Assembly: GCA_947561715.1 (NCBI GenBank)
Contig: OX387201.1
Span: 4,792,001-4,856,000 of the forward strand
Length of the DNA: 64,000 nt
Source: Ascidia mentula
Lineage: Eukaryota; Chordata; Ascidiacea; Phlebobranchia; Ascidiidae
Direction of reading: 5' to 3'
Notes under the pieces: generated by a model
Databases searched by the model: none
What the model was told of the DNA's origin: nothing
The model's input: only the letters and a program-made list of their open reading frames with translations
Position numbers and translations under genes: made by a program
Shown here: piece after piece, positions 1-64,000 of the stretch
How the letters are laid out: the number at the start of each line of letters is the position of its first letter
How positions within the stretch are numbered: the stretch's first letter is position 1

Positions 1-6
1 TTAAGC

Positions 7-30
7 GCTATGCAGAAACCCCGCTTAACT
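7..30 (+). repeat. Left terminal inverted repeat of the Harbinger
   Basis: This 24-base stretch is the exact reverse complement of 4170-4193. Inside it, more copies of the aagcgggg/ccccgctt motif run to about position 110. Confidence 0.85.
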
Positions 31-522
31 TTAAGCCCGGCTTAAATCCCCGCTTAAAACGTCATAAGTTAAGCGGGGATTGTCGGGCGCTTAAAACCCC
101 GCTTAACTTTTGGACGTAGCAACTGCTTGACGACGGCAAAACTGCGCTACCAGGTCCCTGAGTTCGGGTGTAGTCGACAGTCGGTAAAAACGGCAAAAAT
201 AGCTAATATTTGTGCTACAGGTGGCAGAATGTAAGAATTTTTGTTAGATTATTGAATATTTGTTCAAAAGAGAGGGTGCTGGGGTGTTTTTCAGTGGTAA
301 GTTGTCTGAAAAAGGTGATAGTATAGTCAATTTTTTAATTTTATTGGGCAAAATGATTTGATGTACATTGACATGTTATATTTTAAGTAAATTTTACAAC
401 AACATGATTTAGCAATTAGACTATTACCAAATAGAGCATTTTTTCTAACTTGGTTTCAAATTTTATTAAATTTAGGCATTATTTAAAGAAGTTGATCTAT
501 AACATTTAAATAATCTGCTAAA

Positions 523-1566
523 ATGGAAACCTTGGACCTTCTATCATTTCTTGATGATGATGATTTAGATCTTGTGGAAGAAACAACATCAATTCCACAC
601 AGGACTCTTCATGACTGGCAAAACCCTTTGGAGCGTTACACTGATGCAGAATTTAGATCCCGGTACCGTTTTACAAAAGATGTTGTTGGTGAACTATATA
701 CCAAATTACAACCTGGTATTACACAGCGACAGCAAGCCATACCATCTATGATTCAGCTGCTGATTACCTTGCGGTTTTTTGCAACTGGTCATTTTCAAAC
801 TAGCGATGGAGATTTGGTTAAATGCCATCAAACCACTGTGTGTCGTGTTGTAAAGCGAATTACTTGTTTAATTGCATCGCTACACCACACTCTAATCAAG
901 TTTCCAAGTGCTAATGAACTGTCTTCTGTGAAGCAAAAGTTCTATTCAATATCTCGGTTTCCCTCTATCATCGGAGCTATTGACTGTACTCACATACCAA
1001 TAGTCTCCCCTGGAGGTGATAACGCAGAAGTGTTTCGCAACCGTAAGGGTTATTTTTCCATCAATGTCCAGTGTGTCTGTGACCCATCGATGCAAATTAC
1101 TAATGTTGTTGCACGATGGCCTGGCTCCACTCATGACTCCAGGATTTTCGATAACAGCAGGTTATGTGCAGAGATGGAAGACAACCAACACTCTGGCATT
1201 TTACTTGGTGATGGGGGGTATGCATGTCGTAAATATTTGCTAACCCCCTTGCAGAATCCCCAAACACCAGCTGAAATTCGATATAATCGCAGTCACATAA
1301 AAACAAGAGGAATTATCGAAAGAACTTTTGGAGTTTTGAAGCAGCGGTTTCGATGTCTTCGAATTCCTTTGCGGACAAAACTTGAAAACTCTCTTCCAAT
1401 TATAGTTGCAGTTGTGTGCCTCCATAACTTCGCAATTCAAAGAAGAGATGTTATTCCTTTTGAAGCCAGTGATGAAGAAATCAACATCACACCACCTGCA
1501 GAGGCACCATCATCAACTAATGGTAGAAGATTTAGACAATACTTTATTGAGCATCATTTTTCATAA
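523..1566 (+). CDS. HARBI1-like DDE nuclease/transposase (347 aa)
   Basis: This is the Harbinger transposase, an RNase-H-fold nuclease that cuts and joins the transposon ends. It is a single open frame of 347 residues, the normal size for animal HARBI1-like proteins. The likely catalytic triad is visible: Asp154 in GAIDCTHIPI, Asp230 in LLGDGGY and Glu266 in IIERTFGVLKQRF. The segments GYFSINVQ and WPGSTHDSRIF between them are also typical of the family. The start codon at 523 follows an AT-rich leader of about 500 bases. The partner DNA-binding gene lies on the other strand at 2845-3826, the usual Harbinger arrangement. No stop or frameshift is seen, so it could be functional. A domesticated host HARBI1 is unlikely because the gene sits between terminal inverted repeats. 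Confidence 0.92.
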   Translation: METLDLLSFLDDDDLDLVEETTSIPHRTLHDWQNPLERYTDAEFRSRYRFTKDVVGELYTKLQPGITQRQQAIPSMIQLLITLRFFATGHFQTSDGDLVKCHQTTVCRVVKRITCLIASLHHTLIKFPSANELSSVKQKFYSISRFPSIIGAIDCTHIPIVSPGGDNAEVFRNRKGYFSINVQCVCDPSMQITNVVARWPGSTHDSRIFDNSRLCAEMEDNQHSGILLGDGGYACRKYLLTPLQNPQTPAEIRYNRSHIKTRGIIERTFGVLKQRFRCLRIPLRTKLENSLPIIVAVVCLHNFAIQRRDVIPFEASDEEINITPPAEAPSSTNGRRFRQYFIEHHFS

Positions 1567-2844
1567 TTTGTATTGTATAATGCCTTTGAAATTTTGCAGT
1601 TTTTGAAATATGTAATAGTTTTTTTCATGTAAAAGCAGGTATAATAGAGCTCCTGGCGAAAGGTCCTGCTTACCAAAAAAACCTAATGATCGCACAGGGA
1701 TTACCTCATGGGTGCGATTGGAAAATCTCAAATTTTGTGTACAAATTCTATTGTGTTTTATTATTCTGCCTGCTCAGTCCTTTATTACCCTGCCGCTTTT
1801 CTTGCATGCACTCATTGTAGTACTGATGATGAACGCAGTTAGTGTTCGAAACGTTTACTATTTCTAATGTATAACAGCATTTTAGCTTTGGCTTTCATCT
1901 TCAAAGTTATTAACTCCAAATATTTTGCACCCAAGTATTCTGTATGGCTTATGGAATAAATACTGTAACTGCAACAAGTGTTCGTTATTGAACCAGGGGC
2001 GCCTAAACTTTTTTAAATGAGGAATTTCTACAGGTGAAGACGCCCGCAGGCCGGTGTTTTTCTTCGTAGGCAAAAATGCAAATATACGACTGCATAACAA
2101 TCGTTTCGTTTCCCAAACTGCTAAGAAGGACAGTGAAGCATTTTATTTAACTTACATTTTTAAAGAACTTAAATGCCCAAATCAATACCGCAGCGGTCCA
2201 CTTTGGACACCCATACATTAAAAAAAGTGCATATGTCTCGATGATGACAATGTTATCGACTGAAACAAAAATCCATCCATTTATTGCGCATTTATGCAAT
2301 GGTTCAAACTGTAAAAATAATGCACTTTATTTAGCCTTTTGACTCGACTTTGTCGATCTGTCCTGCTGTCCTACCTAATACATCACTTCTCAAGGTTTTT
2401 TTTGTTAAAGCAGGACAGAGGCCCTTCCTTGAGATCAATATTAGGATTATAGGACAAAAACAAACACTAAAATAAAAACAAAGTAAAGCAATGAACAAGC
2501 AGGCCCTCTTGTTCATTGTAATAAAGAAAGAAGAATGAAAACAAGAAAAAATAAAGTTCAATAAAGTTTTTTTATTAAAATATTTAATTTTTAAAATTTT
2601 TTGTGTTAATTTTATTTACAATGATTAAGGAGGGAACAATTGGCCAAGTGATTAACCTTAGTGACAAAACAACAAGAACAAACAATTGCACTAAGGTTAA
2701 ATTACAAAAACATCAAGTAGGTAAACAAACTGTTATATGCACTAATGTGAAAATGCATCAGAGTAATGTTTGTTAAACCTACATAAATCAAAAAAACTAC
2801 AAATTAACTCTGCTACATCTTCATACAAGAATACATACAAAAAT
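1567..2844. other. Non-coding interior of the Harbinger
   Basis: AT-rich spacer between the two convergent transposon genes. I see no supported gene. Bases 1823-1852 contain ctgatga, a short GAAC/GTTC stem and gaaac, a hammerhead-ribozyme-like string, but I cannot complete the fold. Confidence 0.6.
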
Positions 2845-3826
2845 TCATAAACCTAGCTGGTGTTTAAGAAGCAAAACTTTAAGGTCATGTTCGATCTTTT
2901 CTCTCTCCTCCTTCCGAACCTCTCTCTCCTCCTGGTTGCGGAGCCACTGATGTTGTTCGGCTCTCCGAACCATCTCCTTCTCTAACATCTCCCTTCTCAG
3001 ATCAGCATAGCTGTGCTGAGGGGCAGACCTTGCAGAACTGCAACACCCTTCAGCATTGCTCAGGGGTGCTGCAGCCTGCACAAGGAAGACGACAGGATCC
3101 ACCTCTGCATGACCATTTACAAGTTCTGCCATATAATAATTCTTGCATAAAAATCTCTGTGTCTATAGAAAACATTTTGTCTATCATTTCCTTTTTTTCT
3201 TTAACCTGTCTCTGAATAACCCTGCCATAACTGTTTGATACTATCTGTCATAAACTACTTTGATGATCTAAGCTTTAAGCCCTCAACACAAAAAACCTCA
3301 CCAACTTCTACTTGACCAGAACCAAGTTCCGCGTCCTTGTCGAACAGGTTGCACAGCGGGTGTACCTGCCCGGTTATCATGGCTACAAATGCAAGCAAAA
3401 CAATTTTAGCAAATCATAACAAAAATTTGTCAAACGATATCTGTATAGGCTACCTGAGACTCTGCTCGACAAAGCATCCAATGGCTCAGCTGGCTTGCCG
3501 CCTCCAGTTTGGAAAGTGGCTCTTCGCTGGGCGGTTGACCCCTTGCGAGCCTTGTCTTTGAGGTTTTTCCATAACCTCTGCAAGGCGGCCACATTCCTTG
3601 CCTGCGATGATGTGCAGGCATTGAACTTGTCGGCAACAAGCAACCATTTTTCCTGCTTGGTCTTCAAGCTTGCCCCATCTGTCCTTTTGTTTTCAATTAT
3701 GGAGAAGAAATTATCTTCTCCAATAATGTCAACAAAGAGACACCGCTCAGTTTCAGTGAAGTTTTCACTGCGCGGTCTTTTCGCCTGTGAGGGTTGGATG
3801 GGGGTGGATGGCATATTCTGAGCCAT
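2845..3826 (-). CDS. Harbinger Myb/SANT-like DNA-binding protein, two exons (217 aa)
   Basis: This is the second Harbinger protein. In known Harbingers it binds the terminal repeats and helps bring in the nuclease. Exon 1 (3826-3454) begins MAQNMPSTPIQPSQ and carries a trihelix/SANT-like region: a segment with NFTETERCLFVDII, then KWLLVADKFNA and ALQRLWKNLKDKARK. It ends in phase 1 at a gtagcc donor. Exon 2 (3125-2845) begins after atggcag and encodes a Glu/Arg-rich predicted coiled coil, including RREMLEKEMVRRAEQ and KEEREKIEHDLK, ending LLLKHQLGL and a stop. The two exons total 654 bases, a whole number of codons. The open frame past the donor in exon 1 looks like intron read-through. Splice sites are read by eye. 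Confidence 0.75.
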
Positions 3827-4169
3827 TTTCAAATAAGATTTTTTAATATTTTTGTTAGGAATGTAAAATAACAAAGGTACACCTATCTGCAAATACAAGA
3901 AAACTTGTTTATTTCCCCAAAAAACTGTACTACGACTACTTAAACTAGTAAATTATAATTTTGTAGTTCACCTTTGGTAAAATAATAAAAAAATCTTCAA
4001 ATTCAATTCACTACAAACGTAAAAAGCTCTATTTTTAACTTTTTTTGCGCCGCATCTTCGAAAGAAGTGGCCTGTAATGTGAAAACACTGCACTGCCAAT
4101 CCACCGAATGCCTGACAACCGGGATCTACAATTTCCCGCCAAAAGTTAAGCCGAGCTTAGCTGAGAAGG

Positions 4170-4264
4170 AGTTAAGCGGGGTTTCTGCATAGCAATTTAA
4201 GCCGGGCTTAGATAAGCCGGGCTTAAAAGTTAATCCCGGATTAAGTTAAGCGGGGTTTCTGCAT
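4170..4264 (-). repeat. Right terminal inverted repeats of the Harbinger (two nested copies)
   Basis: Bases 4170-4193 match the left repeat exactly, and 4244-4264 repeats the same ttaagcggggtttctgcat core. Between them lie two aagccgggctta palindromic motifs. Two end-like copies could mean a compound terminus or insertion next to an older copy. Confidence 0.75.
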
Positions 4265-4539
4265 TCCACCCTAGTCCGCACTTAGTTTATTCCCTTTTTA
4301 GCTTATGGCCGTGTCGATATCTATAACGTAGGCGAAATGAGAAAAAATATTAATATGGACAGGATTATTAAAAACGTCGATTTGATTATTAAACCCAAAG
4401 CCGATTTTCCATATGTCAGAGATTTACCCGTATGTCAGAGAGAAGCGAAGCGATCACCCCGAAATACCATATGCGCATGTACGCGACGTAATTACAATTT
4501 GGCACAAAAAAAAACATTAAATAACAAAGTTTTGATGCA

Positions 4540-5340
4540 CTTTTTCTGGGCTACCGATGCGTAACTGGTGAAGCAAAATTGTTTCAAAGAATACAATTAG
4601 AAAAGTGAACAAGAACAGGTACGTCGTGAGACACTTGCCGGAAGGCCTTGTCAAAGAGAAAGCTTTGCATCGGAACGCTACCACTGGTGCGAATATGTTT
4701 TCAGCAAACAGATTATGTGCCAATTAATTATAGCATTTACGACCACGAATTCGAAAAGTGCGTCAGGCAAAAACTGACCTGCGACTAACTCGAGTTGTTT
4801 TCTTGCAGGTTTCCTTGTGGTTTTTGTGAGTTAACTGTACGCATGCGATTTGTATTAGTGCAAGTTGTGTTGTACAGAATATCACAAAGGTTTCTTATTG
4901 GATGGGTGTTAACCACGTAGGCAGATTCACTAATACGACTTTTCCGATTCTTTCGCACCACCGGTCTAGATACTTTATTGAGATACTTTTTGCATTGGGG
5001 CAGAATCTTACAACAACTTTATTAAGCAAACACACAACGTATACCAACTGATCATGTAACAGAAGTGTTTTTTCCAAATACACATGTTGGCTACAACAAG
5101 CAATGTTTTACTGTTACTTTATAAATGATTCTTTGTGTTTACTGAGAAGTTGGGCAGGCGGAAAAATCAATCAAACATCTGATAATTTGTTTTAATTCGC
5201 AAAGCATTCTACACTGCAGTAAACAAGGTGTAATAGTTATAAACAAACAACATCACGCTACAAAATTTATCAAGTTTTACATGTTTAGACGTTTAAACTT
5301 GCAGTTTTGAAAGGTACAACATGCTAAAGTTTTTAAAATT
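4540..5340 (+). repeat. Left direct repeat flanking the 2.4-kb array
   Basis: This stretch is repeated in direct orientation at about 13260-14130, on the far side of the array. Matching landmarks are atgcgtaactggtgaagc (4556 and 13276), ccggtctaga near 4965 and 13678, and gtacaacatgct near 5317 and 14107. The right copy has about 70 extra bases after ccggtctaga. I see no convincing gene in it. Confidence 0.75.
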
Positions 5341-5869
5341 AACGCAGGTGGCCTCAAGCAATAATGTTACGCAGGTGGCCTCAAGCAAAACAAAACAATG
5401 GCCTTAACTGTTTGCTTGTCGCGTATACGCTGACGTGCGGAAAATGCGTTTGAACAAGCGAAATAGCGTTTATGTTGCCGAGCAACCGGTATTAAGCTAT
5501 GTTTTGTGTGAGGTGTGTTTCCGCTTTTATCCCAAGCACGAGGCTATAAAAAAAGCGATTACTTCTGTCTCTTGCCCGAGTCAGAGTTTAGGATTAGCTT
5601 TCCATCTACCCTTTGCGAACAAATAGCGATTTGTTTTTGTTGCAATGCAACCACATACCCAGTGTTTAGTCTAAGCATCTTTAATGCCTTTTGTTCAACT
5701 TGAACAACGACAATATGTGGAGCCTGTTAAACTGATGGTAAATTCCCAAGAAACCATATTGTCTACGCCGCTTTTTGAACAACAACCCAACCGCTTATAT
5801 TCGCATCTAGCAACACATAGAAATATCAATTTGTTTCTTGGGAATCAATATTTTTGATGCCACAATTAC

Positions 5870-5963
5870 CTCTTGTGGATTTATCAATATATATATCCCC
5901 TTCTGCTTGGTGTATCTCTGTTGTCCTATAGAACTTGTTCTTTGGGCTGCTTTTAGAAGACAT
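5870..5963 (-). pseudogene. Lone first exon of the type-D-like family, array unit 1
   Basis: This 94-base exon starts MSSKSSPKNKFYRTTEI, continues HQAEGDIYIDKSTRG and ends in phase 1 at a gtaatt donor. Its second half matches the type-D first exon (EINEAQGDMHIDKSTKG). No matching last exon lies downstream before the array ends at 5366, so this copy is probably a dead end. A second, older first-exon relic, beginning MSVFNNFSKCSFNGK, starts at 6313 and has lost its donor. Confidence 0.5.
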
Positions 5964-6887
5964 TTTTCAAAGCAAACATTTTATGAACGAAATTTCTTAC
6001 TTATATCGTCTACCAAAAAGCAAAAACAAACGATGTTACTTGGCACGTACGTTCTGTTGCGTTTAGTGTTTTTGTACTTTTGTTGCGCTTAACGAATTTC
6101 AGTCAATTGCCATTTGGGCTGCGATTCACTGCACAAAAGTATTGAATTGAAACGCATTGGCCTAACGCAGTTGGAACTTTTTTATCAGACTGTGCAGTTT
6201 TGTAAACAGACTGCGTGGGTGTTGTCAAAAACCCATTTTAGCAAGTCTTGTGCTTTGTTTCCCTCAGACTTCCCGTTAAAACTGCATTTACTGAAATTGT
6301 TGAAAACAGACATGGTGCCGAGAAAACCTTATAGATCACTAAATAAACATACAAAGCTTGCAGCGACAAAGTGACCGAAATAGTGTGCTTGTAATGCTGA
6401 CTACAATAAACAACTTGTTACATGAACGAATGTATGTTGATCGCTGAGCTAACCTATACTTGGATTCAAGCCACACCTTATAAAAGTTGTCCCACGTATA
6501 ACTTGTTAATTCCTGTTAATAGTTTTTCGTTCCGGTTCGAGTTCCTATTAAGCGTGGCGTCAGTAAGTCGGTTGACGTTACAAAGGCTGATAATTGGATT
6601 AAGGGAGTATTTGTTGTGAATTGAACCAAACGGTGACTAAAGCTAAACTTCGTTGTTACAGCAATGTAGCAAACTTGGCATTTAACAATAGCTGTGGAAA
6701 ACAGATAGAAAAACTTAAACTGCAAATACGATTTGACTAAAAAATTATGCTTTCTTCGTTAGCATTACACCTTCAAATCGCTGTATTGCAACCGCCTAAA
6801 AGTGAAACCTCATTACTTGATTTACGCTTTGTACAGAACTGGGAAGCGATCGTTCCAAGCTTGAACAAACGTTTTGTCCAAAGGCGC

Positions 6888-8337
6888 TCAGTTGCCAGTG
6901 ATCTTGACACAGCCAGTGATGTCGCAAACGTTCGCGTTGGCTACTTTATTAACCTCCAAAACATATAACAAGGGTTACATGCAATGGTCAAGTTAATGTT
7001 TAAAGGCTACAAAAGATGTTTTTCCAAATCACTGAAAAACCAAAAAATAAAACAAAAATGCTTTTGAGGTTTTAAATACAAGTTTGTTTAGTTTTTTGGG
7101 GGTTGTTTACACTGAAGTGTCCTACATACAGAAGTAATATAAGCAGAGGTGACAAATATAAATTTTATACTTAAGCTCAAGTAAATTGGAAAATGTTTTC
7201 AAAGCAATATATGCTTATATTCCGAAAAAAAGTAATCAAGCCCCGGACCCTATCTGTCCCTTTTATTTCTGTCAATCCACAGAACTTGTTGCCTTTGAAG
7301 CTGATGGTTTCATCAGTCATTGTTTTATTATATATTCTATTGCTTTTGTGGATTTTGTCAACTTGCTGGGCATTTATCAACAAATATACTATAGGCTGGT
7401 CTTGCGAAATGGATTAGGCTGCAGTCACACCAATTTCACGTGGTTTGTTGAACTTTTATCCGTTTCATTGCTTGTTGGCTCATGCTTAAAATGGGTGTTG
7501 AAAAAGGAAACATTGAAAGTTCGCATGTAATTACCTGCAACATCAAGCCCCAAACCCAGGTGTATTCATTTCTTGTGTTGACAAAATTGGATGAACATTT
7601 TAATAAACCTACGCAGGGCGTAATAATTAGCACACGTTTTTTATTTGGTTTGTCCCTTGGTGGTACACACAGATGTACCAATGGCACAGGAAGGGGTTCG
7701 TTTGTTTGGCATACAGGGACGGAAACAAAAAGGCTTTAATGTTACGCAGGTGGCCTCAAGCAAAACAAAACAATGGCCTTAATTGTTTGCTTGTCGCGTT
7801 TACGCTGACGTGCGGAAAATGCGTTTGAATAAGCGAAATAGCGTTTATGTTGCCGAGCAACCGGTATTAAGCTATGTTTTGTGTGAGGTTTATTTCCGCT
7901 TTTACCTCAAGTACGAGGCAATAAAAAAGCGATTACTTCTGTCTCTTGCCCGAGTCAGAGTTTAGGATTAGCTTTCCATCTGCCCTTTGCGAACAAATAG
8001 CGATTTGTTTTTGTTGCAATGCAACCACATACCCAGTGTTTAGTCTAAGCATCTTTAATGCCTTTTGTTCAACTTGAACAACGACAATAAGTGGAGCCTG
8101 TTAAACTGATGGTAAATTCCCAAGAAACCATATTGTCTACGCCGCTATTTGAACAACAACCCAACCGCTAATATTCGCATCTAGCAACACATAGAAATAT
8201 CAATTTGTTTCTTGGGAATCAATATTTTTGATGCCACAGTTACCTCTTGTGGATTTATCAATATATATATCCCCTTCTGCTTGGTGTATCTCTGTTGTCC
8301 TATAGAACTTGTTCTTTGGGCTGCTTTTAGAAGACAT
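6888..8337 (-). CDS. Possible small type-D-like gene spanning array units 2 and 1
   Basis: The first exon, 8337-8244 (94 bases, phase-1 donor gtaact), encodes MSSKSSPKNKFYRTTEI...IDKSTRG. A possible last exon, 6943-6888 (56 bases, entered in phase 1 after ataaag), encodes ANANVCDITGCVKITGN and a stop. This resembles the ATIxxST..VMGNV terminal exons of the type-B genes. Joined directly they close to 50 codons, 49 residues. I could not identify certain middle exons in the 1.3 kb between. The gene therefore runs across a unit boundary. It could equally be a decayed copy; transcript data would decide. Confidence 0.35.
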
Positions 8338-9261
8338 TTTTCAAACCAAACATTTTATTAACTAAATTTCTTACTTATATCGTCTACCAAAAAGCAAAAA
8401 CAAACGATGTTACTTGGCACGTACGTTCTGTTGCGTTTAGTGTTTTTGTACTTTTGTTGCGCTTAACGAATTTCAGTCAATTGCCATTTGGGCTGCGATT
8501 CACTGCACAAAAGTATTGAATTGAAACGCATTGGCCTAACGCAGTTGGAACTTTTTTATCAGACTGTGCAGTTTTGTAAACAGACTGCGTGGGTGTTGTC
8601 AAAAACCCATTTTAGCAAGTCTTGTGCTTTGTTTCCCTCAGACTTCCCGTTAAAACTGCATTTACTGAAATTGTTGAAAACAGACATGGTGCCGAGAAAA
8701 CCTTATAGATCACTAAATAAACATACAAAGCTTGCAGCGACAAAGTGACCGAAATAGTGTGCTTGTAATGCTGACTACAATAAACAACTTGTTACATGAA
8801 CGAATGTATGTTGATCGCTGAGCTAACCTATACTTGGATTCAAGCCACACCTTATAAAAGTTGTCCCACGTATAACTTGTTAATTCCTGTTAATAGTTTT
8901 TCGTTCCGGTTCGAGTTCCTATTAAGCGTGGCGTCAGTAAGTCGGTTGACGTCACAAAGGCTGATAATTGGATTAAGGGAGTATTTGTTGTGAATTGAAC
9001 CAAACGGTGACTAAAGCTAAACTTCGTTGTTACAGCAATGTAGCAAACTTGGCATTTAACAATAGCTGTGGAAAACAGACAGAAAAACTTAAACTGCAAA
9101 TACGATTTGACTAAAAAATTATGCTTTCTTCGTTAGCATTACACCTTCAAATCGCTGTATTGCAACCGCCTAAAAGTGAAACCTCATTACTTGATTTACG
9201 CTTTGTACAGAACTGGGAAGCGATCGTTCCAAGCTTGAACAAACGTTTTGTCCAAAGGCGC

Positions 9262-10739
9262 TCAGTTGCCAGTGATCTTGACACAGCCAGTGATGTCGCA
9301 AACGGTCGCGTTGGCTACTTTATTAACCACCAAAACATATAACAAGGGTTACATGCAATGGTCAAGTTAATGTTTAAAGGCTACAAAAGATGTTTTTCCA
9401 AATCACTGAAAAACCAAAAAATAAAACAAAAATGCTTCTGAGGTTTTAAATACAACTTTGTTTAGTTTTTTAGGGTGGTTTACAGTGAATTGTCCTACAT
9501 ACAGAAGTAATATAAGCAGAGGTGACAAATATAAATTTTATATTTAAGCTCAAGTAAATTGGAAAATATTTTCAAAGCAATATATGCTTACTTTCCGAAA
9601 AAAAGTAATCAAGCCCCGGACCCTATCTGTCCCTTTTATTTCTGTCAATCCACAGAACTTGTTGCCTTTGAAGCTGATGGTTTCATCAGTCATTGTTTTA
9701 TTATATATTCTATTGCTTTTGTGGATTTTTTCAACTTGCTGGGCATTTATCAACAAATATACTGTAGGCTGGTCTTGCGAAATGGATTAGGCTGCAGTCA
9801 CACCAATTTCACGTGGTTTGTTGAACTTTTATCCGTTTCATTGCTTGTTGGCTCATGCTTAAAATGGGCGTTGAAAAAGGAAACATTGAAAGTTCGCATG
9901 TAATTACCTGCAACATCAAGCCCCAAACCCAGGTGTATTCATTTCTTGTGTTGACAAAATTGGATGAACATTTTAATAAACCTACGCAGGGCGTAATTAA
10001 TTAGCACACGTTTTCATTTGGTTTGTCCCTTGGTGGTACACACAGATGTACCAATGGCACAGGAAGGGGTTCGTTTGTTTGGCAAACCGGGACGGAAACA
10101 AAAAGGCTTTAATGTTACGCAAGTGGCCTCAAGCAATAATGTTACGCAGGTGGCCTCAAGCAAAACAAAACAATGGCCTTAACTGTTTGCTTGTCGCGTA
10201 TACGCTGACGTGCGGAAAATGCGTTTGAATAAGCGAAATAGCGTTTATGTTGCCGAGCAACCGGTATTCAGCTATGTTTTGTGTGCGGTGTGTTTCCGCT
10301 TTTACCCCAAGTACGAGGCAATAAAAAAGCGATTGCTTCTGTCTCTTGCCCGAGTCAGAGTTTAGGATTAGCTTTCCATCTGCCCTTTGCGAACAAATAG
10401 CGATTTGTTTTTGTTGCAATGCAACCACATACCCAGTGTTTAGTCTAAGCATCTTTAATGCCTTTTGTTCAACTTGAACAACAACAATATGTGGAGCCTG
10501 TTAAACTGATGGTAAATTCCCAAGAAACCATATTGTCTACGCCGCTTTTTGAACAACAACTCAACCGCTAATATTCGCATCTAGCAACACATAGAAATAT
10601 CAATTTGTTTCTTGGGAATCAATATTTTTGATGCCACAGTTACCTCTTGTGGATTTATCAATATATATATATCCCCTTCTGCTTGGTGTATCTTTGTTGT
10701 CTCATAGAAAATGTTTCTTGGGCTGGTTTTAGAAGACAT
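9262..10739 (-). pseudogene. Type-D-like gene copy spanning array units 3 and 2, frame broken
   Basis: The first exon, 10739-10644, reads MSSKTSPRNIFYETTKI, but two extra bases in an AT run make it 96 rather than 94 bases, so the phase is lost. The matching last exon is 9317-9262 (ANATVCDITGCVKITGN, stop). The older MSVFNN relic of this unit starts at 11095. Confidence 0.45.
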
Positions 10740-11143
10740 TTTGCAAAGCAAAAATGTGCCTGTTTTATGAACGAAATTTCTTCCTTATCGTCTACCAAAA
10801 AGTAAAAACAAACGATGTTACTTGGCACGTACGTTCTATTGCGTTTAGTGTTTTTGTACTTTTGTTCCGCTAAACGAATTTCATTCAATTGCCATTTAGG
10901 ATGCAATTCACTGCACAAACATCCTAATTTGAAACGCATTGACCCCACGCAGTTGGATTTTTTTTATCAGACTGTGCAGTTTTGTAAACAGACTGCGTGG
11001 GTGTTGTCAAAAACCCATTTTAGCAAGTCTTGTGCTTTGTTTCCCTCAGACTTCCCGTTAAAACTGCAGTTACTGAAATTGTTGAAAACAGACATGGTGC
11101 CAAAAAAACCTTACAGATCACTAAAAAAACGTGCAAAGCTTGC

Positions 11144-11297
11144 AGCGACAAAGTGACCGAAATAGTGTACTTGTAATGCTGACTACAATAAACAACTTGT
11201 CACATGAACGAATGTATGTAAGCGACAAAGTGACCGAAATAGTGTGCTTGTAATGCAGACTACAATAAACAACTTGTCACATGAACGAATGTATGCT
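11144..11297. repeat. 77-bp tandem duplication inside array unit 3
   Basis: Bases 11144-11220 are repeated at 11221-11297 with few changes. The other units have one copy. This explains most of the extra length of unit 3. Confidence 0.85.
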
Positions 11298-11747
11298 GAT
11301 CGCTGAGCTAACCTATACTTGGATTCAAGCCACACCTTATAAAATTTGTCCCACGTATAACTTGTTAATTCCTGTTAACAGTTTTTCGTTCCGGTTCGAG
11401 TTCCTATTAAGCGTGGCGTCAGTAAGTCGATTGACATTACAAAGGCTGATAATTGGATTAAGGGAGTATTTGTTGTGAATTGAACCAAACGGTGATTAAA
11501 GCTAATCTTCGTTGTTACAGCAATGTAGCAAACTTGGCATTTAACAATAGCTGTAGATAACAGACAGAAAAACTTAAACTGCAAATACGATCTGACTAAA
11601 AAATTATGCTTTCTTCGTTTGCATTACACTTTCAAATCACTGTGTTGCAAACCGCCTAAAAGTGAAACCTTTTTACTTGATTTACGCTTTGTACAGAACT
11701 GGGCAGCGAACGTTCCAAGCTTGAACAAACGTTTTGTCCAAAGGCGC

Positions 11748-11803
11748 TCAGTTGCCAGTGATCTTGACACAGCCAGTGATGTCGCAAACGGTCGCGTTGG
11801 CTA
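11748..11803 (-). pseudogene. Orphan last exon of the family, array unit 3
   Basis: This 56-base exon encodes ANATVCDITGCVKITGN and a stop, as in units 1 and 2. The unit that should supply its first exon (unit 4) is truncated at about 12930. Confidence 0.4.
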
Positions 11804-13259
11804 CTTTGTTAACCACCAAAACATGACAAGAACTACATGCAATGGTCAAGTTAATGTTTATAGGCTACAAAAGTTGTTTTTCCAAATCACTTAAAACCAA
11901 AAAATAAAACAAAAATGCTTCTAAGGTTTCAGATACAACTTTATTTGGTTTTTTTGGGGTTGTCTACACTGAAGTGTCCTACATACAGAAGTAATATAAG
12001 CAGAGGTGACAAATATAAATTTTATACTTAAGCTCAAGTAAATTGGAAAATGTTTTCAAAGCAATATATGCTTATATTCCGAAAAAAAGTAATCAAGCCC
12101 CGGACCCTATCTGTCCCTTTTATTTCTGTCAATCCACAGAACTTGTTGCGTTTGAAGCTGATGGTTTCATCAGTCATTGTTTTATTATATATTCTATTGC
12201 TTTTGTGGATTTTGTCAACTTGCTGGGCATTTATCAACAAATATACTATAGGCTGGTCTTGCGAAATGGATTAGGCTGCAGTCACACCAATTTCACGTGG
12301 TTTGTTGAACTTTTATCCGTTTCATTGCTTGTTGGCTCATGCTTAAAATGGGTGTTGAAAAAGGAAACATTGAAAGTTCGCATGTAATTACCTGCAACAT
12401 CAAGCCCCAAACCCAGGTGTATTCATTTCTTGTGTTGACAAAATTGGATGAACATTTTAATAAACCTACGCAGGGCGTAATAAATAGCACACGTTTTCAT
12501 TTGGTTTGTCCCTTGGTGGTACACACAGATGTACCAATGGCACAGGAAGGGGTTCGTTTGTTTGGCAAACCGGGACGGAAACAAAAAGGCTTTTTAATGT
12601 TACGCAGGTGGCCTCAAGCAAAACAAAACAATGGCCTTAATTGTTTGCTTGTCGCGTTTACGCTGACGTGCGGAAAATGCGTTTGAATAAGCGAAATAGC
12701 GTTTATGTTGCCGAGCAACCGGTATTAAGCTATGTTTTGTGTGCGGTGTGTTTCCGCTTTTACCCCAAGTACGAGGCAATAAAAAAGCGATTACTTCTGT
12801 CTCTTGCCCGAGTCAGAGTTTAGGATTAGCTTTCCATCTACCCTTTGCGAACAAATAGCGATTTGTTTTTGTTGTAATGCAACCACATACCCAGTGTTTA
12901 GTCTAAGCATCTTTAATGCCTTTTGTTCAACTTGTAGCAAACTTGGCATTTAACAATAGCTGTAGAAAACAGTACTCGGGCTACATTTTCGTGAGTTACA
13001 AAGGAAAGTTGTCTATAGAAATCTTTAATTTCTTTGGAAACATTGTTTGCTTGCGTTATTACATAATACAAAAGTGATGACTCACACAACGTGAGAAATG
13101 TTTGTTAATTTTACTTCACCCACGCATTGCTCTCGTGTGTTCCCAATCCACACATACGGATGCATTTCGTACATTGTATATTTTCTTTACCTACATTGTA
13201 TATTTTCTTTAGTCTAATCCGCGCGATTGGCCCTGCAGCAAAAACTTCTACGTATTTGC

Positions 13260-14130
13260 TTTTTCTTGGCGACCAATGCGTAACTGGTGAAGCAAAAATG
13301 TTTCAAAGAATACAATAAGAAAGGTGAACAAGAGCAGGTACGTCGTTAGACACTTGCCTGAAAGCCTTAACAAGCTTTGCAGCGGAACGCTACCACTGGT
13401 GCGAATATTATTCCAGCAAACTGATTATATGCCAATTAATTATAACGTTTACGACCATGAATTCGAAAAGTGCGTCAGGAAAAAACTTACCTGCGACGAA
13501 CTGGAGTTGTTTTCTGGCCAATTAACTTGTGGACTTTGCTAGTTAACTGTAAGCATGCGATGTGTATAGTAAGTGCAACTTTGTTGCACAGAAAATCACA
13601 AAAGTTTCTCATATACGATTGGTGTTAACCACGCAGACAGATTCACTAATACGACATTTCTGATTCTTTTGCACCACCGGTCTAGAAATTAGCTGCTATT
13701 CTGCCTTGCATGCATACATAAATTACAGCTAAAATGAAAAAAAAACTTTCTAATATAATTTTATTTTATTGAGATACTTTTTGCATTGGGACAGAATCTT
13801 ACAAAAACTTTATTAAGCAAACACACAACGTATACCAATTGATCATGTAACAGAAGTGTTTTTTCACCAAATACACATGTTGGTTACAACAAGCAATGTT
13901 TCACTGTCAACTTTGCAAATGATTCTTTGTGTTTGCTGAAAAGTTGGGTAGGCGGAAAAATCAATCAAACATCTGATAATTGGTTGTAATTTGCAAGGCA
14001 CACTACACTGCAGTAAACATGGTGTAATAGTTATAAACAAACAACATCATGCTACAAAATTCATCAAGTTTTACATGCTTAGTCGTTTGAAACTACATTT
14101 TAAAAAGGTACAACATGCTAAAATTAAGAA
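13260..14130 (+). repeat. Right direct repeat flanking the 2.4-kb array
   Basis: This is the partner of 4540-5340, with many substitutions and a ~70-base length difference near 13690-13757. The pair implies that the whole array arose inside, or was copied together with, a larger duplicated block. Confidence 0.75.
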
Positions 14131-14412
14131 AATTAAATATATCAAAAAAAGAGTGTGAACGTTTTGCTCTTCTCACTAAAAATTGATGCCATCTGTATGC
14201 AAATTTTTTCATTTTAGATATTTCGTGCTCATGGATTATACAAAACTGAGAACTTTTAGCAAATTTTAATTTTGCTACTTGCCTGCATTTTTAACGTTTC
14301 CCACAACACCAACCTTTCCGTAATAATTATTTTGGGGCCCTGCGAAATATAAAAGAGATTTTGGTAAAATTAACACAAACAGTAACACAGAAGTTGACCG
14401 TAGCCAGAAAAA

Positions 14413-14907
14413 TTAAGTCCCATGATCACCAACGTTTGCAGCGTGAACTGTTGCGCCAGAAAAATTATAATTTGATCCACCGTATGAGTCACCAATGTGC
14501 TGTGGCCCTGAGTAAACAAAGTTGCAATCAGCAGAAATGATTTTATGGTTTCCAGTAGAAAGTATAACCATTTATTGCGTTCTTTTTAACTTGGTAGGAG
14601 AAGATATACCATTTACCAGTGTTACAAACTGCAATCTCATTTAAACCATTTGACTCACCCATATTCACGTTTCCTTGCACTCCCACAACCGATCCTCCAC
14701 TGATATTCGTACCTTGCAAGTTCACTTGTTGTACCTTGCTATCCTTGTATACTGCTCACAAAAAATTGAATAATTTTATAAGGAATGGTTGATTTGTACA
14801 GGTGGACTACCTTTTGTGGATTTGTCGATGTGCATATCTCCTTGTGCTTCGTTTATCTCAGTCTTTCCGTTAAAACTGCAGTTACTGAAATTGTTGTGGA
14901 CAGACAT
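14413..14907 (-). CDS. Type-D gene: minimal complete member of the novel modular family (94 aa)
   Basis: I do not recognise the protein. Exon 1 (14907-14811, 97 bases) encodes MSVHNNFSNCSFNGK, then TEINEAQGDMHIDKSTK. Exon 2 (14751-14659, 93 bases) encodes VYKDSKVQQVNLQGTNIS and GGSVVGVQGNVNMG. Exon 3 (14507-14413, 95 bases) encodes GPQHIGDSYGGSNYNFSG, ATVHAANVGDHGT and a stop. Splice sites are standard (gtagtc, gtgagt; acceptors gagcag, actcag). Both introns are phase 1, and 285 bases close to exactly 95 codons. There is no signal peptide, membrane segment or catalytic motif. Alternating hydrophobic and small residues with Gly/Asn turns suggest short beta strands. The exons match three modules shared with the type A and B genes, so this is the simplest family member. 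Function unknown. Confidence 0.65.
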
Positions 14908-14999
14908 GTGCCAAAGAAAACCTTACAGATCACCAAATAAAGGTGCACAGCTTGCAGCGACAAAGTAATCGTAACAGTGTACTTGCAATGCTGGTAACA

Positions 15000-16180
15000 A
15001 TAAACAACTTGTCAAATGAACTAATGTTTTTATATCTCAGACCAAAAACGGAGCTTATTTTCAAACCACATCTGACAAAAGTCGTCCCACGTATGACTTG
15101 ATCAATCCTGTCATGGGTTTTACGATTTGATTCGAGTTCCTCTTTCACCGTGACGTAAGCAAGATATTAAGCGAGCTACCGTGACGTAAGCAAGCTACTG
15201 ATCAACAGTAGTCGTTGCACCCACGCTGTATCCAAAGTTCTAAAATTTCCTCGCGACAACACTGTATACACTTTTAAAACTTCGTTTTCTCATTTTTGTA
15301 TGTTGCTTATAGCGGCGCAGATCAGATGACATTACAAAGGTTGATGATAATAATAAAGAAAATGCGGAATATTTGTTGTAAATTGATCGTTACCACACGG
15401 TGATTAAGGCCAAACTTGACGGTTAAACCACAGAGTAGTTGCGACTTTTAACCGGTATGCCCACCTTATTGTGATTGATTTAGCAAAGGTGACCCCTTTC
15501 CCAGCTAATTACGAAATTTCCTTAAGTTAAAGGCACACCAGTTTCAACTTTTATCTCCAATTGCTTTTAGTTTTAAGCCAGCACACCTAACAAAAATCGC
15601 CCTACGTATGGCTTGATTAATCCTGTCATGAGGTTTACGTTTTGGTTCGAGTTCCTTTTTCACCGTGACGTATGCAAGATACTAAGCAAGCTACTAATAG
15701 TAGTGAGCGCGTCCTCGCTGTATTCAAAGATCTAAAATCTCCTCGCAACAACGCTGAATTCACCGGTTGATATGACATACAAAGGTTGATAATTGGATTA
15801 AGTGAATGCGGAGTATTTGTTGTAAATGGATCGTATCCAAACGGTGATTACGACCAACCATGGCGGTTAAACCACAGAGTGCTTACGACTTTCAACCTGT
15901 ACGCCTATATTTTATTGTAAATAATTGAACAAACGGTTACTCCTTTCCTTCACAGTTACAGCAAGGCGAAGAACTCCGGAAATTAACAATGGCTGTGAAA
16001 AATTAAAAAAAAAAATCAAAACTAACAAGAAACGGTATTGTTTATTCCATTTACAGATTTAGGGCAAATCAGCGGTGCGTCAACACCAATTTAGTTATAT
16101 CTTACAACCAAAACAGTCTTCAGATGCTTCATATCAGCAGTTTAACGTTAGCGATGTCTGGTTTATGTTGAAAACTTTAG
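15000..16180. other. Upstream region of the type-D gene with an internal duplication
   Basis: No coding exon is recognised. About 15060-15420 and 15590-15850 are diverged copies of each other and of 6475-6700 in the array. Landmarks are cacgtatgacttgatcaatc against tacgtatggcttgattaatc, and ttcaccgtgacgta in both. This may be the promoter region shared by type-D genes, since it lies just upstream of their first exon. Confidence 0.5.
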
Positions 16181-16649
16181 GCACGGATCGGTATACATTG
16201 TTGATGGTTATGGAAACAATGTTCATAATTAGGTGTGTTTTAAATATATTGTGAAAACAACTGTGCTCATAAGTTTTAAAAGTATAAACGCACAATGTCT
16301 GATAATTTCAGTGCGGAAAAAGTATTTACACGCAAGCAACAAACATAAAGTGACACAACCACAAAAGTAAACAACCACAAACACATTATGCATCCCTCAC
16401 TGCTCACCTAATGTCCACCTTTAACAACCTTGGCCGTTTGGCAAACTTCAGATGCATCGCCACTAGGTGGCGGATTTCCTACGCACAAGCGTAAGCGGTG
16501 ATTACTTTTGTGATACAAACAATGAGGAATTTAGGAGTTATCATAATTTGCGCCAAATAAGTAGACAACTAATATTAAATGTATGATAAAAAACATAAAA
16601 TAGTTTAGATTCATTAGGTTCGCTAGTATTACAGCCAAGCTGCATCAAC

Positions 16650-16755
16650 CCTTCAACAAAATCCCTGAAAAATCAAATTTGATGTTCGAACTAACGACTC
16701 TGGGGTTACCAGGACCAACTCCATATCGACAAAGCTGCAAGAGCTCAGCGGTTAG
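16650..16755 (-). repeat. Degenerate tRNA-derived SINE
   Basis: A weak match to the SINE at 19555-19705. The minus strand retains a B-box-like ggttcgaac region and the gagctcagcggtt start, but much is lost. Its duplicate near 19213-19320 is similarly worn. Confidence 0.4.
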
Positions 16756-16837
16756 TAGGTGTAAATTGTATCAAGAGAGCATTTCGGCAAAGACCTAAAT
16801 CATTTACAAAAGGAGTCTAAATACACCACAACGTCAC

Positions 16838-17239
16838 TCAACCGTAGAGAGATTTGTCCTGGTCTTGGGTTGGTTTTTGATTTTCTTGAGCATTTTTGTG
16901 CACACCGGTTTCTTCTTTGCCTATGTATGATGAAAAGAAAGTTGTAAATTGGTTTAAATGTAGCAAAAGTCTAATTTATAACCATATGTAACAGGGCAGA
17001 AATTAGGTATCGTGGTCACGGGTATGCGGTATTAACCTTGTAACAATAAATTGATCCAGAATAACACATCACAAGCTTTTAACCGTTTGTAAACACCATT
17101 CTTTTACCATTGTAACGACAAGTGAAATCGCTATTACCTTGGTTGACTGAACCGTGCTCACCGACAATTTGGGCGTTGAGAGTTGCACCTCGCTGGTCAA
17201 TTTTCGATCCGCCATAACTGTCGCCGTGGTGTTGTGGAG
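16838..17239 (-). CDS. Type-D-like gene, 3' part (first exon not found)
   Basis: Two exons are clear. Exon 17239-17138 is 102 bases, exactly the length of the GDxY module exons in the type-A genes. It encodes PQHHGDSYGGSKIDQRG and ATLNAQIVGEHGSVNQ, with a gtaata donor. Exon 16920-16838 (83 bases) encodes a polar tail (KEETGVHKNAQENQK, PTQDQDKSLYG) and a stop. Phase 1 is kept throughout. No start exon could be placed in 17.3-18.7 kb, so the gene is partial or starts beyond what I can recognise. Confidence 0.5.
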
Positions 17240-19418
17240 CTTTAAAATACATCGTTTACGTATGTAAGGACAATAGTAATGGAATTAGAAGTCAAACAGT
17301 GAATGATAGCAGATTTCGAATGTAGCAACAAAGTTTTAATGCTCGAGCATATCTCGTGCACAAGTTTAACTATCGCCATGCGATTGAATTTGCGCAATAG
17401 GCCAACTTACGATACATTAGATCTACTATATTTATTTAACTTTTAAACGCGTCCATTGTTGGAAAATAGGAACAGGGTTAGGGGGCACGATGGGTTTACT
17501 TTACAGTAATGCAGTTTAAATTGTATGGTTTCAAAAAATTGTTTTTAATTTTTAAAAGATTTAATTAAATAACTGAGAAGAACTGTTGTTTTAAATGCCA
17601 GCTAACAACTCACTGTTCTTCTAACTCTGAACATCGGTCACGTATTCATTCAAAAAAACTTTTACACTGTGACAAAGTTATAAAAAGTATATGTGTCTTA
17701 AATCGTTTGCTGAATTTACCCTAGGACAACATCAAGCACAGTTTTTAAGTTACTATGTAGGTTTATCAGCAGGTGGATACATTATGCAATATTGTGACTC
17801 ACGTTTCTGAAATGTAAATCATTTGCAATGACTGTATATAATACCATGGCCTTGCCATCAAAAACTGAATAATAGTAGTGTATTTTCGGGCATTTTATGT
17901 TTATTGTGTTTTTTATTTGTAGTGTACCTTCCATTACTGTATTTTTTATTTTTCCCATTTCTTGTTATATTTTCTTGGATGCTTCATGCCTACTTTTAAA
18001 ACCATCTGACCAGGCAATTTGTTTATTTTATTAACTTCTTATTCCATTCTTCCTCTGGGCACCAGTGTCATGACTTACCATCAACCAATTTTCACTGCCA
18101 TGCACACCACCAAATTGGATCATGTAATAATCGATATTATAAATTAGCATGCAAGTTATTTAGAGTTTCGAAACGGTTTCCGACTACAGCCTCGCACGAA
18201 CATAGCATGGCATGTGACTGTTTGTTGTTTGATTCTCCCGACACCGTCACTGTTTGTTCGAAACTTGCTTTATTCAATGGCTGGTGGGCTTATGCAAACA
18301 CATTTCGCGCACGTAGACAGACTTTGTTCAAAGAATATGAAATGCTGGATGGCAATGGTTGGATTCCTGTACGTTACAACGAATGAATACAGCATTGTAA
18401 GCATTTGGCATGTTTTGTGCAAAAAAGACAATGCAACTGCTTGCAAATTATATCAAATTGACTTCAATATAATTTTAATAAGTGATTGCAGTAATCAGTT
18501 ATGTTTGTGGTCAGAGTGTAAGGCGGGTGCTTGGGCGTAAATACTAAACAAATTAAAATTATGTTTAAATTGTATAATTTTCCCGCACTATTGACTGTTT
18601 AAACATATGCTTGATATTCATGACAACTGTACATTCTCCTTTTTTGCACACACATTTTATTACATTTGATATGCTTTAAAGCACGGATCGGTATACGTTG
18701 TTGAAGTATATGGACATAATGTTCATAATTAGGTGTATTTGCAACATATTGTGAAAACAACTGCTCATAAGTTTCAAAAGTGGTATAAACGCACAAAGTC
18801 TAATAAAGAGAAAGATTCCAGTGCGAAATACCTCACATGTAAAACGACCAGGTATTTACACACAAGCAAGAAACATAAAGTGGATACAGGTGACAGGTAA
18901 ACCATGGTGTCACACGGTGCTGGGAACTGTTTGTCTGCAAAAAGAGATAATATTTAAACAACCACAAACACATTATGCATCCCTCACTGCTCACCTAATG
19001 TCCACCTTTAACAACCTTGGCCGTTTGGCAAACTTCAGATGCATCGCCACTAGGTGGCGGATTTCCTATTCACAAATATACGCGTTGATTACTTTTGTGA
19101 TAAAAACAATGCGCAATTTACGATTTACAATAATTTGTGCTAATGTAATGTTTATGATAAAAATTCATAAAATAGTTAGGATTCATTAGGTTCACTGGCA
19201 TCACAGCCAAGCTGCATTAACCCTTCATGCCCATTACCAAAAATCCTTAAAAAATCAAACTTTCAGTGAGTTTCGAACTAACGACTGGGAACGTGGGTAA
19301 ATAATGTTAGTAGGTGTAAATTGTGGTTATGATTAACTGGTGCCCTATATATCAAGATAGCATTTCTTCAAAGACCTAAATCATTTATAAAAGTAGTCTA
19401 AATACATCAAAACGTCAC

Positions 19419-19501
19419 TCAACCGTAGGGAGATTTGCCCTGGCCTTGGGTTGGTTTTTGGATTTCTTGCGTATTTTTGTGCACGCCGGTTTCTTCTTTG
19501 C
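19419..19501 (-). pseudogene. Orphan last exon, duplicate of 16838-16920
   Basis: This 83-base exon encodes KEETGVHKNTQEIQK and PTQGQGKSPYG followed by a stop, a diverged copy of the tail exon at 16838-16920. The 102-base GDSY exon that should precede it is missing; a tRNA-derived SINE sits there instead (19555-19705). This is probably a dead copy. Confidence 0.5.
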
Positions 19502-19554
19502 CTATGTATGATAAATTGGTATAAATCAGGCAAAAATTTTTTCTGTAACGGACA

Positions 19555-19705
19555 GCATCATGAGGTTTTCAGGCTTGACAGCCCAGGCAATAAAGCCTAG
19601 CTGGATCAGCCACTTTTTCCTGATAAGCAGGTGAGGTTTGAACTCACGACCCTGGGCTAACCAGACCCAATGCTCTACCAAATGAGCTACAGGAGCTCAA
19701 TGGTT
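19555..19705 (-). mobile_element. tRNA-derived SINE (family 1)
   Basis: On the minus strand this begins with a tRNA-like head: an A-box region TAGCTCATTTGGTAGAGC, an anticodon arm TGGGT/GCCCA with loop CTGGTTA, and a TPsiC arm GTGAG-TTCAAAC-CTCAC. The acceptor ends do not pair, so it is not a tRNA gene. The tail (ggatcagcc, gcctgggctg, cctcatgat) recurs as a snap-back at 46075-46190. It replaces a family exon in the duplicated unit. Confidence 0.7.
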
Positions 19706-20099
19706 TCACAGGGTATATTGTGGCCAAGGTAAACTGGTGCGCAAGCGCACAACTCGCCAGGCAACCTTCACATATACGTAGGGGATCTCTACCATTGGAA
19801 ACGAAGCAGTCTTAACCTAAACAGCGAATACGGTCTGACTAGACGGTTAATCACCAGGTGGATGCGTTATGCAATATTGTGACTCACGTTTCTGAAATGT
19901 AAATCATTTGCAATGACTGTTTATAATACCGTGGCCTTGCCATCAAAAACTGAACAATGGTAGTGCTTTTCCGGACATTTTATGTTTATTTGTTCTTTTA
20001 TTTGTACTGCACCTTCCATTACTGCATTATTTATTTTTTTTCTATTTCTTGACATATTTTCTTGGATGCTTCATGCCTACTCTTAGGTAAATATTACAT

Positions 20100-22110
20100 T
20101 AGACAGTCAAGACGCCGTAGAGCAACCACTGGCAACGAAGATAGAATAAATTACCCGATTTATCCGTAAACGAAGGTAACAGGTAACTCCACTAAATCTT
20201 CACCAACAGCGCATTTGTTTATTCTTGCGTCATGAAATAACAATAACTGTTATATTTTATCTAATTCAGTTAAAGGCGCACCAGTTTCATTTTTTTGCAA
20301 CCGCCTTGCAAGAGTATTTTAAACGACAACGGGGTTTGTGAAGATTTTTTTAAATCCATGAAACCCTTTTCCGTTGATGACATGTTGTTTGCGGCTTGGT
20401 TAAACTTTAGCAAGACGCCTAGTTGGGATCGGCACAAATTACACCCGTAGTGGAAAGAGTTCTTACAGTGTACGCAAACTTTCAGCACTTTCATATATCA
20501 AACCTATTTTGTGACCCTTGCAAAAAAATTCCTGTCAAAATTTTAATTCGTGCCTTTTCGATTACAGTTACTTGGTGGATAACATTTTTATCGTATCGCT
20601 ACGCATTAGTTTCTGCCGATCAAACATGTTAAGACAGATTTGTAAACATTGTTAACGCCTAAATGTGTTTTGCAACAGATTTATGTATCAACGAAAGGTT
20701 TGAAGACTTTAGCTTTTAAATTGGTATTGTTGCTTTCACGTATCCAGTCCACATTAGGTGTGCATACTAAAAAATTACTTGCGGGCTGTCAACCAAGGGC
20801 TTCGATACGTTTTCCAATTACTGCACCACACAAACATAACACGGAAGGTCGCGCTTTGTTGTTTGCTGCGCTTTGTGACCGGTTTGTAAATGTTTGTTCG
20901 AAACTCTTTAATTGGCATGACAATGGTTGGTGACACTGCGCAAACACGTCTCGAGCATGTGGGCAGACTTTGTTCATTTCCAAACGAACTATTGCAAACT
21001 ACTGGGGTTACAAGAGGTCAGGTACTGGCTGTAGGAGTTCGATTATATGTTATGAATATCGACATACAGGGGATTCACTTTGTATTTGGCATTGCGTTGG
21101 TTCATGTGCATGGGAACATTTTACTGATCTTTGGCCAAATCATATGAAGTTACGTGGGTAGAATTGATTCAAGAAACGTTTCAAATTTCACGAATGGTGT
21201 TGGAAAACATATTGCTGTATATTTGAATATTCGCCGATAATCCTTTTAATTCTGAGAATAAAGAGACTGGCCTGCACCGTTAAAAATATTGACAAGTTTT
21301 ATTTATTCAAAGCGAAAAGTCGAACTGACTTACGTCACAGATCGTAGATCTCTTTATTCTCAGAATTATGAGTAAATCCGCAAAAAACTAAGCAACTTAA
21401 AAAACTACGTCATGCAAAGGTCTAGCAAAGTTTCATTAGCACACAAAATGGAACAGATGTTTGCAATTTGAAACATGGATAGTAAATAAAATAGGAGCTT
21501 CGCTACAGACATTTGGCCATCGACAATCCGAATTGGTCTGGCCACTATGCAATCTTATGCACGCTTGTCTTCTTACCGCTGGGTGTCGCCAAATCGACAA
21601 AAAACTAAATGTCAGCAGTAGTCAAGCGCCCGACCCATACACAAAGAAGAAAACCTGATCGGGATTCGTAGTCGAGATATCCTGGGTTCAAATCCAGGTG
21701 TGGTCAAAAAAAGTTCATATTTATTGGCCCGAGAACATTAAATTACGAAGGTAGTTGATACGTATAAAAAGTTTCACTAAGAAAATTTCACAAGGCACTT
21801 TTTTACCCCAAAATCAAATTAATTTCAAAATTGCGCACAAATAAAAAGAGCTTTTTAGGCAATGATTTTGGTCCAAAAATCGAACAATTCAAAATGACAA
21901 ACATGAGTAAACGCATGTCAACTGCTGGCAACTGTGGAACTTCTTTCGTCCGGAGGAATGTAAATCCGATAGTGGAGCTTTATGAATCTTCAGGTCAATT
22001 TCCTGTAAACGCAAATGAAAAACTTCTAGTTTTTGCTTGTAGAAGTTAATTTACTTTAAGCTACTTAACGAAATCTGTTGTGAAACTTATTTCTACATGA
22101 TGCGAGTATA
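20100..22110. other. Region without a supported gene between the D-like and A genes
   Basis: This holds the end of duplicated unit b, the family 2 SINE at 21595-21715 and short open frames I cannot support. An inverted repeat (ttctgagaataaagaga near 21251 and tctctttattctcagaa near 21350) could form a hairpin. Confidence 0.5.
21595..21715 (+). mobile_element. tRNA-derived SINE (family 2)
   Basis: The landmarks are caagcgcccgaccc (A-box side), agaagaaaacctg and a B box in cctgggttcaaatccaggtg, followed by tggtcaaaaaaa. The same family occurs at 29500-29555 (partial), 57510-57610 and, inverted, 57645-57745. Confidence 0.65.
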
Positions 22111-22114
22111 AGTT

Positions 22115-24325
22115 TCACACAACTTCGTTCCGTAATTGCCTAATAACATCTCGTTCTTGCTTATCCTTTGTGCAATACAATCTTTGCAATCCAATTTTGA
22201 AGCTTATCAAACCTTGCTCGTGTTCGACTTGCGGCAGTGTTGTCGCCCTATTTCCATCCTCATGTTCGTCGCCCTGGGGGGCAGCCGTTTCTGTAACATG
22301 CAGGAAATGTATTATGATTGTTACATGGTTTTTCATTACTATGTTGTCATTGAATCAGGAAATGTAATGTTGTTGGTGTGCAGACAACTGTGCGACATGT
22401 TGTGTGCCGTTCACGTACAGAATTTGTGTACAATAACAAACTTTTTGAGCGTCTACGGGCAAATGTTACGAGTAAACAGACGATAATATGAGCAAGTGAT
22501 TTGAATATTTTCAGTGAAACTACGTTATTTCTTACTGGCAGGCCTACTCCATTCAAAACTTATTTTGGGTTGGCGTCACTTGTTATTGGTTACACTTTCA
22601 TAACGAAATCGTGATAGTAAAATTCAATACGTTATAGATGCAAATTATTTGAAGCGTATACTTTTAAAAGGAAAACTGTCGATGCTACTTTGTAGGACTG
22701 CTTCAGACCTTCAGACTCACTTCACAGTTTCTACGTCACTTGCTTTCCACTTGCTGGGGTGAGTCAGTGCATTCAGTTACCACTTGTCGCTGATGTTAAA
22801 AGCAGTGTATATAGTATTGTAAACGTTGCCTTCCTTAACAGCAGACTTACAGCTTTTTCTTTCCTTAATCTATACGTGATGCAACGATATAATTTTAACC
22901 CGACGCAATGATGCTCATACCTGCAGTGGGGGCTTGGTCTGTAGTACTCTCAGGAACAGGTGCGTTTTCAGGCTGATCACCATCTGTATTAGGTATTTTT
23001 ACTTCAGAGATGGCCCAATATATATAAAGATATTTTGGGTAAAGGAAAATTTTGTGAACACAGAAAATAATGTTGTTTGGTATCACCATATCTGCAGTCA
23101 ATTAGCTTATCAATTGCATAAGCATATTAACGCCATGGTTTTTTACAGATTAACTACATCCATACTAAGATTAAACAATCGTCTTACTTGTTACATCTTC
23201 AGTTTCTTGCCTGTTTTCTTTATCTTGTTGCGTTAGTGTAGATGTTGGAACACCTATTTTATAGAACCCATGTTAGACAAAACAGATTCAAAGATTAAAA
23301 TACAATGACATGCAAGTGTTTCACGTCAAGCGTAATTAACCCTGATAAACCGTGGCTCCGTCCCCAACATTTCCGGCGACGACAGTTGCATCAGTAAAGT
23401 CAAATTTTGCTCCATTGTACTTGTCACCTACGTGCTGATGACCTATAACAACACAATTACAGAGCACAACTTACAGAAGAAATTTTGTCGTAAAACCTCC
23501 AATCATGCCATTATAAAAGTTTTTTCTATTTTTTGTCGTGTTATTTTTTTTTACCTGAACTTAATCCAGCACCTGATTCTTGATTGCTTTTCCTGACTCT
23601 TTTCCTCTCAGTCTCATCTACCTTCACAGGTGCAGCTGCTGTTTGTGTAAAGTGTTTTTAGCTATTGTATGACTTTAATTAGGGTATAATAACTACTTAC
23701 AACGTTTTGCAGGTTTTGAACTATTTGGTGTGTTTTGTTGATCTTCTAACCGCTCATCTTGAGAACCTGAAGAAATGTATATACTTTCAATAGATTTTTT
23801 GGACATTGGTACCATAAAACACCAACACCTATATAAAGAAATATATAAGAATGTCAAAGTTACAGTATATGTGTTGTTCTACAACGTATAGGCAGTACCA
23901 CATCACGGTCGGGGCAGTTACAATACCTTGGTACACAGTGCTGTTGTCACCGACATTTCCAACTTTCAGGTTTGCCCCTGAAAATGCAAACTTTGGTCCT
24001 GTGTAGCTATCTCCAATATGTTTGGTACCTAAACATTGGCTGTAATCAACAATCTCATACATATGCAGTTAAAACTGTACAGATTTTTTTTCAAATGGTT
24101 TACTGCACTTAACAATAGTTGCACATCTGTCAGATGTTCAAAATGATGTCTTATATGTATGCTGTGGTAGTAACACCTAGCAAATTGGTTTAAACTTGCA
24201 AACAGTGTCTTATTGTCGTACCCAAACTTACCTTCATTCTGTTGATTCATGGTTATGCTTTTATCGGATGTAATAAACGTTGGTTGTCCCACAATTTTAG
24301 AGTTATCGTTGAAGTTAATAGACAT
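22115..24325 (-). CDS. Type-A1 gene of the novel modular family, eight exons (250 aa)
   Basis: Unrecognised protein. Exons: 24325-24232, 24028-23927, 23766-23701, 23638-23555, 23442-23341, 23253-23188, 22983-22921, 22290-22115. All introns are phase 1, and 753 bases close to 251 codons. Exon 1 is a cap module (MSINFNDNSKIVGQPTF, TSDKSITMNQ). Exons 2 and 5, both exactly 102 bases, carry the GDxY module (HIGDSYTGPKFAFSGANL, KVGNVGDNSTVYQ; and HQHVGDKYNGAKFDFTDA, VVAGNVGDGATVYQ). Exons 3, 4, 6 and 7 are polar linkers such as DERLEDQQNTPNSSKPAK. The last exon is charged (ETAAPQGDEHEDGNRA) and ends QRLYCTKDKQERDVIRQL...NEVV. No signal peptide or membrane segment is seen, so it is probably intracellular. 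Exon 5 uses a weaker donor, gttaat. An acceptor (tttttag) lies 14 bases before the ATG. Confidence 0.65.
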
Positions 24326-25373
24326 TGCAACAAAAGAAACTAAAAATCTTATTTTAAAGATATTGGAGCTTTGCAACTAAACAGATACACTACCTCCTGA
24401 TCGGACTACAATGTTACAATTACTTGTCGATTAAACCAGGTACATTAATTTGAGTTATATTTTAGCTCCAAACTACTGGCTGACTGTTGCACTACAGAGA
24501 AGCAGTAAGCCTGTCTGAGATATAGAATTTGAGGGTGTTTTCCCAGGTTGCTTCCCCTGAAAGTTTCCGGGGTTTGGTACAGTGTGACGTCATCGCGGGA
24601 GGATAAAAAGAACTACAGAAGGCCTCGGAATTGACCTTAACTAGCAATATTATTAGATAATTACGGTACATAGTAACCAAACTAATGACAGTGGTAATAA
24701 TTAAAGAAAGCCGCTCACAGGAATGCATTATATACACTTGTTTTGGCGGAAGTACTTTGTGAGTTGATGTATAGAGCAGGACAAGTCTTTCTTGCCATAT
24801 TCACGTTCACAGACAGTGACAATTGACTTTTTCTTTCCATGTAGTTTTTGAAACGCCAAATTAACCGGGGAGTATGTTTTTGAGACAAACTATATAGTGG
24901 CCTTTTAATACACCATTAGCAGCCAATATGGATCACAGTTCGAGTTCCCGTTTGAAGTCAACTCCCTGTCAACTCAGCTACAGAAGTTCAGGTATTAGAG
25001 TTTACGGCGGTCAAAGTGCGCTCTGTTGGGAATGCGCAAATCAAGCTGGGTTCACATTAGACGTTCACATTTCGTGTAGCAAAAAGTTGCTGAAAAACTT
25101 TCGAACTGGTGGAAGATGTTGCAACAATACGATTATCTCTATATAATCTATACAAATACAATATGTAACAAAAGCAAACATACACACACATTTATTCACA
25201 AATGTACAAATTTTCATTTCTTACAATGAGGGCTGGAGCAGTTATAGGTTATTTATAACTGCTGTCAAAGGCACCTAGTTTGGTGCCCTATGGATGACGT
25301 TAATTGTATAGCCACCACAAAGTGGAAGTTTTGCTTGGCCGTTTGGTCAGCAACGTCGTCTGATAGTCACACC

Positions 25374-25426
25374 AGCTGCACTGATGAGACCTTTTAGGTC
25401 GAAACAGTGGTCATCTATCTGCAGCT
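25374..25426 (+). ncRNA. Hammerhead-ribozyme-like motif
   Basis: The core strings are present in order: CTGATGA (25381-25387), a perfect 5-bp stem II (GACCT/AGGTC with a TTT loop), then GAAA. Stem I is a perfect 7-bp pairing of agctgca (25374-25380) with tgcagct (25420-25426), directly next to the core, giving an AUC cleavage triplet. Stem III is weak: A-U, a C-A mismatch, A-U and G-C. Hammerheads of this kind are known from Penelope-like retroelements and related short repeats, and the surrounding 25.2-25.5 kb has no gene. Cleavage activity is unproven. Confidence 0.45.
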
Positions 25427-25617
25427 TACACAATATTAAACGTACGTAAAAATGTGACCATGTTTATGACATGGAAATGGGATATACACAATCATGCGCA
25501 GTACAATAACCGCAATAGCAAAGTAAAACACGAGAGTAAGTGCTTTGCTTCTCAGGAATGGATCGTTGACTTGATCATAAGTTGCTGCAGTTAAACTGCA
25601 ATAAGTTGCTAAGTCAG

Positions 25618-27289
25618 TTACTGCTTCCAGTTAGTCACAGTAACATTTCCCATAACACCACATGTGGATCCTCTGATGGTCGCACCTTGAGCGTTTGTCA
25701 CCTGCCTTTGTGTAACTGGGCGGGATGCTAAATATAGATATACCAATTGTAACACACTCTGATGTCATATATTACGTCAGAAAATAGATTGCACGAACAA
25801 TTATTGAACACGTCGTAACAGGGTTCAATTTATAACTTAGTCAGTTGTTTAAGAGTTAAACTTCAAAAAATTTTGATCAGCAAATAATGCATTACAAAAA
25901 AGAATCGAGAGTCTCCATTTAATCCTAAATCCACACAATCATTTAAACACAAACATCTGTCAAATAAACACAAGTGTTAAGAAGATGTAATTTACCGGAT
26001 GGAACGTTCCTGCCCTGCACATGTTGGCTGGTGGTACCTACAATGAAACATAAAAAAGTTATTTAAAAAGATATTTTCAATGTTTAAATATGCTTTTTTT
26101 ATAGTCAGAACCTTTTTGCACGTTGCCCATCACCCCAACAGTGGAATTCTCAATCGTTGCTTTCTCAAAGTCGTTGATTTGTTCCTGGCTGTTGTTGTAT
26201 TCTGGGCAAATTTTTCAGCATTTTAATATTGTTTTGGAACAGAAAGGTAGTCGACGTCGAAGTCACACAATAGGCATCAAATTACCTTTGGTTGACCTGT
26301 CGATGTTAATGTCCTTCTTGGCAGTATTAAAATTTGGATTTCCGCCAATTTCACAATCGTCAAAGACGGTTTTGGCAGTCGGTTCCTTATCCATTGCAGG
26401 TTCTTTAAGAAATGAATGTTAGGACATTTACGGTTGGCACAATTTATCGCAAATATATGTAAACAACTGCAGTTTTGTCAATTGTAACCAGGGTGATGCA
26501 AAAAGAACTTTATACACGAACAAACCCGATAAATATATCCAGATCCGACCGACGTTTCAAAATCCAACTAACCTGTTTCTTGTTCATTTGAATTCAATGA
26601 AGCGTCTTCTGGCTTCTTTTTGGATTGCGATTGTTCAACGCTTCGAGTAGTTTCACCTGAACCAAAATGCGCACAAGCATTGCGTAAACATATACTTTAC
26701 TTATACATGGCAAGGTCAGCCAACTACATACACAACATGGAAAAGAGGTAGATACCACACACATGCAGTAATAGGAACCAGCTTGCAAATACTTTGTTGG
26801 TTGGCATATTAAAGCCACAAATCATATCGTTTTGTATTGTAACAACATTGGAAAAATTATATCCACCCTCTGCAGGTCCCACATTGCCCATGATTGCTGT
26901 TGTTGAGTCTATGATGGTTGCACCTCCAAACTTGTTCTCTTGTATTTTCGACGCATTGTGAACTGAAACAACATTATGTTTAGCTTTTGTTCTAAGGCGC
27001 ATGTGTCGCTCCGACTTGTGGGAAAGAAATGGCTGATCCTGCTGGGCTGCAATGCCTCGGCTGTAAAGCCTGTAAGCTAATTTTGCGTTGTATCGCGTTT
27101 CAGATTTGAACTTGATTGCGGTATTTTGTTCACTGTTACAACGAAAAAGGTCTTTGAGATCAAGAAATATATCAATGATTTCCACCCACCTGTTCGGCTC
27201 TGGTCGATATTGATATTGTTTCCGGCTGTGTTAAAAGTTGCATTTCCGCTCATCTTGCAATCTTCAAAAACGGTTTGAGCAGAAGACAT
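25618..27289 (-). CDS. Type-B1 gene of the novel modular family, seven exons (212 aa)
   Basis: Unrecognised protein. Exons: 27289-27190, 26962-26867, 26656-26573, 26402-26286, 26201-26112, 26037-25996, 25727-25618. All introns are phase 1, and 639 bases close to 213 codons. Exon 1 is a cap module (SSAQTVFEDCKMSGNATF, NTAGNNINIDQSRTG), repeated in exon 4 (KTVFDDCEIGGNPNFNTA, KKDINIDRSTKG). Exons 2, 5 and 7 carry a second module: NKFGGATIIDSTTAIMGN, INDFEKATIENSTVGVMGN and NAQGATIRGSTCGVMGN. Exons 3 and 6 are linkers. The gene thus has a cap-module pair twice, plus a final module ending VTVTNWKQ. An acceptor (attatag) lies 14 bases before the ATG and would keep the frame open if used from an upstream phase-1 exon. 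No known domain is seen. Confidence 0.65.
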
Positions 27290-27938
27290 AGTGTATCCAA
27301 TTCCTATAATTTTCAAACAGTTTTACCTCTGCGTGTATAATTCAGTTTTATTAGGCTTTCTAAACGAAAAATCAGATAGCTTTCAAACCATAAAACAGTG
27401 TACCGCGAAATTAACCTCACAGCAAGTGGCCTGTAGCTAACCACCCCGTCTTATATGCTACTCAACATTAGCGACAAAGAGGAACCTTCTGAGTTCCGCC
27501 TATGACTGTTCAGCGCAGCTACCAGCAGGGACTTTCCCAGGTTATCACAGGTGAAGCAAATTAGTCTGACAATAAACAATCAGCATACATGCAGCCAGCC
27601 AAGTGGGGGATTTTTCAATGTTAAATTGGACCATGGCGCTTTATTCGACTCAATATTCTCATTTTGATTGTCGTCATGGTACTCTAATTTGGATGTGTGT
27701 GAAATTGCAAAATCAAAAATAATGTGCAAGGTCAATCATGGTTTATTGAACAACACGGTTCTAAACCGACTCCCTGTGAACAGCAGAGGTACAGTAATCG
27801 TACCACATCATTATGACTTGACGTACCTTGTGTTAGTACTTAACAACAGACTTAACAGCAAACATTTTTGTCTTTTCCCTTTTCAATCTATACGTGTTTC
27901 AACGATATAATTTTAACCCGACGCGATGATGCTCGTAC

Positions 27939-29299
27939 CTGTAGTGGGAGCTTGTTCTGAACTACTCTCAGAGACAAGGGTATTTTCAGGTTGATCACCA
28001 CCTGTATTTTTTCCTTTAAGAGTAAAATAAATGTTTTTTTCTACTACAGAGATAGCTCAAATTTTGCATAAAAATAAATTGCGAGGTTTGTTCTGGGAAA
28101 CGGAGAATATTTTTAAAGCGAACACAGCCTGTTGATCAGTATGATCATATTAGCAGTCAATGAGTTTTTACTTTGCATATCGTCTTACTTATTTCACCTT
28201 CAGTTTCTTGCTTGTTTTCTTGTGGCCTTCGTGTAGTTGATGGAACACCTGTTGTATAGAACCTATATTAGACACATGCCGATCCAATAATGAAAATACA
28301 ATGACATGCAAGTGTTGTGCGGCATGCGCAAATAAGCCAATGCTAACCCTGATAAACGGTGGCCCCGTCCCCAATATTTCCGGCGTCGACAGTTGCATCA
28401 GTGAAATCGAATTTTGGTCCGTTATACTTGTCACCTATGTGCTGATGATCTACAACAACACAATTAGGGCACAGCCTGCAGATGTATTTTCCATTATAGC
28501 CACTGTAGTAAAATTATCCACGTTTTATAGTACCGTACTAATTTTTTTACCTGAACTTGATCCAGCACCTGATTCTTGATTGCTTTTTCTGACTCTTTTC
28601 CCCTCAGCCTCATTTACGTTCTCAGGTGCAGCTGCTGCTTATGTGAAGTGTTTTTAGCCATTTTTTTGCCTTTAATTAGGGTAACTACTTACTACGTTTT
28701 GCAGGTTTTGAACTATTTGGTCTGTTTTGTTGATCTTCTAACCGCTCATCTCGAGAACCTGGAGAAATGTATATACTTTAAATAGATTTTTTGGACATTG
28801 GTACCATAAAACACCGATATCTTAATGAAGAAATATATTTAGGAATGTCAAACTTACAGTACATGTGTTATTCTCCAACGTACGAGGCAGTTACAATACC
28901 TTGGTACACAGTGCTGTTGTCACCGACATTTCCAACTTTCAGGTTTGCCCCCGGAAATGCAAACTTTGGTCCTGTGTAGCTATCTCCAATATGTTTGGTA
29001 CCTTAACATTGGCTGTAATCAACAGTCTCATACATATGCACTTAAAACTGTACAGATTTCTTTTTCGAATGGTTTGTAGTACTAAACAATAGTTGTACAT
29101 CTGTCAGATGTTCAAAATGGTGTCTTATGTGTAAACTGTGTTAGTAACACCTAGCAAATCGGTTTAAACTAGCAAACAGTGTCTTATTGTCGTATCCAAA
29201 CTTACCTTCATTATGTTGATTCACGGTTATGCTTTTATTGGATGTAATAAACGTTGGTTTCCCCACAATTTTAGAGTTATCGTTGAAGTTAACAGACAT
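27939..29299 (-). CDS. Type-A2 gene of the novel modular family, seven exons, no own last exon
   Basis: Paralogue of A1. Exons: 29299-29206, 29001-28900, 28758-28693, 28634-28551, 28449-28348, 28248-28189, 28001-27939. Lengths match A1 except exon 6 (60 against 66). The cap reads MSVNFNDNSKIVGKPTF. The two 102-base GDxY exons read HIGDSYTGPKFAFPGANL and HIGDKYNGPKFDFTDATV. The charged terminal exon of A1 (22290-22115) has no counterpart: that distance downstream brings one into type-B1. A2 exon 7 ends in phase 1 at gtacga, and B1 exon 1 is preceded by a phase-compatible acceptor. Splicing A2 into B1 would therefore give one 407-residue open frame. Either A2 is 3'-truncated or the two form a joined transcript. 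Confidence 0.55.
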
Positions 29300-29499
29300 T
29301 GCAACAAAAATCTTATTTCAAATCTGTTAGAGCTTTACAACTAAACAGATACACTACCTCCTGATCGGACTACAATGTTACAAATACTTGTCGATTAAAC
29401 CAGACACATTAATTTGAGTTACATTTTAGATTCGTAGTACTTGTTGTCGCAGGTGACTTAAGAGGAACTGGAAAAGAGGAACTGCTGAATTTCGTTTTT

Positions 29500-29555
29500 T
29501 TTTACCACCAGGGGCAGCCCATGGGTTCAAATCCCGGTGTGGTCAAAAAAAATGG
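29500..29555 (+). mobile_element. Fragment of family 2 SINE
   Basis: Only the B-box half remains: catgggttcaaatcccggtg followed by tggtcaaaaaaaat, matching the elements at 21595 and 57510. Confidence 0.5.
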
Positions 29556-30551
29556 GGAAATCTTTTATGTTAAATTGATCAAGGCGCTTTATTCGACTCA
29601 ATATTGCCATTTTGGTTGTCGTTATGCCAATTTAGTTTGAAGGTATGTGAATTTGCGAAATTGGCAAAAGTGTGCATAGAAACAACACGGTTCAAAAACA
29701 GACATCGAAACTGACGCGCTGTGAACAGAAGAGGTAGTAATTGTTACAACGCAAAACTGTATCAGGTTTCGTTCCACATTATATTGACGTGACGTTCGAA
29801 TTGCGTCTTTTCTTTAAAACAGCATTGAACTGGCGCAAGTTTGTAATGGAGCAGGGCAGCGATATTGTTTTAAGGTTTAAGGCTTTTAGGGCTGAAGCAG
29901 TTGAGTGGGACAACAAAGAGCGGTTGCTCACTTCCAGGGGAAACACCACTCGGTTCAGTAAACGTTTTGCGGCCGATGATGGCGCAACGTCTGTGTATAT
30001 TTGCCCACGTAGCTAACAAACTAAACAGACCACCAAGAACGAATCCATTTTCATTAATGTGATGAATTTTTTGTGGATTTAGTTGACCGACAACTAATTT
30101 CTATGCAGTAAAACGCGATGGCACAACTTGAACTATGACCCCGATTCTCGAGCATGCATTGGTGCAAATTATGTATACTGCCAACTTCTATGCAACGTTG
30201 CGCTGTACTCACTATTTTGATTTCATTAATTTTGTTTTGACTTTTATTAATGTTGGTTTTAACTGCGTTATTTTTGTGTTTTTAGCGATACTGATGATGC
30301 CTGCAAACACTGGCGAACGGGTGCGCTTTTGAAATCGTTTATTGTTCAATCATATATCAGGTATAAAAATCACACAAGCTTTACTTTTTTCTGCTATTCA
30401 GCATCTTTCATAAAAAGGAATAAATTTGCTACAAACATTGAAACTTGCAAAAGATATAGCAAACAAACAACATGCTTTAACAATAAAAAGACAATGTAAA
30501 CACGATACAAAGTAAGTGGTTGGATTAGGATTTGCTTATCAGGAATGTTAG

Positions 30552-32044
30552 TTACTGATTCCAGTTAGTCTCAGTAACATTTCCCATCACACCAAATATG
30601 GATCCTTCGATGGTTGCACCTTGAGCGTTTGTCACCTGCCTTTGTGCAGTTGGACGGGAGGCTAAATATTGATATACCAATTGTACCACACTTTGATGTC
30701 ATACATTACGTCACCAAATAAGTTGCACGGACGATTAATGAACACGTCGTTATAACGTTCAATTTAAAATGTAGTTAGTTTTTTTGGAGCCAAGCTTTAA
30801 ATTTTTTTTCTTTAGCAGGCTAAATGATGCACTACAAAAAAAGGCTCTAGCGTTTCCATTTAATCTGAAATTCACACAATCTGACAAGTAAACACAAATC
30901 TTATTCTTTGAGAAGAATAAACTTACCCAATGGAACGTTCCTGTCCTGCACTTGTTGACTGGTGGTACCTACAATAAAACATTAACATTCCATTAAAAAA
31001 ATACGTTTTTTATTTAAATATGGTGCTGTGGTTCAAACCTTTTTGCACGTCACCCATCACTGCCACAGTGGAATTCTTTATCTTTGCCTCCTTAAAGTTG
31101 TTGGTTTGTTCCTGGCAGTTGTTGTGTTCTGGTAAATATTTTAGCGCTTTGGTATTGCAATGGAGCCGTGTCAATATCCATAGACTTGGAGGTCATACTA
31201 TGGGCATCAATTTACCTTTGGTTGATCTGTTTATGTTAATATCTTTCTTGGCAGTATTAAAATTTGGATTTCCGTCAATGGCGCAATCTTCAAAGACCGT
31301 TTTGGCAGCCGGTTCGTCATACGACTTATTTTCTGTCAGAATCACAGTTTTAGTTGCGTAATTTGTGGGTTATTACTGCAATCATATAACAAAATTGGCA
31401 TATCCAAACAAATACAGCATGCTTATAAAACAGTAACCTGTTTCTTCTTGCTTTAAATTTGATGAAGCGTCTGGCCTCTCTCTGGATGCCGTTTGTTCTA
31501 CGCCCCTAGAAGTTTCCTCCAAACCTGAAAGTTTTGTTCAATGCATGGTAAAGGTAACCCGACGATGGTTTCAGTTAATACTGAGCATATTCAGTGATGC
31601 ATATTCAGTGATAGTTACCGGTTACAAACGCAAAGTGATATTACATAGGTTGTTAATGTACAAACCATACATGAAATTAATTATTATACTAAAGCAATTA
31701 GTTTATATTTACCTTCCTGAGGCCCCACATTCCCCATCACCGCTGCCGTCGAGTTTGTGATCGTTGCACCAACAAAGTTGTTGTTCTGTATTGTTGACTC
31801 ATTGTGAACTGTAACAACATTGTGTTTAGCTGTAAGGCGTATTTATTGCGAATCTTAGATTCACACGTTATGGATATTATGTATACGTTTTCAGCGAAAA
31901 AAGGTTTTTAAAAGATCAAAAAAAGGTAAATAACTTCCATACACCTGTTCGATTTTGGTTGATATTTATATCCCCTCCAGCTGTATTAACAGTTGCGTTT
32001 CCACTTATCTTGCATCCTTTAAAATGAGTTTGCGCAGAAGACAT
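30552..32044 (-). CDS. Type-B2 gene of the novel modular family, seven exons (213 aa)
   Basis: Exons: 32044-31945, 31808-31713, 31524-31438, 31332-31216, 31128-31039, 30968-30927, 30661-30552. Lengths 100, 96, 87, 117, 90, 42 and 110 total 642 bases, 214 codons, all introns phase 1. The modules match B1 in the same order: cap (SSAQTHFKGCKISGNATV; KTVFEDCAIDGNPNFNTA) and ATI module (NNFVGATITNSTAAVMGN; NNFKEAKIKNSTVAVMGD; NAQGATIEGSIFGVMGN). It is the most diverged B copy; exon 3 is one codon longer and reads EETSRGVEQTASRERP. Frame and splice sites are intact despite the divergence, which argues for selection. Function unknown. Confidence 0.65.
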
Positions 32045-33619
32045 ATTGAATTCAATCCCTAATACTTTTAAACGTTTTTTGTTTCTGTGGGTACAATTCA
32101 GCTTTATTCAGCTTTCTAACTAAACAAAAATCAGACAACTTTCAAATCGTGAAACAGTACTGCGAAATTATACTTTCAGCGGGCCTTGTCTGTGGTGTTG
32201 TTTGTATGCCTCACCTTGTGTGCACATTCACGAAAAAGAGGAACTGCTGAGTTTCGCTTGTTGTTTTTCAGGCAGCTATTAACAGGGACATCCCCAGGTT
32301 AACACCGGTAAAACAAATTACAAGTTGGGGAATTTTTGTGTGCTGAATTGATTATGGCGCTTTATTCAACTCTTTATTGCCATTTTGGTTATCGCTATGC
32401 CAATTTGGTTTGAATGTATGTGAATTTGCAAAATGGGTTAAAGTGTACAAAGGCCAATCATTGTTTTGCTGAACAACACGGTTCAAAAACCGACATCGAA
32501 ACTGACGCGCTGTGAACAGAAGAGGTAGTAATTGTTACAACGCAAAACTGTATCAAGTTTCGTTCCACATTATATTGACGTGACGTTCGAATTGCGTCTT
32601 CCTTTAACAGCATTGAAGTGGCGCAAGATTGTAATGGAGTAGGGCAGGGATATTGTTTTAAGGCTGTAGGCTTTTAGGGCTGAAGCAGTTGAGTGGGTGG
32701 GATACAACAAAGAGCGGTGGCTCACCTCCAGGGGAAACACCACTCGGTTCAGTACACATTTTGCGGCGGACGATGGTGCAACGTCTGAGTATATTTGCCC
32801 ACGTAGCTAACAAACTAAACAGACCACCAAGAACGAATCCATTTTCATTAATGTGATGAATTTTTTGTGGATTTAGTTGACCGATAACTAATTTCTATGC
32901 AGTAAAACGCGGATAGCACAACTTGAACTATGACCCCGATTCTCGAGCATGCATTGGTGCAAATTATGTATACTGCGCCCAATTTCTACACAACGTTGCC
33001 CTGGACCCACTATTTTAATTTCATTATTGTTGATTTTCTTGTATTAGTATTGGTTTTAACTGCGTTGTTTGTGTGTTTTTAGCGATACTGATGATACCTG
33101 TAAACACAAGCGAACTGGTGCGCTATTGAAATCGTTTATTCAGTGACAAAAAAAACTCGGTAATAAGAAACACACAAGCTTTACTTTTTTCTGCTATTCG
33201 ACATCTTTTATAAAAAGGTATAAATCTATTGTTAAAAATTGGAGCTAGTAAAAGATCTAGCAAATAAACAACATGCTGTTAACAATATTTGCAATGCCCT
33301 TAACGTTGCCGATGCATACAATCCATTCATTTACTTGCTCCATGAGATGCAGAATTTTTAGTTAAAAAAATGCCACAATAACATTATTAAAAACGGAAAA
33401 TTAATAAAATCGACATGAAAGCTAAGGAAATTGTCAGCAGTAAACATGATCCTGGCATAGAAAGGTGTATACAAAACCATGTACAGTAACCTTGAAAGCG
33501 AAGTAAACACGATACAGAGTAAGCGGTTGGATTAAGATTTGCTTCTCAGGAATGAATCTTTGGCTTGGTCATTAGTTTTTGTTTTTCCGCAGTTAAACTG
33601 CAATAAGTTGCGAAGTCAG

Positions 33620-35237
33620 TTACTGCTTCAAGTTAGTCACAGTAACATTTCCCATCACACCACATATGGATCCTTTTATGGTCGCACCTTGAGCGTTTGT
33701 CACTTGCTGTTGTGTAGCTGGGCGGGATGCTAAATATAGATATACCAATTATAACACACTTTGATGTTACACACTACGTGAGCAAATAGGTTTCATGGAC
33801 GATTAATTAACACGTCGTAATAGCGTTCAATTTAAAATGTAGTCAGTTGTTTTGCAGTCAAAACTTTTTATCGGTAAATAATTAATTACAAAAAGAATCG
33901 AGAGTCTCCATTAAATCTTAAATCCACACAATCATCGAAACATAAACATCTGTCAAAAAGTCTCATCCTTACGAAGAATTAACTTACCGGATGGAACATT
34001 CCTGCCCTGCACGTGTTGACTGGTGGTACCTACAAAAAAACATGAAAAAGTTATTTAAAAAAATATTTTCTATGATTAATAGGATGTTTTTTTTGTAGTC
34101 CGAACCTTTTTGCACGTTGCCCATCACCCCAACAGTAGAATTCTCAATCCTTGCCTCCTCAAAGTTGTTGGTTTGTTTCTGGCTGTTGTTGTATTCTGGG
34201 CAAATGTTACAGCGTTTTCATTTTGCGTTGGAACAAAAAGGTAGTCGACGTCGAAGTCACACAATAGGCATCAAATTACCTTTGGTTGATCTGTCGATGT
34301 TAATGTCCTTCTTGGCAGTATTAAAATTTGGATTTCCGACAATTTCACAATCGTCAAAGACGGTTTTTGCTGTCGGCTCCTCATCTATTTCAGGTTCTAT
34401 AAGAAATGAATCTTAGAACATTAACGGTTGACACAATTTATCGCGAATACATGTAAACCACTGCAGTTTTGTCAACTGTAACCAGGGTGATGCAAAAAAA
34501 ACATTAGTCACGAACAAGACTAACCTGTTTCTTGTTGATTTGATTTCAATGAAGCGACTTCTGGTTTCTTATTGGATTGCGATTGTTCAACGCTTCGAGG
34601 AGTTTCACCTGAACCCAAATGCGCATAAGCAAGATATACTGTACTTGAATATGTAGCAAAGTCAGCCAACTAGATACGCAAAACGGAAAAGAGGTAGATG
34701 CCACACACATGTAGTGATAGGAACCAGCTTACAAATACTTTAGAAAAAAATGTTGGTATAGGCATATAAAAGCGCCAACTCGTATCATTTTGTATGGTCA
34801 CAACATTGGAAAAATTGTATACCCTCTGCAGGTCCCACATTGCCCATGACTGCTGTTGTTGAGTCTATGATGGTTGCACCTCCAAAGTTGTTCTCCTGTA
34901 TTTTCGACGCATTGTGAACTGAAACAACATTATGTTTAACTTTTGTTATCTAAGGCGCATGTGTTGTTCCGAAAGAAAAGGCTGATCCAGCTAGGCTGCA
35001 AGTGCCTCGGCTGTACAGTCTGTAACATAATTGCGTCGTATCGCGTTTCAGATTTGAACTTGATTGTGGTATTTTGTTCACTGTTACAGCGAAAAAGGTC
35101 TTTGAGATCAAGAAATATATCAATGATTTCCACCCACCTGTTCGGCTCTGGTCGATGTTGATATTGTTTCCGGCTGTGTTAAAAGTTGCATTTCCATTCA
35201 TCTTGCAACCTTTAAAAACGGTTTGAGCAGAAGACAT
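33620..35237 (-). CDS. Type-B3 gene of the novel modular family, seven exons
   Basis: Same seven-exon layout as B1. The cap starts at 35237 (SSAQTVFKGCKMNGNATF). The ATI module is at about 34920-34823 (NNFGGATIIDSTTAVMGN) and the linker at about 34610-34530. The second cap is at about 34395-34280 (KTVFDDCEIVGNPNFNTA) and the second ATI module at about 34197-34108 (NNFEEARIENSTVGVMGN). A short TTSQHVQGRNVPSG exon lies near 34030-33990, and the terminal exon ends at 33620 (NAQGATIKGSICGVMGN, VTVTNLKQ, stop TAA). Frame and splice sites appear intact. It lies in copy 1 of the 5.3-kb duplication, just downstream of C1. Inner exon ends are approximate. Confidence 0.6.
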
Positions 35238-36474
35238 AATGAATTCAATTCCTAATGTTTTCAAACAGTTTTACTTCTGCGTGTATAATTCAGTTTTATT
35301 CAGCTTTCTAAACGAAAAATCAGATAGCTTTCAAACCCTGAAACAGTTCAACTTTACTGCGAAATTAACCTTACAACAAGTGGCCTGTAGCTAACCAACC
35401 CGTCTTATATGCTACTCAACATTAGCAACAAAGAGGAACCTTCTGAGTTTCACCTATGACTGTTCAGCGCAGCTACCAGCAGGGACTTTCCCAGGTTATC
35501 ACAGGTGAAGCAAATTAGTCTGACAATAAGCTAGTAGCATACATGCACTGCTTGTATATAAAAGTACCAAACAAAGTGGGAGATTTTTTCATGTTAAATT
35601 GGCCATGGAGCTTTATTCGACTCAATATTGTCATTTTTATTGTCTTCATGGCACTTTAACTTGGATGTGTGTAAAATTGCAAAATTGGTAATAATGTACA
35701 AACGCCAATCATGGTTTATTGGACAACACTTTTTCAAAACAGACGTAACAAACGGACGTAACAATTACGTTATTATGTACATATCGAACTGGCTCAAAAT
35801 TGTAATACACTAAAGAAGCGATCTTGATTCAAGGCTAGGCCTACGGGGCTGGAAACAGTTACACGGGTGGCATACGACAAAGGAAGGTGACCCACCTGCA
35901 GGGGAATCACCAGTCGGTTGTGTTTAATTTGAACAATCGGTGGTGCAACCCTGTGACGTATTTCTGCCCACGCCGTTAACAAACGAAAAGGAGTCGTTGT
36001 GTGGGTGCAACTAGTTTATTTTTGACCCAATGTGTTTTCTCAATATGATGCATTTGTTTTATGGACTCATTTGATCTCAGCGACAATACTGCGTCCAACA
36101 TCTACACAACATTGCGCTATGCCCACTGTTTTAATTGCATTTCAACTTTCAACGAACAGAACAAAATTTTGCTATTTACGAAATTATGCGACATCGAATG
36201 TTTTTGATAAGGCACGGCATGTGCAGGGGCTATTTTGCATAAAATTTGGAAAAAAGAAAGACACAGTTCGTGATTACCGTTGGGGAACTAGGTGTAACAA
36301 AATGAATACACAGATTCACATCAAAGTTGTGAAACAAAAAATCACATAAAGATAGCACCAGAAATGTTACAAAAATGTTCGTATAGTCCCCGTTGAACTG
36401 TTGAGGTGGCTTTAGTTACATGACGTTGATAGGAGCTTGCAAAAATGCGTAATATGCTGGAAATTCGTTTAACG

Positions 36475-37403
36475 TTACTCACGCCTGGTCCCACCGCCTG
36501 CAAAATACAATAGCATAGACAACGACTCTTATCCGCAGCAGATCGACAACATATGACGACTGTATAGGGCATAACTATGCATTTACGCATTCTATCATAA
36601 ACTTACAACTATCTCTCACTTAGCATTACACCAGATTATGAGTGGAAATTACGTCAATGTTTCCGAATAAAACATTTCCGCGGAATCCTGCAAGGTTTTT
36701 TTCACCCTCAAGACGTCAGAAACGGCAAATAAACCAGATTCAGCCCGAGACAAGTTAGTGGAAGCATTTATATTTATTTGTAAAACCCTAGGGTTGAGCG
36801 GAACCTAATTTGTGAGACGCTTGTTTACGTACCACGTTGTTGTGAAGCTGTCTGATATAGGTGCTGTTGGGAATTGTCGCTGCTTGGTGCTATTTGGTCT
36901 GAAAATTCATATGTTATTTAATATAAGAAGTACACACGTGCTCGCGCAAGGCGTATAGTGGAAAACTGCATTGTAGTACTTTAAATATAACAAACCAAGC
37001 TATTGGAAACCACGGTTCGAAATGCATATTCTTAATCATCCTTCTGTGTACTGGGTACGTGACGTGAGCTTACTTGGTCCTGATGTTTGCGGTTCGCATT
37101 CACGACTTCCGGAAGTTTCCCCACTTGCCTGGCCTCGGTTCGCTTGGTTTTGCGGCGTTGTGGCTGCTGGCTTATTACTTTCATTTTGTCCTACATAAAA
37201 AGTTACACATTTGAAAGTCGTACTGAACGCAATGCATGAAAAAATTACACTGGGATTGGAACAGGTGTTTAATGAACAAAACCAACTAACCAAAATTTAC
37301 CAAAGTTCGCACCTTTTTCGCCTTGATAAACGGTAATGCTCTCCTTGGAGGTATTGAATGTGGGATCACCAGTAATGCTCGAGTTCGTAAAGTTTACCGA
37401 CAT
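36475..37403 (-). CDS. Type-C1 gene of the novel modular family, four exons (98 aa)
   Basis: Exons: 37403-37313, 37190-37074, 36898-36833, 36497-36475, totalling 297 bases or 99 codons, all introns phase 1. Exon 1 is a cap module close to type A (MSVNFTNSSITGDPTFNT, SKESITVYQGEK). Exon 2 is a Gln/Asn/Ser-rich linker (ESNKPAATTPQNQANRGQ, ASGETSGSRECEPQTSGP). Exon 3 is similar (QIAPSSDNSQQHLYQTAS). The tiny last exon encodes GGTRRE and a stop. That stop overlaps a good donor: the bases read GTGAGTAA, so using gtgagt would remove the stop and leave a 15-base phase-1 microexon able to join any downstream module exon. There is no GDxY or ATI module, so it is a cap with a disordered tail. Confidence 0.55.
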
Positions 37404-38929
37404 TTCTTACCAGACGAAATCTTTTCAATTGTAACACAATTTGTCACTATTCAAAATAAGCTGTACAAGATAACAGTGCGAAATAAAACATCGCGCGCAC
37501 AATTGATTCACGGATTAACCCAAAAACCTAACGAAAAACATGCATATTCGTCTCCTATAACGCCCACTATACTAAACTTAGCCATTCAGTAAAACAGCCA
37601 AGCTTAATGCTGAAGCACACAGAGCTTCTTCTTTTTTTCAACGGTGGCTTGAAATCTGATATAGCTAAAGCCGTCGTATCTTTGTTTGCACGGGTGAATG
37701 CTTCGCTATACTTGGGCCACATGTATGGTTTAGTCTTGTGTTGTACTTTTTTGTTCTTGGTGTGTGTGTGAAAGGCATGTCTTTCGGAAGGGTTTGCTCA
37801 AGGTTTGACAAAGGCAAAAAAAATTTTTAGACAGCTTGTGGGAAAGAAAAATGAACAACACCCCACCCACCCCAGAAGAGGTAGTAATTGTTACAACGCA
37901 AAACTGTATCAAGCTTCGTTCCACATTATATTGACGTGACGTTCGAATTGCGTCTTTTCTTTAACAGCATTGAACTGGCGCAAAATTGTCATGGAGTAGG
38001 GCAGGGATATTGTTTTAAGGCTGTAGACCTTTAGGGCTGAAGCAGTTGAGTGGGTGAGATACAACAAAGAGCGGTTGCTCACCTTCAGGGGAAACACCAC
38101 TCGGTTCAGTACACATTTTGCGGCGGACGATGGTGCAACGTCTGAGTATATTTGCCCACGTAGCTAACAAACTAAACAGACCACCAAGAACGAATCCATT
38201 CTCATTAATGTGATGAATTTTTTGTGGATTTAGTTGACCGATAACTAATTTCTATGCAGTAAAACGCGATGGCACAACTTGAAATATGACCCCGATTCTC
38301 GAGCATGCATTGGTGCAAATTATGTATACTGCGTCCAACTTCTACACAACGTTGCGCTGTACTCTCTATTTTAATTTCATTATCGTTGATTTTCTTGTAT
38401 TAGTATTGGTTTTAACTGCGTTGTTTGTGTGTTTTTAGCGATACTGATGATACCTGTAAACACAAGCGAACTGGTGCGCTATTGAAATCGTTTATTCAGT
38501 AATAAAAAAACTCGGTAAAAAAAAGGTATAAATCTATTGTTAAAAATTGGAGCTAGTAAAAGATCTAGCAAATAAACAACATGCTGTTAACAATATATGC
38601 AATGCCCTTAACGTTGCCGATGCATACAATCCATTCATTTACATGCTCCATGAGATGCAGAAATTTTTTAGTTAACAAATGCCACAATAACATTATTAAA
38701 AACGGAAATTATTAAAATCGACATGAAAGCTAAGGAAACTGTCAGCAGTAAACATGATCCTGACATGGAAAGATTATGTACAAAACCATGTGCAGTAACC
38801 TTGAAAGCAAAGTAAAAAACGATACAGAGTAAGCGGTTGGATTAAGATTTGCTTCTCAGGAATGAATCTTTGACTTGGTCATTAGTTTTTGTTTTTCCGC
38901 AGTTAAACTGCAATAAGTTGCGAAGTCAG

Positions 38930-40501
38930 TCACTGCTTCAAGTTAGTCACAGTAACATTTCCCATCACACCACATATGGATCCTTTTATGGTCGCACCTT
39001 GAGCGTTTGTCACTTGCTGTTGTGTAGCTGGGCGGGATGCTAAATATAGATATACCAATTATAACACACTTTGATGTTACACACTACGTGAGCAAATAGG
39101 TTTCATGGACGATTAATTAACACGTCGTAATAGCGTTCAATTTAAAATGTAGTCAGTTGTTTTGCAGTCAAAACTTTTTATCGGTAAATAATTAATTACA
39201 AAAAAGAATCGAGAGTCTCCATTAAATCCTAAATCCACACAATCATCGAAACATAAACATCTGTCAAATAAACACAAGTGTTAGGAAGATGTAATTTACC
39301 GGATGGAACATTCCTGCCCTGCACGTGTTGACTGGTGGTACCTACAATAAAACATGAAAAAGTTATTCAAAAAAATATTTTCTATGATTAATATGATGTA
39401 TTTATTGTTGTCCGAACCTTTTTGCACGTTGCCCATCACCCCAACAGTAGAATTCTCAATCCTTGCCTTCTCAAAGTTGTTGGTTTGTTTCTGGCTGTTG
39501 TTGTATTCTGGGCAAATGTTATAGCGTTTTATTTTGCGTTGGAACAAAAAGGTAGTCGACGTCGAAGTCACACAATAGGCATCAAATTACCTTTGGTTGA
39601 TCTGTCGATGTTAATGTCCTTCTTGGCAGTATTAAAATTTGGATTTCCGACAATTTCACAATCGTCAAAGACGGTTTTTGCTGTCGGCTCCTCATCTATT
39701 TCAGGTTCTACAAGAAATGAATCTTAGGACATAGACGGTTGACACAATTTATCGCGAATTTTAAAAAAAAAACATTAGTCGCGAACAAGACTAACCTGTT
39801 TCTTGATGATTTGATTTCAATGAAGCGACTTCTGGTTTCTTATTGGATTGCGATTGTTCAACGCTTCGAGGAGTTTCACCTGAACCCAAATGCGCATAAG
39901 CAAGATATACTGTACTTGAATATGTAACAAAGTCAGCCAACTAGATACGCAACACGAAAAAGAAGTAGATGCCACACACATGTAGTGATAGAAACCAGCT
40001 TGCAAATACTTTAGAAAAAAAATGTTGGTAGGCATATTAAAGCGCTAACTCGTATCATTTTGTATGGTCACAACAATGGAAAAATTGTGTACCCTCTGCA
40101 GGTCCCACATTGCCCATGACTGCTGTTGTTGAGTCTATGATGGTTGCACCTCCAAAGTTGTTCTCCTGTATTTTCGACGCATTGTGAACTGAAACAACAT
40201 TATGTTTAACTTTTGTTATCTAAGGCGCATGTGTTGCTCCGAAAGAAAAGGCTGATCCAGCTAGGCTGCAAGTGCCTCGGCTGTACAGTCTGTAACATAA
40301 TTGCGTCGTATCACGTTTCAGATTTGAACTTGATTGCGGTTGTACTGTTACAGCGAAATAGGTCTTTGAGATCAAAAAATCTATCAATGATTTCCACCCA
40401 CCTGTTCGGCTCTCGTCGATATTGATATTGTTTCCGGCTGTGTTAAAAGTTGCATTTCCATTCATCTTGCAACCTTTAAAAACGGTTTGAGCAGAAGACA
40501 T
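38930..40501 (-). CDS. Type-B4 gene of the novel modular family, seven exons
   Basis: Recent duplicate of B3. The cap starts at 40501 (SSAQTVFKGCKMNGNATF, NNINIDESRTG); the remaining exons follow at the B3 positions plus about 5.3 kb. The terminal exon ends at 38930. Its stop is TGA where B3 has TAA, a single T-to-C change on the plus strand that keeps the same end point. All modules remain open by eye. The very high identity to B3 makes short-read mapping and assembly here hard. Confidence 0.6.
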
Positions 40502-41722
40502 AATGAAATCAATTCCTAATGTTTTCAAACAGTTTTACTTCTGCATGTATAATTCAGTTTCATTCGGCTTTCTAAACAAAATTACAGATAACTTTCAAAC
40601 CCTGAAACAGTTCAACTTTACTGCGAAATTAACCTTACAACAAGTGGCCTGTAGCTAACCAACCCGTCTTATATGCTACTCAACATTAGCGACAAAGAGG
40701 AACCTTCTGAGTTTCACCTATGACTGTTCAGCGCAGCTACCAGCAGGGACTTTCCCAGGTTAACACCTGTGAGACAAATTAGTCTTACAATAAACTAGCA
40801 GCATACATGCACTGCTTGTATATAAAAGTACCAAACAAAGTGGGGGATTTTTTCTTGTTAAATTGGCCATGACGCTTTATTCGACTCAATATTGTCATTT
40901 TGATTGTCTTCATGGCACTTTAACTTGGATGTGTGTAAAATTGCAAAATTGGTAATAATGTACAAACGCCAATCATGGTTTATTGGACAACACTTTTTCA
41001 AAACAGACGGACGTAACAATTACGTTATTATGTACACATCGAACTGGCGCAAAATTGTAATACACTAAGGAAGCAATCTTGATTCAAGGCTAGGCCTACG
41101 GGGCTGGAAACAGTTACACGGGTGGCATACGACAAAGGAAGGTGACCCACCTGCAGGGTAATCACCAGTCGGTTGTGTTCAATTTGAACATTCGGTGGTG
41201 CCACCCTGTGACGTATTTCTGCCCACGCCGTAAAAAAGGACTCGTTGTGTGGGTGCAACTAGTTTATTTTTGACGCAATGTATTTTCTCAATATGATGCA
41301 TTTGTTTCATGGACTCATTTGATCTCAGCGACAATACTGCGTCCAATATCTACACAACATTGCGCTGTGCCCACTGTTTTAATTACTTTTCAACTTTCAA
41401 CGAACAGAACAAAATTTTGCTATTTACGAAATTATGCGACATCGAATGTTTTTGATAAGGCACGGCATGTGCAGGGGCTATTTTGCATAAAATTTGGAAA
41501 AAAGAAAGACACAGTTCGTGATTACCGTTGGGGAACTAGGTGTAACAAAATGAATACACAGATTCACATCAAAGTTGTGAAATAAAAAATCACACAAAGA
41601 TAGCACCCGAAATGTTACAAAAATGTTCGTATAGTCCCCATTGAACTGTTGAGGTGGCTTTAGTTACATGACGTTGATAGGAGCTTGCAAAAATGCGTAA
41701 TATGCTGGAAATTCGTTTAACG

Positions 41723-42651
41723 TTACTCACGCCTGGTCCCACCGCCTGCAAAATACAATAGCATAGACAACGACTCTTATCCGCAGCAGATCGACAACAT
41801 ATGACGACTGTATAGGGCATAACTATGCATTTACGCATTCTATCATAAACTTACAACTATCTCTCACTTAGCATTACACCAGATTATGAGTGGAAATTAC
41901 GTCAATGTTTCCGAATAAAACATTTTCGCGGAATCCTGCAAGGTTTTTTACACCCTCAAGACGTCAGAAACGGCAAATAAACCAGATTCAGCCCGAGACA
42001 AGTTAGTGGAAGCATTTATATTTATTTGTAAAACCCTAGGGTTGAGCGGAACCTAATTTGTGAGACGCTTGTTTACGTACCACGTTGTTGTGAAGCTGTC
42101 TGATATAGGTGCTGTTGGGAATTGTCGCTGCTTGGTGCTATTTGGTCTGAAAATTCATATGTTATTTAATATAAGAAGTACACACGTGCTCGCGCAAGCC
42201 GTATAGTGGAAAACTGCATTGCAGTACTTTAAATATAACAAACCAAGCTATTGGAAACCACGGTTCGAAATGCATATTCTTAATCATCCTTCTGTGTACT
42301 GGGTACGTGACGTGAGCTTACTTGGTCCTGACGTTTGCGGTTCGCATTCACGACTTCCGGAAGTTTCCCCACTTGCCTGGCCTCGGTTCGCTTGGTTTTG
42401 CGGCGTTGTGGCTGCTGGATTATTACTTTCCTTTTGTCCTACATAAAAAAATACACATTTGAAAGTCGTACTGAATACAATGCATGAAAAAAATACACTG
42501 GGATTGGAACAGGTGTTTAATGAACAAAACCAACTAACCAAAATTTACCAAAGTTCGCACCTTTTTTGCCTTGATAAACGGTAATGCTCTCATTGGAGGT
42601 ATTGAATGTGGGATCACCAGTAATGCTCGAGTTCGTAAAGTTTACCGACAT
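41723..42651 (-). CDS. Type-C2 gene of the novel modular family, four exons (98 aa)
   Basis: Recent duplicate of C1 at an offset of 5248, with the same four exons: the MSVNFTNSSITGDPTFNT cap, two Gln/Ser-rich linkers and the tiny GGTRRE last exon with its GTGAGTAA donor/stop overlap. The coding differences I saw are minor, for example NESNKP against KESNNP in exon 2. Confidence 0.55.
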
Positions 42652-43115
42652 TTCTTACCAGACGAAATCTTTTCAATTGTAACACAATTTGTCACTATTC
42701 AAAATAAGCTGTACAAGATAACAGTGCGAAATAAAACATCGCGCGCACAATTGATCCACGGATTAACCCAAAAACCTGCATATTCGTCTCCTATAACGCC
42801 CACTACACTAAACTTAGCCATTCAGTAAAACAGCCAAGCTTATTGCTGAAGCACACAGAGCTTCTGCTTTTTTCAACGTTGGTTGAAATCTGATATATTT
42901 AAAGCCGTAGTAGCTTTGTTTGCACGGATGAATGCTTCGCTATACTTGGGCCACATGTATGGTTTAGTCTTGTGTTGTACTTTTTTGTTTTTGGTGTGTG
43001 AGAAAGGCATGTCGTTCGGAAGGGTTTGCTCAAGGTTTGACAAAGGCAAAAAAAATCTTTTAGACAGCTTGTGGGAAAGAAAAATGAACAACACCCCACC
43101 CACGCGACCTTGACA

Positions 43116-43700
43116 CGCACCAGTAAACTTCACGCTTCCTTGAAATTGGTAAAAGGTCACTGATAGTTACTGTTATTACAAATGTCAAACAAAAGCTGAA
43201 AAACCACTCATTTGTGCATAATCAAATGACGAGGTAAACACCCCCAGGAATGTTATAATTCAATCAGACACGACACCAATTAATCAAATAATTATCGCAA
43301 ACCTGCCGCCAGCACGTGCCGACATCACGTGCCTCAACATAAGTCCACACTCCACAGACGTGCCTAGATATATCTTCACACCGTCTAATGTGTTCTGCCA
43401 AGCTTATTAATGATAGATACGTAACACATCTTTTGTTGTTGTTGTTTTGTTTTGTTTTGTTTTCAAAAAACAAAAAAATGTAAAACTAGTTGATATAAAA
43501 GGAAAAAAAAATGAAAAGTTTTTCTTCCAGTTGCCGATATGTGTTTGTCTTTTTGCAACGCCCGTACCTTCCATAGGGCCGGTCATATGACCAAGAATGG
43601 TTCCACCGGTCCTTCGTCACGTCACCAGTCGAAATGATTGCTGCAAGTTGTTGTGCGTATTCGATGACGTTTGCGAGAAATAAAATGAATTGAATTGAAT
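43116..43700. other. Intergenic DNA ending in a retroposon-like 3' tail
   Basis: No gene is seen. The stretch 43540-43710 ends gagaaataaaatg followed by repeats of aattg. This is the kind of pentamer-repeat tail left by LINEs or SINEs. A T/G-rich run (ttgtt repeats) lies at 43430-43460. Confidence 0.4.
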
Positions 43701-43778
43701 TGAATCACATGCCTCTTGAGACCCTTGAACTCAATTTTGGACTTGTATCTTGCCTTACAGCACATATTAGAAAACCGA

Positions 43779-43882
43779 ACTTACAATACTTGCAACACTT
43801 CTGTAACTGCATACAACAACGTGCAAAACAACTTACAATACTTGCAACACTTCTGTAACTGCAAACAGCAACGTACAAAACA
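43779..43882. repeat. 52-bp tandem duplication
   Basis: Bases 43779-43830 and 43831-43882 are near-identical copies, sharing acttacaatacttgcaacac and ttctgtaactgca. Confidence 0.85.
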
Positions 43883-44017
43883 AGGCTATCCTTTGCCGCA
43901 TAACTTGTTGACTTTTCGATAACAAATTCAACCTCCGCCCATCCCTTATTTGTTCAACGGTGAGTTGACTCTGGCGAAACAGCATAAAGCGATACGAACG
44001 AATTCAACATTGGTGGC

Positions 44018-44249
44018 ATGGTCGCGGTCGTGCTAATTTTAGGCCTGCTGCTTTTTGAGTTTCACTTCCTAACACGAACGGAGTGCACTGCAGGCAAACA
44101 ATACAATTTTTCATTTCATAGGCTTTTCATCAAGCGCAATATTATGCACACACGGGATTCTTGGTCAAGCGGTCCATTTTATTTCGACCAGTTTAACATT
44201 TTTGCTGATTTTCAAGTAAAGATCATATCATCAAAAAAAACAAGCGGAT
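44018..44249 (+). CDS. Possible first exon of a secreted protein
   Basis: Not recognised. The frame opens with a signal-peptide-like start (MVAVVLILGLLLFEFHFL, then TRTECTAG) and continues YNFSFHRLFIKRNIMHTR and DSWSSGPFYFDQFNIFAD. It runs into a strong donor at 44250 (gtaagt). An N-glycosylation sequon (NFS) is present. I could not find the next exon, so this may be a gene fragment or chance. Confidence 0.25.
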
Positions 44250-47200
44250 GGTAAGTGGTTATCGAATCGTTTATCTTTCTGCAAGACTTGTGGACCTATC
44301 ACAACAACTTGTTGCATAATGATCGGGTGGATTGTTTCCTGTGCAGTTCCCACTGTAATCGCACATTTGAGATCGATGTAACGTTTATGCAGTTTGGCAC
44401 ATAAGCGTTGGTTGATCATACTAACTCGTGAGTCGTGACTAGATTTGAACAGGCAAGATACAAAAAGAACGGTGCTCAACCAGGCGGGGAAACACCAGTA
44501 GGTTCTTTGGAACTGATGGCGCAATACTTTGTCCTGTACCTACGCTGCTATACAATTTCACAAAAGTCCAACTACGCGGTGACTCTTTTCAGGTCATAAA
44601 GCTTCTTTACTGTAGATTGGGCGCAATTGACACCAAATACCCCTTCACAGAAACTGTTTTTCGCGGATAAAACTCTGTTTATTTGTAGCTCTGTTTTAAT
44701 CAACACCCTTGTTTTCCTATGTATATTCTGGCTAATTCGTGAGGTTACCAGATACCTTTTTAAATACACCTTGACTGAAGAAGCAAGTTTGAACTTATAA
44801 TCGCGTTCCTTTAAAACTGTTTTATTGAGCGAGGCGAAAAAGAAGCAGCACATACACACACAAAAAAGCCGGATTTATTTACAAATGTACAGTTCTTCAT
44901 TTCTTTAGTGAGGGATGGCATTGTAGAAAAACAAAAAGCAACCACAAACATTTTACAAGAACTTGTTGGTATCGCAACCTGATGAGTCAAGTACGTTTCT
45001 CTCTCTCCATTTGTCTTTTATGCAGAAGCGATCTGGTAAGTAAAGGATTAGTTTGAAAACCAACGGGAACAGAAGATTGGATTTACCTTGTTTATTCACA
45101 AATACATTCATCTTGTTATAGCAGAGCGTTGGCGTACAGTTCCCAGTTCTCTGCTTAATGCTGGACAGGGCTGTGTCACGCAGTAGAAGAACTACATTTT
45201 CCCTTCTTCGTCGACCAACCAAATAAACACGCGAGGTACTTTACCCATATAGAGAATGAATAATAAATTCTGAACGATAAACCGCAACACAACACTAAAC
45301 CATATATGGCCGACGGATAGCGAAGTATCCATCCATGCAAAGTTATAGGCCAAATCAGATTTCAAGCCACCGTTAAAAAAAAATCTTTGTATGCGTTTTT
45401 ACCGAATAGCCAAGGTTAGTGTCGTAGGCGTTAGGCGAAAAATACACAATACAAGATCAAAGTAGTGATGTACTGAACCCTCTAAAGTCAGGCGAATCGG
45501 CCAAATCATTTGTGACGTCACGCAAAGCGCGTATGCTTTTGACAGAGTTTTACTGCAAGACAGACAGTCGTGCTACAACAGGATAGTTGTTCAAATTTTA
45601 TCGTAGTTCTATGGGTTTTAAGGTTGTCTTGGCCCTCGTTGGTAGTTTCCAAGTGTATTACCGATCCTATACCAATACATGTATGGTATTCACAAGTATC
45701 CATTAGGTCCACACGCTATTGTTGGTATTCCAGAACGTTTTTCTTGGACGTCAAGGACCTATGTGGTAATTAAACCAGAAAAATCCTGTTTTCAAGGCCC
45801 TTGCCTCTGCAATAATGCTCCTGGCAACTGTCTGCTTGTTTCCTCATGACCGTTGCTGGATCTTGTGACTTATACAGGGACCTAATATTCATCAAAGTTT
45901 TTTAGGACTTATTGCTCCTAAATGAGACAGTACACAGCAAGGACTTGTTGAGCCTCATGGAACATCTTGTGACCCTGCAAGGGGATAAACAGCCCAACTA
46001 ATTTTGGTACTGCTATGCAGACGAGAGATTGGCCTTGTAGAAAACCAAAAAAGAACTCATTAGTGAAACGATCATGAGGTATTCAGGCTTGGTAGCCCAA
46101 GCAATGCAGCCTAAAATGAGGCTGATCCAGCTAAGATGCATTGTCTGGGCTGCCATGCCTGAATACCTCATGATCGCGATACGTTAGCTGTGATCGCCAA
46201 GCAAGGACCTGCGCAGTGGGGCGATCCTGCCTATCATGCCATTGCATGTAATATTACTGCATAGAGAAACGATTCATGTTTGTGTAAAAGCCGATTTGCA
46301 ACTTTTGTTGCTCTTTCACTCCAAACAATGTCCAACCGGGTGAATTAAATGCCCCCAGGGGCCAAAATTGCATCGGTCCAACAACCAATTTTGATCAGAA
46401 TGTGTAACTGAGGGATGGATCTTTAACGAAACCACAAATAAATGTGCACCCTTCCATTGTGACAGAGCACTACACGGTGGCTATTTCCAATATGTGTCCT
46501 AAAAGTTCGGTTTTGGCCGAATTAAAACATATTATTCAGCCGAAACCAAATCTTCGTCAAAATCGCTGATTTGGCCGAATAAATTCGCCAAATTAAACCT
46601 TCGGTACATCACATAATTTAAAGTGTATGCTCTTACATTCCAAGAAAAGAATGTCCATTGCCGTTCTGTTGGCCAATTTAGGGAGACAAATTGGCTTCTT
46701 AGAACTTGTGGCATTTCATACAGTTTTTAATAAACTTGTAACATTTACTAACAGCATTGAATGCAAACAATTTTGAAGGTGCATTGCCATGATTAAAGGT
46801 TGACATTTGTGAGTGTTTTTCAATCTATTGCTGTGGAAATCATGTAGGCTACAGTAAAAAATGTTGTGTTGGCGCCGTCTACCGGCACTTGTTAAAAAAA
46901 TTGCGAGACACTTGATGTCAGCAAAATCTTACACGGTCACGCACTTGGTTGATCGATCAATGCGCTCAATCCACGTATAAAGTAGAAAATCTGTTGTGGT
47001 TTCTTGCCCAGGATAACCCAGCTACCAAGTTTATCTGCGCATTTTGTTGTTGGGAGAAAAATAGTTTTCGCAAAGCTTTGATCGCAAAATGTCTATGTTA
47101 GGCCCGCAATCAGTGTTCTACCGACTTGAATAAACTCATGCGCCGGGAGTACGAACTTTACGCATTTTAGTGTAGATTTTGGCGTTTAGACATTTAGTTA

Positions 47201-48670
47201 AAAATCACTTCTGCACTGTGTTAAAAAAATTCTTTGAATGCAGCAGAAATTAGATGGATTGTAAAGAAAAAAATTTAACCAACGCACAATGAAGGGTGTC
47301 TGTATGTTAGTTCTTTGTTTGCTGGAAAATCTATATCAACTACACATGGCCCAAGGTTTTAAAAGGCTCTACAAGTGTGCCCTACAGTTGCAAGTTGCAA
47401 CCACATTTTATTCCACTAAAGATCAGCTGTGTTATTCCTTACACAGTAAGCCCCAGCCATTTGTTCACATGAAAACAGTCCGTAGTTCCACCCTCATAAA
47501 ACTTTAAAATCAAAGCTTGGGCCTCCTTGGTTTGGGCCTGATTTTGTGAGATAAAGTTCTAATATTAGATGGCAGAGAGATTGCAAGTTGACCTCACAAA
47601 CATGTTCGGAATCAAACATCCTCGGCTTTAACCTGGGCTACTTCCTTTTAAAACAAACTTCCTCGAGGTCACATGGTAACATCAGGTTTTATTGAACACA
47701 GAATATTTGAACCAATGGGTGACAAATTTCAAAATAAACTTCACAACCAAAAATCCAGGAACTTTCAAGAGTAAAAACCTGAAAAAAGACAAATATGATC
47801 ACTAGCATCACATGACATTGTCCACAAGTAATGTCAAGACATCAAAAATGCCCAGGTTTCTGTAATACTTGGTGGATGTCAACTAGAAGTTTGTTGCCAC
47901 TTGTCCTAATAATTCACACTTACTATGTTAACATAACATGATATAAGATCAAGTTGCTAAACCGTGTTTACAGTGGGGGGTGTAGGGTTGAAGTGTATTC
48001 GGCTCTTACAGCGGCAGCTCAATGTGTTTTTAGACATGTTTAATATTTTTGGAAAGCTTGATTTTTGAGCTTTTGTATGGTTGTAAATTGAAACTTGGGC
48101 CATAACGATAAAAAAAGTTATTAAGGAAAAATCGATATTTTTTCATGTTTCAAAAATATAAATTCATTTTTCTGTATAAGCCCCAGCGAATTTTTCAAAA
48201 GTTTTGATATCGTTTGAAAGGGTTTAGCGCGTAGAATGTTATGCTTTAAAATTTAGCGAAGCGAATCTTGTTTTCGCGACTTATGTCATAATACGCATAT
48301 GATATTAATAACCAAATTTGAATATATTTTTTTTTAATAATTTTGGTATCGTTGGAAAGATCAGCCTATGATCTGTATCGTGTGAAAAAATCATGGCGCT
48401 ACCTCGTAAGGTGGCCGAGTAACGCGCGTTCAAACTTTTGTTAACTGGCGATTTTTTTTTTGTCAACTAACATCCCTCTGGTCATAAATATGGTATGTAA
48501 CATTATTTGCAAAGTGGTCTGGGTTGATTAAAAATCTAGGTCGAAAATAAGACCCACAACATGAAACAAAATGTCAACATCACTTTCCTACACCATTAGC
48601 AATATTGTTAATCTCAAGTTTCTTGTGCACTTCACACAAAAGTAATAAATACTGATAAAAATACAACAAT
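44250..48670. other. 4.4-kb region without a supported gene
   Basis: Short open frames only, none with recognisable content. It holds the snap-back repeat at 46075-46190. A short frame at 47289 (MKGVCMLVLCLLENL) has no supporting splice structure. Confidence 0.5.
46075..46190. repeat. Long snap-back inverted repeat from a SINE tail
   Basis: The left arm (gatcatgaggtattcaggct, gtagcccaagcaatgca) is repeated inverted in the right arm (tgcattgtctgggctgc, gcctgaatacctcatgatc), with a central gaggctgatccagct. The arms are about 45 bases. The same tail occurs at 19555-19610, so this is probably two SINE tails in inverted orientation. Confidence 0.75.
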
Positions 48671-48677
48671 TACTCAC

Positions 48678-49026
48678 TTATTCTTGCCACGACGCCTTGG
48701 CACTCCTTAGAACACCAAATTCACGAATTTCATTGAAGACCTTCTCTTGGTCAAGGTTGTTGTAAAACTTGTTGATTTTCTGACTGTGTCTGTAGAAGAG
48801 TCCATACTAAAAACAAAACCAAAATGAATTTCCAAGACACAATAAAACTTATCATTGAACAGCATATACTTACATACATAACTCCAAACACACCGTAGCA
48901 AAAAACTGCAGCAGGAAGAGAGGCTTTCCTGACTGCCTCCAATCGAGGTCTATACATGCCAGTAGGTTTTTGCAGTGGCCCTTTTGCCAAGGGTGCATAT
49001 GCTTTTTTAACCAGACTGTCTGCCAT
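48678..49026 (-). CDS. Cytochrome c oxidase subunit 6C-like protein, two exons (93 aa)
   Basis: Likely a small nuclear-encoded subunit of mitochondrial complex IV. Exon 1 (49026-48874) encodes 51 residues: a basic N-terminus (LVKKAYAPLAKGPLQKP, MYRPRLEAVRKA) and a single membrane helix (SLPAAVFCYGVFGVMY), ending in phase 0 at gtaagt. Exon 2 (48806-48678) encodes YGLFYRHSQKINKFYNNL, DQEKVFNEIREFGVLRSA and KASWQE. The end of exon 2 fits the COX6C pattern (FYRNYD...DFEEMRKAGIFQSVK in vertebrates), and the length is near that of COX6C (about 75 aa) with a short extension. A possible 5' UTR exon ends at a gtaaga donor at 49331. The gene is transcribed away from TBPL1. The identification is from remembered family features. 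Confidence 0.65.
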
Positions 49027-49099
49027 TTTCTTGATTGGTTATCAGTTTTAACCTGTGGCGCAGTTTACATGTTAACACAATATTTCAAAGGCAGTTTAT

Positions 49100-50320
49100 T
49101 TAAACAACTTTTAAAAAACACATTTAGGTGGTGAAAGTTTAGCACAAATAATTTTGATGGAGTTTCTTTAAATGTTCATAATGTAAAATGTAATTATGAT
49201 TTATTACAAAACATGTTGTAAGATGCAATATCGACAGCGGATGCAAAACCTGACACTTTTTCAAATATTATGACAGTGTCGCTACAACATCACACATAAT
49301 TGCTACAAGTCACAAAACAGATTTCTTACCAAAACTTCCGACAACCAACTCTGCAAACCAATGAACGCGTAAACTTCTCAACCTTCACGAATGCTTTATT
49401 TTCACAACGGCAAAAGAGTCACGTAGCTGACGAAGCTAAATAAATTTAATTTTAAACATTGCTGCTGTCTAACACTTGCCAGACTTGTCTGCTCAAAACA
49501 AATGATATTTTATGTGGCAAATTTATGAAACGTTACTTATATTTAAAGGTATCGTGATTCAACTATACAATATAATCGTCGTTTTAATTCAACAATATAC
49601 TTGTCGCGAAATTTAAGGTAATGAAATTAAATTGCAATTTTTTTTAATCTAGTATAAATTCAAACAAAAGAATAAATTTCAGGTTGACCCCAAGAAAAAA
49701 AAATGGTAAGCGTTGGGTATATAACAAGATGTGATGCGCAGTTGGTGGTCAGTTGGTTTGTTTCGGTGTAGTGAGCGGAGCGCTGTGGTAGAGTGGAAAG
49801 GAATAGGGAAGGCGGAGTAGCGTTGACATTAGTTGTTTTTGTTTCGTTTTTTCGCCCTAAGCGTAAGATCAGCGTTCGGTTTTAAACAGTTACAATACAT
49901 TAATATTAGTGCTAGCAGTTAAACAACAAAACGCGAGTCACCTTGGATCACTAATCATGCTTATCGAGTTGGCGTGGCCATGCTATGCGTGTGATTTCCG
50001 TTAATTAAACCTACACAACTTAATTCCTGTGGTTCGCAGATCAGCTAAATTTAAAAACATCATTGCAACAGATGACCTTTGGTAATACAAAAAAACTAAT
50101 TACACAACACAAAATGCATATTACGATGATATAGAATAGGCTACATATTTTGTGTCTTTTATAATTGATAAAGGTAGACGAGGTTTTAATGTTGGAATTT
50201 TACTAAAAGATTAGTGGTAATTATTCAAACATTTTGTTTTGATTCAAAAACATTTTCAGCACTACTTGCGGCTAGGTTTGGTCATACTATTGTATCCTTT
50301 AAAATTGCTGGTTGCCAAAC
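49100..50320. promoter_or_regulatory. Divergent upstream region between the COX6C-like and TBPL1 genes
   Basis: These 1.2 kb separate two start codons facing outward, so both promoters should lie here. A likely non-coding first exon of the COX6C-like gene ends at about 49332 (donor gtaaga on the minus strand). A tttcag acceptor at about 50258 precedes the TBPL1 start codon. The stretch 49735-49860 is locally G-rich. No defined motif can be assigned. Confidence 0.4.
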
Positions 50321-53300
50321 ATGGATGAATATGGTGGAACATTTTTTGATTTGGTCTCTTCCACCCCATCCTACCCTCTGTGCAGTGGAGGAGCTTATCC
50401 AAATGATCTGGGCAGTTTCACAAATGCAGAAACATACAGTAAGCTGCCCGGAGCCTCCATTCAAGAACAAGTCAGTGATCTGGACTCCTTGCTGTTACCG
50501 GCTGCAGAAATTGCGACAAATGCTAATACAATGACCATTGAGAGCAAGACGTCAGAAATACACAGAGAAGTAAATGGCAACAATGAAGGGATGTTCAACT
50601 TGCTCTCGAACAAAAGCATTAAAACTGAAATTATGCAAGACTCCTTTTTCCAAAACTCTTCAGTTGGCTTCATGGAGCAATCCCAATCCCTTGACGCAAT
50701 TTTAGATCAATGTAACACTTCAGTGATGACAAACAATGCAACCGTGCACAGTCGAATAGCAACTGCACCAGTAAAGTTAGAAAAATTACCTAATGTCCCA
50801 AGAATAATTCGTCCAGATGGGACTGTACAGACTTTAACTGCTGGAAGTAAAATCCAGATACAAGGACTATCTGCAGGCTCAAAAATGATAAGAGTATGTG
50901 TAGCAAAATCAAATACTCAACTGAACGCAATGAAATCAGTTCCGAATGTTCAAATCGCACCAGTGCAATGTAAACAAGAAGTATTTGACAATAACCCAGA
51001 GACATTTACAATCAGTGCAGAGAATTTAAAACCAGTGGTATGTTATTTTTGGTATTTTTTTTGCTTTGGCAGTTCATGTACTTTAATATAAAAGTTTAAA
51101 TACTTTAATATGTAAGTATAAAACTAATTGAACTTATTGCAGGAAAACATGAAAGAAGATCTTGACAACCCAAAACACGTCAAAGTGATTGTGTCCAATG
51201 TTGTTGCCTCATTTCGTGTGAGATGCCATTTGAGCCTTCGGAGGATCGCACTTGAAGGTGTGGATGTTGTTTATCGAAGAGAATCGCAGGTAAGGCCCCA
51301 AATTCTCTTATATTATAAGTATGTTTTATTGCTTTAAAAAGCATCACAAATTCTTATTCAAATTAGTTGCAGTAAAACAAATGTTGATACACTAATTAAT
51401 AACCATTGTGCATTCTACACTAATATGACCTTTTTGGTTTATGATATAAATATTCTGTTGATTTTTTTTTGTTCCTTTTTATATTGAGTAAAAGGGACCT
51501 TTTTTATGTATTGATACAGAAGGTGGTCATGCGCCTTAGAAATCCAAAGTGCACAGCTTATATGTGGTCATCAGGAAAGATTGTTTGTACTGGCTCAAGT
51601 TCAGAACCAAATGCAAAGAAAGCTGCACGAAAAATTGCCCGTCGTTTAGAAAACATTGGCTTCAAGGTATTACTATAGCACTGTTTGTAGAGTATGTGAT
51701 ATGGCTTTCACCTAAGATTTTAATCTCAATGACAAAAAAAATAGTTTACTTTTAGAAGCATCTGTTTTGTTTCATTTTTATTTTGTAAAACATCCTTTTC
51801 ATGTTAAATGTCAGGCCAAACTGACTTACATAAAATATGCTGATGGTTTTAATTATACTGTGACTCTGTAAGCATTTCCCAAATTAAGCTATCTTTATTT
51901 TTGCAGATTCGGTTCTCTGAATTTAAAGTGGTGAACGTGCTGGCAGTTAGCAAGATGCCGTATGCAATAGACATCAATGAATTCTCTCAAGCTCACCGTG
52001 GCAGGCATTGCAGGTTTCTACATATTATGCTAATATTCAAATTAATTCATAGTATCTCATATGCATATGTGTGTATGAATATGCATGCACCATGCCATTT
52101 GTATGACTTACTGGTCGAATGTGGATATATTAAATCATTTACTGTGCAAGGTAAGACTATGGCTGCAGGGTGACACCAGCATGGTGAATAATTCATTACT
52201 TGAACATCTTTTGGGTCTTCAGTGGAAAACAATATAATCAAGTGGTGTTTGTGATTTTGGCTGGGTTTGGAATGACAACAGTAAATATTTATGCCCTGCA
52301 AATAATATATGCATTGGCCTTCCTATAAGTGTTTCAGTTGAGGTCAGCAGATGGGATAAAAAGGGCCTTGTTGCCCTGTCATGAAATCTTTTAAACATTC
52401 CAATACAAGACGTTTATATCCAGCAAAAATAAGGCCCAAACAACTGCAGCTGCAGTGCATCATTTTTAAACAACTATCGCCAGGACGGAAGTTGCCATGC
52501 ACTGTATTGAACTTTGATATGGCAACTGCCTAGAGTTATATTTTTTTATGTCCGCCAATTTCAATGACGAATCGCCCATGGTAGCAGCCGGCCACTGATC
52601 TAAAGATGCAGGATATCGCGCAACAACCATACATTGCACCCTTTGTGAAAAGTGTGAACATTTCGCACGTTTACCAAGATGCGTGTGAACGTCATTCACA
52701 CCGCGGCCACCCCGCCATGTACAACAAAGGGGTGTTAGATTTTGACCCTTGCGCAGCCAGCGGCGTCACCCGCCACAGCGGCAATACGGCCTTTTGCGTT
52801 AGCAAGCCAGGAAGCTGCGTCGGGACTACCTAATGACCGTAATCTGCCGCTGGTAATTGCCGGCAACACGTACCTTTAGCGCCAGACGCAGGTATTAATT
52901 CGGCGTTGTTAATTACTCTCGCTTACCTCTTAAGTGAGGAGACGAAAGAAGGGAGACGAAAGTGAAAGTGTGGGACCCTGAATGCACATTTTGTTCTCCC
53001 TGTTGTCAGAATCGCGTTTTGCCTGTGCTGTTTTTTTCGCACACTACCTTTGTGCCACCCACAAACATCGACAATACCTTTACAGTTATTTGAAAGAAAC
53101 TCTCCATTTTTGGGGGCCGCCTGCTTGCTCACATGTAATTTGTATCATGGTTCCTTCATCGCTGACAACACAGCCGTCATAATTTTTAGCTGCTTTTTGT
53201 CCACTCAATGCTTGGGAAACCTAGTTCCTGTGCCAGAAAACAACTGTGTCACCGTCAGTATGCTCCTCAGCGTTTTGCGATAGCCCGAAATAATGTCAGT

Positions 53301-54687
53301 TCAGTGACGACTGAAACTCCGCCATGTCACGATGACATTATGCCACACAGTCGTTCTTTCTGTCCCGCCCAAGCCAGTCTGATCACGTTGTCACGACTCT
53401 GACCCTATGAGGCTCGTGGCAAGTCCACGAACCAGTCGCTTGTCCAAAGCGACGTTCAAGCCTGATGCCCGAGTTCCTGCATGCAGTCTGTTACAGGGTA
53501 AACAACAAAAATCACATCAGTTAATCGCTGTATTATCTCCACAAAAAGCCCACTTCCCAATTCAGATCATAGTTAGTTAATTGCCTGCAAAAGCATTGGT
53601 ATTATCACCCCGGACATAGTAATATATGATAGGTTGACGAAAATACAAAATCACATCAGTTAAGTGCTGTATTATCTTCACGAAAAGCTCACTGGACCAT
53701 AGCTGGTTATTCGCCTGTAAAACCTTTGTAATATAGCGCGGTGACGATGAAAGTGGTTCGTTGCCAATGTACCGTAAAGTTTTACTGCAAGCAGACCACA
53801 GTTGTCATGTTCATGAAACCAATCAAGGGTATTTACATATGAGTTACATGCTGATAGTCGGGCCAGTAAGCTAGGATCAGAGGACACAGGCCCATGTCGC
53901 TTCCTCGAGTTTTTAAGGAAACGTAAACAACATGACTGAAGCCCATTGGATGAAATTCTCGGTGACGTAGAGTCGCCGGCGCTTTTCCGTCTGTGGACTG
54001 GCATCGTTTTCCGGGGTTCAGCAACAGTTTGTATATTGTCTGGCGTGTGAAAGGCTGTAGCGAAATTTATTAGGACTTAAGTAAAGGTTGTAATAATGTC
54101 AATATGTGAAGCTAAACTTGCTTCTCTTTATCAGCTACGAACCGGAACTGCACCCTGGCGTCACCTACCGGATCAACGACCTGAAAGCGACTTTAAAAAT
54201 ATTCTCAACTGGTTCTGTGACGGTCACAGCCAGGTCTGTGCAGCGGGCGGAGGACGCGGTCAAACAGGTCTATCCATCCTTCAAGCCATTTTACAAGTAA
54301 GCGCCATCGCCCTAGATGCGTGTTTGGGCAAGTTTTGTTATTTGTTTTTTTTCTTTACCATTGAACCGATTGATTAAAAAGCGTTGAAGTGAGTTCAATA
54401 GACGTGTCGTGGCTGTTTTTTGGGAAACTTTTTTCGGAAAACGTTTAAATTCGTTGGCTTTTTTGGGGAAACAGCAGCGTTGTAAAACCAGCAGAAATGT
54501 TCATTACACTACCAAGGCTCTGTTCAACGAGAATTTCCGTGCAAGTTAAGCAAACTTACAACAGCGAGATCCTAAAATAACGCAAGCCCCGTAAAAAATG
54601 TATTGCTTATTTCACAGATTCGACCGTCCTAATCACTGGGGCGACTTTGAAGATGCGTTGCCTAGCGACACCGAAGACTGCAGTTGA
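50321..54687 (+). CDS. TBPL1: TBP-like protein 1 / TRF2, six exons (449 aa)
   Basis: This nuclear core-promoter factor of the TBP family directs transcription from TATA-less promoters together with TFIIA. Exons: 50321-51037, 51143-51289, 51520-51666, 51907-52013, 54135-54296, 54618-54687, totalling 1350 bases or 450 codons. Residues ~240-449 form the TBPL1 saddle. The first repeat has VSNVVASFRVRCHLSLRR, IALEGVDVVYRRE and SSGKIVCTGSSSEPNAKK. The second has FKVVNVLAVSKMPY, SYEPELHPGVTYRIND and IFSTGSVTVTARSVQ. These match vertebrate TBPL1 more closely than TBP. Exon 1 alone supplies 239 residues of low-complexity, Ser/Thr/Asn-rich N-terminus (DEYGGTFFDLVSSTPS; IIRPDGTVQTLTAGSK), whereas vertebrate TBPL1 is only about 186 residues and has almost none. 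Intron 4 is unusually long, at 2.1 kb. The start is the ATG at 50321. Confidence 0.9.
52014..54134. other. Long fourth intron of TBPL1 with GC-richer insert
   Basis: The other introns of this gene are 105-321 bases. About 52560-53460 is visibly GC-richer than the surroundings and has short open frames on both strands, none recognisable. Two ~138-base imperfect direct repeats start near 53509 and 53647. The segment may be an inserted, decayed element. Confidence 0.5.
53509..53760. repeat. Imperfect ~138-bp tandem repeat in TBPL1 intron 4
   Basis: Two copies share aaaatcacatcagttaa, gctgtattatct, then cc/gg-rich ends (tattatcaccccgg against aatatagcgcggtg). They are diverged, so old. Confidence 0.65.
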
Positions 54688-56150
54688 TGACGCCATCATA
54701 GTGTTTATGCCTGTATCGTTATTTGGCCGGTTTGTATAAACCCCGCAAACTGCGGAATTCCTCGAAATTTTCGCTGCTTCCAGGACGAGAAAGCAACAAC
54801 TCTCGTGACGCATCCACGATATTCGTCAGTTCGAAACCGACCCATTTACCCACACCGTGGTCGGTTTGCAATATTCGTTTGATTTATAAAAAATCCGCTG
54901 CACGGAAGTTTTCCGTTTGTCTAGCCATAAGTTGCCTTTTCCTCTTTCCGTTCTTGTCTATAGGCGTCAGTGTCCTTACTTCTTCGTATTAAGTCTGTGC
55001 CCTTTTTAAACGCGAATCCAAACGGCTTTAGTAAAAAACGTCTGTCGTGACGAGGCTTTCCTCTGCGCACTACATTGGATCTTAGCTAGTTGGCCGTTTG
55101 CGACTAGTTTACAACAGTAAAGTGTGCGGTTACTGTCTGTTGTTTGCTTTCTGTTTTTTGACGACCTCGTGTCACACTTTTCTTTGTGTTGTTCGTATTT
55201 TTCGCACCCGCACACCATAGGAACACAATGCGTTATCTTTATTACGCGTGCTTTGATATTCTTCTGTGCTTAATGTATACAGCGACACCCAGCGGTTTTG
55301 TACCTTTAGTGTGTTCTGCCGCTATGGGTCAGTCGCGCGCATCTATATGCTGTTTTCCCGCTGCGCGATCTCTTTTGGCTGTGTTTGTCAAATAAACGAT
55401 TTTGTTATGCTGTTAAGTTGCCCTATTGCTAAATATGCATCGAAGTTACTAACGTTTAGGGAGTTGTAAGCTGTACTTGCCACGATATAAGACAGTGTTT
55501 CTCAACTTTTTTGAGGTGAGTTATGGCCCAGTAAAACTCGAACATAAAAAATGCCAAAGATATGATAGGTTGAAACAAGGGCACTTTCTGCAGTTTACTT
55601 TTATTATTGCATGTACTGCATTTTAATCATTTTTTATGTCGACGAGATGCCCGCGAACTTCATTGAATTCATGGACTCAGGTAAAGAAACACTTCAAATA
55701 TATCAAAATGGCGCGTGACAGACCAAGTAAAAAATGTTAGTGAAGTTATTGCGTCACGGGTTCGCTGATCACCAGCAGCTGAACTTTAACAAGGTTGGGT
55801 AGGGTTTGCAACGTTTAGATCCCGCGGGATTGTTTAAGTTGACGTTGCAACTTGGCGGTCTTGTGCTCAGCCTGTTTAGCGATCGACGCAAAGCGAGTTA
55901 ATTACGAGGCCGTAGGAATAGGTACAAAATAAATAGTTACAGGCAACTCCAGAACCTCATGTTTTAGTTAGCATTGTCGTCTGACTTAATAGCCTTTATG
56001 GTTTTATGTCATTCTATTTCTTTTTCGTTTTAGTTCATCTGCGTAGTTAATTTTTTGCGCAAAATATACACATGATTTGACTTGATTTTGATTTTTGTGA
56101 GATTTTGTAATGACGAAAACTTGGACTTCCAATGTTAAATGTTCTGAATT
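54688..56150. other. Intergenic region between TBPL1 and the first receptor gene
   Basis: It contains the TBPL1 3' region. A possible poly(A) signal, aataaa, lies at about 55391. The last ~150 bases should hold the receptor promoter. An acceptor (ttttgcag) sits 14 bases before its start codon. No other gene is supported. Confidence 0.45.
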
Positions 56151-56167
56151 TTGCAGAGAGAACCAAA

Positions 56168-59131
56168 ATGCCTGATGTTTGTTTAGTTGTCGTCCTCCTT
56201 TGCATGCTAACGTTTGGTGCTCAAAAAACCATCTCATCACCGGCAAATTTCTCAACGGAAGCCCGACTAGCCACAAACCTCTTGTTAAAGTATAACAAAC
56301 AGGTATTTGTGCATTAACACTGCGATAAGAAGGTTTCGAATCTATTACGCCAGTTGCGTTGTGTTGTATAATTTCCAGATTCGACCAGATGGGATAAATG
56401 GTAGAATTGTTGTGAAAGTTGGTATGGACCTGCTGCAGATCATAAGCGTGGTAAATGAGACACTTTTCAGTTTGTTCAAAAACACCAACTAAAATACTTG
56501 TGTACATATTTCGACAACATATTGAGCTGTGAATTATTGATATGCAAAGCCGCCCTTTTAAAGAACGCCAAATCCGAGCTTTTGACAACGACTTCCTATA
56601 TGACGTACGTGTGGGTCGACAAGCGCTTGACTTGGACCCCAAGCGACTACGATGGAATCAACCTGACACGGATTGGCGTAGATTACATTTGGACACCCAC
56701 AATAATACTAGAAAACAGGTAGCACATTTTCAGGCTGCTACAACAGCACAATTTTAACACGCTTGGTTTCAGTCAGGTTCGTCACATGCAAGAAAGTCTC
56801 CGAGTTATGGCTCTGGTGCATTTCGATGGTGAAGTAGAATGGCTTCCTCCAGCTATTTACAGAAGTTCTTGCATAATGTCGGTAGGGTTTAACAGCATAC
56901 GAGTGGCTTTGTTTAAGGCTTTTATATTATTTGTATTTATTGGCCTTTCGTTTTCCCACTGTCAACATATATAGGTCTTGCGAGGTACACTTGCCTGATG
57001 TCTTATTTTTCGGTTTGTTAGATGAATATGTTTCCGTTCGACTGGCAAAACTGTTCGCTCGTTTTTCGTTCATCCAACTTCGACCAATCGCAAATGACGT
57101 TTGACTTTGCTTACACAAATCAAATCACTGTGGACAAAAACGGTAGTGTTTTTTGTTTTGTTTCAACATCCTTGGCTAATAACGTATATGTTTCCACATC
57201 AAACCACATGAACGTACTTGTTGAAAAAAAACTTGTTGGCATGTGTCTATTTTTTTTGGTGATGCAGCTTTTGTTCCAAACGGGGAGTGGGACTTGCTCC
57301 AAAAGCCAATTACAATCCTGCAACAGAAAGACGACAGCAAGTTCCAGAAGGTCAGCTTCAACTTAATAATCAAGCGACGTCCACAGTTTTACGTCATGAA
57401 TCTTCTGCTGCCGTGTGTGATGCTCTCCATATTGGCTTGTTTCGTATTTTACCTCCCAGTGGTGGCCGGTAGGTGGCGTTTTAGCTTTTTCTACATGATT
57501 TTTTTTGGCAGCATTGTTCAAGCGCTCGACCCATATACCGAGAAGAAAACCTGTTTGGGATTCGTGGCCAGGGTTTCTGAGTTCAAATCCAGGTGTGGAC
57601 AGTGGTCAAAAAGAAATAAAATAAAAATAACATGATAATTTTTTTAAATTTGTTTTATTTCACCGGGATTTGAACCCTGAACTTTTCGGCTACAAACCCC
57701 ATTCAGGTTTTCTTCTTGCCACATGGGTCGGGCACTTGACCAATGTTGCAAATAATAAGAATAACTTATTTATTGTGATCACTTATTCTGCTCAGGAGAG
57801 AAAATTTCTTTGGCGATTTCGTTGCTGCTTGGCTATACTATTTTTATTTTTCTTCTTGCCCAAGTCATGCCCTCAACGTCGCTGGCTGTCCCTATATTTG
57901 CTTCCTATTTGCTCTTCACGACGATCCTGCTGTGTTTTTCTATATTGTGTTGGTAGGTTTGTGAATAACATACGCGTTTTCTGCGGGTCTCATTCCATGA
58001 ACGTATTTTCAGCAAAATGGAGTTATGTTCTTGATAAATGTTGTAATGGTGTAGATTGCAATATGTTGCATTGCAATACACGTCTTAAAACAAACAACTT
58101 TAAGATTAAAAACTGTTTGCGACGCCTTCAGGAACGTGTGGTGTTTGAATATTGTTGTTTTTTCGACAGTGTTATCGTTTACAACTTCCACTTTCGATCT
58201 CTCAAAACTCACAAAATGCCGAAGCGTTTTCGGGACGCTTTCCTCACGGTCATCGGACCGTTTCTGGGCTTGAAACAACCAAATTTGAAATGGAGAGCCA
58301 CGAGTGGCAAAGCCCAAACAGGTGAACCCAGGTCTAAAAATACCCTATATGAAGACACATGTTAACTGGTGCATATGAATACAACATAATATGGCTGATT
58401 CGCAAAGCGAACAATTAAGTTACCCGAATGTTTTTACTGTTGTTTAGCAACCGAGAATAAATCTACGCCAAGCAAGCAAATGTTGAATGGAAACACACCG
58501 AATCCAGATTGCGGAACCACCATCTACCAAGAACAGGTTTCGTATCAACAAAAAAACTTTTAGTTTTCATCAATAATACTAGCTTCTTTATTATCATGAA
58601 AGAAAAATTGAAATGTCAGGATTTTCTTTCGCTTTGCGCATGCGCACAGGCACAGAGGCTTGGATTTCGACCGCGATTCAAGCAATCACGTGACAAGGAA
58701 AATGGCGAAGGATTGTTCGTACCCTTGGCTGTCCAAAATGCCCCGGTGGAACTGAGACCCACGCTCAACTTTATCAACTACGTTACTGGGCATGTGAGAC
58801 TAGACCGTAAAAAGGAAATCGTAAGAACTTTGTCATAGATTTAATTCATTGGAGCTGTTGAATTTAGTTATTTTGATAATGCGACTGACGTAAATTAAGT
58901 GCTAGGTTTTTTCCACCAAATTATTTGCTCGAATCATTTAACGTCGGCAAAGTAACATTTCATCAATAAAGAAACAAAACTGAAATCTTTCACCAGGCAA
59001 CGGATGACTGGGCCTTTGTGGCGTATGTGTTGGACCGTCTTGTTTTCTGGATATACCTGATGGCTACCCTTGGGGGACTCGTTGGCTTCTACGTGCGCGT
59101 TCTCACCGCTCATTACCCTGAGCTGATCTAA
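56168..59131 (+). CDS. Nicotinic acetylcholine receptor subunit, non-alpha type, 11 exons (498 aa)
   Basis: A pentameric ligand-gated cation channel subunit of the plasma membrane. Exons: 56168-56302, 56379-56450, 56564-56718, 56773-56881, 57022-57142, 57268-57468, 57796-57952, 58170-58321, 58448-58536, 58650-58820, 58997-59131. They total 499 codons. Exon 1 has a signal peptide (PDVCLVVVLLCMLTFGAQ). The Cys-loop spans exons 4-5, with 13 residues between SSC and NC (FPFDWQNC), and carries an NCS sequon. M1 is in NLLLPCVMLSILACFVFY. M2 is GEKISLAISLLLGYTIFIF with Glu at -1' and Leu at 9'. M4 is WAFVAYVLDRLVFWIYL. Loop C (QKPITILQQKDDSKFQK) lacks the vicinal Cys pair, so this is not an alpha subunit. 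It resembles the vertebrate beta/gamma/delta/epsilon group. The start codon lies 14 bases after an acceptor. Confidence 0.9.
57510..57610 (+). mobile_element. Family 2 SINE in receptor intron 6
   Basis: It has caagcgctcgacccatat, agaagaaaacctg and a B box (gagttcaaatccaggtg), followed by an A-rich tail. It forms one arm of an inverted pair with 57645-57745. Confidence 0.7.
57645..57745 (-). mobile_element. Inverted family 2 SINE in receptor intron 6
   Basis: The reverse complement reads caagtgcccgacccatgtg, agaagaaaacctg and ggttcaaatcccggtg. It is about 35 bases from the sense-orientation copy, so the intron transcript could fold into a hairpin of roughly 100 bp. Confidence 0.7.
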
Positions 59132-59514
59132 GCGCAAAAGAGCAATTCTACGTCTGTCCAGAGAATTGATGAATCTTGAACAGTTTGTCTTCCGCTAGCT
59201 GCCGGTAAAGAGCACATATTATGAAAATCGCTTCCAGCTGTTTTTCTTTCGAAAGCGAATGTATATTCAACAGACAAAAGATTGCAACACATTTTCATCA
59301 GTAAACGAAAAAAGTCAAATAATGTTTTGAAGGTTATTTTCACTGACAAGGAAGGACGTCGTCGATTGTGAAATATAAGATTGTGCGTTGTTTTCGCTTT
59401 TGCTTGTATTCAGTTCCCAGACGAAAATTAACAAAATAAATTAGTAGTCACTTTTTCCCCAGCAGCACTTCACCGGCATGAGTCCACAAAACTGGTCGAA
59501 TTTGTTGCAAACTT
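59132..59514. terminator. Convergent 3' regions of the two receptor genes
   Basis: Only 383 bases separate the two stop codons. A plus-strand poly(A) signal, aataaa, at 59435-59440 would end the first gene. Its 3' UTR must come very close to, or overlap, the last exon of the second gene on the other strand. Confidence 0.55.
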
Positions 59515-62500
59515 TTAAGAGTTCTTTTTCGGATAGTCGGCAAAGGTCGTCTGCAGGAAGAAGGCGAGAGTTCCGAGACCGAAGACAGCGCAGTATAACC
59601 ACAAGAGGAAGTAGTCGAGCACGCGAGCTACGTACGCCCAATCGTCCTGAGACTGTAAAGCAAATGTGTCATGATATTTACTATCTCGGTCCCTTGCGGA
59701 TATTTTTTCACGCAAGTTGATTGCTAAGGAGAGCACTAGACTTTCTTGTAATGCCATAGTAAGGTCTTATATTATGGTAAACACAGTGGTTTCTGTTACA
59801 AGAAATTATACAGCTTGCTTTAGGATGTAATAGGAAAAAAACCACTTAAGCACTGACAAATCAATACCAAGTTTATCTAAAGTCTTTGACAATGCAATAA
59901 TTAAAAAATCCACTTCTATGTTCTAAGACTGGTTCCTTAATTTTCCCAGAATCCAGCCCTCTGATTGGCATTGTATTTTCTCGGCGACACCAATTTATTT
60001 GAATTCTATTTGAAGAAGAAATTGATGGTGCCTTTGTAGGCGAAATCGATTTTTCGTATTTCATAAATTAACCGACTGACGGTAATCAGAAACACTTGGT
60101 TTCAAACTTTTGCTATCCGCTAATTGCTGTCGCTGGTTTTGAGACAGTGCCACATCAGGGGCTAGATTCTGTCTATTTTAGAGATTACTTTTCGACACCA
60201 ATTTTTTTTGATAATAGGTCAATGTTATGAAACTATCAGTTGACTTTAATTGGAAACGTCCATGTTCTATTTGCGAAACAAAAGCATGAAATAGTTTTGG
60301 GCGTACCGACGATTTGTGATCCTCCTCTTTCTTGTGTCGCACGATGTAGTTGATTGCGTCTACTGCTGGTTTCAACGGTTCCGGGACATTTTGTACGGTG
60401 GGCGGAAGCAGTAAGTTGTCCGCTTCGCTGTTGCCATTTGACAAGTTTAACTCACTAAAGCCGTATGCGTTCTTCGTGTGTCGGGGTCGGAAACCGTATC
60501 TCTCCGCCTGTCAGTACATTAAAATGTTTGAGTTAAACAAGAGTGGATTGTAGGTCACTCTGATGCAGTAAAGTATTTTAAATTCGACTTTTAATGGACG
60601 ATGGCAGTATGAAGACTGCCAATATAATCAGGGTTACCATTTCGTGTTAACTTTTGAAGTTCATGCTTATTTTGAGTCCTCGCCAATCAGCGCTCCAATA
60701 CTCGGTCTGGGCAATAACGCACACCACATGTTACCATTGGTCAATAGGTATGAAAATTTAGTACTTCTTTATAATGGTTCATCATAATTCGAAATTAAAC
60801 GTTACCCGAAAATAAAAATTCACTTATATGTGGACTTTTCCCAATGTCCTTACCGCAAAACCAGATGGTTTAAATCTACTTATACACACAAACCTGCTGG
60901 TCGAATATAATCTCGCTCGGCGCTTTCCAGTTGCTCCTGTCCCTCATCGCCTTCCGCACTATCACCGAACTCGCGCGTCTTCTCATCACCACTGCAACAC
61001 ACAAGTTCAAGATCACGCATAGACTAACAAAACACGCTGGGTCTTCTATTCGACACGTAAAGCGCGAGCCGACGACTGAAAGAACGTGATTTATGGCGGG
61101 ATTTGGTGAAGTAACTCCTCGAGTTTTCGGTATAACTTTATCGCCAGTTTAAAAGCGGACATGATGAAGTTGAAAGATGCGGTTGTGTTGGTCATGGTTC
61201 AGTGTCAACCAAACGGGAGCGCAATTGACCGTGATGCCACAGGTGTGGCAGATTAGATACACAAAAGAAGACTGATTTACGGTTTATGCGATTTGTCTAA
61301 TCTCTGCATTCACACGCCAAAGTGATAAAAGTCTAAAAAATTCCTAAAGTTAAACAAAATTGATCAAGGCAGTAACGTGACTAAGTGTATTACGTCACTT
61401 ACCGCCGGCAGGCTCTTCCTTGCTCTCATCCGATCCTGGTCGCTCCACTTTTAGAAAAGGACCCAACCAGTCCATGAAAATCTTCACCACCCAATCGGAC
61501 ATGACGTGTGTGACGTTGGAACGGTAATGCACGTTGCACACAATTACGCTGCCAGAAAGAGGAACGTTATAGGCTTGAATGCAAAGATACCGATCTGACT
61601 GTTACCAGATGAGAAATATTTGTTTTCACTCTGTTATATAATTATTTTTACAAACAAAAATAGTATGTTTTCTGATTTGTGAATTATGAAGCTTAGCTGA
61701 CAAATATAAGTTACCCTAAACCGTATCCCTCCAAACCTTTAGCGTGTGCTAAGTTGTTTCAATTTCAATACCTTGTTATGACGCTGAGAATAACGAGAGT
61801 CATGCAAAAGAGAAGATAGCCGGCGATGAGTGGGACGGCCAGTGACGTCTCCGGCATCCGCTGTGCGATAAGGAAGAGGAACACAGTCTCGCCGAGTAAG
61901 ATGGAAATGGAAAGTGTCATCTTTTCACCTTCAAGAGACCACAAAAGTCATTGGTCTTTTTCACACGAAACGAATGAAACCGTAAATGGTCGATTTAGTA
62001 TTTACGCAAGCAAATGGTCTTTTTACACACGAAACGGGTAAAAGCGTATTACGAATCACTCTCCAGCACGATAGCTTCAAAACCATACAGTACAAACGAT
62101 TATTTTTTTGTAACTGACACAGTAATTTGAAGGTTCACTTGGAAATTCCTCACTATGGGACTCACATGAGATGGACGGAAGATAAAAGACGAAGCAGGAG
62201 AGAGACGACATGAGGATGCACGGCAGTATGAGGTTCATCACGTAGAACTGGGGTCGACGAATTATGACGAAATAAAAGGTGACGTCCTGGTATAACTCGT
62301 CCTTAGCTTTGACGTTTACTCGAACTGGCTTTTGTATTAAATCCCATTCACCGTTTGGCTGAAAAGCTGAGAAGAAGAAGAAGTGCAAAAACGTGATTCA
62401 TGTTCGACTTGGGTCTTAAATAAGTCGGTTTTACAAAAACACAAACTATAACTATACCGTTTTGAAAAGCAAGCACCTTCTGAGAGTTTTCAGTCGTTTC

Positions 62501-63346
62501 ATTACAATAAACTGTTGCCATAAAATATCTGAATACCACTGTCAAGCAGGAAAAGCATGTGCACATTGCTTGATTGGCGAACTATAGCTTTGAAAAAGGC
62601 AACAAAAGCTTTTTTTTTACCTGCAGGGTCAACGTAAATCTCGCTGCCATACGCAAGGCCTAACTCCATTTGTGAACGATCGTACGTCGCCGATTTAAAA
62701 GTCATGGTGCAGTTCTGCCAGTCGAATGGAAATAAAGCCACCTAGAGTTAAAACATGCATGATTATAACTTCTATCGTGACATTACGTCCCAGGTTTGAA
62801 ACAACCCTCAGAATACAATACATTATTGGGATTTCTGAGCAGGAATTTTACCTCAATGGTGCAAGAGCTCCTGTACAAGGCTGGAGGAAGCCACTCCATG
62901 TTTCCGTTGTGATGAACAAGAACGTTCGTCATTAAAGAAACATCGAAGGAATCGTCTTTGCTGTAAATCAAGTTTATATTTACGACCAAATTGCAAATGG
63001 AAAACATTGAGTAGCTTTTACGTAATCCAAACTGGACAAACGTGTTGTGGACTTTTACTACACGACGAAGCTGAATTTTCATTTTAAACAAACGGAAGCA
63101 GTTTGGCGGCTCCTTAGTGTTTGACAGCACAATATAGTAGTACTTCCGACACAACATTTTCTAACGCCGGAAATCATGGCCCAGTCTGAACCTGTTCTGC
63201 AAGATGATTCTTGGAGTCCACACAGCCGATGGAGGAAGACGCATAATCGTGATTCCGTCGTAATCTCCGGGACTCCACCCGAACCGTTCGTCAAACCACT
63301 CGTGTGTCATGTATACCGACGTTGCCAACTCTTGCGATTTCTCTTT
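59515..63346 (-). CDS. Nicotinic acetylcholine receptor subunit, non-alpha type, 5' end not placed (441 aa seen)
   Basis: Paralogue of the gene at 56168, transcribed towards it. Exons seen: 63346-63192, 62960-62852, 62741-62621, 62366-62166, 61928-61772, 61548-61403, 60991-60894, 60507-60307, 59652-59515. They total 1326 bases, whole codons. The first five lengths (155, 109, 121, 201, 157) equal those of the partner gene. The Cys-loop runs from [18 protein letters not shown]1 contains [19 protein letters not shown]2-M3 is [18 protein letters not shown] and [14 protein letters not shown], very like vertebrate gamma/epsilon subunits. M4 is [17 protein letters not shown]. Loop C ([17 protein letters not shown]) has no Cys pair, so it is non-alpha. 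The residue before EK in M2 is Cys, formed across a splice, where Gly is usual. The signal peptide and first one or two exons should lie at 63.4-64 kb or beyond, but I could not recognise them. Confidence 0.88.
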
Positions 63347-64000
63347 CTGTGTACAATGTATGTGGTCAGAATTGCTATAGATGTTAACCCGAAATTAGGA
63401 ACGATAAAAAAGGACCACGATTTACCTTTAATGGCGTTTACAAGCCTGCAATTTCAATTTAATGACCTTTTTTAGTCGCAATGTCAAAATTCCCCAAAGT
63501 GCCTGTGTTTAACGTTATTTGTGCCAAAACATATAATTACATAAGGACGCCTGTGGCTTAAACAGCTTAAAATGTCTAAAAATGCGATTCCCTGTCACAA
63601 GTAAGGACAAATATTTGAAACAAGGAAGCTCGTATTTTTCGACATATCGACCTTTAAAACTAGAAGAAAATGGCAAATCTGTATATGGTGGCTACTTGTT
63701 TACTTTTGTTGCCATGGAATCACGTTTAATTCGATCTTGAAATACTCGAGTTTTTCGAACAAACCACAATTAAAATGTTAACTACACAAGGTAACATGTG
63801 TAGTTAAGTCTATTAACTTTGTCCTTGGCTTAAAGCCATGACGCAAAAGAATTCCAGTCGTTAGTGTGACAACATGCTGAAGTTTGCCGCCGAACACCGA
63901 AGACAAACAATATATACAGTCCTGAAGTGAGTTGTGGCGAAGTAAATTGGGGAATATCAATTCCCTACGGAGAGCATATTGAAGAGTTAATAATGAAGTG
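63347..64000. other. Upstream of the second receptor gene; N-terminal exons not resolved
   Basis: A candidate exon-2 donor (gtaaat on the minus strand near 63425) follows a short stretch that has stops in the needed frame. No clear signal peptide is seen before the window ends. Confidence 0.4.

Follow-up and report, generated by a model that had tools for sequence, protein, structure and literature searches.

The window analysed here is a stretch of 64,000 nucleotides of Ascidia mentula DNA (GenBank assembly GCA_947561715.1, contig OX387201.1, positions 4,792,001 to 4,856,000). The mitochondrial genetic code, in which AGR is read as Gly, marks the genome as that of a tunicate. Nine genes, designated C, A1, A2, B1 to B4, D1 and D2, were modelled on the minus strand of the window between positions 14413 and 42651. 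These limits, taken from the preliminary description, coincide precisely with where gene C stops and D1 starts. The three short modules named there, cap, ATI and GDxY, were recovered on the minus strand at the coordinates given for them. Gene C (14413..14907, 94 aa) consists of a cap (14907-14811), an ATI (14751-14659) and a GDxY module (14507-14413) without linkers, and its stop falls inside the GDxY exon. Genes A2 (22895..24325) and A1 (27913..29299, 197 aa) carry a cap, a GDxY module, two linkers, a second GDxY module, two further linkers and a tail (GMSIIASG in A2 and GTSIIASG in A1), the choice of acceptor for exon 4 being ambiguous in both. The plan cap-ATI-linker-cap-ATI-linker-ATI is common to B4 (25618..27289), B3 (30552..32044, 213 aa), B2 (33620..35237) and B1 (38930..40501, 212 aa), with B2 almost identical to B1. 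The exons of B1 are a cap (40501-40402), ATI (40188-40093), linker (39879-39796), cap (39707-39591), ATI (39507-39418), linker (39341-39300) and ATI (39039-38930). Genes D2 (36626..37403) and D1 (41874..42651) combine a cap with polar linkers, and another last exon is possible for each. The 212 residues earlier stated for B1 were reproduced, whereas the 94-residue protein ascribed to type D is that of gene C.

Further module sequences lie outside the full gene models. An isolated GDxY exon stands alone on the minus strand at 17136..17240, and partial cap copies were observed at 5.8-11.1 kb of the window. Past the stop of gene C lies a minus-strand exon of a fourth module, GPQNNYYGKVGVVGNVKNA (14283..14339), with a GC-AG donor, which in this position may be either a remnant or part of another transcript; this exon type is spliced in frame in the model of a larger gene at C69:4745569.

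All nine predicted gene models had GT/AG splice sites, ended in a stop and closed without a broken codon, bearing out the earlier reading of the exons, and the 35 internal exons, which represent 13 distinct types, were without exception multiples of three in phase 1-1. Profile searches of the 14-43 kb part of the window returned 6 GDxY, 13 cap and 13 ATI matches on the minus strand; the profiles had been built from these same sequences, so that only the control counts are informative, and these were zero on the plus strand, on the reversed sequence and in 20 Markov shuffles for each profile. In a Pfam scan, the four gene types of the window matched no family over the cut-off, in keeping with the modular, unnamed family originally described. 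The window genes yielded neither a ZU5 nor a UPA, and a weak match to a ZU5 query at 22290-22391 (E 0.019) contained an internal stop.

The modules evolve under purifying selection. Six of seven module comparisons gave dN/dS ratios of 0.25-0.36 (p 0.008 to 2e-8) and the seventh gave 0.44, and the linkers gave about 0.8 in three of four comparisons. For B1-B4, the modules (0.44) and the linkers (0.40) showed no difference. The whole-gene ratio for A1-A2 was 0.59, and B1/B2, with only 4 differences, were too alike for a selection test. Copies elsewhere in the genome and purifying selection provide independent support, and the modular family of nine predicted genes in the window is confirmed as real.

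A reading of the small genes as debris was weighed against this constraint. Here, ZU5-UPA receptor genes would have been broken by tandem duplication and unequal crossing-over, leaving fragments that are decaying or at most act as passive decoys. Such decay would account for the stop of gene C within its GDxY exon followed by the intact-looking fourth-module exon, for the partial cap copies, for the GDxY3 exon without the usual donor in the full gene on C69, and for the D1/D2 ratio of 1.43, although this rests on 6 differences and the pair is too alike for a selection test. However, the reading frames are open in every one of the nine genes, the B-type modules are constrained between chromosomes (dN/dS 0.25, p 2.4e-8), and gene C and its paralogue at C69:4675785-4675294, with 3 silent substitutions and 2 replacements between them, retain the same truncated frame. 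We regard debris as an improbable account of the small genes.

The family extends over about 190 kb (C69:4.644-4.835 Mb), and the window is the edge of this larger cluster, inside which ZU5 matches were located at five places on the same strand. At least one full gene of the cluster, modelled at C69:4745569 and open through 14 exons, has module arrays to either side of its ZU5-UPA-like core, in the order cap-ATI-GDxY-fourth motif-linkers-ZU5-HF/T-UPA-like-ATI-GDxY-linker-GDxY; its GDxY3 exon lacks the usual donor. The small genes had been presented as a self-contained family, and this does not hold: the same modules flank the ZU5-UPA-like regions of neighbouring genes, and the ATI motif also follows LRR-ZU5-UPA-like exons on another chromosome. 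The small genes of the window are motif-only relatives. ZU5 passed the 21-bit Pfam cut-off in two genes of C69, which scored 24.4 and 33.8 bits (29.0 bits for a longer model of the second), and was detected at E 0.1 or better in 5/5 aligned ZU5-UPA-like regions. At the joint of ZU5 and the UPA-like region, all five aligned copies carry HF followed by S (two copies) or T (three copies), and a phase-2 intron adjoins this triplet in both genes checked. The UPA-like region is common to the C69 and C70 copies and matches no Pfam model over the cut-off; against solved structures, its sole echo was a very weak UNC5B segment. A Nup98 autopeptidase match ending near the HFS triplet (E 0.0087) was below the cut-off and was not relied on.

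On chromosome C70, where ZU5 also exceeds the Pfam cut-off, the ATI motif follows LRR-ZU5-UPA-like exons as one copy per gene. Among the C70 motif matches listed, 12 of 13 had a UPA-like exon about 250-430 bp upstream on the same strand, in a search whose query contained both the UPA-like part and the motif. Profile-profile comparison matched the ATI motifs of C69 and C2 at 97.0%, of C69 and C70 at 95.8%, and of C2 and C70 at 94.2%; the GDxY and cap control profiles reached 12 and 24%, with single-comparison E-values that were low as well (0.0025 and 0.0008). Over all pairs of 11 copies (L076 and L095 left out), the entire C70 motif exon had a ratio of 1.03, with no selection signal; its 11-residue core, noticed post hoc, had no replacements among 11 copies. 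On C2, an ORF that appeared TPR-like by eye matched nothing in Pfam over the cut-off. At one C70 locus, none of the 15 forward frames of at least 30 aa in the 2.4 kb after the motif matched a death-fold family over the cut-off, and no death or CARD domain exceeded it in the 14-exon gene on C69.

PIDD1 has the architecture LRR-ZU5-UPA-death domain, and NLRP1 and CARD8 have FIIND-CARD. The tunicate motifs stand where these vertebrate relatives have a death or CARD domain and, by this analogy, point to a signalling motif of immunity or cell death that has gone unrecognised. From the gene anatomy in the DNA, the common modules, ZU5, the conserved HF[S/T] and the purifying selection on modules, we propose, at about even chances, that the modules serve as homotypic signalling motifs in tunicate PIDD1/NLRP1/CARD8-type receptors with motif-only partners. 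If the predicted transcripts are made and the UPA-like region is a UPA, ZU5 would cleave its own chain at HF/S or HF/T, by analogy with PIDD and NLRP1, and loss of the N-terminal half would free a C-terminal UPA-motif fragment. The motif of this fragment might then recruit or seed the matching motif in the A, B and C proteins, in which flexible linkers join the motifs and which could serve as adaptors, amplifiers or decoys of a putative immune or cell-death output. Cleavage at HF/S after ZU5 in PIDD and at SF/S in NLRP1/CARD8, with Ser, Thr or Cys as the nucleophile of this self-cleaving class, is described in PMC3210808. No effector partner for the proposed system was found in the analysis.

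The C70 gene resembles PIDD1 in its LRR, its ZU5 with HF/[S/T], its UPA-like region, linker and short C-terminal part, and differs in the 30-residue motif in the place of the death domain (one locus), in belonging to a large tandem family and in having a C69 relative with motif arrays at both ends. Like NLRP1 and CARD8, the tunicate genes have a ZU5-UPA(-like) region with a cleavage-type triplet, after which comes a short part that presumably self-associates, but no CARD or NACHT was seen in them and their triplet is HF/T or HF/S rather than SF/S. Metazoan fusions of ZU5-UPA or FIIND to TRADD-N, as described in PMC8195603, likewise join this module to another signalling module; TRADD-N is, however, a different domain, to which no Pfam match was obtained here. 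The cytoplasmic-type Botryllus histocompatibility factor (BHF), compared by description only, also has no known domains, but is described as having disordered regions with alpha-helices and N-terminal cysteines (PMC12065747).

The repeats, regular at 30-35 residues and beta-like by eye, might instead form a stable monomeric beta-helix or pentapeptide-like binding scaffold that does not assemble. Pentapeptide_3 matched gene C (E 0.11) and B1 (E 0.72), but far under the cut-off and over 13-15 residues only, and the separation of copies by polar linkers and the single use after the C70 UPA-like exons are unlike a continuous helix, so that a scaffold seems an unlikely explanation. As a guess, the preliminary description had likened the modules to motifs near NACHT proteins in fungi and bacteria, some of them amyloid-forming. 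NACHT genes are numerous in this genome (95 places scored), yet none of the eight NACHT loci read had a module at E 0.05 within 1.5 kb on each side (best E 0.086); the modules were instead found associated with ZU5-UPA-like and LRR genes. RHIM gave four matches over the whole genome, none over the cut-off (best E 2.24), and of 301 pattern matches to the C70 motif profile in prokaryote contigs, none was confirmed. That the modules are amyloid motifs of NACHT receptors is very improbable. The N-terminal segment of NACHT gene L005 looked motif-like, but no second copy was found in the genome.

Amyloid assembly of the homotypic motifs proposed here is plausible, and the motif common to receptor-like and motif-only genes, together with the polar linkers, supports it indirectly. 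In RHIM, HET-s-type and BASS systems, too, receptor-like proteins and their partners share a short motif set behind flexible linkers (seen here as DNA), whereas the tunicate modules have no sequence match to known amyloid signalling motif families, of which Pfam covers only some. It is conceivable, though we would not count on it, that the tunicate lineage exchanged the death-fold output of PIDD/NLRP1-type receptors for short assembling, possibly amyloid, motifs and expanded a cluster of motif-only polymerising adaptors, giving an animal amyloid-type system unrelated to RHIM in sequence and wired to ZU5-UPA rather than NACHT. Such a system would bring receptors that cleave themselves together with motif-based polymer signalling in a single chordate, and its natural receptor-partner sets would allow direct tests of motif specificity. 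Among the titles and abstract openings of the literature matches listed, neither an animal amyloid signalling motif besides RHIM nor a ZU5-UPA protein with a short repeated motif as its output was found.

In profile searches against solved structures, the best matches of the ATI module (a reductase, E 0.17) and the GDxY module (designed propeller proteins, E 0.015) were judged to be chance. AlphaFold modelled single ATI and GDxY modules at low confidence (pLDDT 62.8 and 52.9), with no secondary structure assigned. A profile of hydrophobic aggregation for C, B3 and A1, weak and not relied on, placed most hot spots within modules; those outside were VPLAS in the B3 linker and the TSIIASG tail of A1.

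The motif family is real, constrained, and part of a tunicate ZU5-UPA-type receptor system, among which it is a new variant. In the window (C69:4792001-4856000 of the 196-Mb assembly), motif scans located the three modules, cap, ATI, and GDxY, between 14413 and 42651 on the minus strand. All nine genes rebuilt from splice sites (C, A1, A2, B1 to B4, D1, and D2) closed, and their 35 internal exons, of 13 types, were without exception symmetric in phase 1-1, for which the chance with 13 independent exon types is about 6e-7. The modular gene family with whole-codon exon models proposed in the preliminary description was thus borne out. Module profiles gave 6 GDxY, 13 cap, and 13 ATI copies on the minus strand of window 14-43 kb; since these positives arise by construction, the informative part is the controls, in which neither the plus strand, nor the reversed interval, nor any of 20 Markov shuffles per profile contained a copy. 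Three tandem units spaced about 2.4 kb apart were also observed at window 5868-11095 (minus). All three contain a partial cap (MSVFNNFS.CSFNGKSEGNKAQ), and in two of them the profile additionally detects a cap end apart from it (TEIHQAEGDIYIDKSTRG); units resembling them occurred at 4.66-4.67 and 4.786-4.790 Mb of the same contig, C69.

The module dN/dS values were 0.28 for A1-A2 (p 0.008; linkers 0.80), 0.28 for B1-B3 (p 8e-8; linkers 0.84), 0.36 for B3-B4 (p 1e-5; linkers 0.84), and 0.44 for B1-B4 (p 0.02; linkers 0.40). Compared with a B-type copy at C70:6727403-6728850, on another chromosome, the modules of B1, B3, and B4 gave 0.25, 0.32, and 0.31 (p 2e-8 to 4e-6). Therefore, the ratio near 1 that had been named as counting against the family does not describe the modules (0.25-0.44). 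Whole-gene ratios were 0.59 (A1-A2), 0.35 (B1-B3), 0.44 (B1-B4), and 0.41 (B3-B4), and with few differences 0.84 (B1-B2, 4), 1.43 (D1-D2, 6), and 0.17 (C and its paralogue, 5), the youngest gene pairs being uninformative about a ratio near 1.

A whole-genome search with C, A1, and B1, whose counts are lower bounds, revealed one minus-strand cluster at C69:4,644,109-4,834,651, outlying matches on contigs C1, C2, and C70, and weak matches inside very long open frames on C73. Profile-profile comparison of the ATI-type motifs gave probabilities of 97.0% (E 1.1e-10) for C69 and C2, 95.8% (E 7e-9) for C69 and C70, and 94.2% (E 1e-7) for C2 and C70, compared with 12% (E 0.0025) for ATI against GDxY and 24% (E 0.0008) for ATI against cap, the E-values being small even in these controls because they refer to single comparisons. 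The Pfam ZU5 model matched at least 54 genomic places at E 0.1 or better, of which at least five were same-strand matches inside the 190-kb cluster (4710477, 4743755, 4746724, 4774928, and 4780069); four were recovered on re-reading the DNA, and 4710477 lay outside the stretch re-read. ZU5 was found in none of the window genes.

Fourteen spliced exons formed a single open frame from C69:4745569 to 4741833 (minus), encoding a protein with ZU5 at 29.0 bits (Pfam cut-off 21). In exon order, it runs through cap, ATI, GDxY, the fourth module GPQNIKYEKVGVVGNVENA (GC-AG donor), two linkers, ZU5 on two exons terminating in EHFT, the UPA-like region on two more, ATI, GDxY, a linker, and GDxY. The gene model stops there because the last exon lacks the usual donor. 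Farther downstream is the TSIIASG tail that also terminates window gene A1, and A2 ends in the variant MSIIASG. Window gene C corresponds to the N-terminal part, its fourth-module exon being retained at 14339-14283, past the stop.

The UPA-like exons on C70 come after four LRR matches (66.1 bits against a cut-off of 23.4) and ZU5 (25.8 bits), and a single ATI-type exon, QYLDIKAQHSNITDSIVGVQGDVHQHSG, comes next; this arrangement is read as one gene from order and strand, and from ZU5 onward also from reading phase. With E-values no higher than 1.1e-6, the UPA-like part of the query matched at least 38 places. Among the 13 motif matches listed, 12 lay about 250-430 bp downstream of a UPA-like exon on the same strand, these motif figures being lower bounds that include two weak matches (E 0.04 and 0.33). 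Across 11 copies, the core VGVQGDVHQHS had no amino-acid change whereas 13 of the 19 codons outside it did, but the silent rate of the whole exon equaled the replacement rate. Downstream of the motif, no death-fold family exceeded its cut-off (0 of 15; forward frames of at least 30 aa in the stretch read). A retroelement integrase-like frame, seen by eye (L084 2-961), adjoins the C70 receptor genes.

Two blocks on C2 (2213573-2221686 and 2569046-2575957) showed, by eye, SIVGVQGNV-kind motifs alternating with polar linkers, the first downstream of a helical-looking ORF in which no Pfam family exceeded the cut-off. A HECT E3 ligase gene (L081 3105-3362, in C2:2223001-2227500, minus; 25.9 bits, cut-off 23.9) was also observed upstream of the first block; polymorphic HECT ligases occur in the Botryllus fuhc locus as well, according to PMC12065747.

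Alignment of five ZU5-UPA-like regions showed H and F to be invariant, with S (two) or T (three) as the next residue; a phase-2 intron adjoined this HF[S/T] triplet in the genes checked on C69 and C70. A solved-structure search with the region returned ZO-1 ZU5 (8e-6) and, marginally, UNC5B (E 0.2); Pfam did not confirm the UPA-like part as UPA. According to PMC3210808, self-cutting of PIDD takes place at HF/S behind each of its ZU5 domains, that of NLRP1 and CARD8 takes place at SF/S, and the class employs Ser, Thr, or Cys; UPA-CARD C-terminal fragments self-oligomerize (PMC7794386), and a short shared motif passes the amyloid fold from fungal receptors (PMC7889193). By analogy, the proposed mechanism would combine self-cutting as in PIDD, NLRP1, and CARD8, self-oligomerization as in UPA-CARD fragments, and amyloid-fold passing as in fungi. 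The modules matched no known amyloid motif family, and no effector was found.

The suggested link to NACHT proteins was not upheld, as no module appeared at E 0.05 in any of the eight NACHT loci read. One candidate, a NACHT-gene exon opening with polar TIGDVYNANQQQ...GNVFQ (L005 976-1100), was rejected; the genome search gave one match. NACHT was scored at no fewer than 95 places genome-wide, with a dense array at 14.2-15.4 Mb of contig C71.

Elsewhere in the window, a DDE_Tnp_4 transposase (514-1563, plus) and a Myb/SANT-like protein (3386-3952, minus) form what we take to be a PIF/Harbinger-type element pair, and neurotransmitter-gated ion channel gene pieces lie beside the cluster at 57022-57363 (plus) and 62080-62397 (minus, below cut-off). 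In the mitochondrial contig C79 (L010 and L011), AGA/AGG stands where cox1 has conserved glycines, which by residue reading indicates the ascidian code, and the host is accordingly taken to be a tunicate. At 19.5 kb and 38% GC, this contig is long and GC-rich for a tunicate, and its main protein frames all lie, by eye, on one strand.
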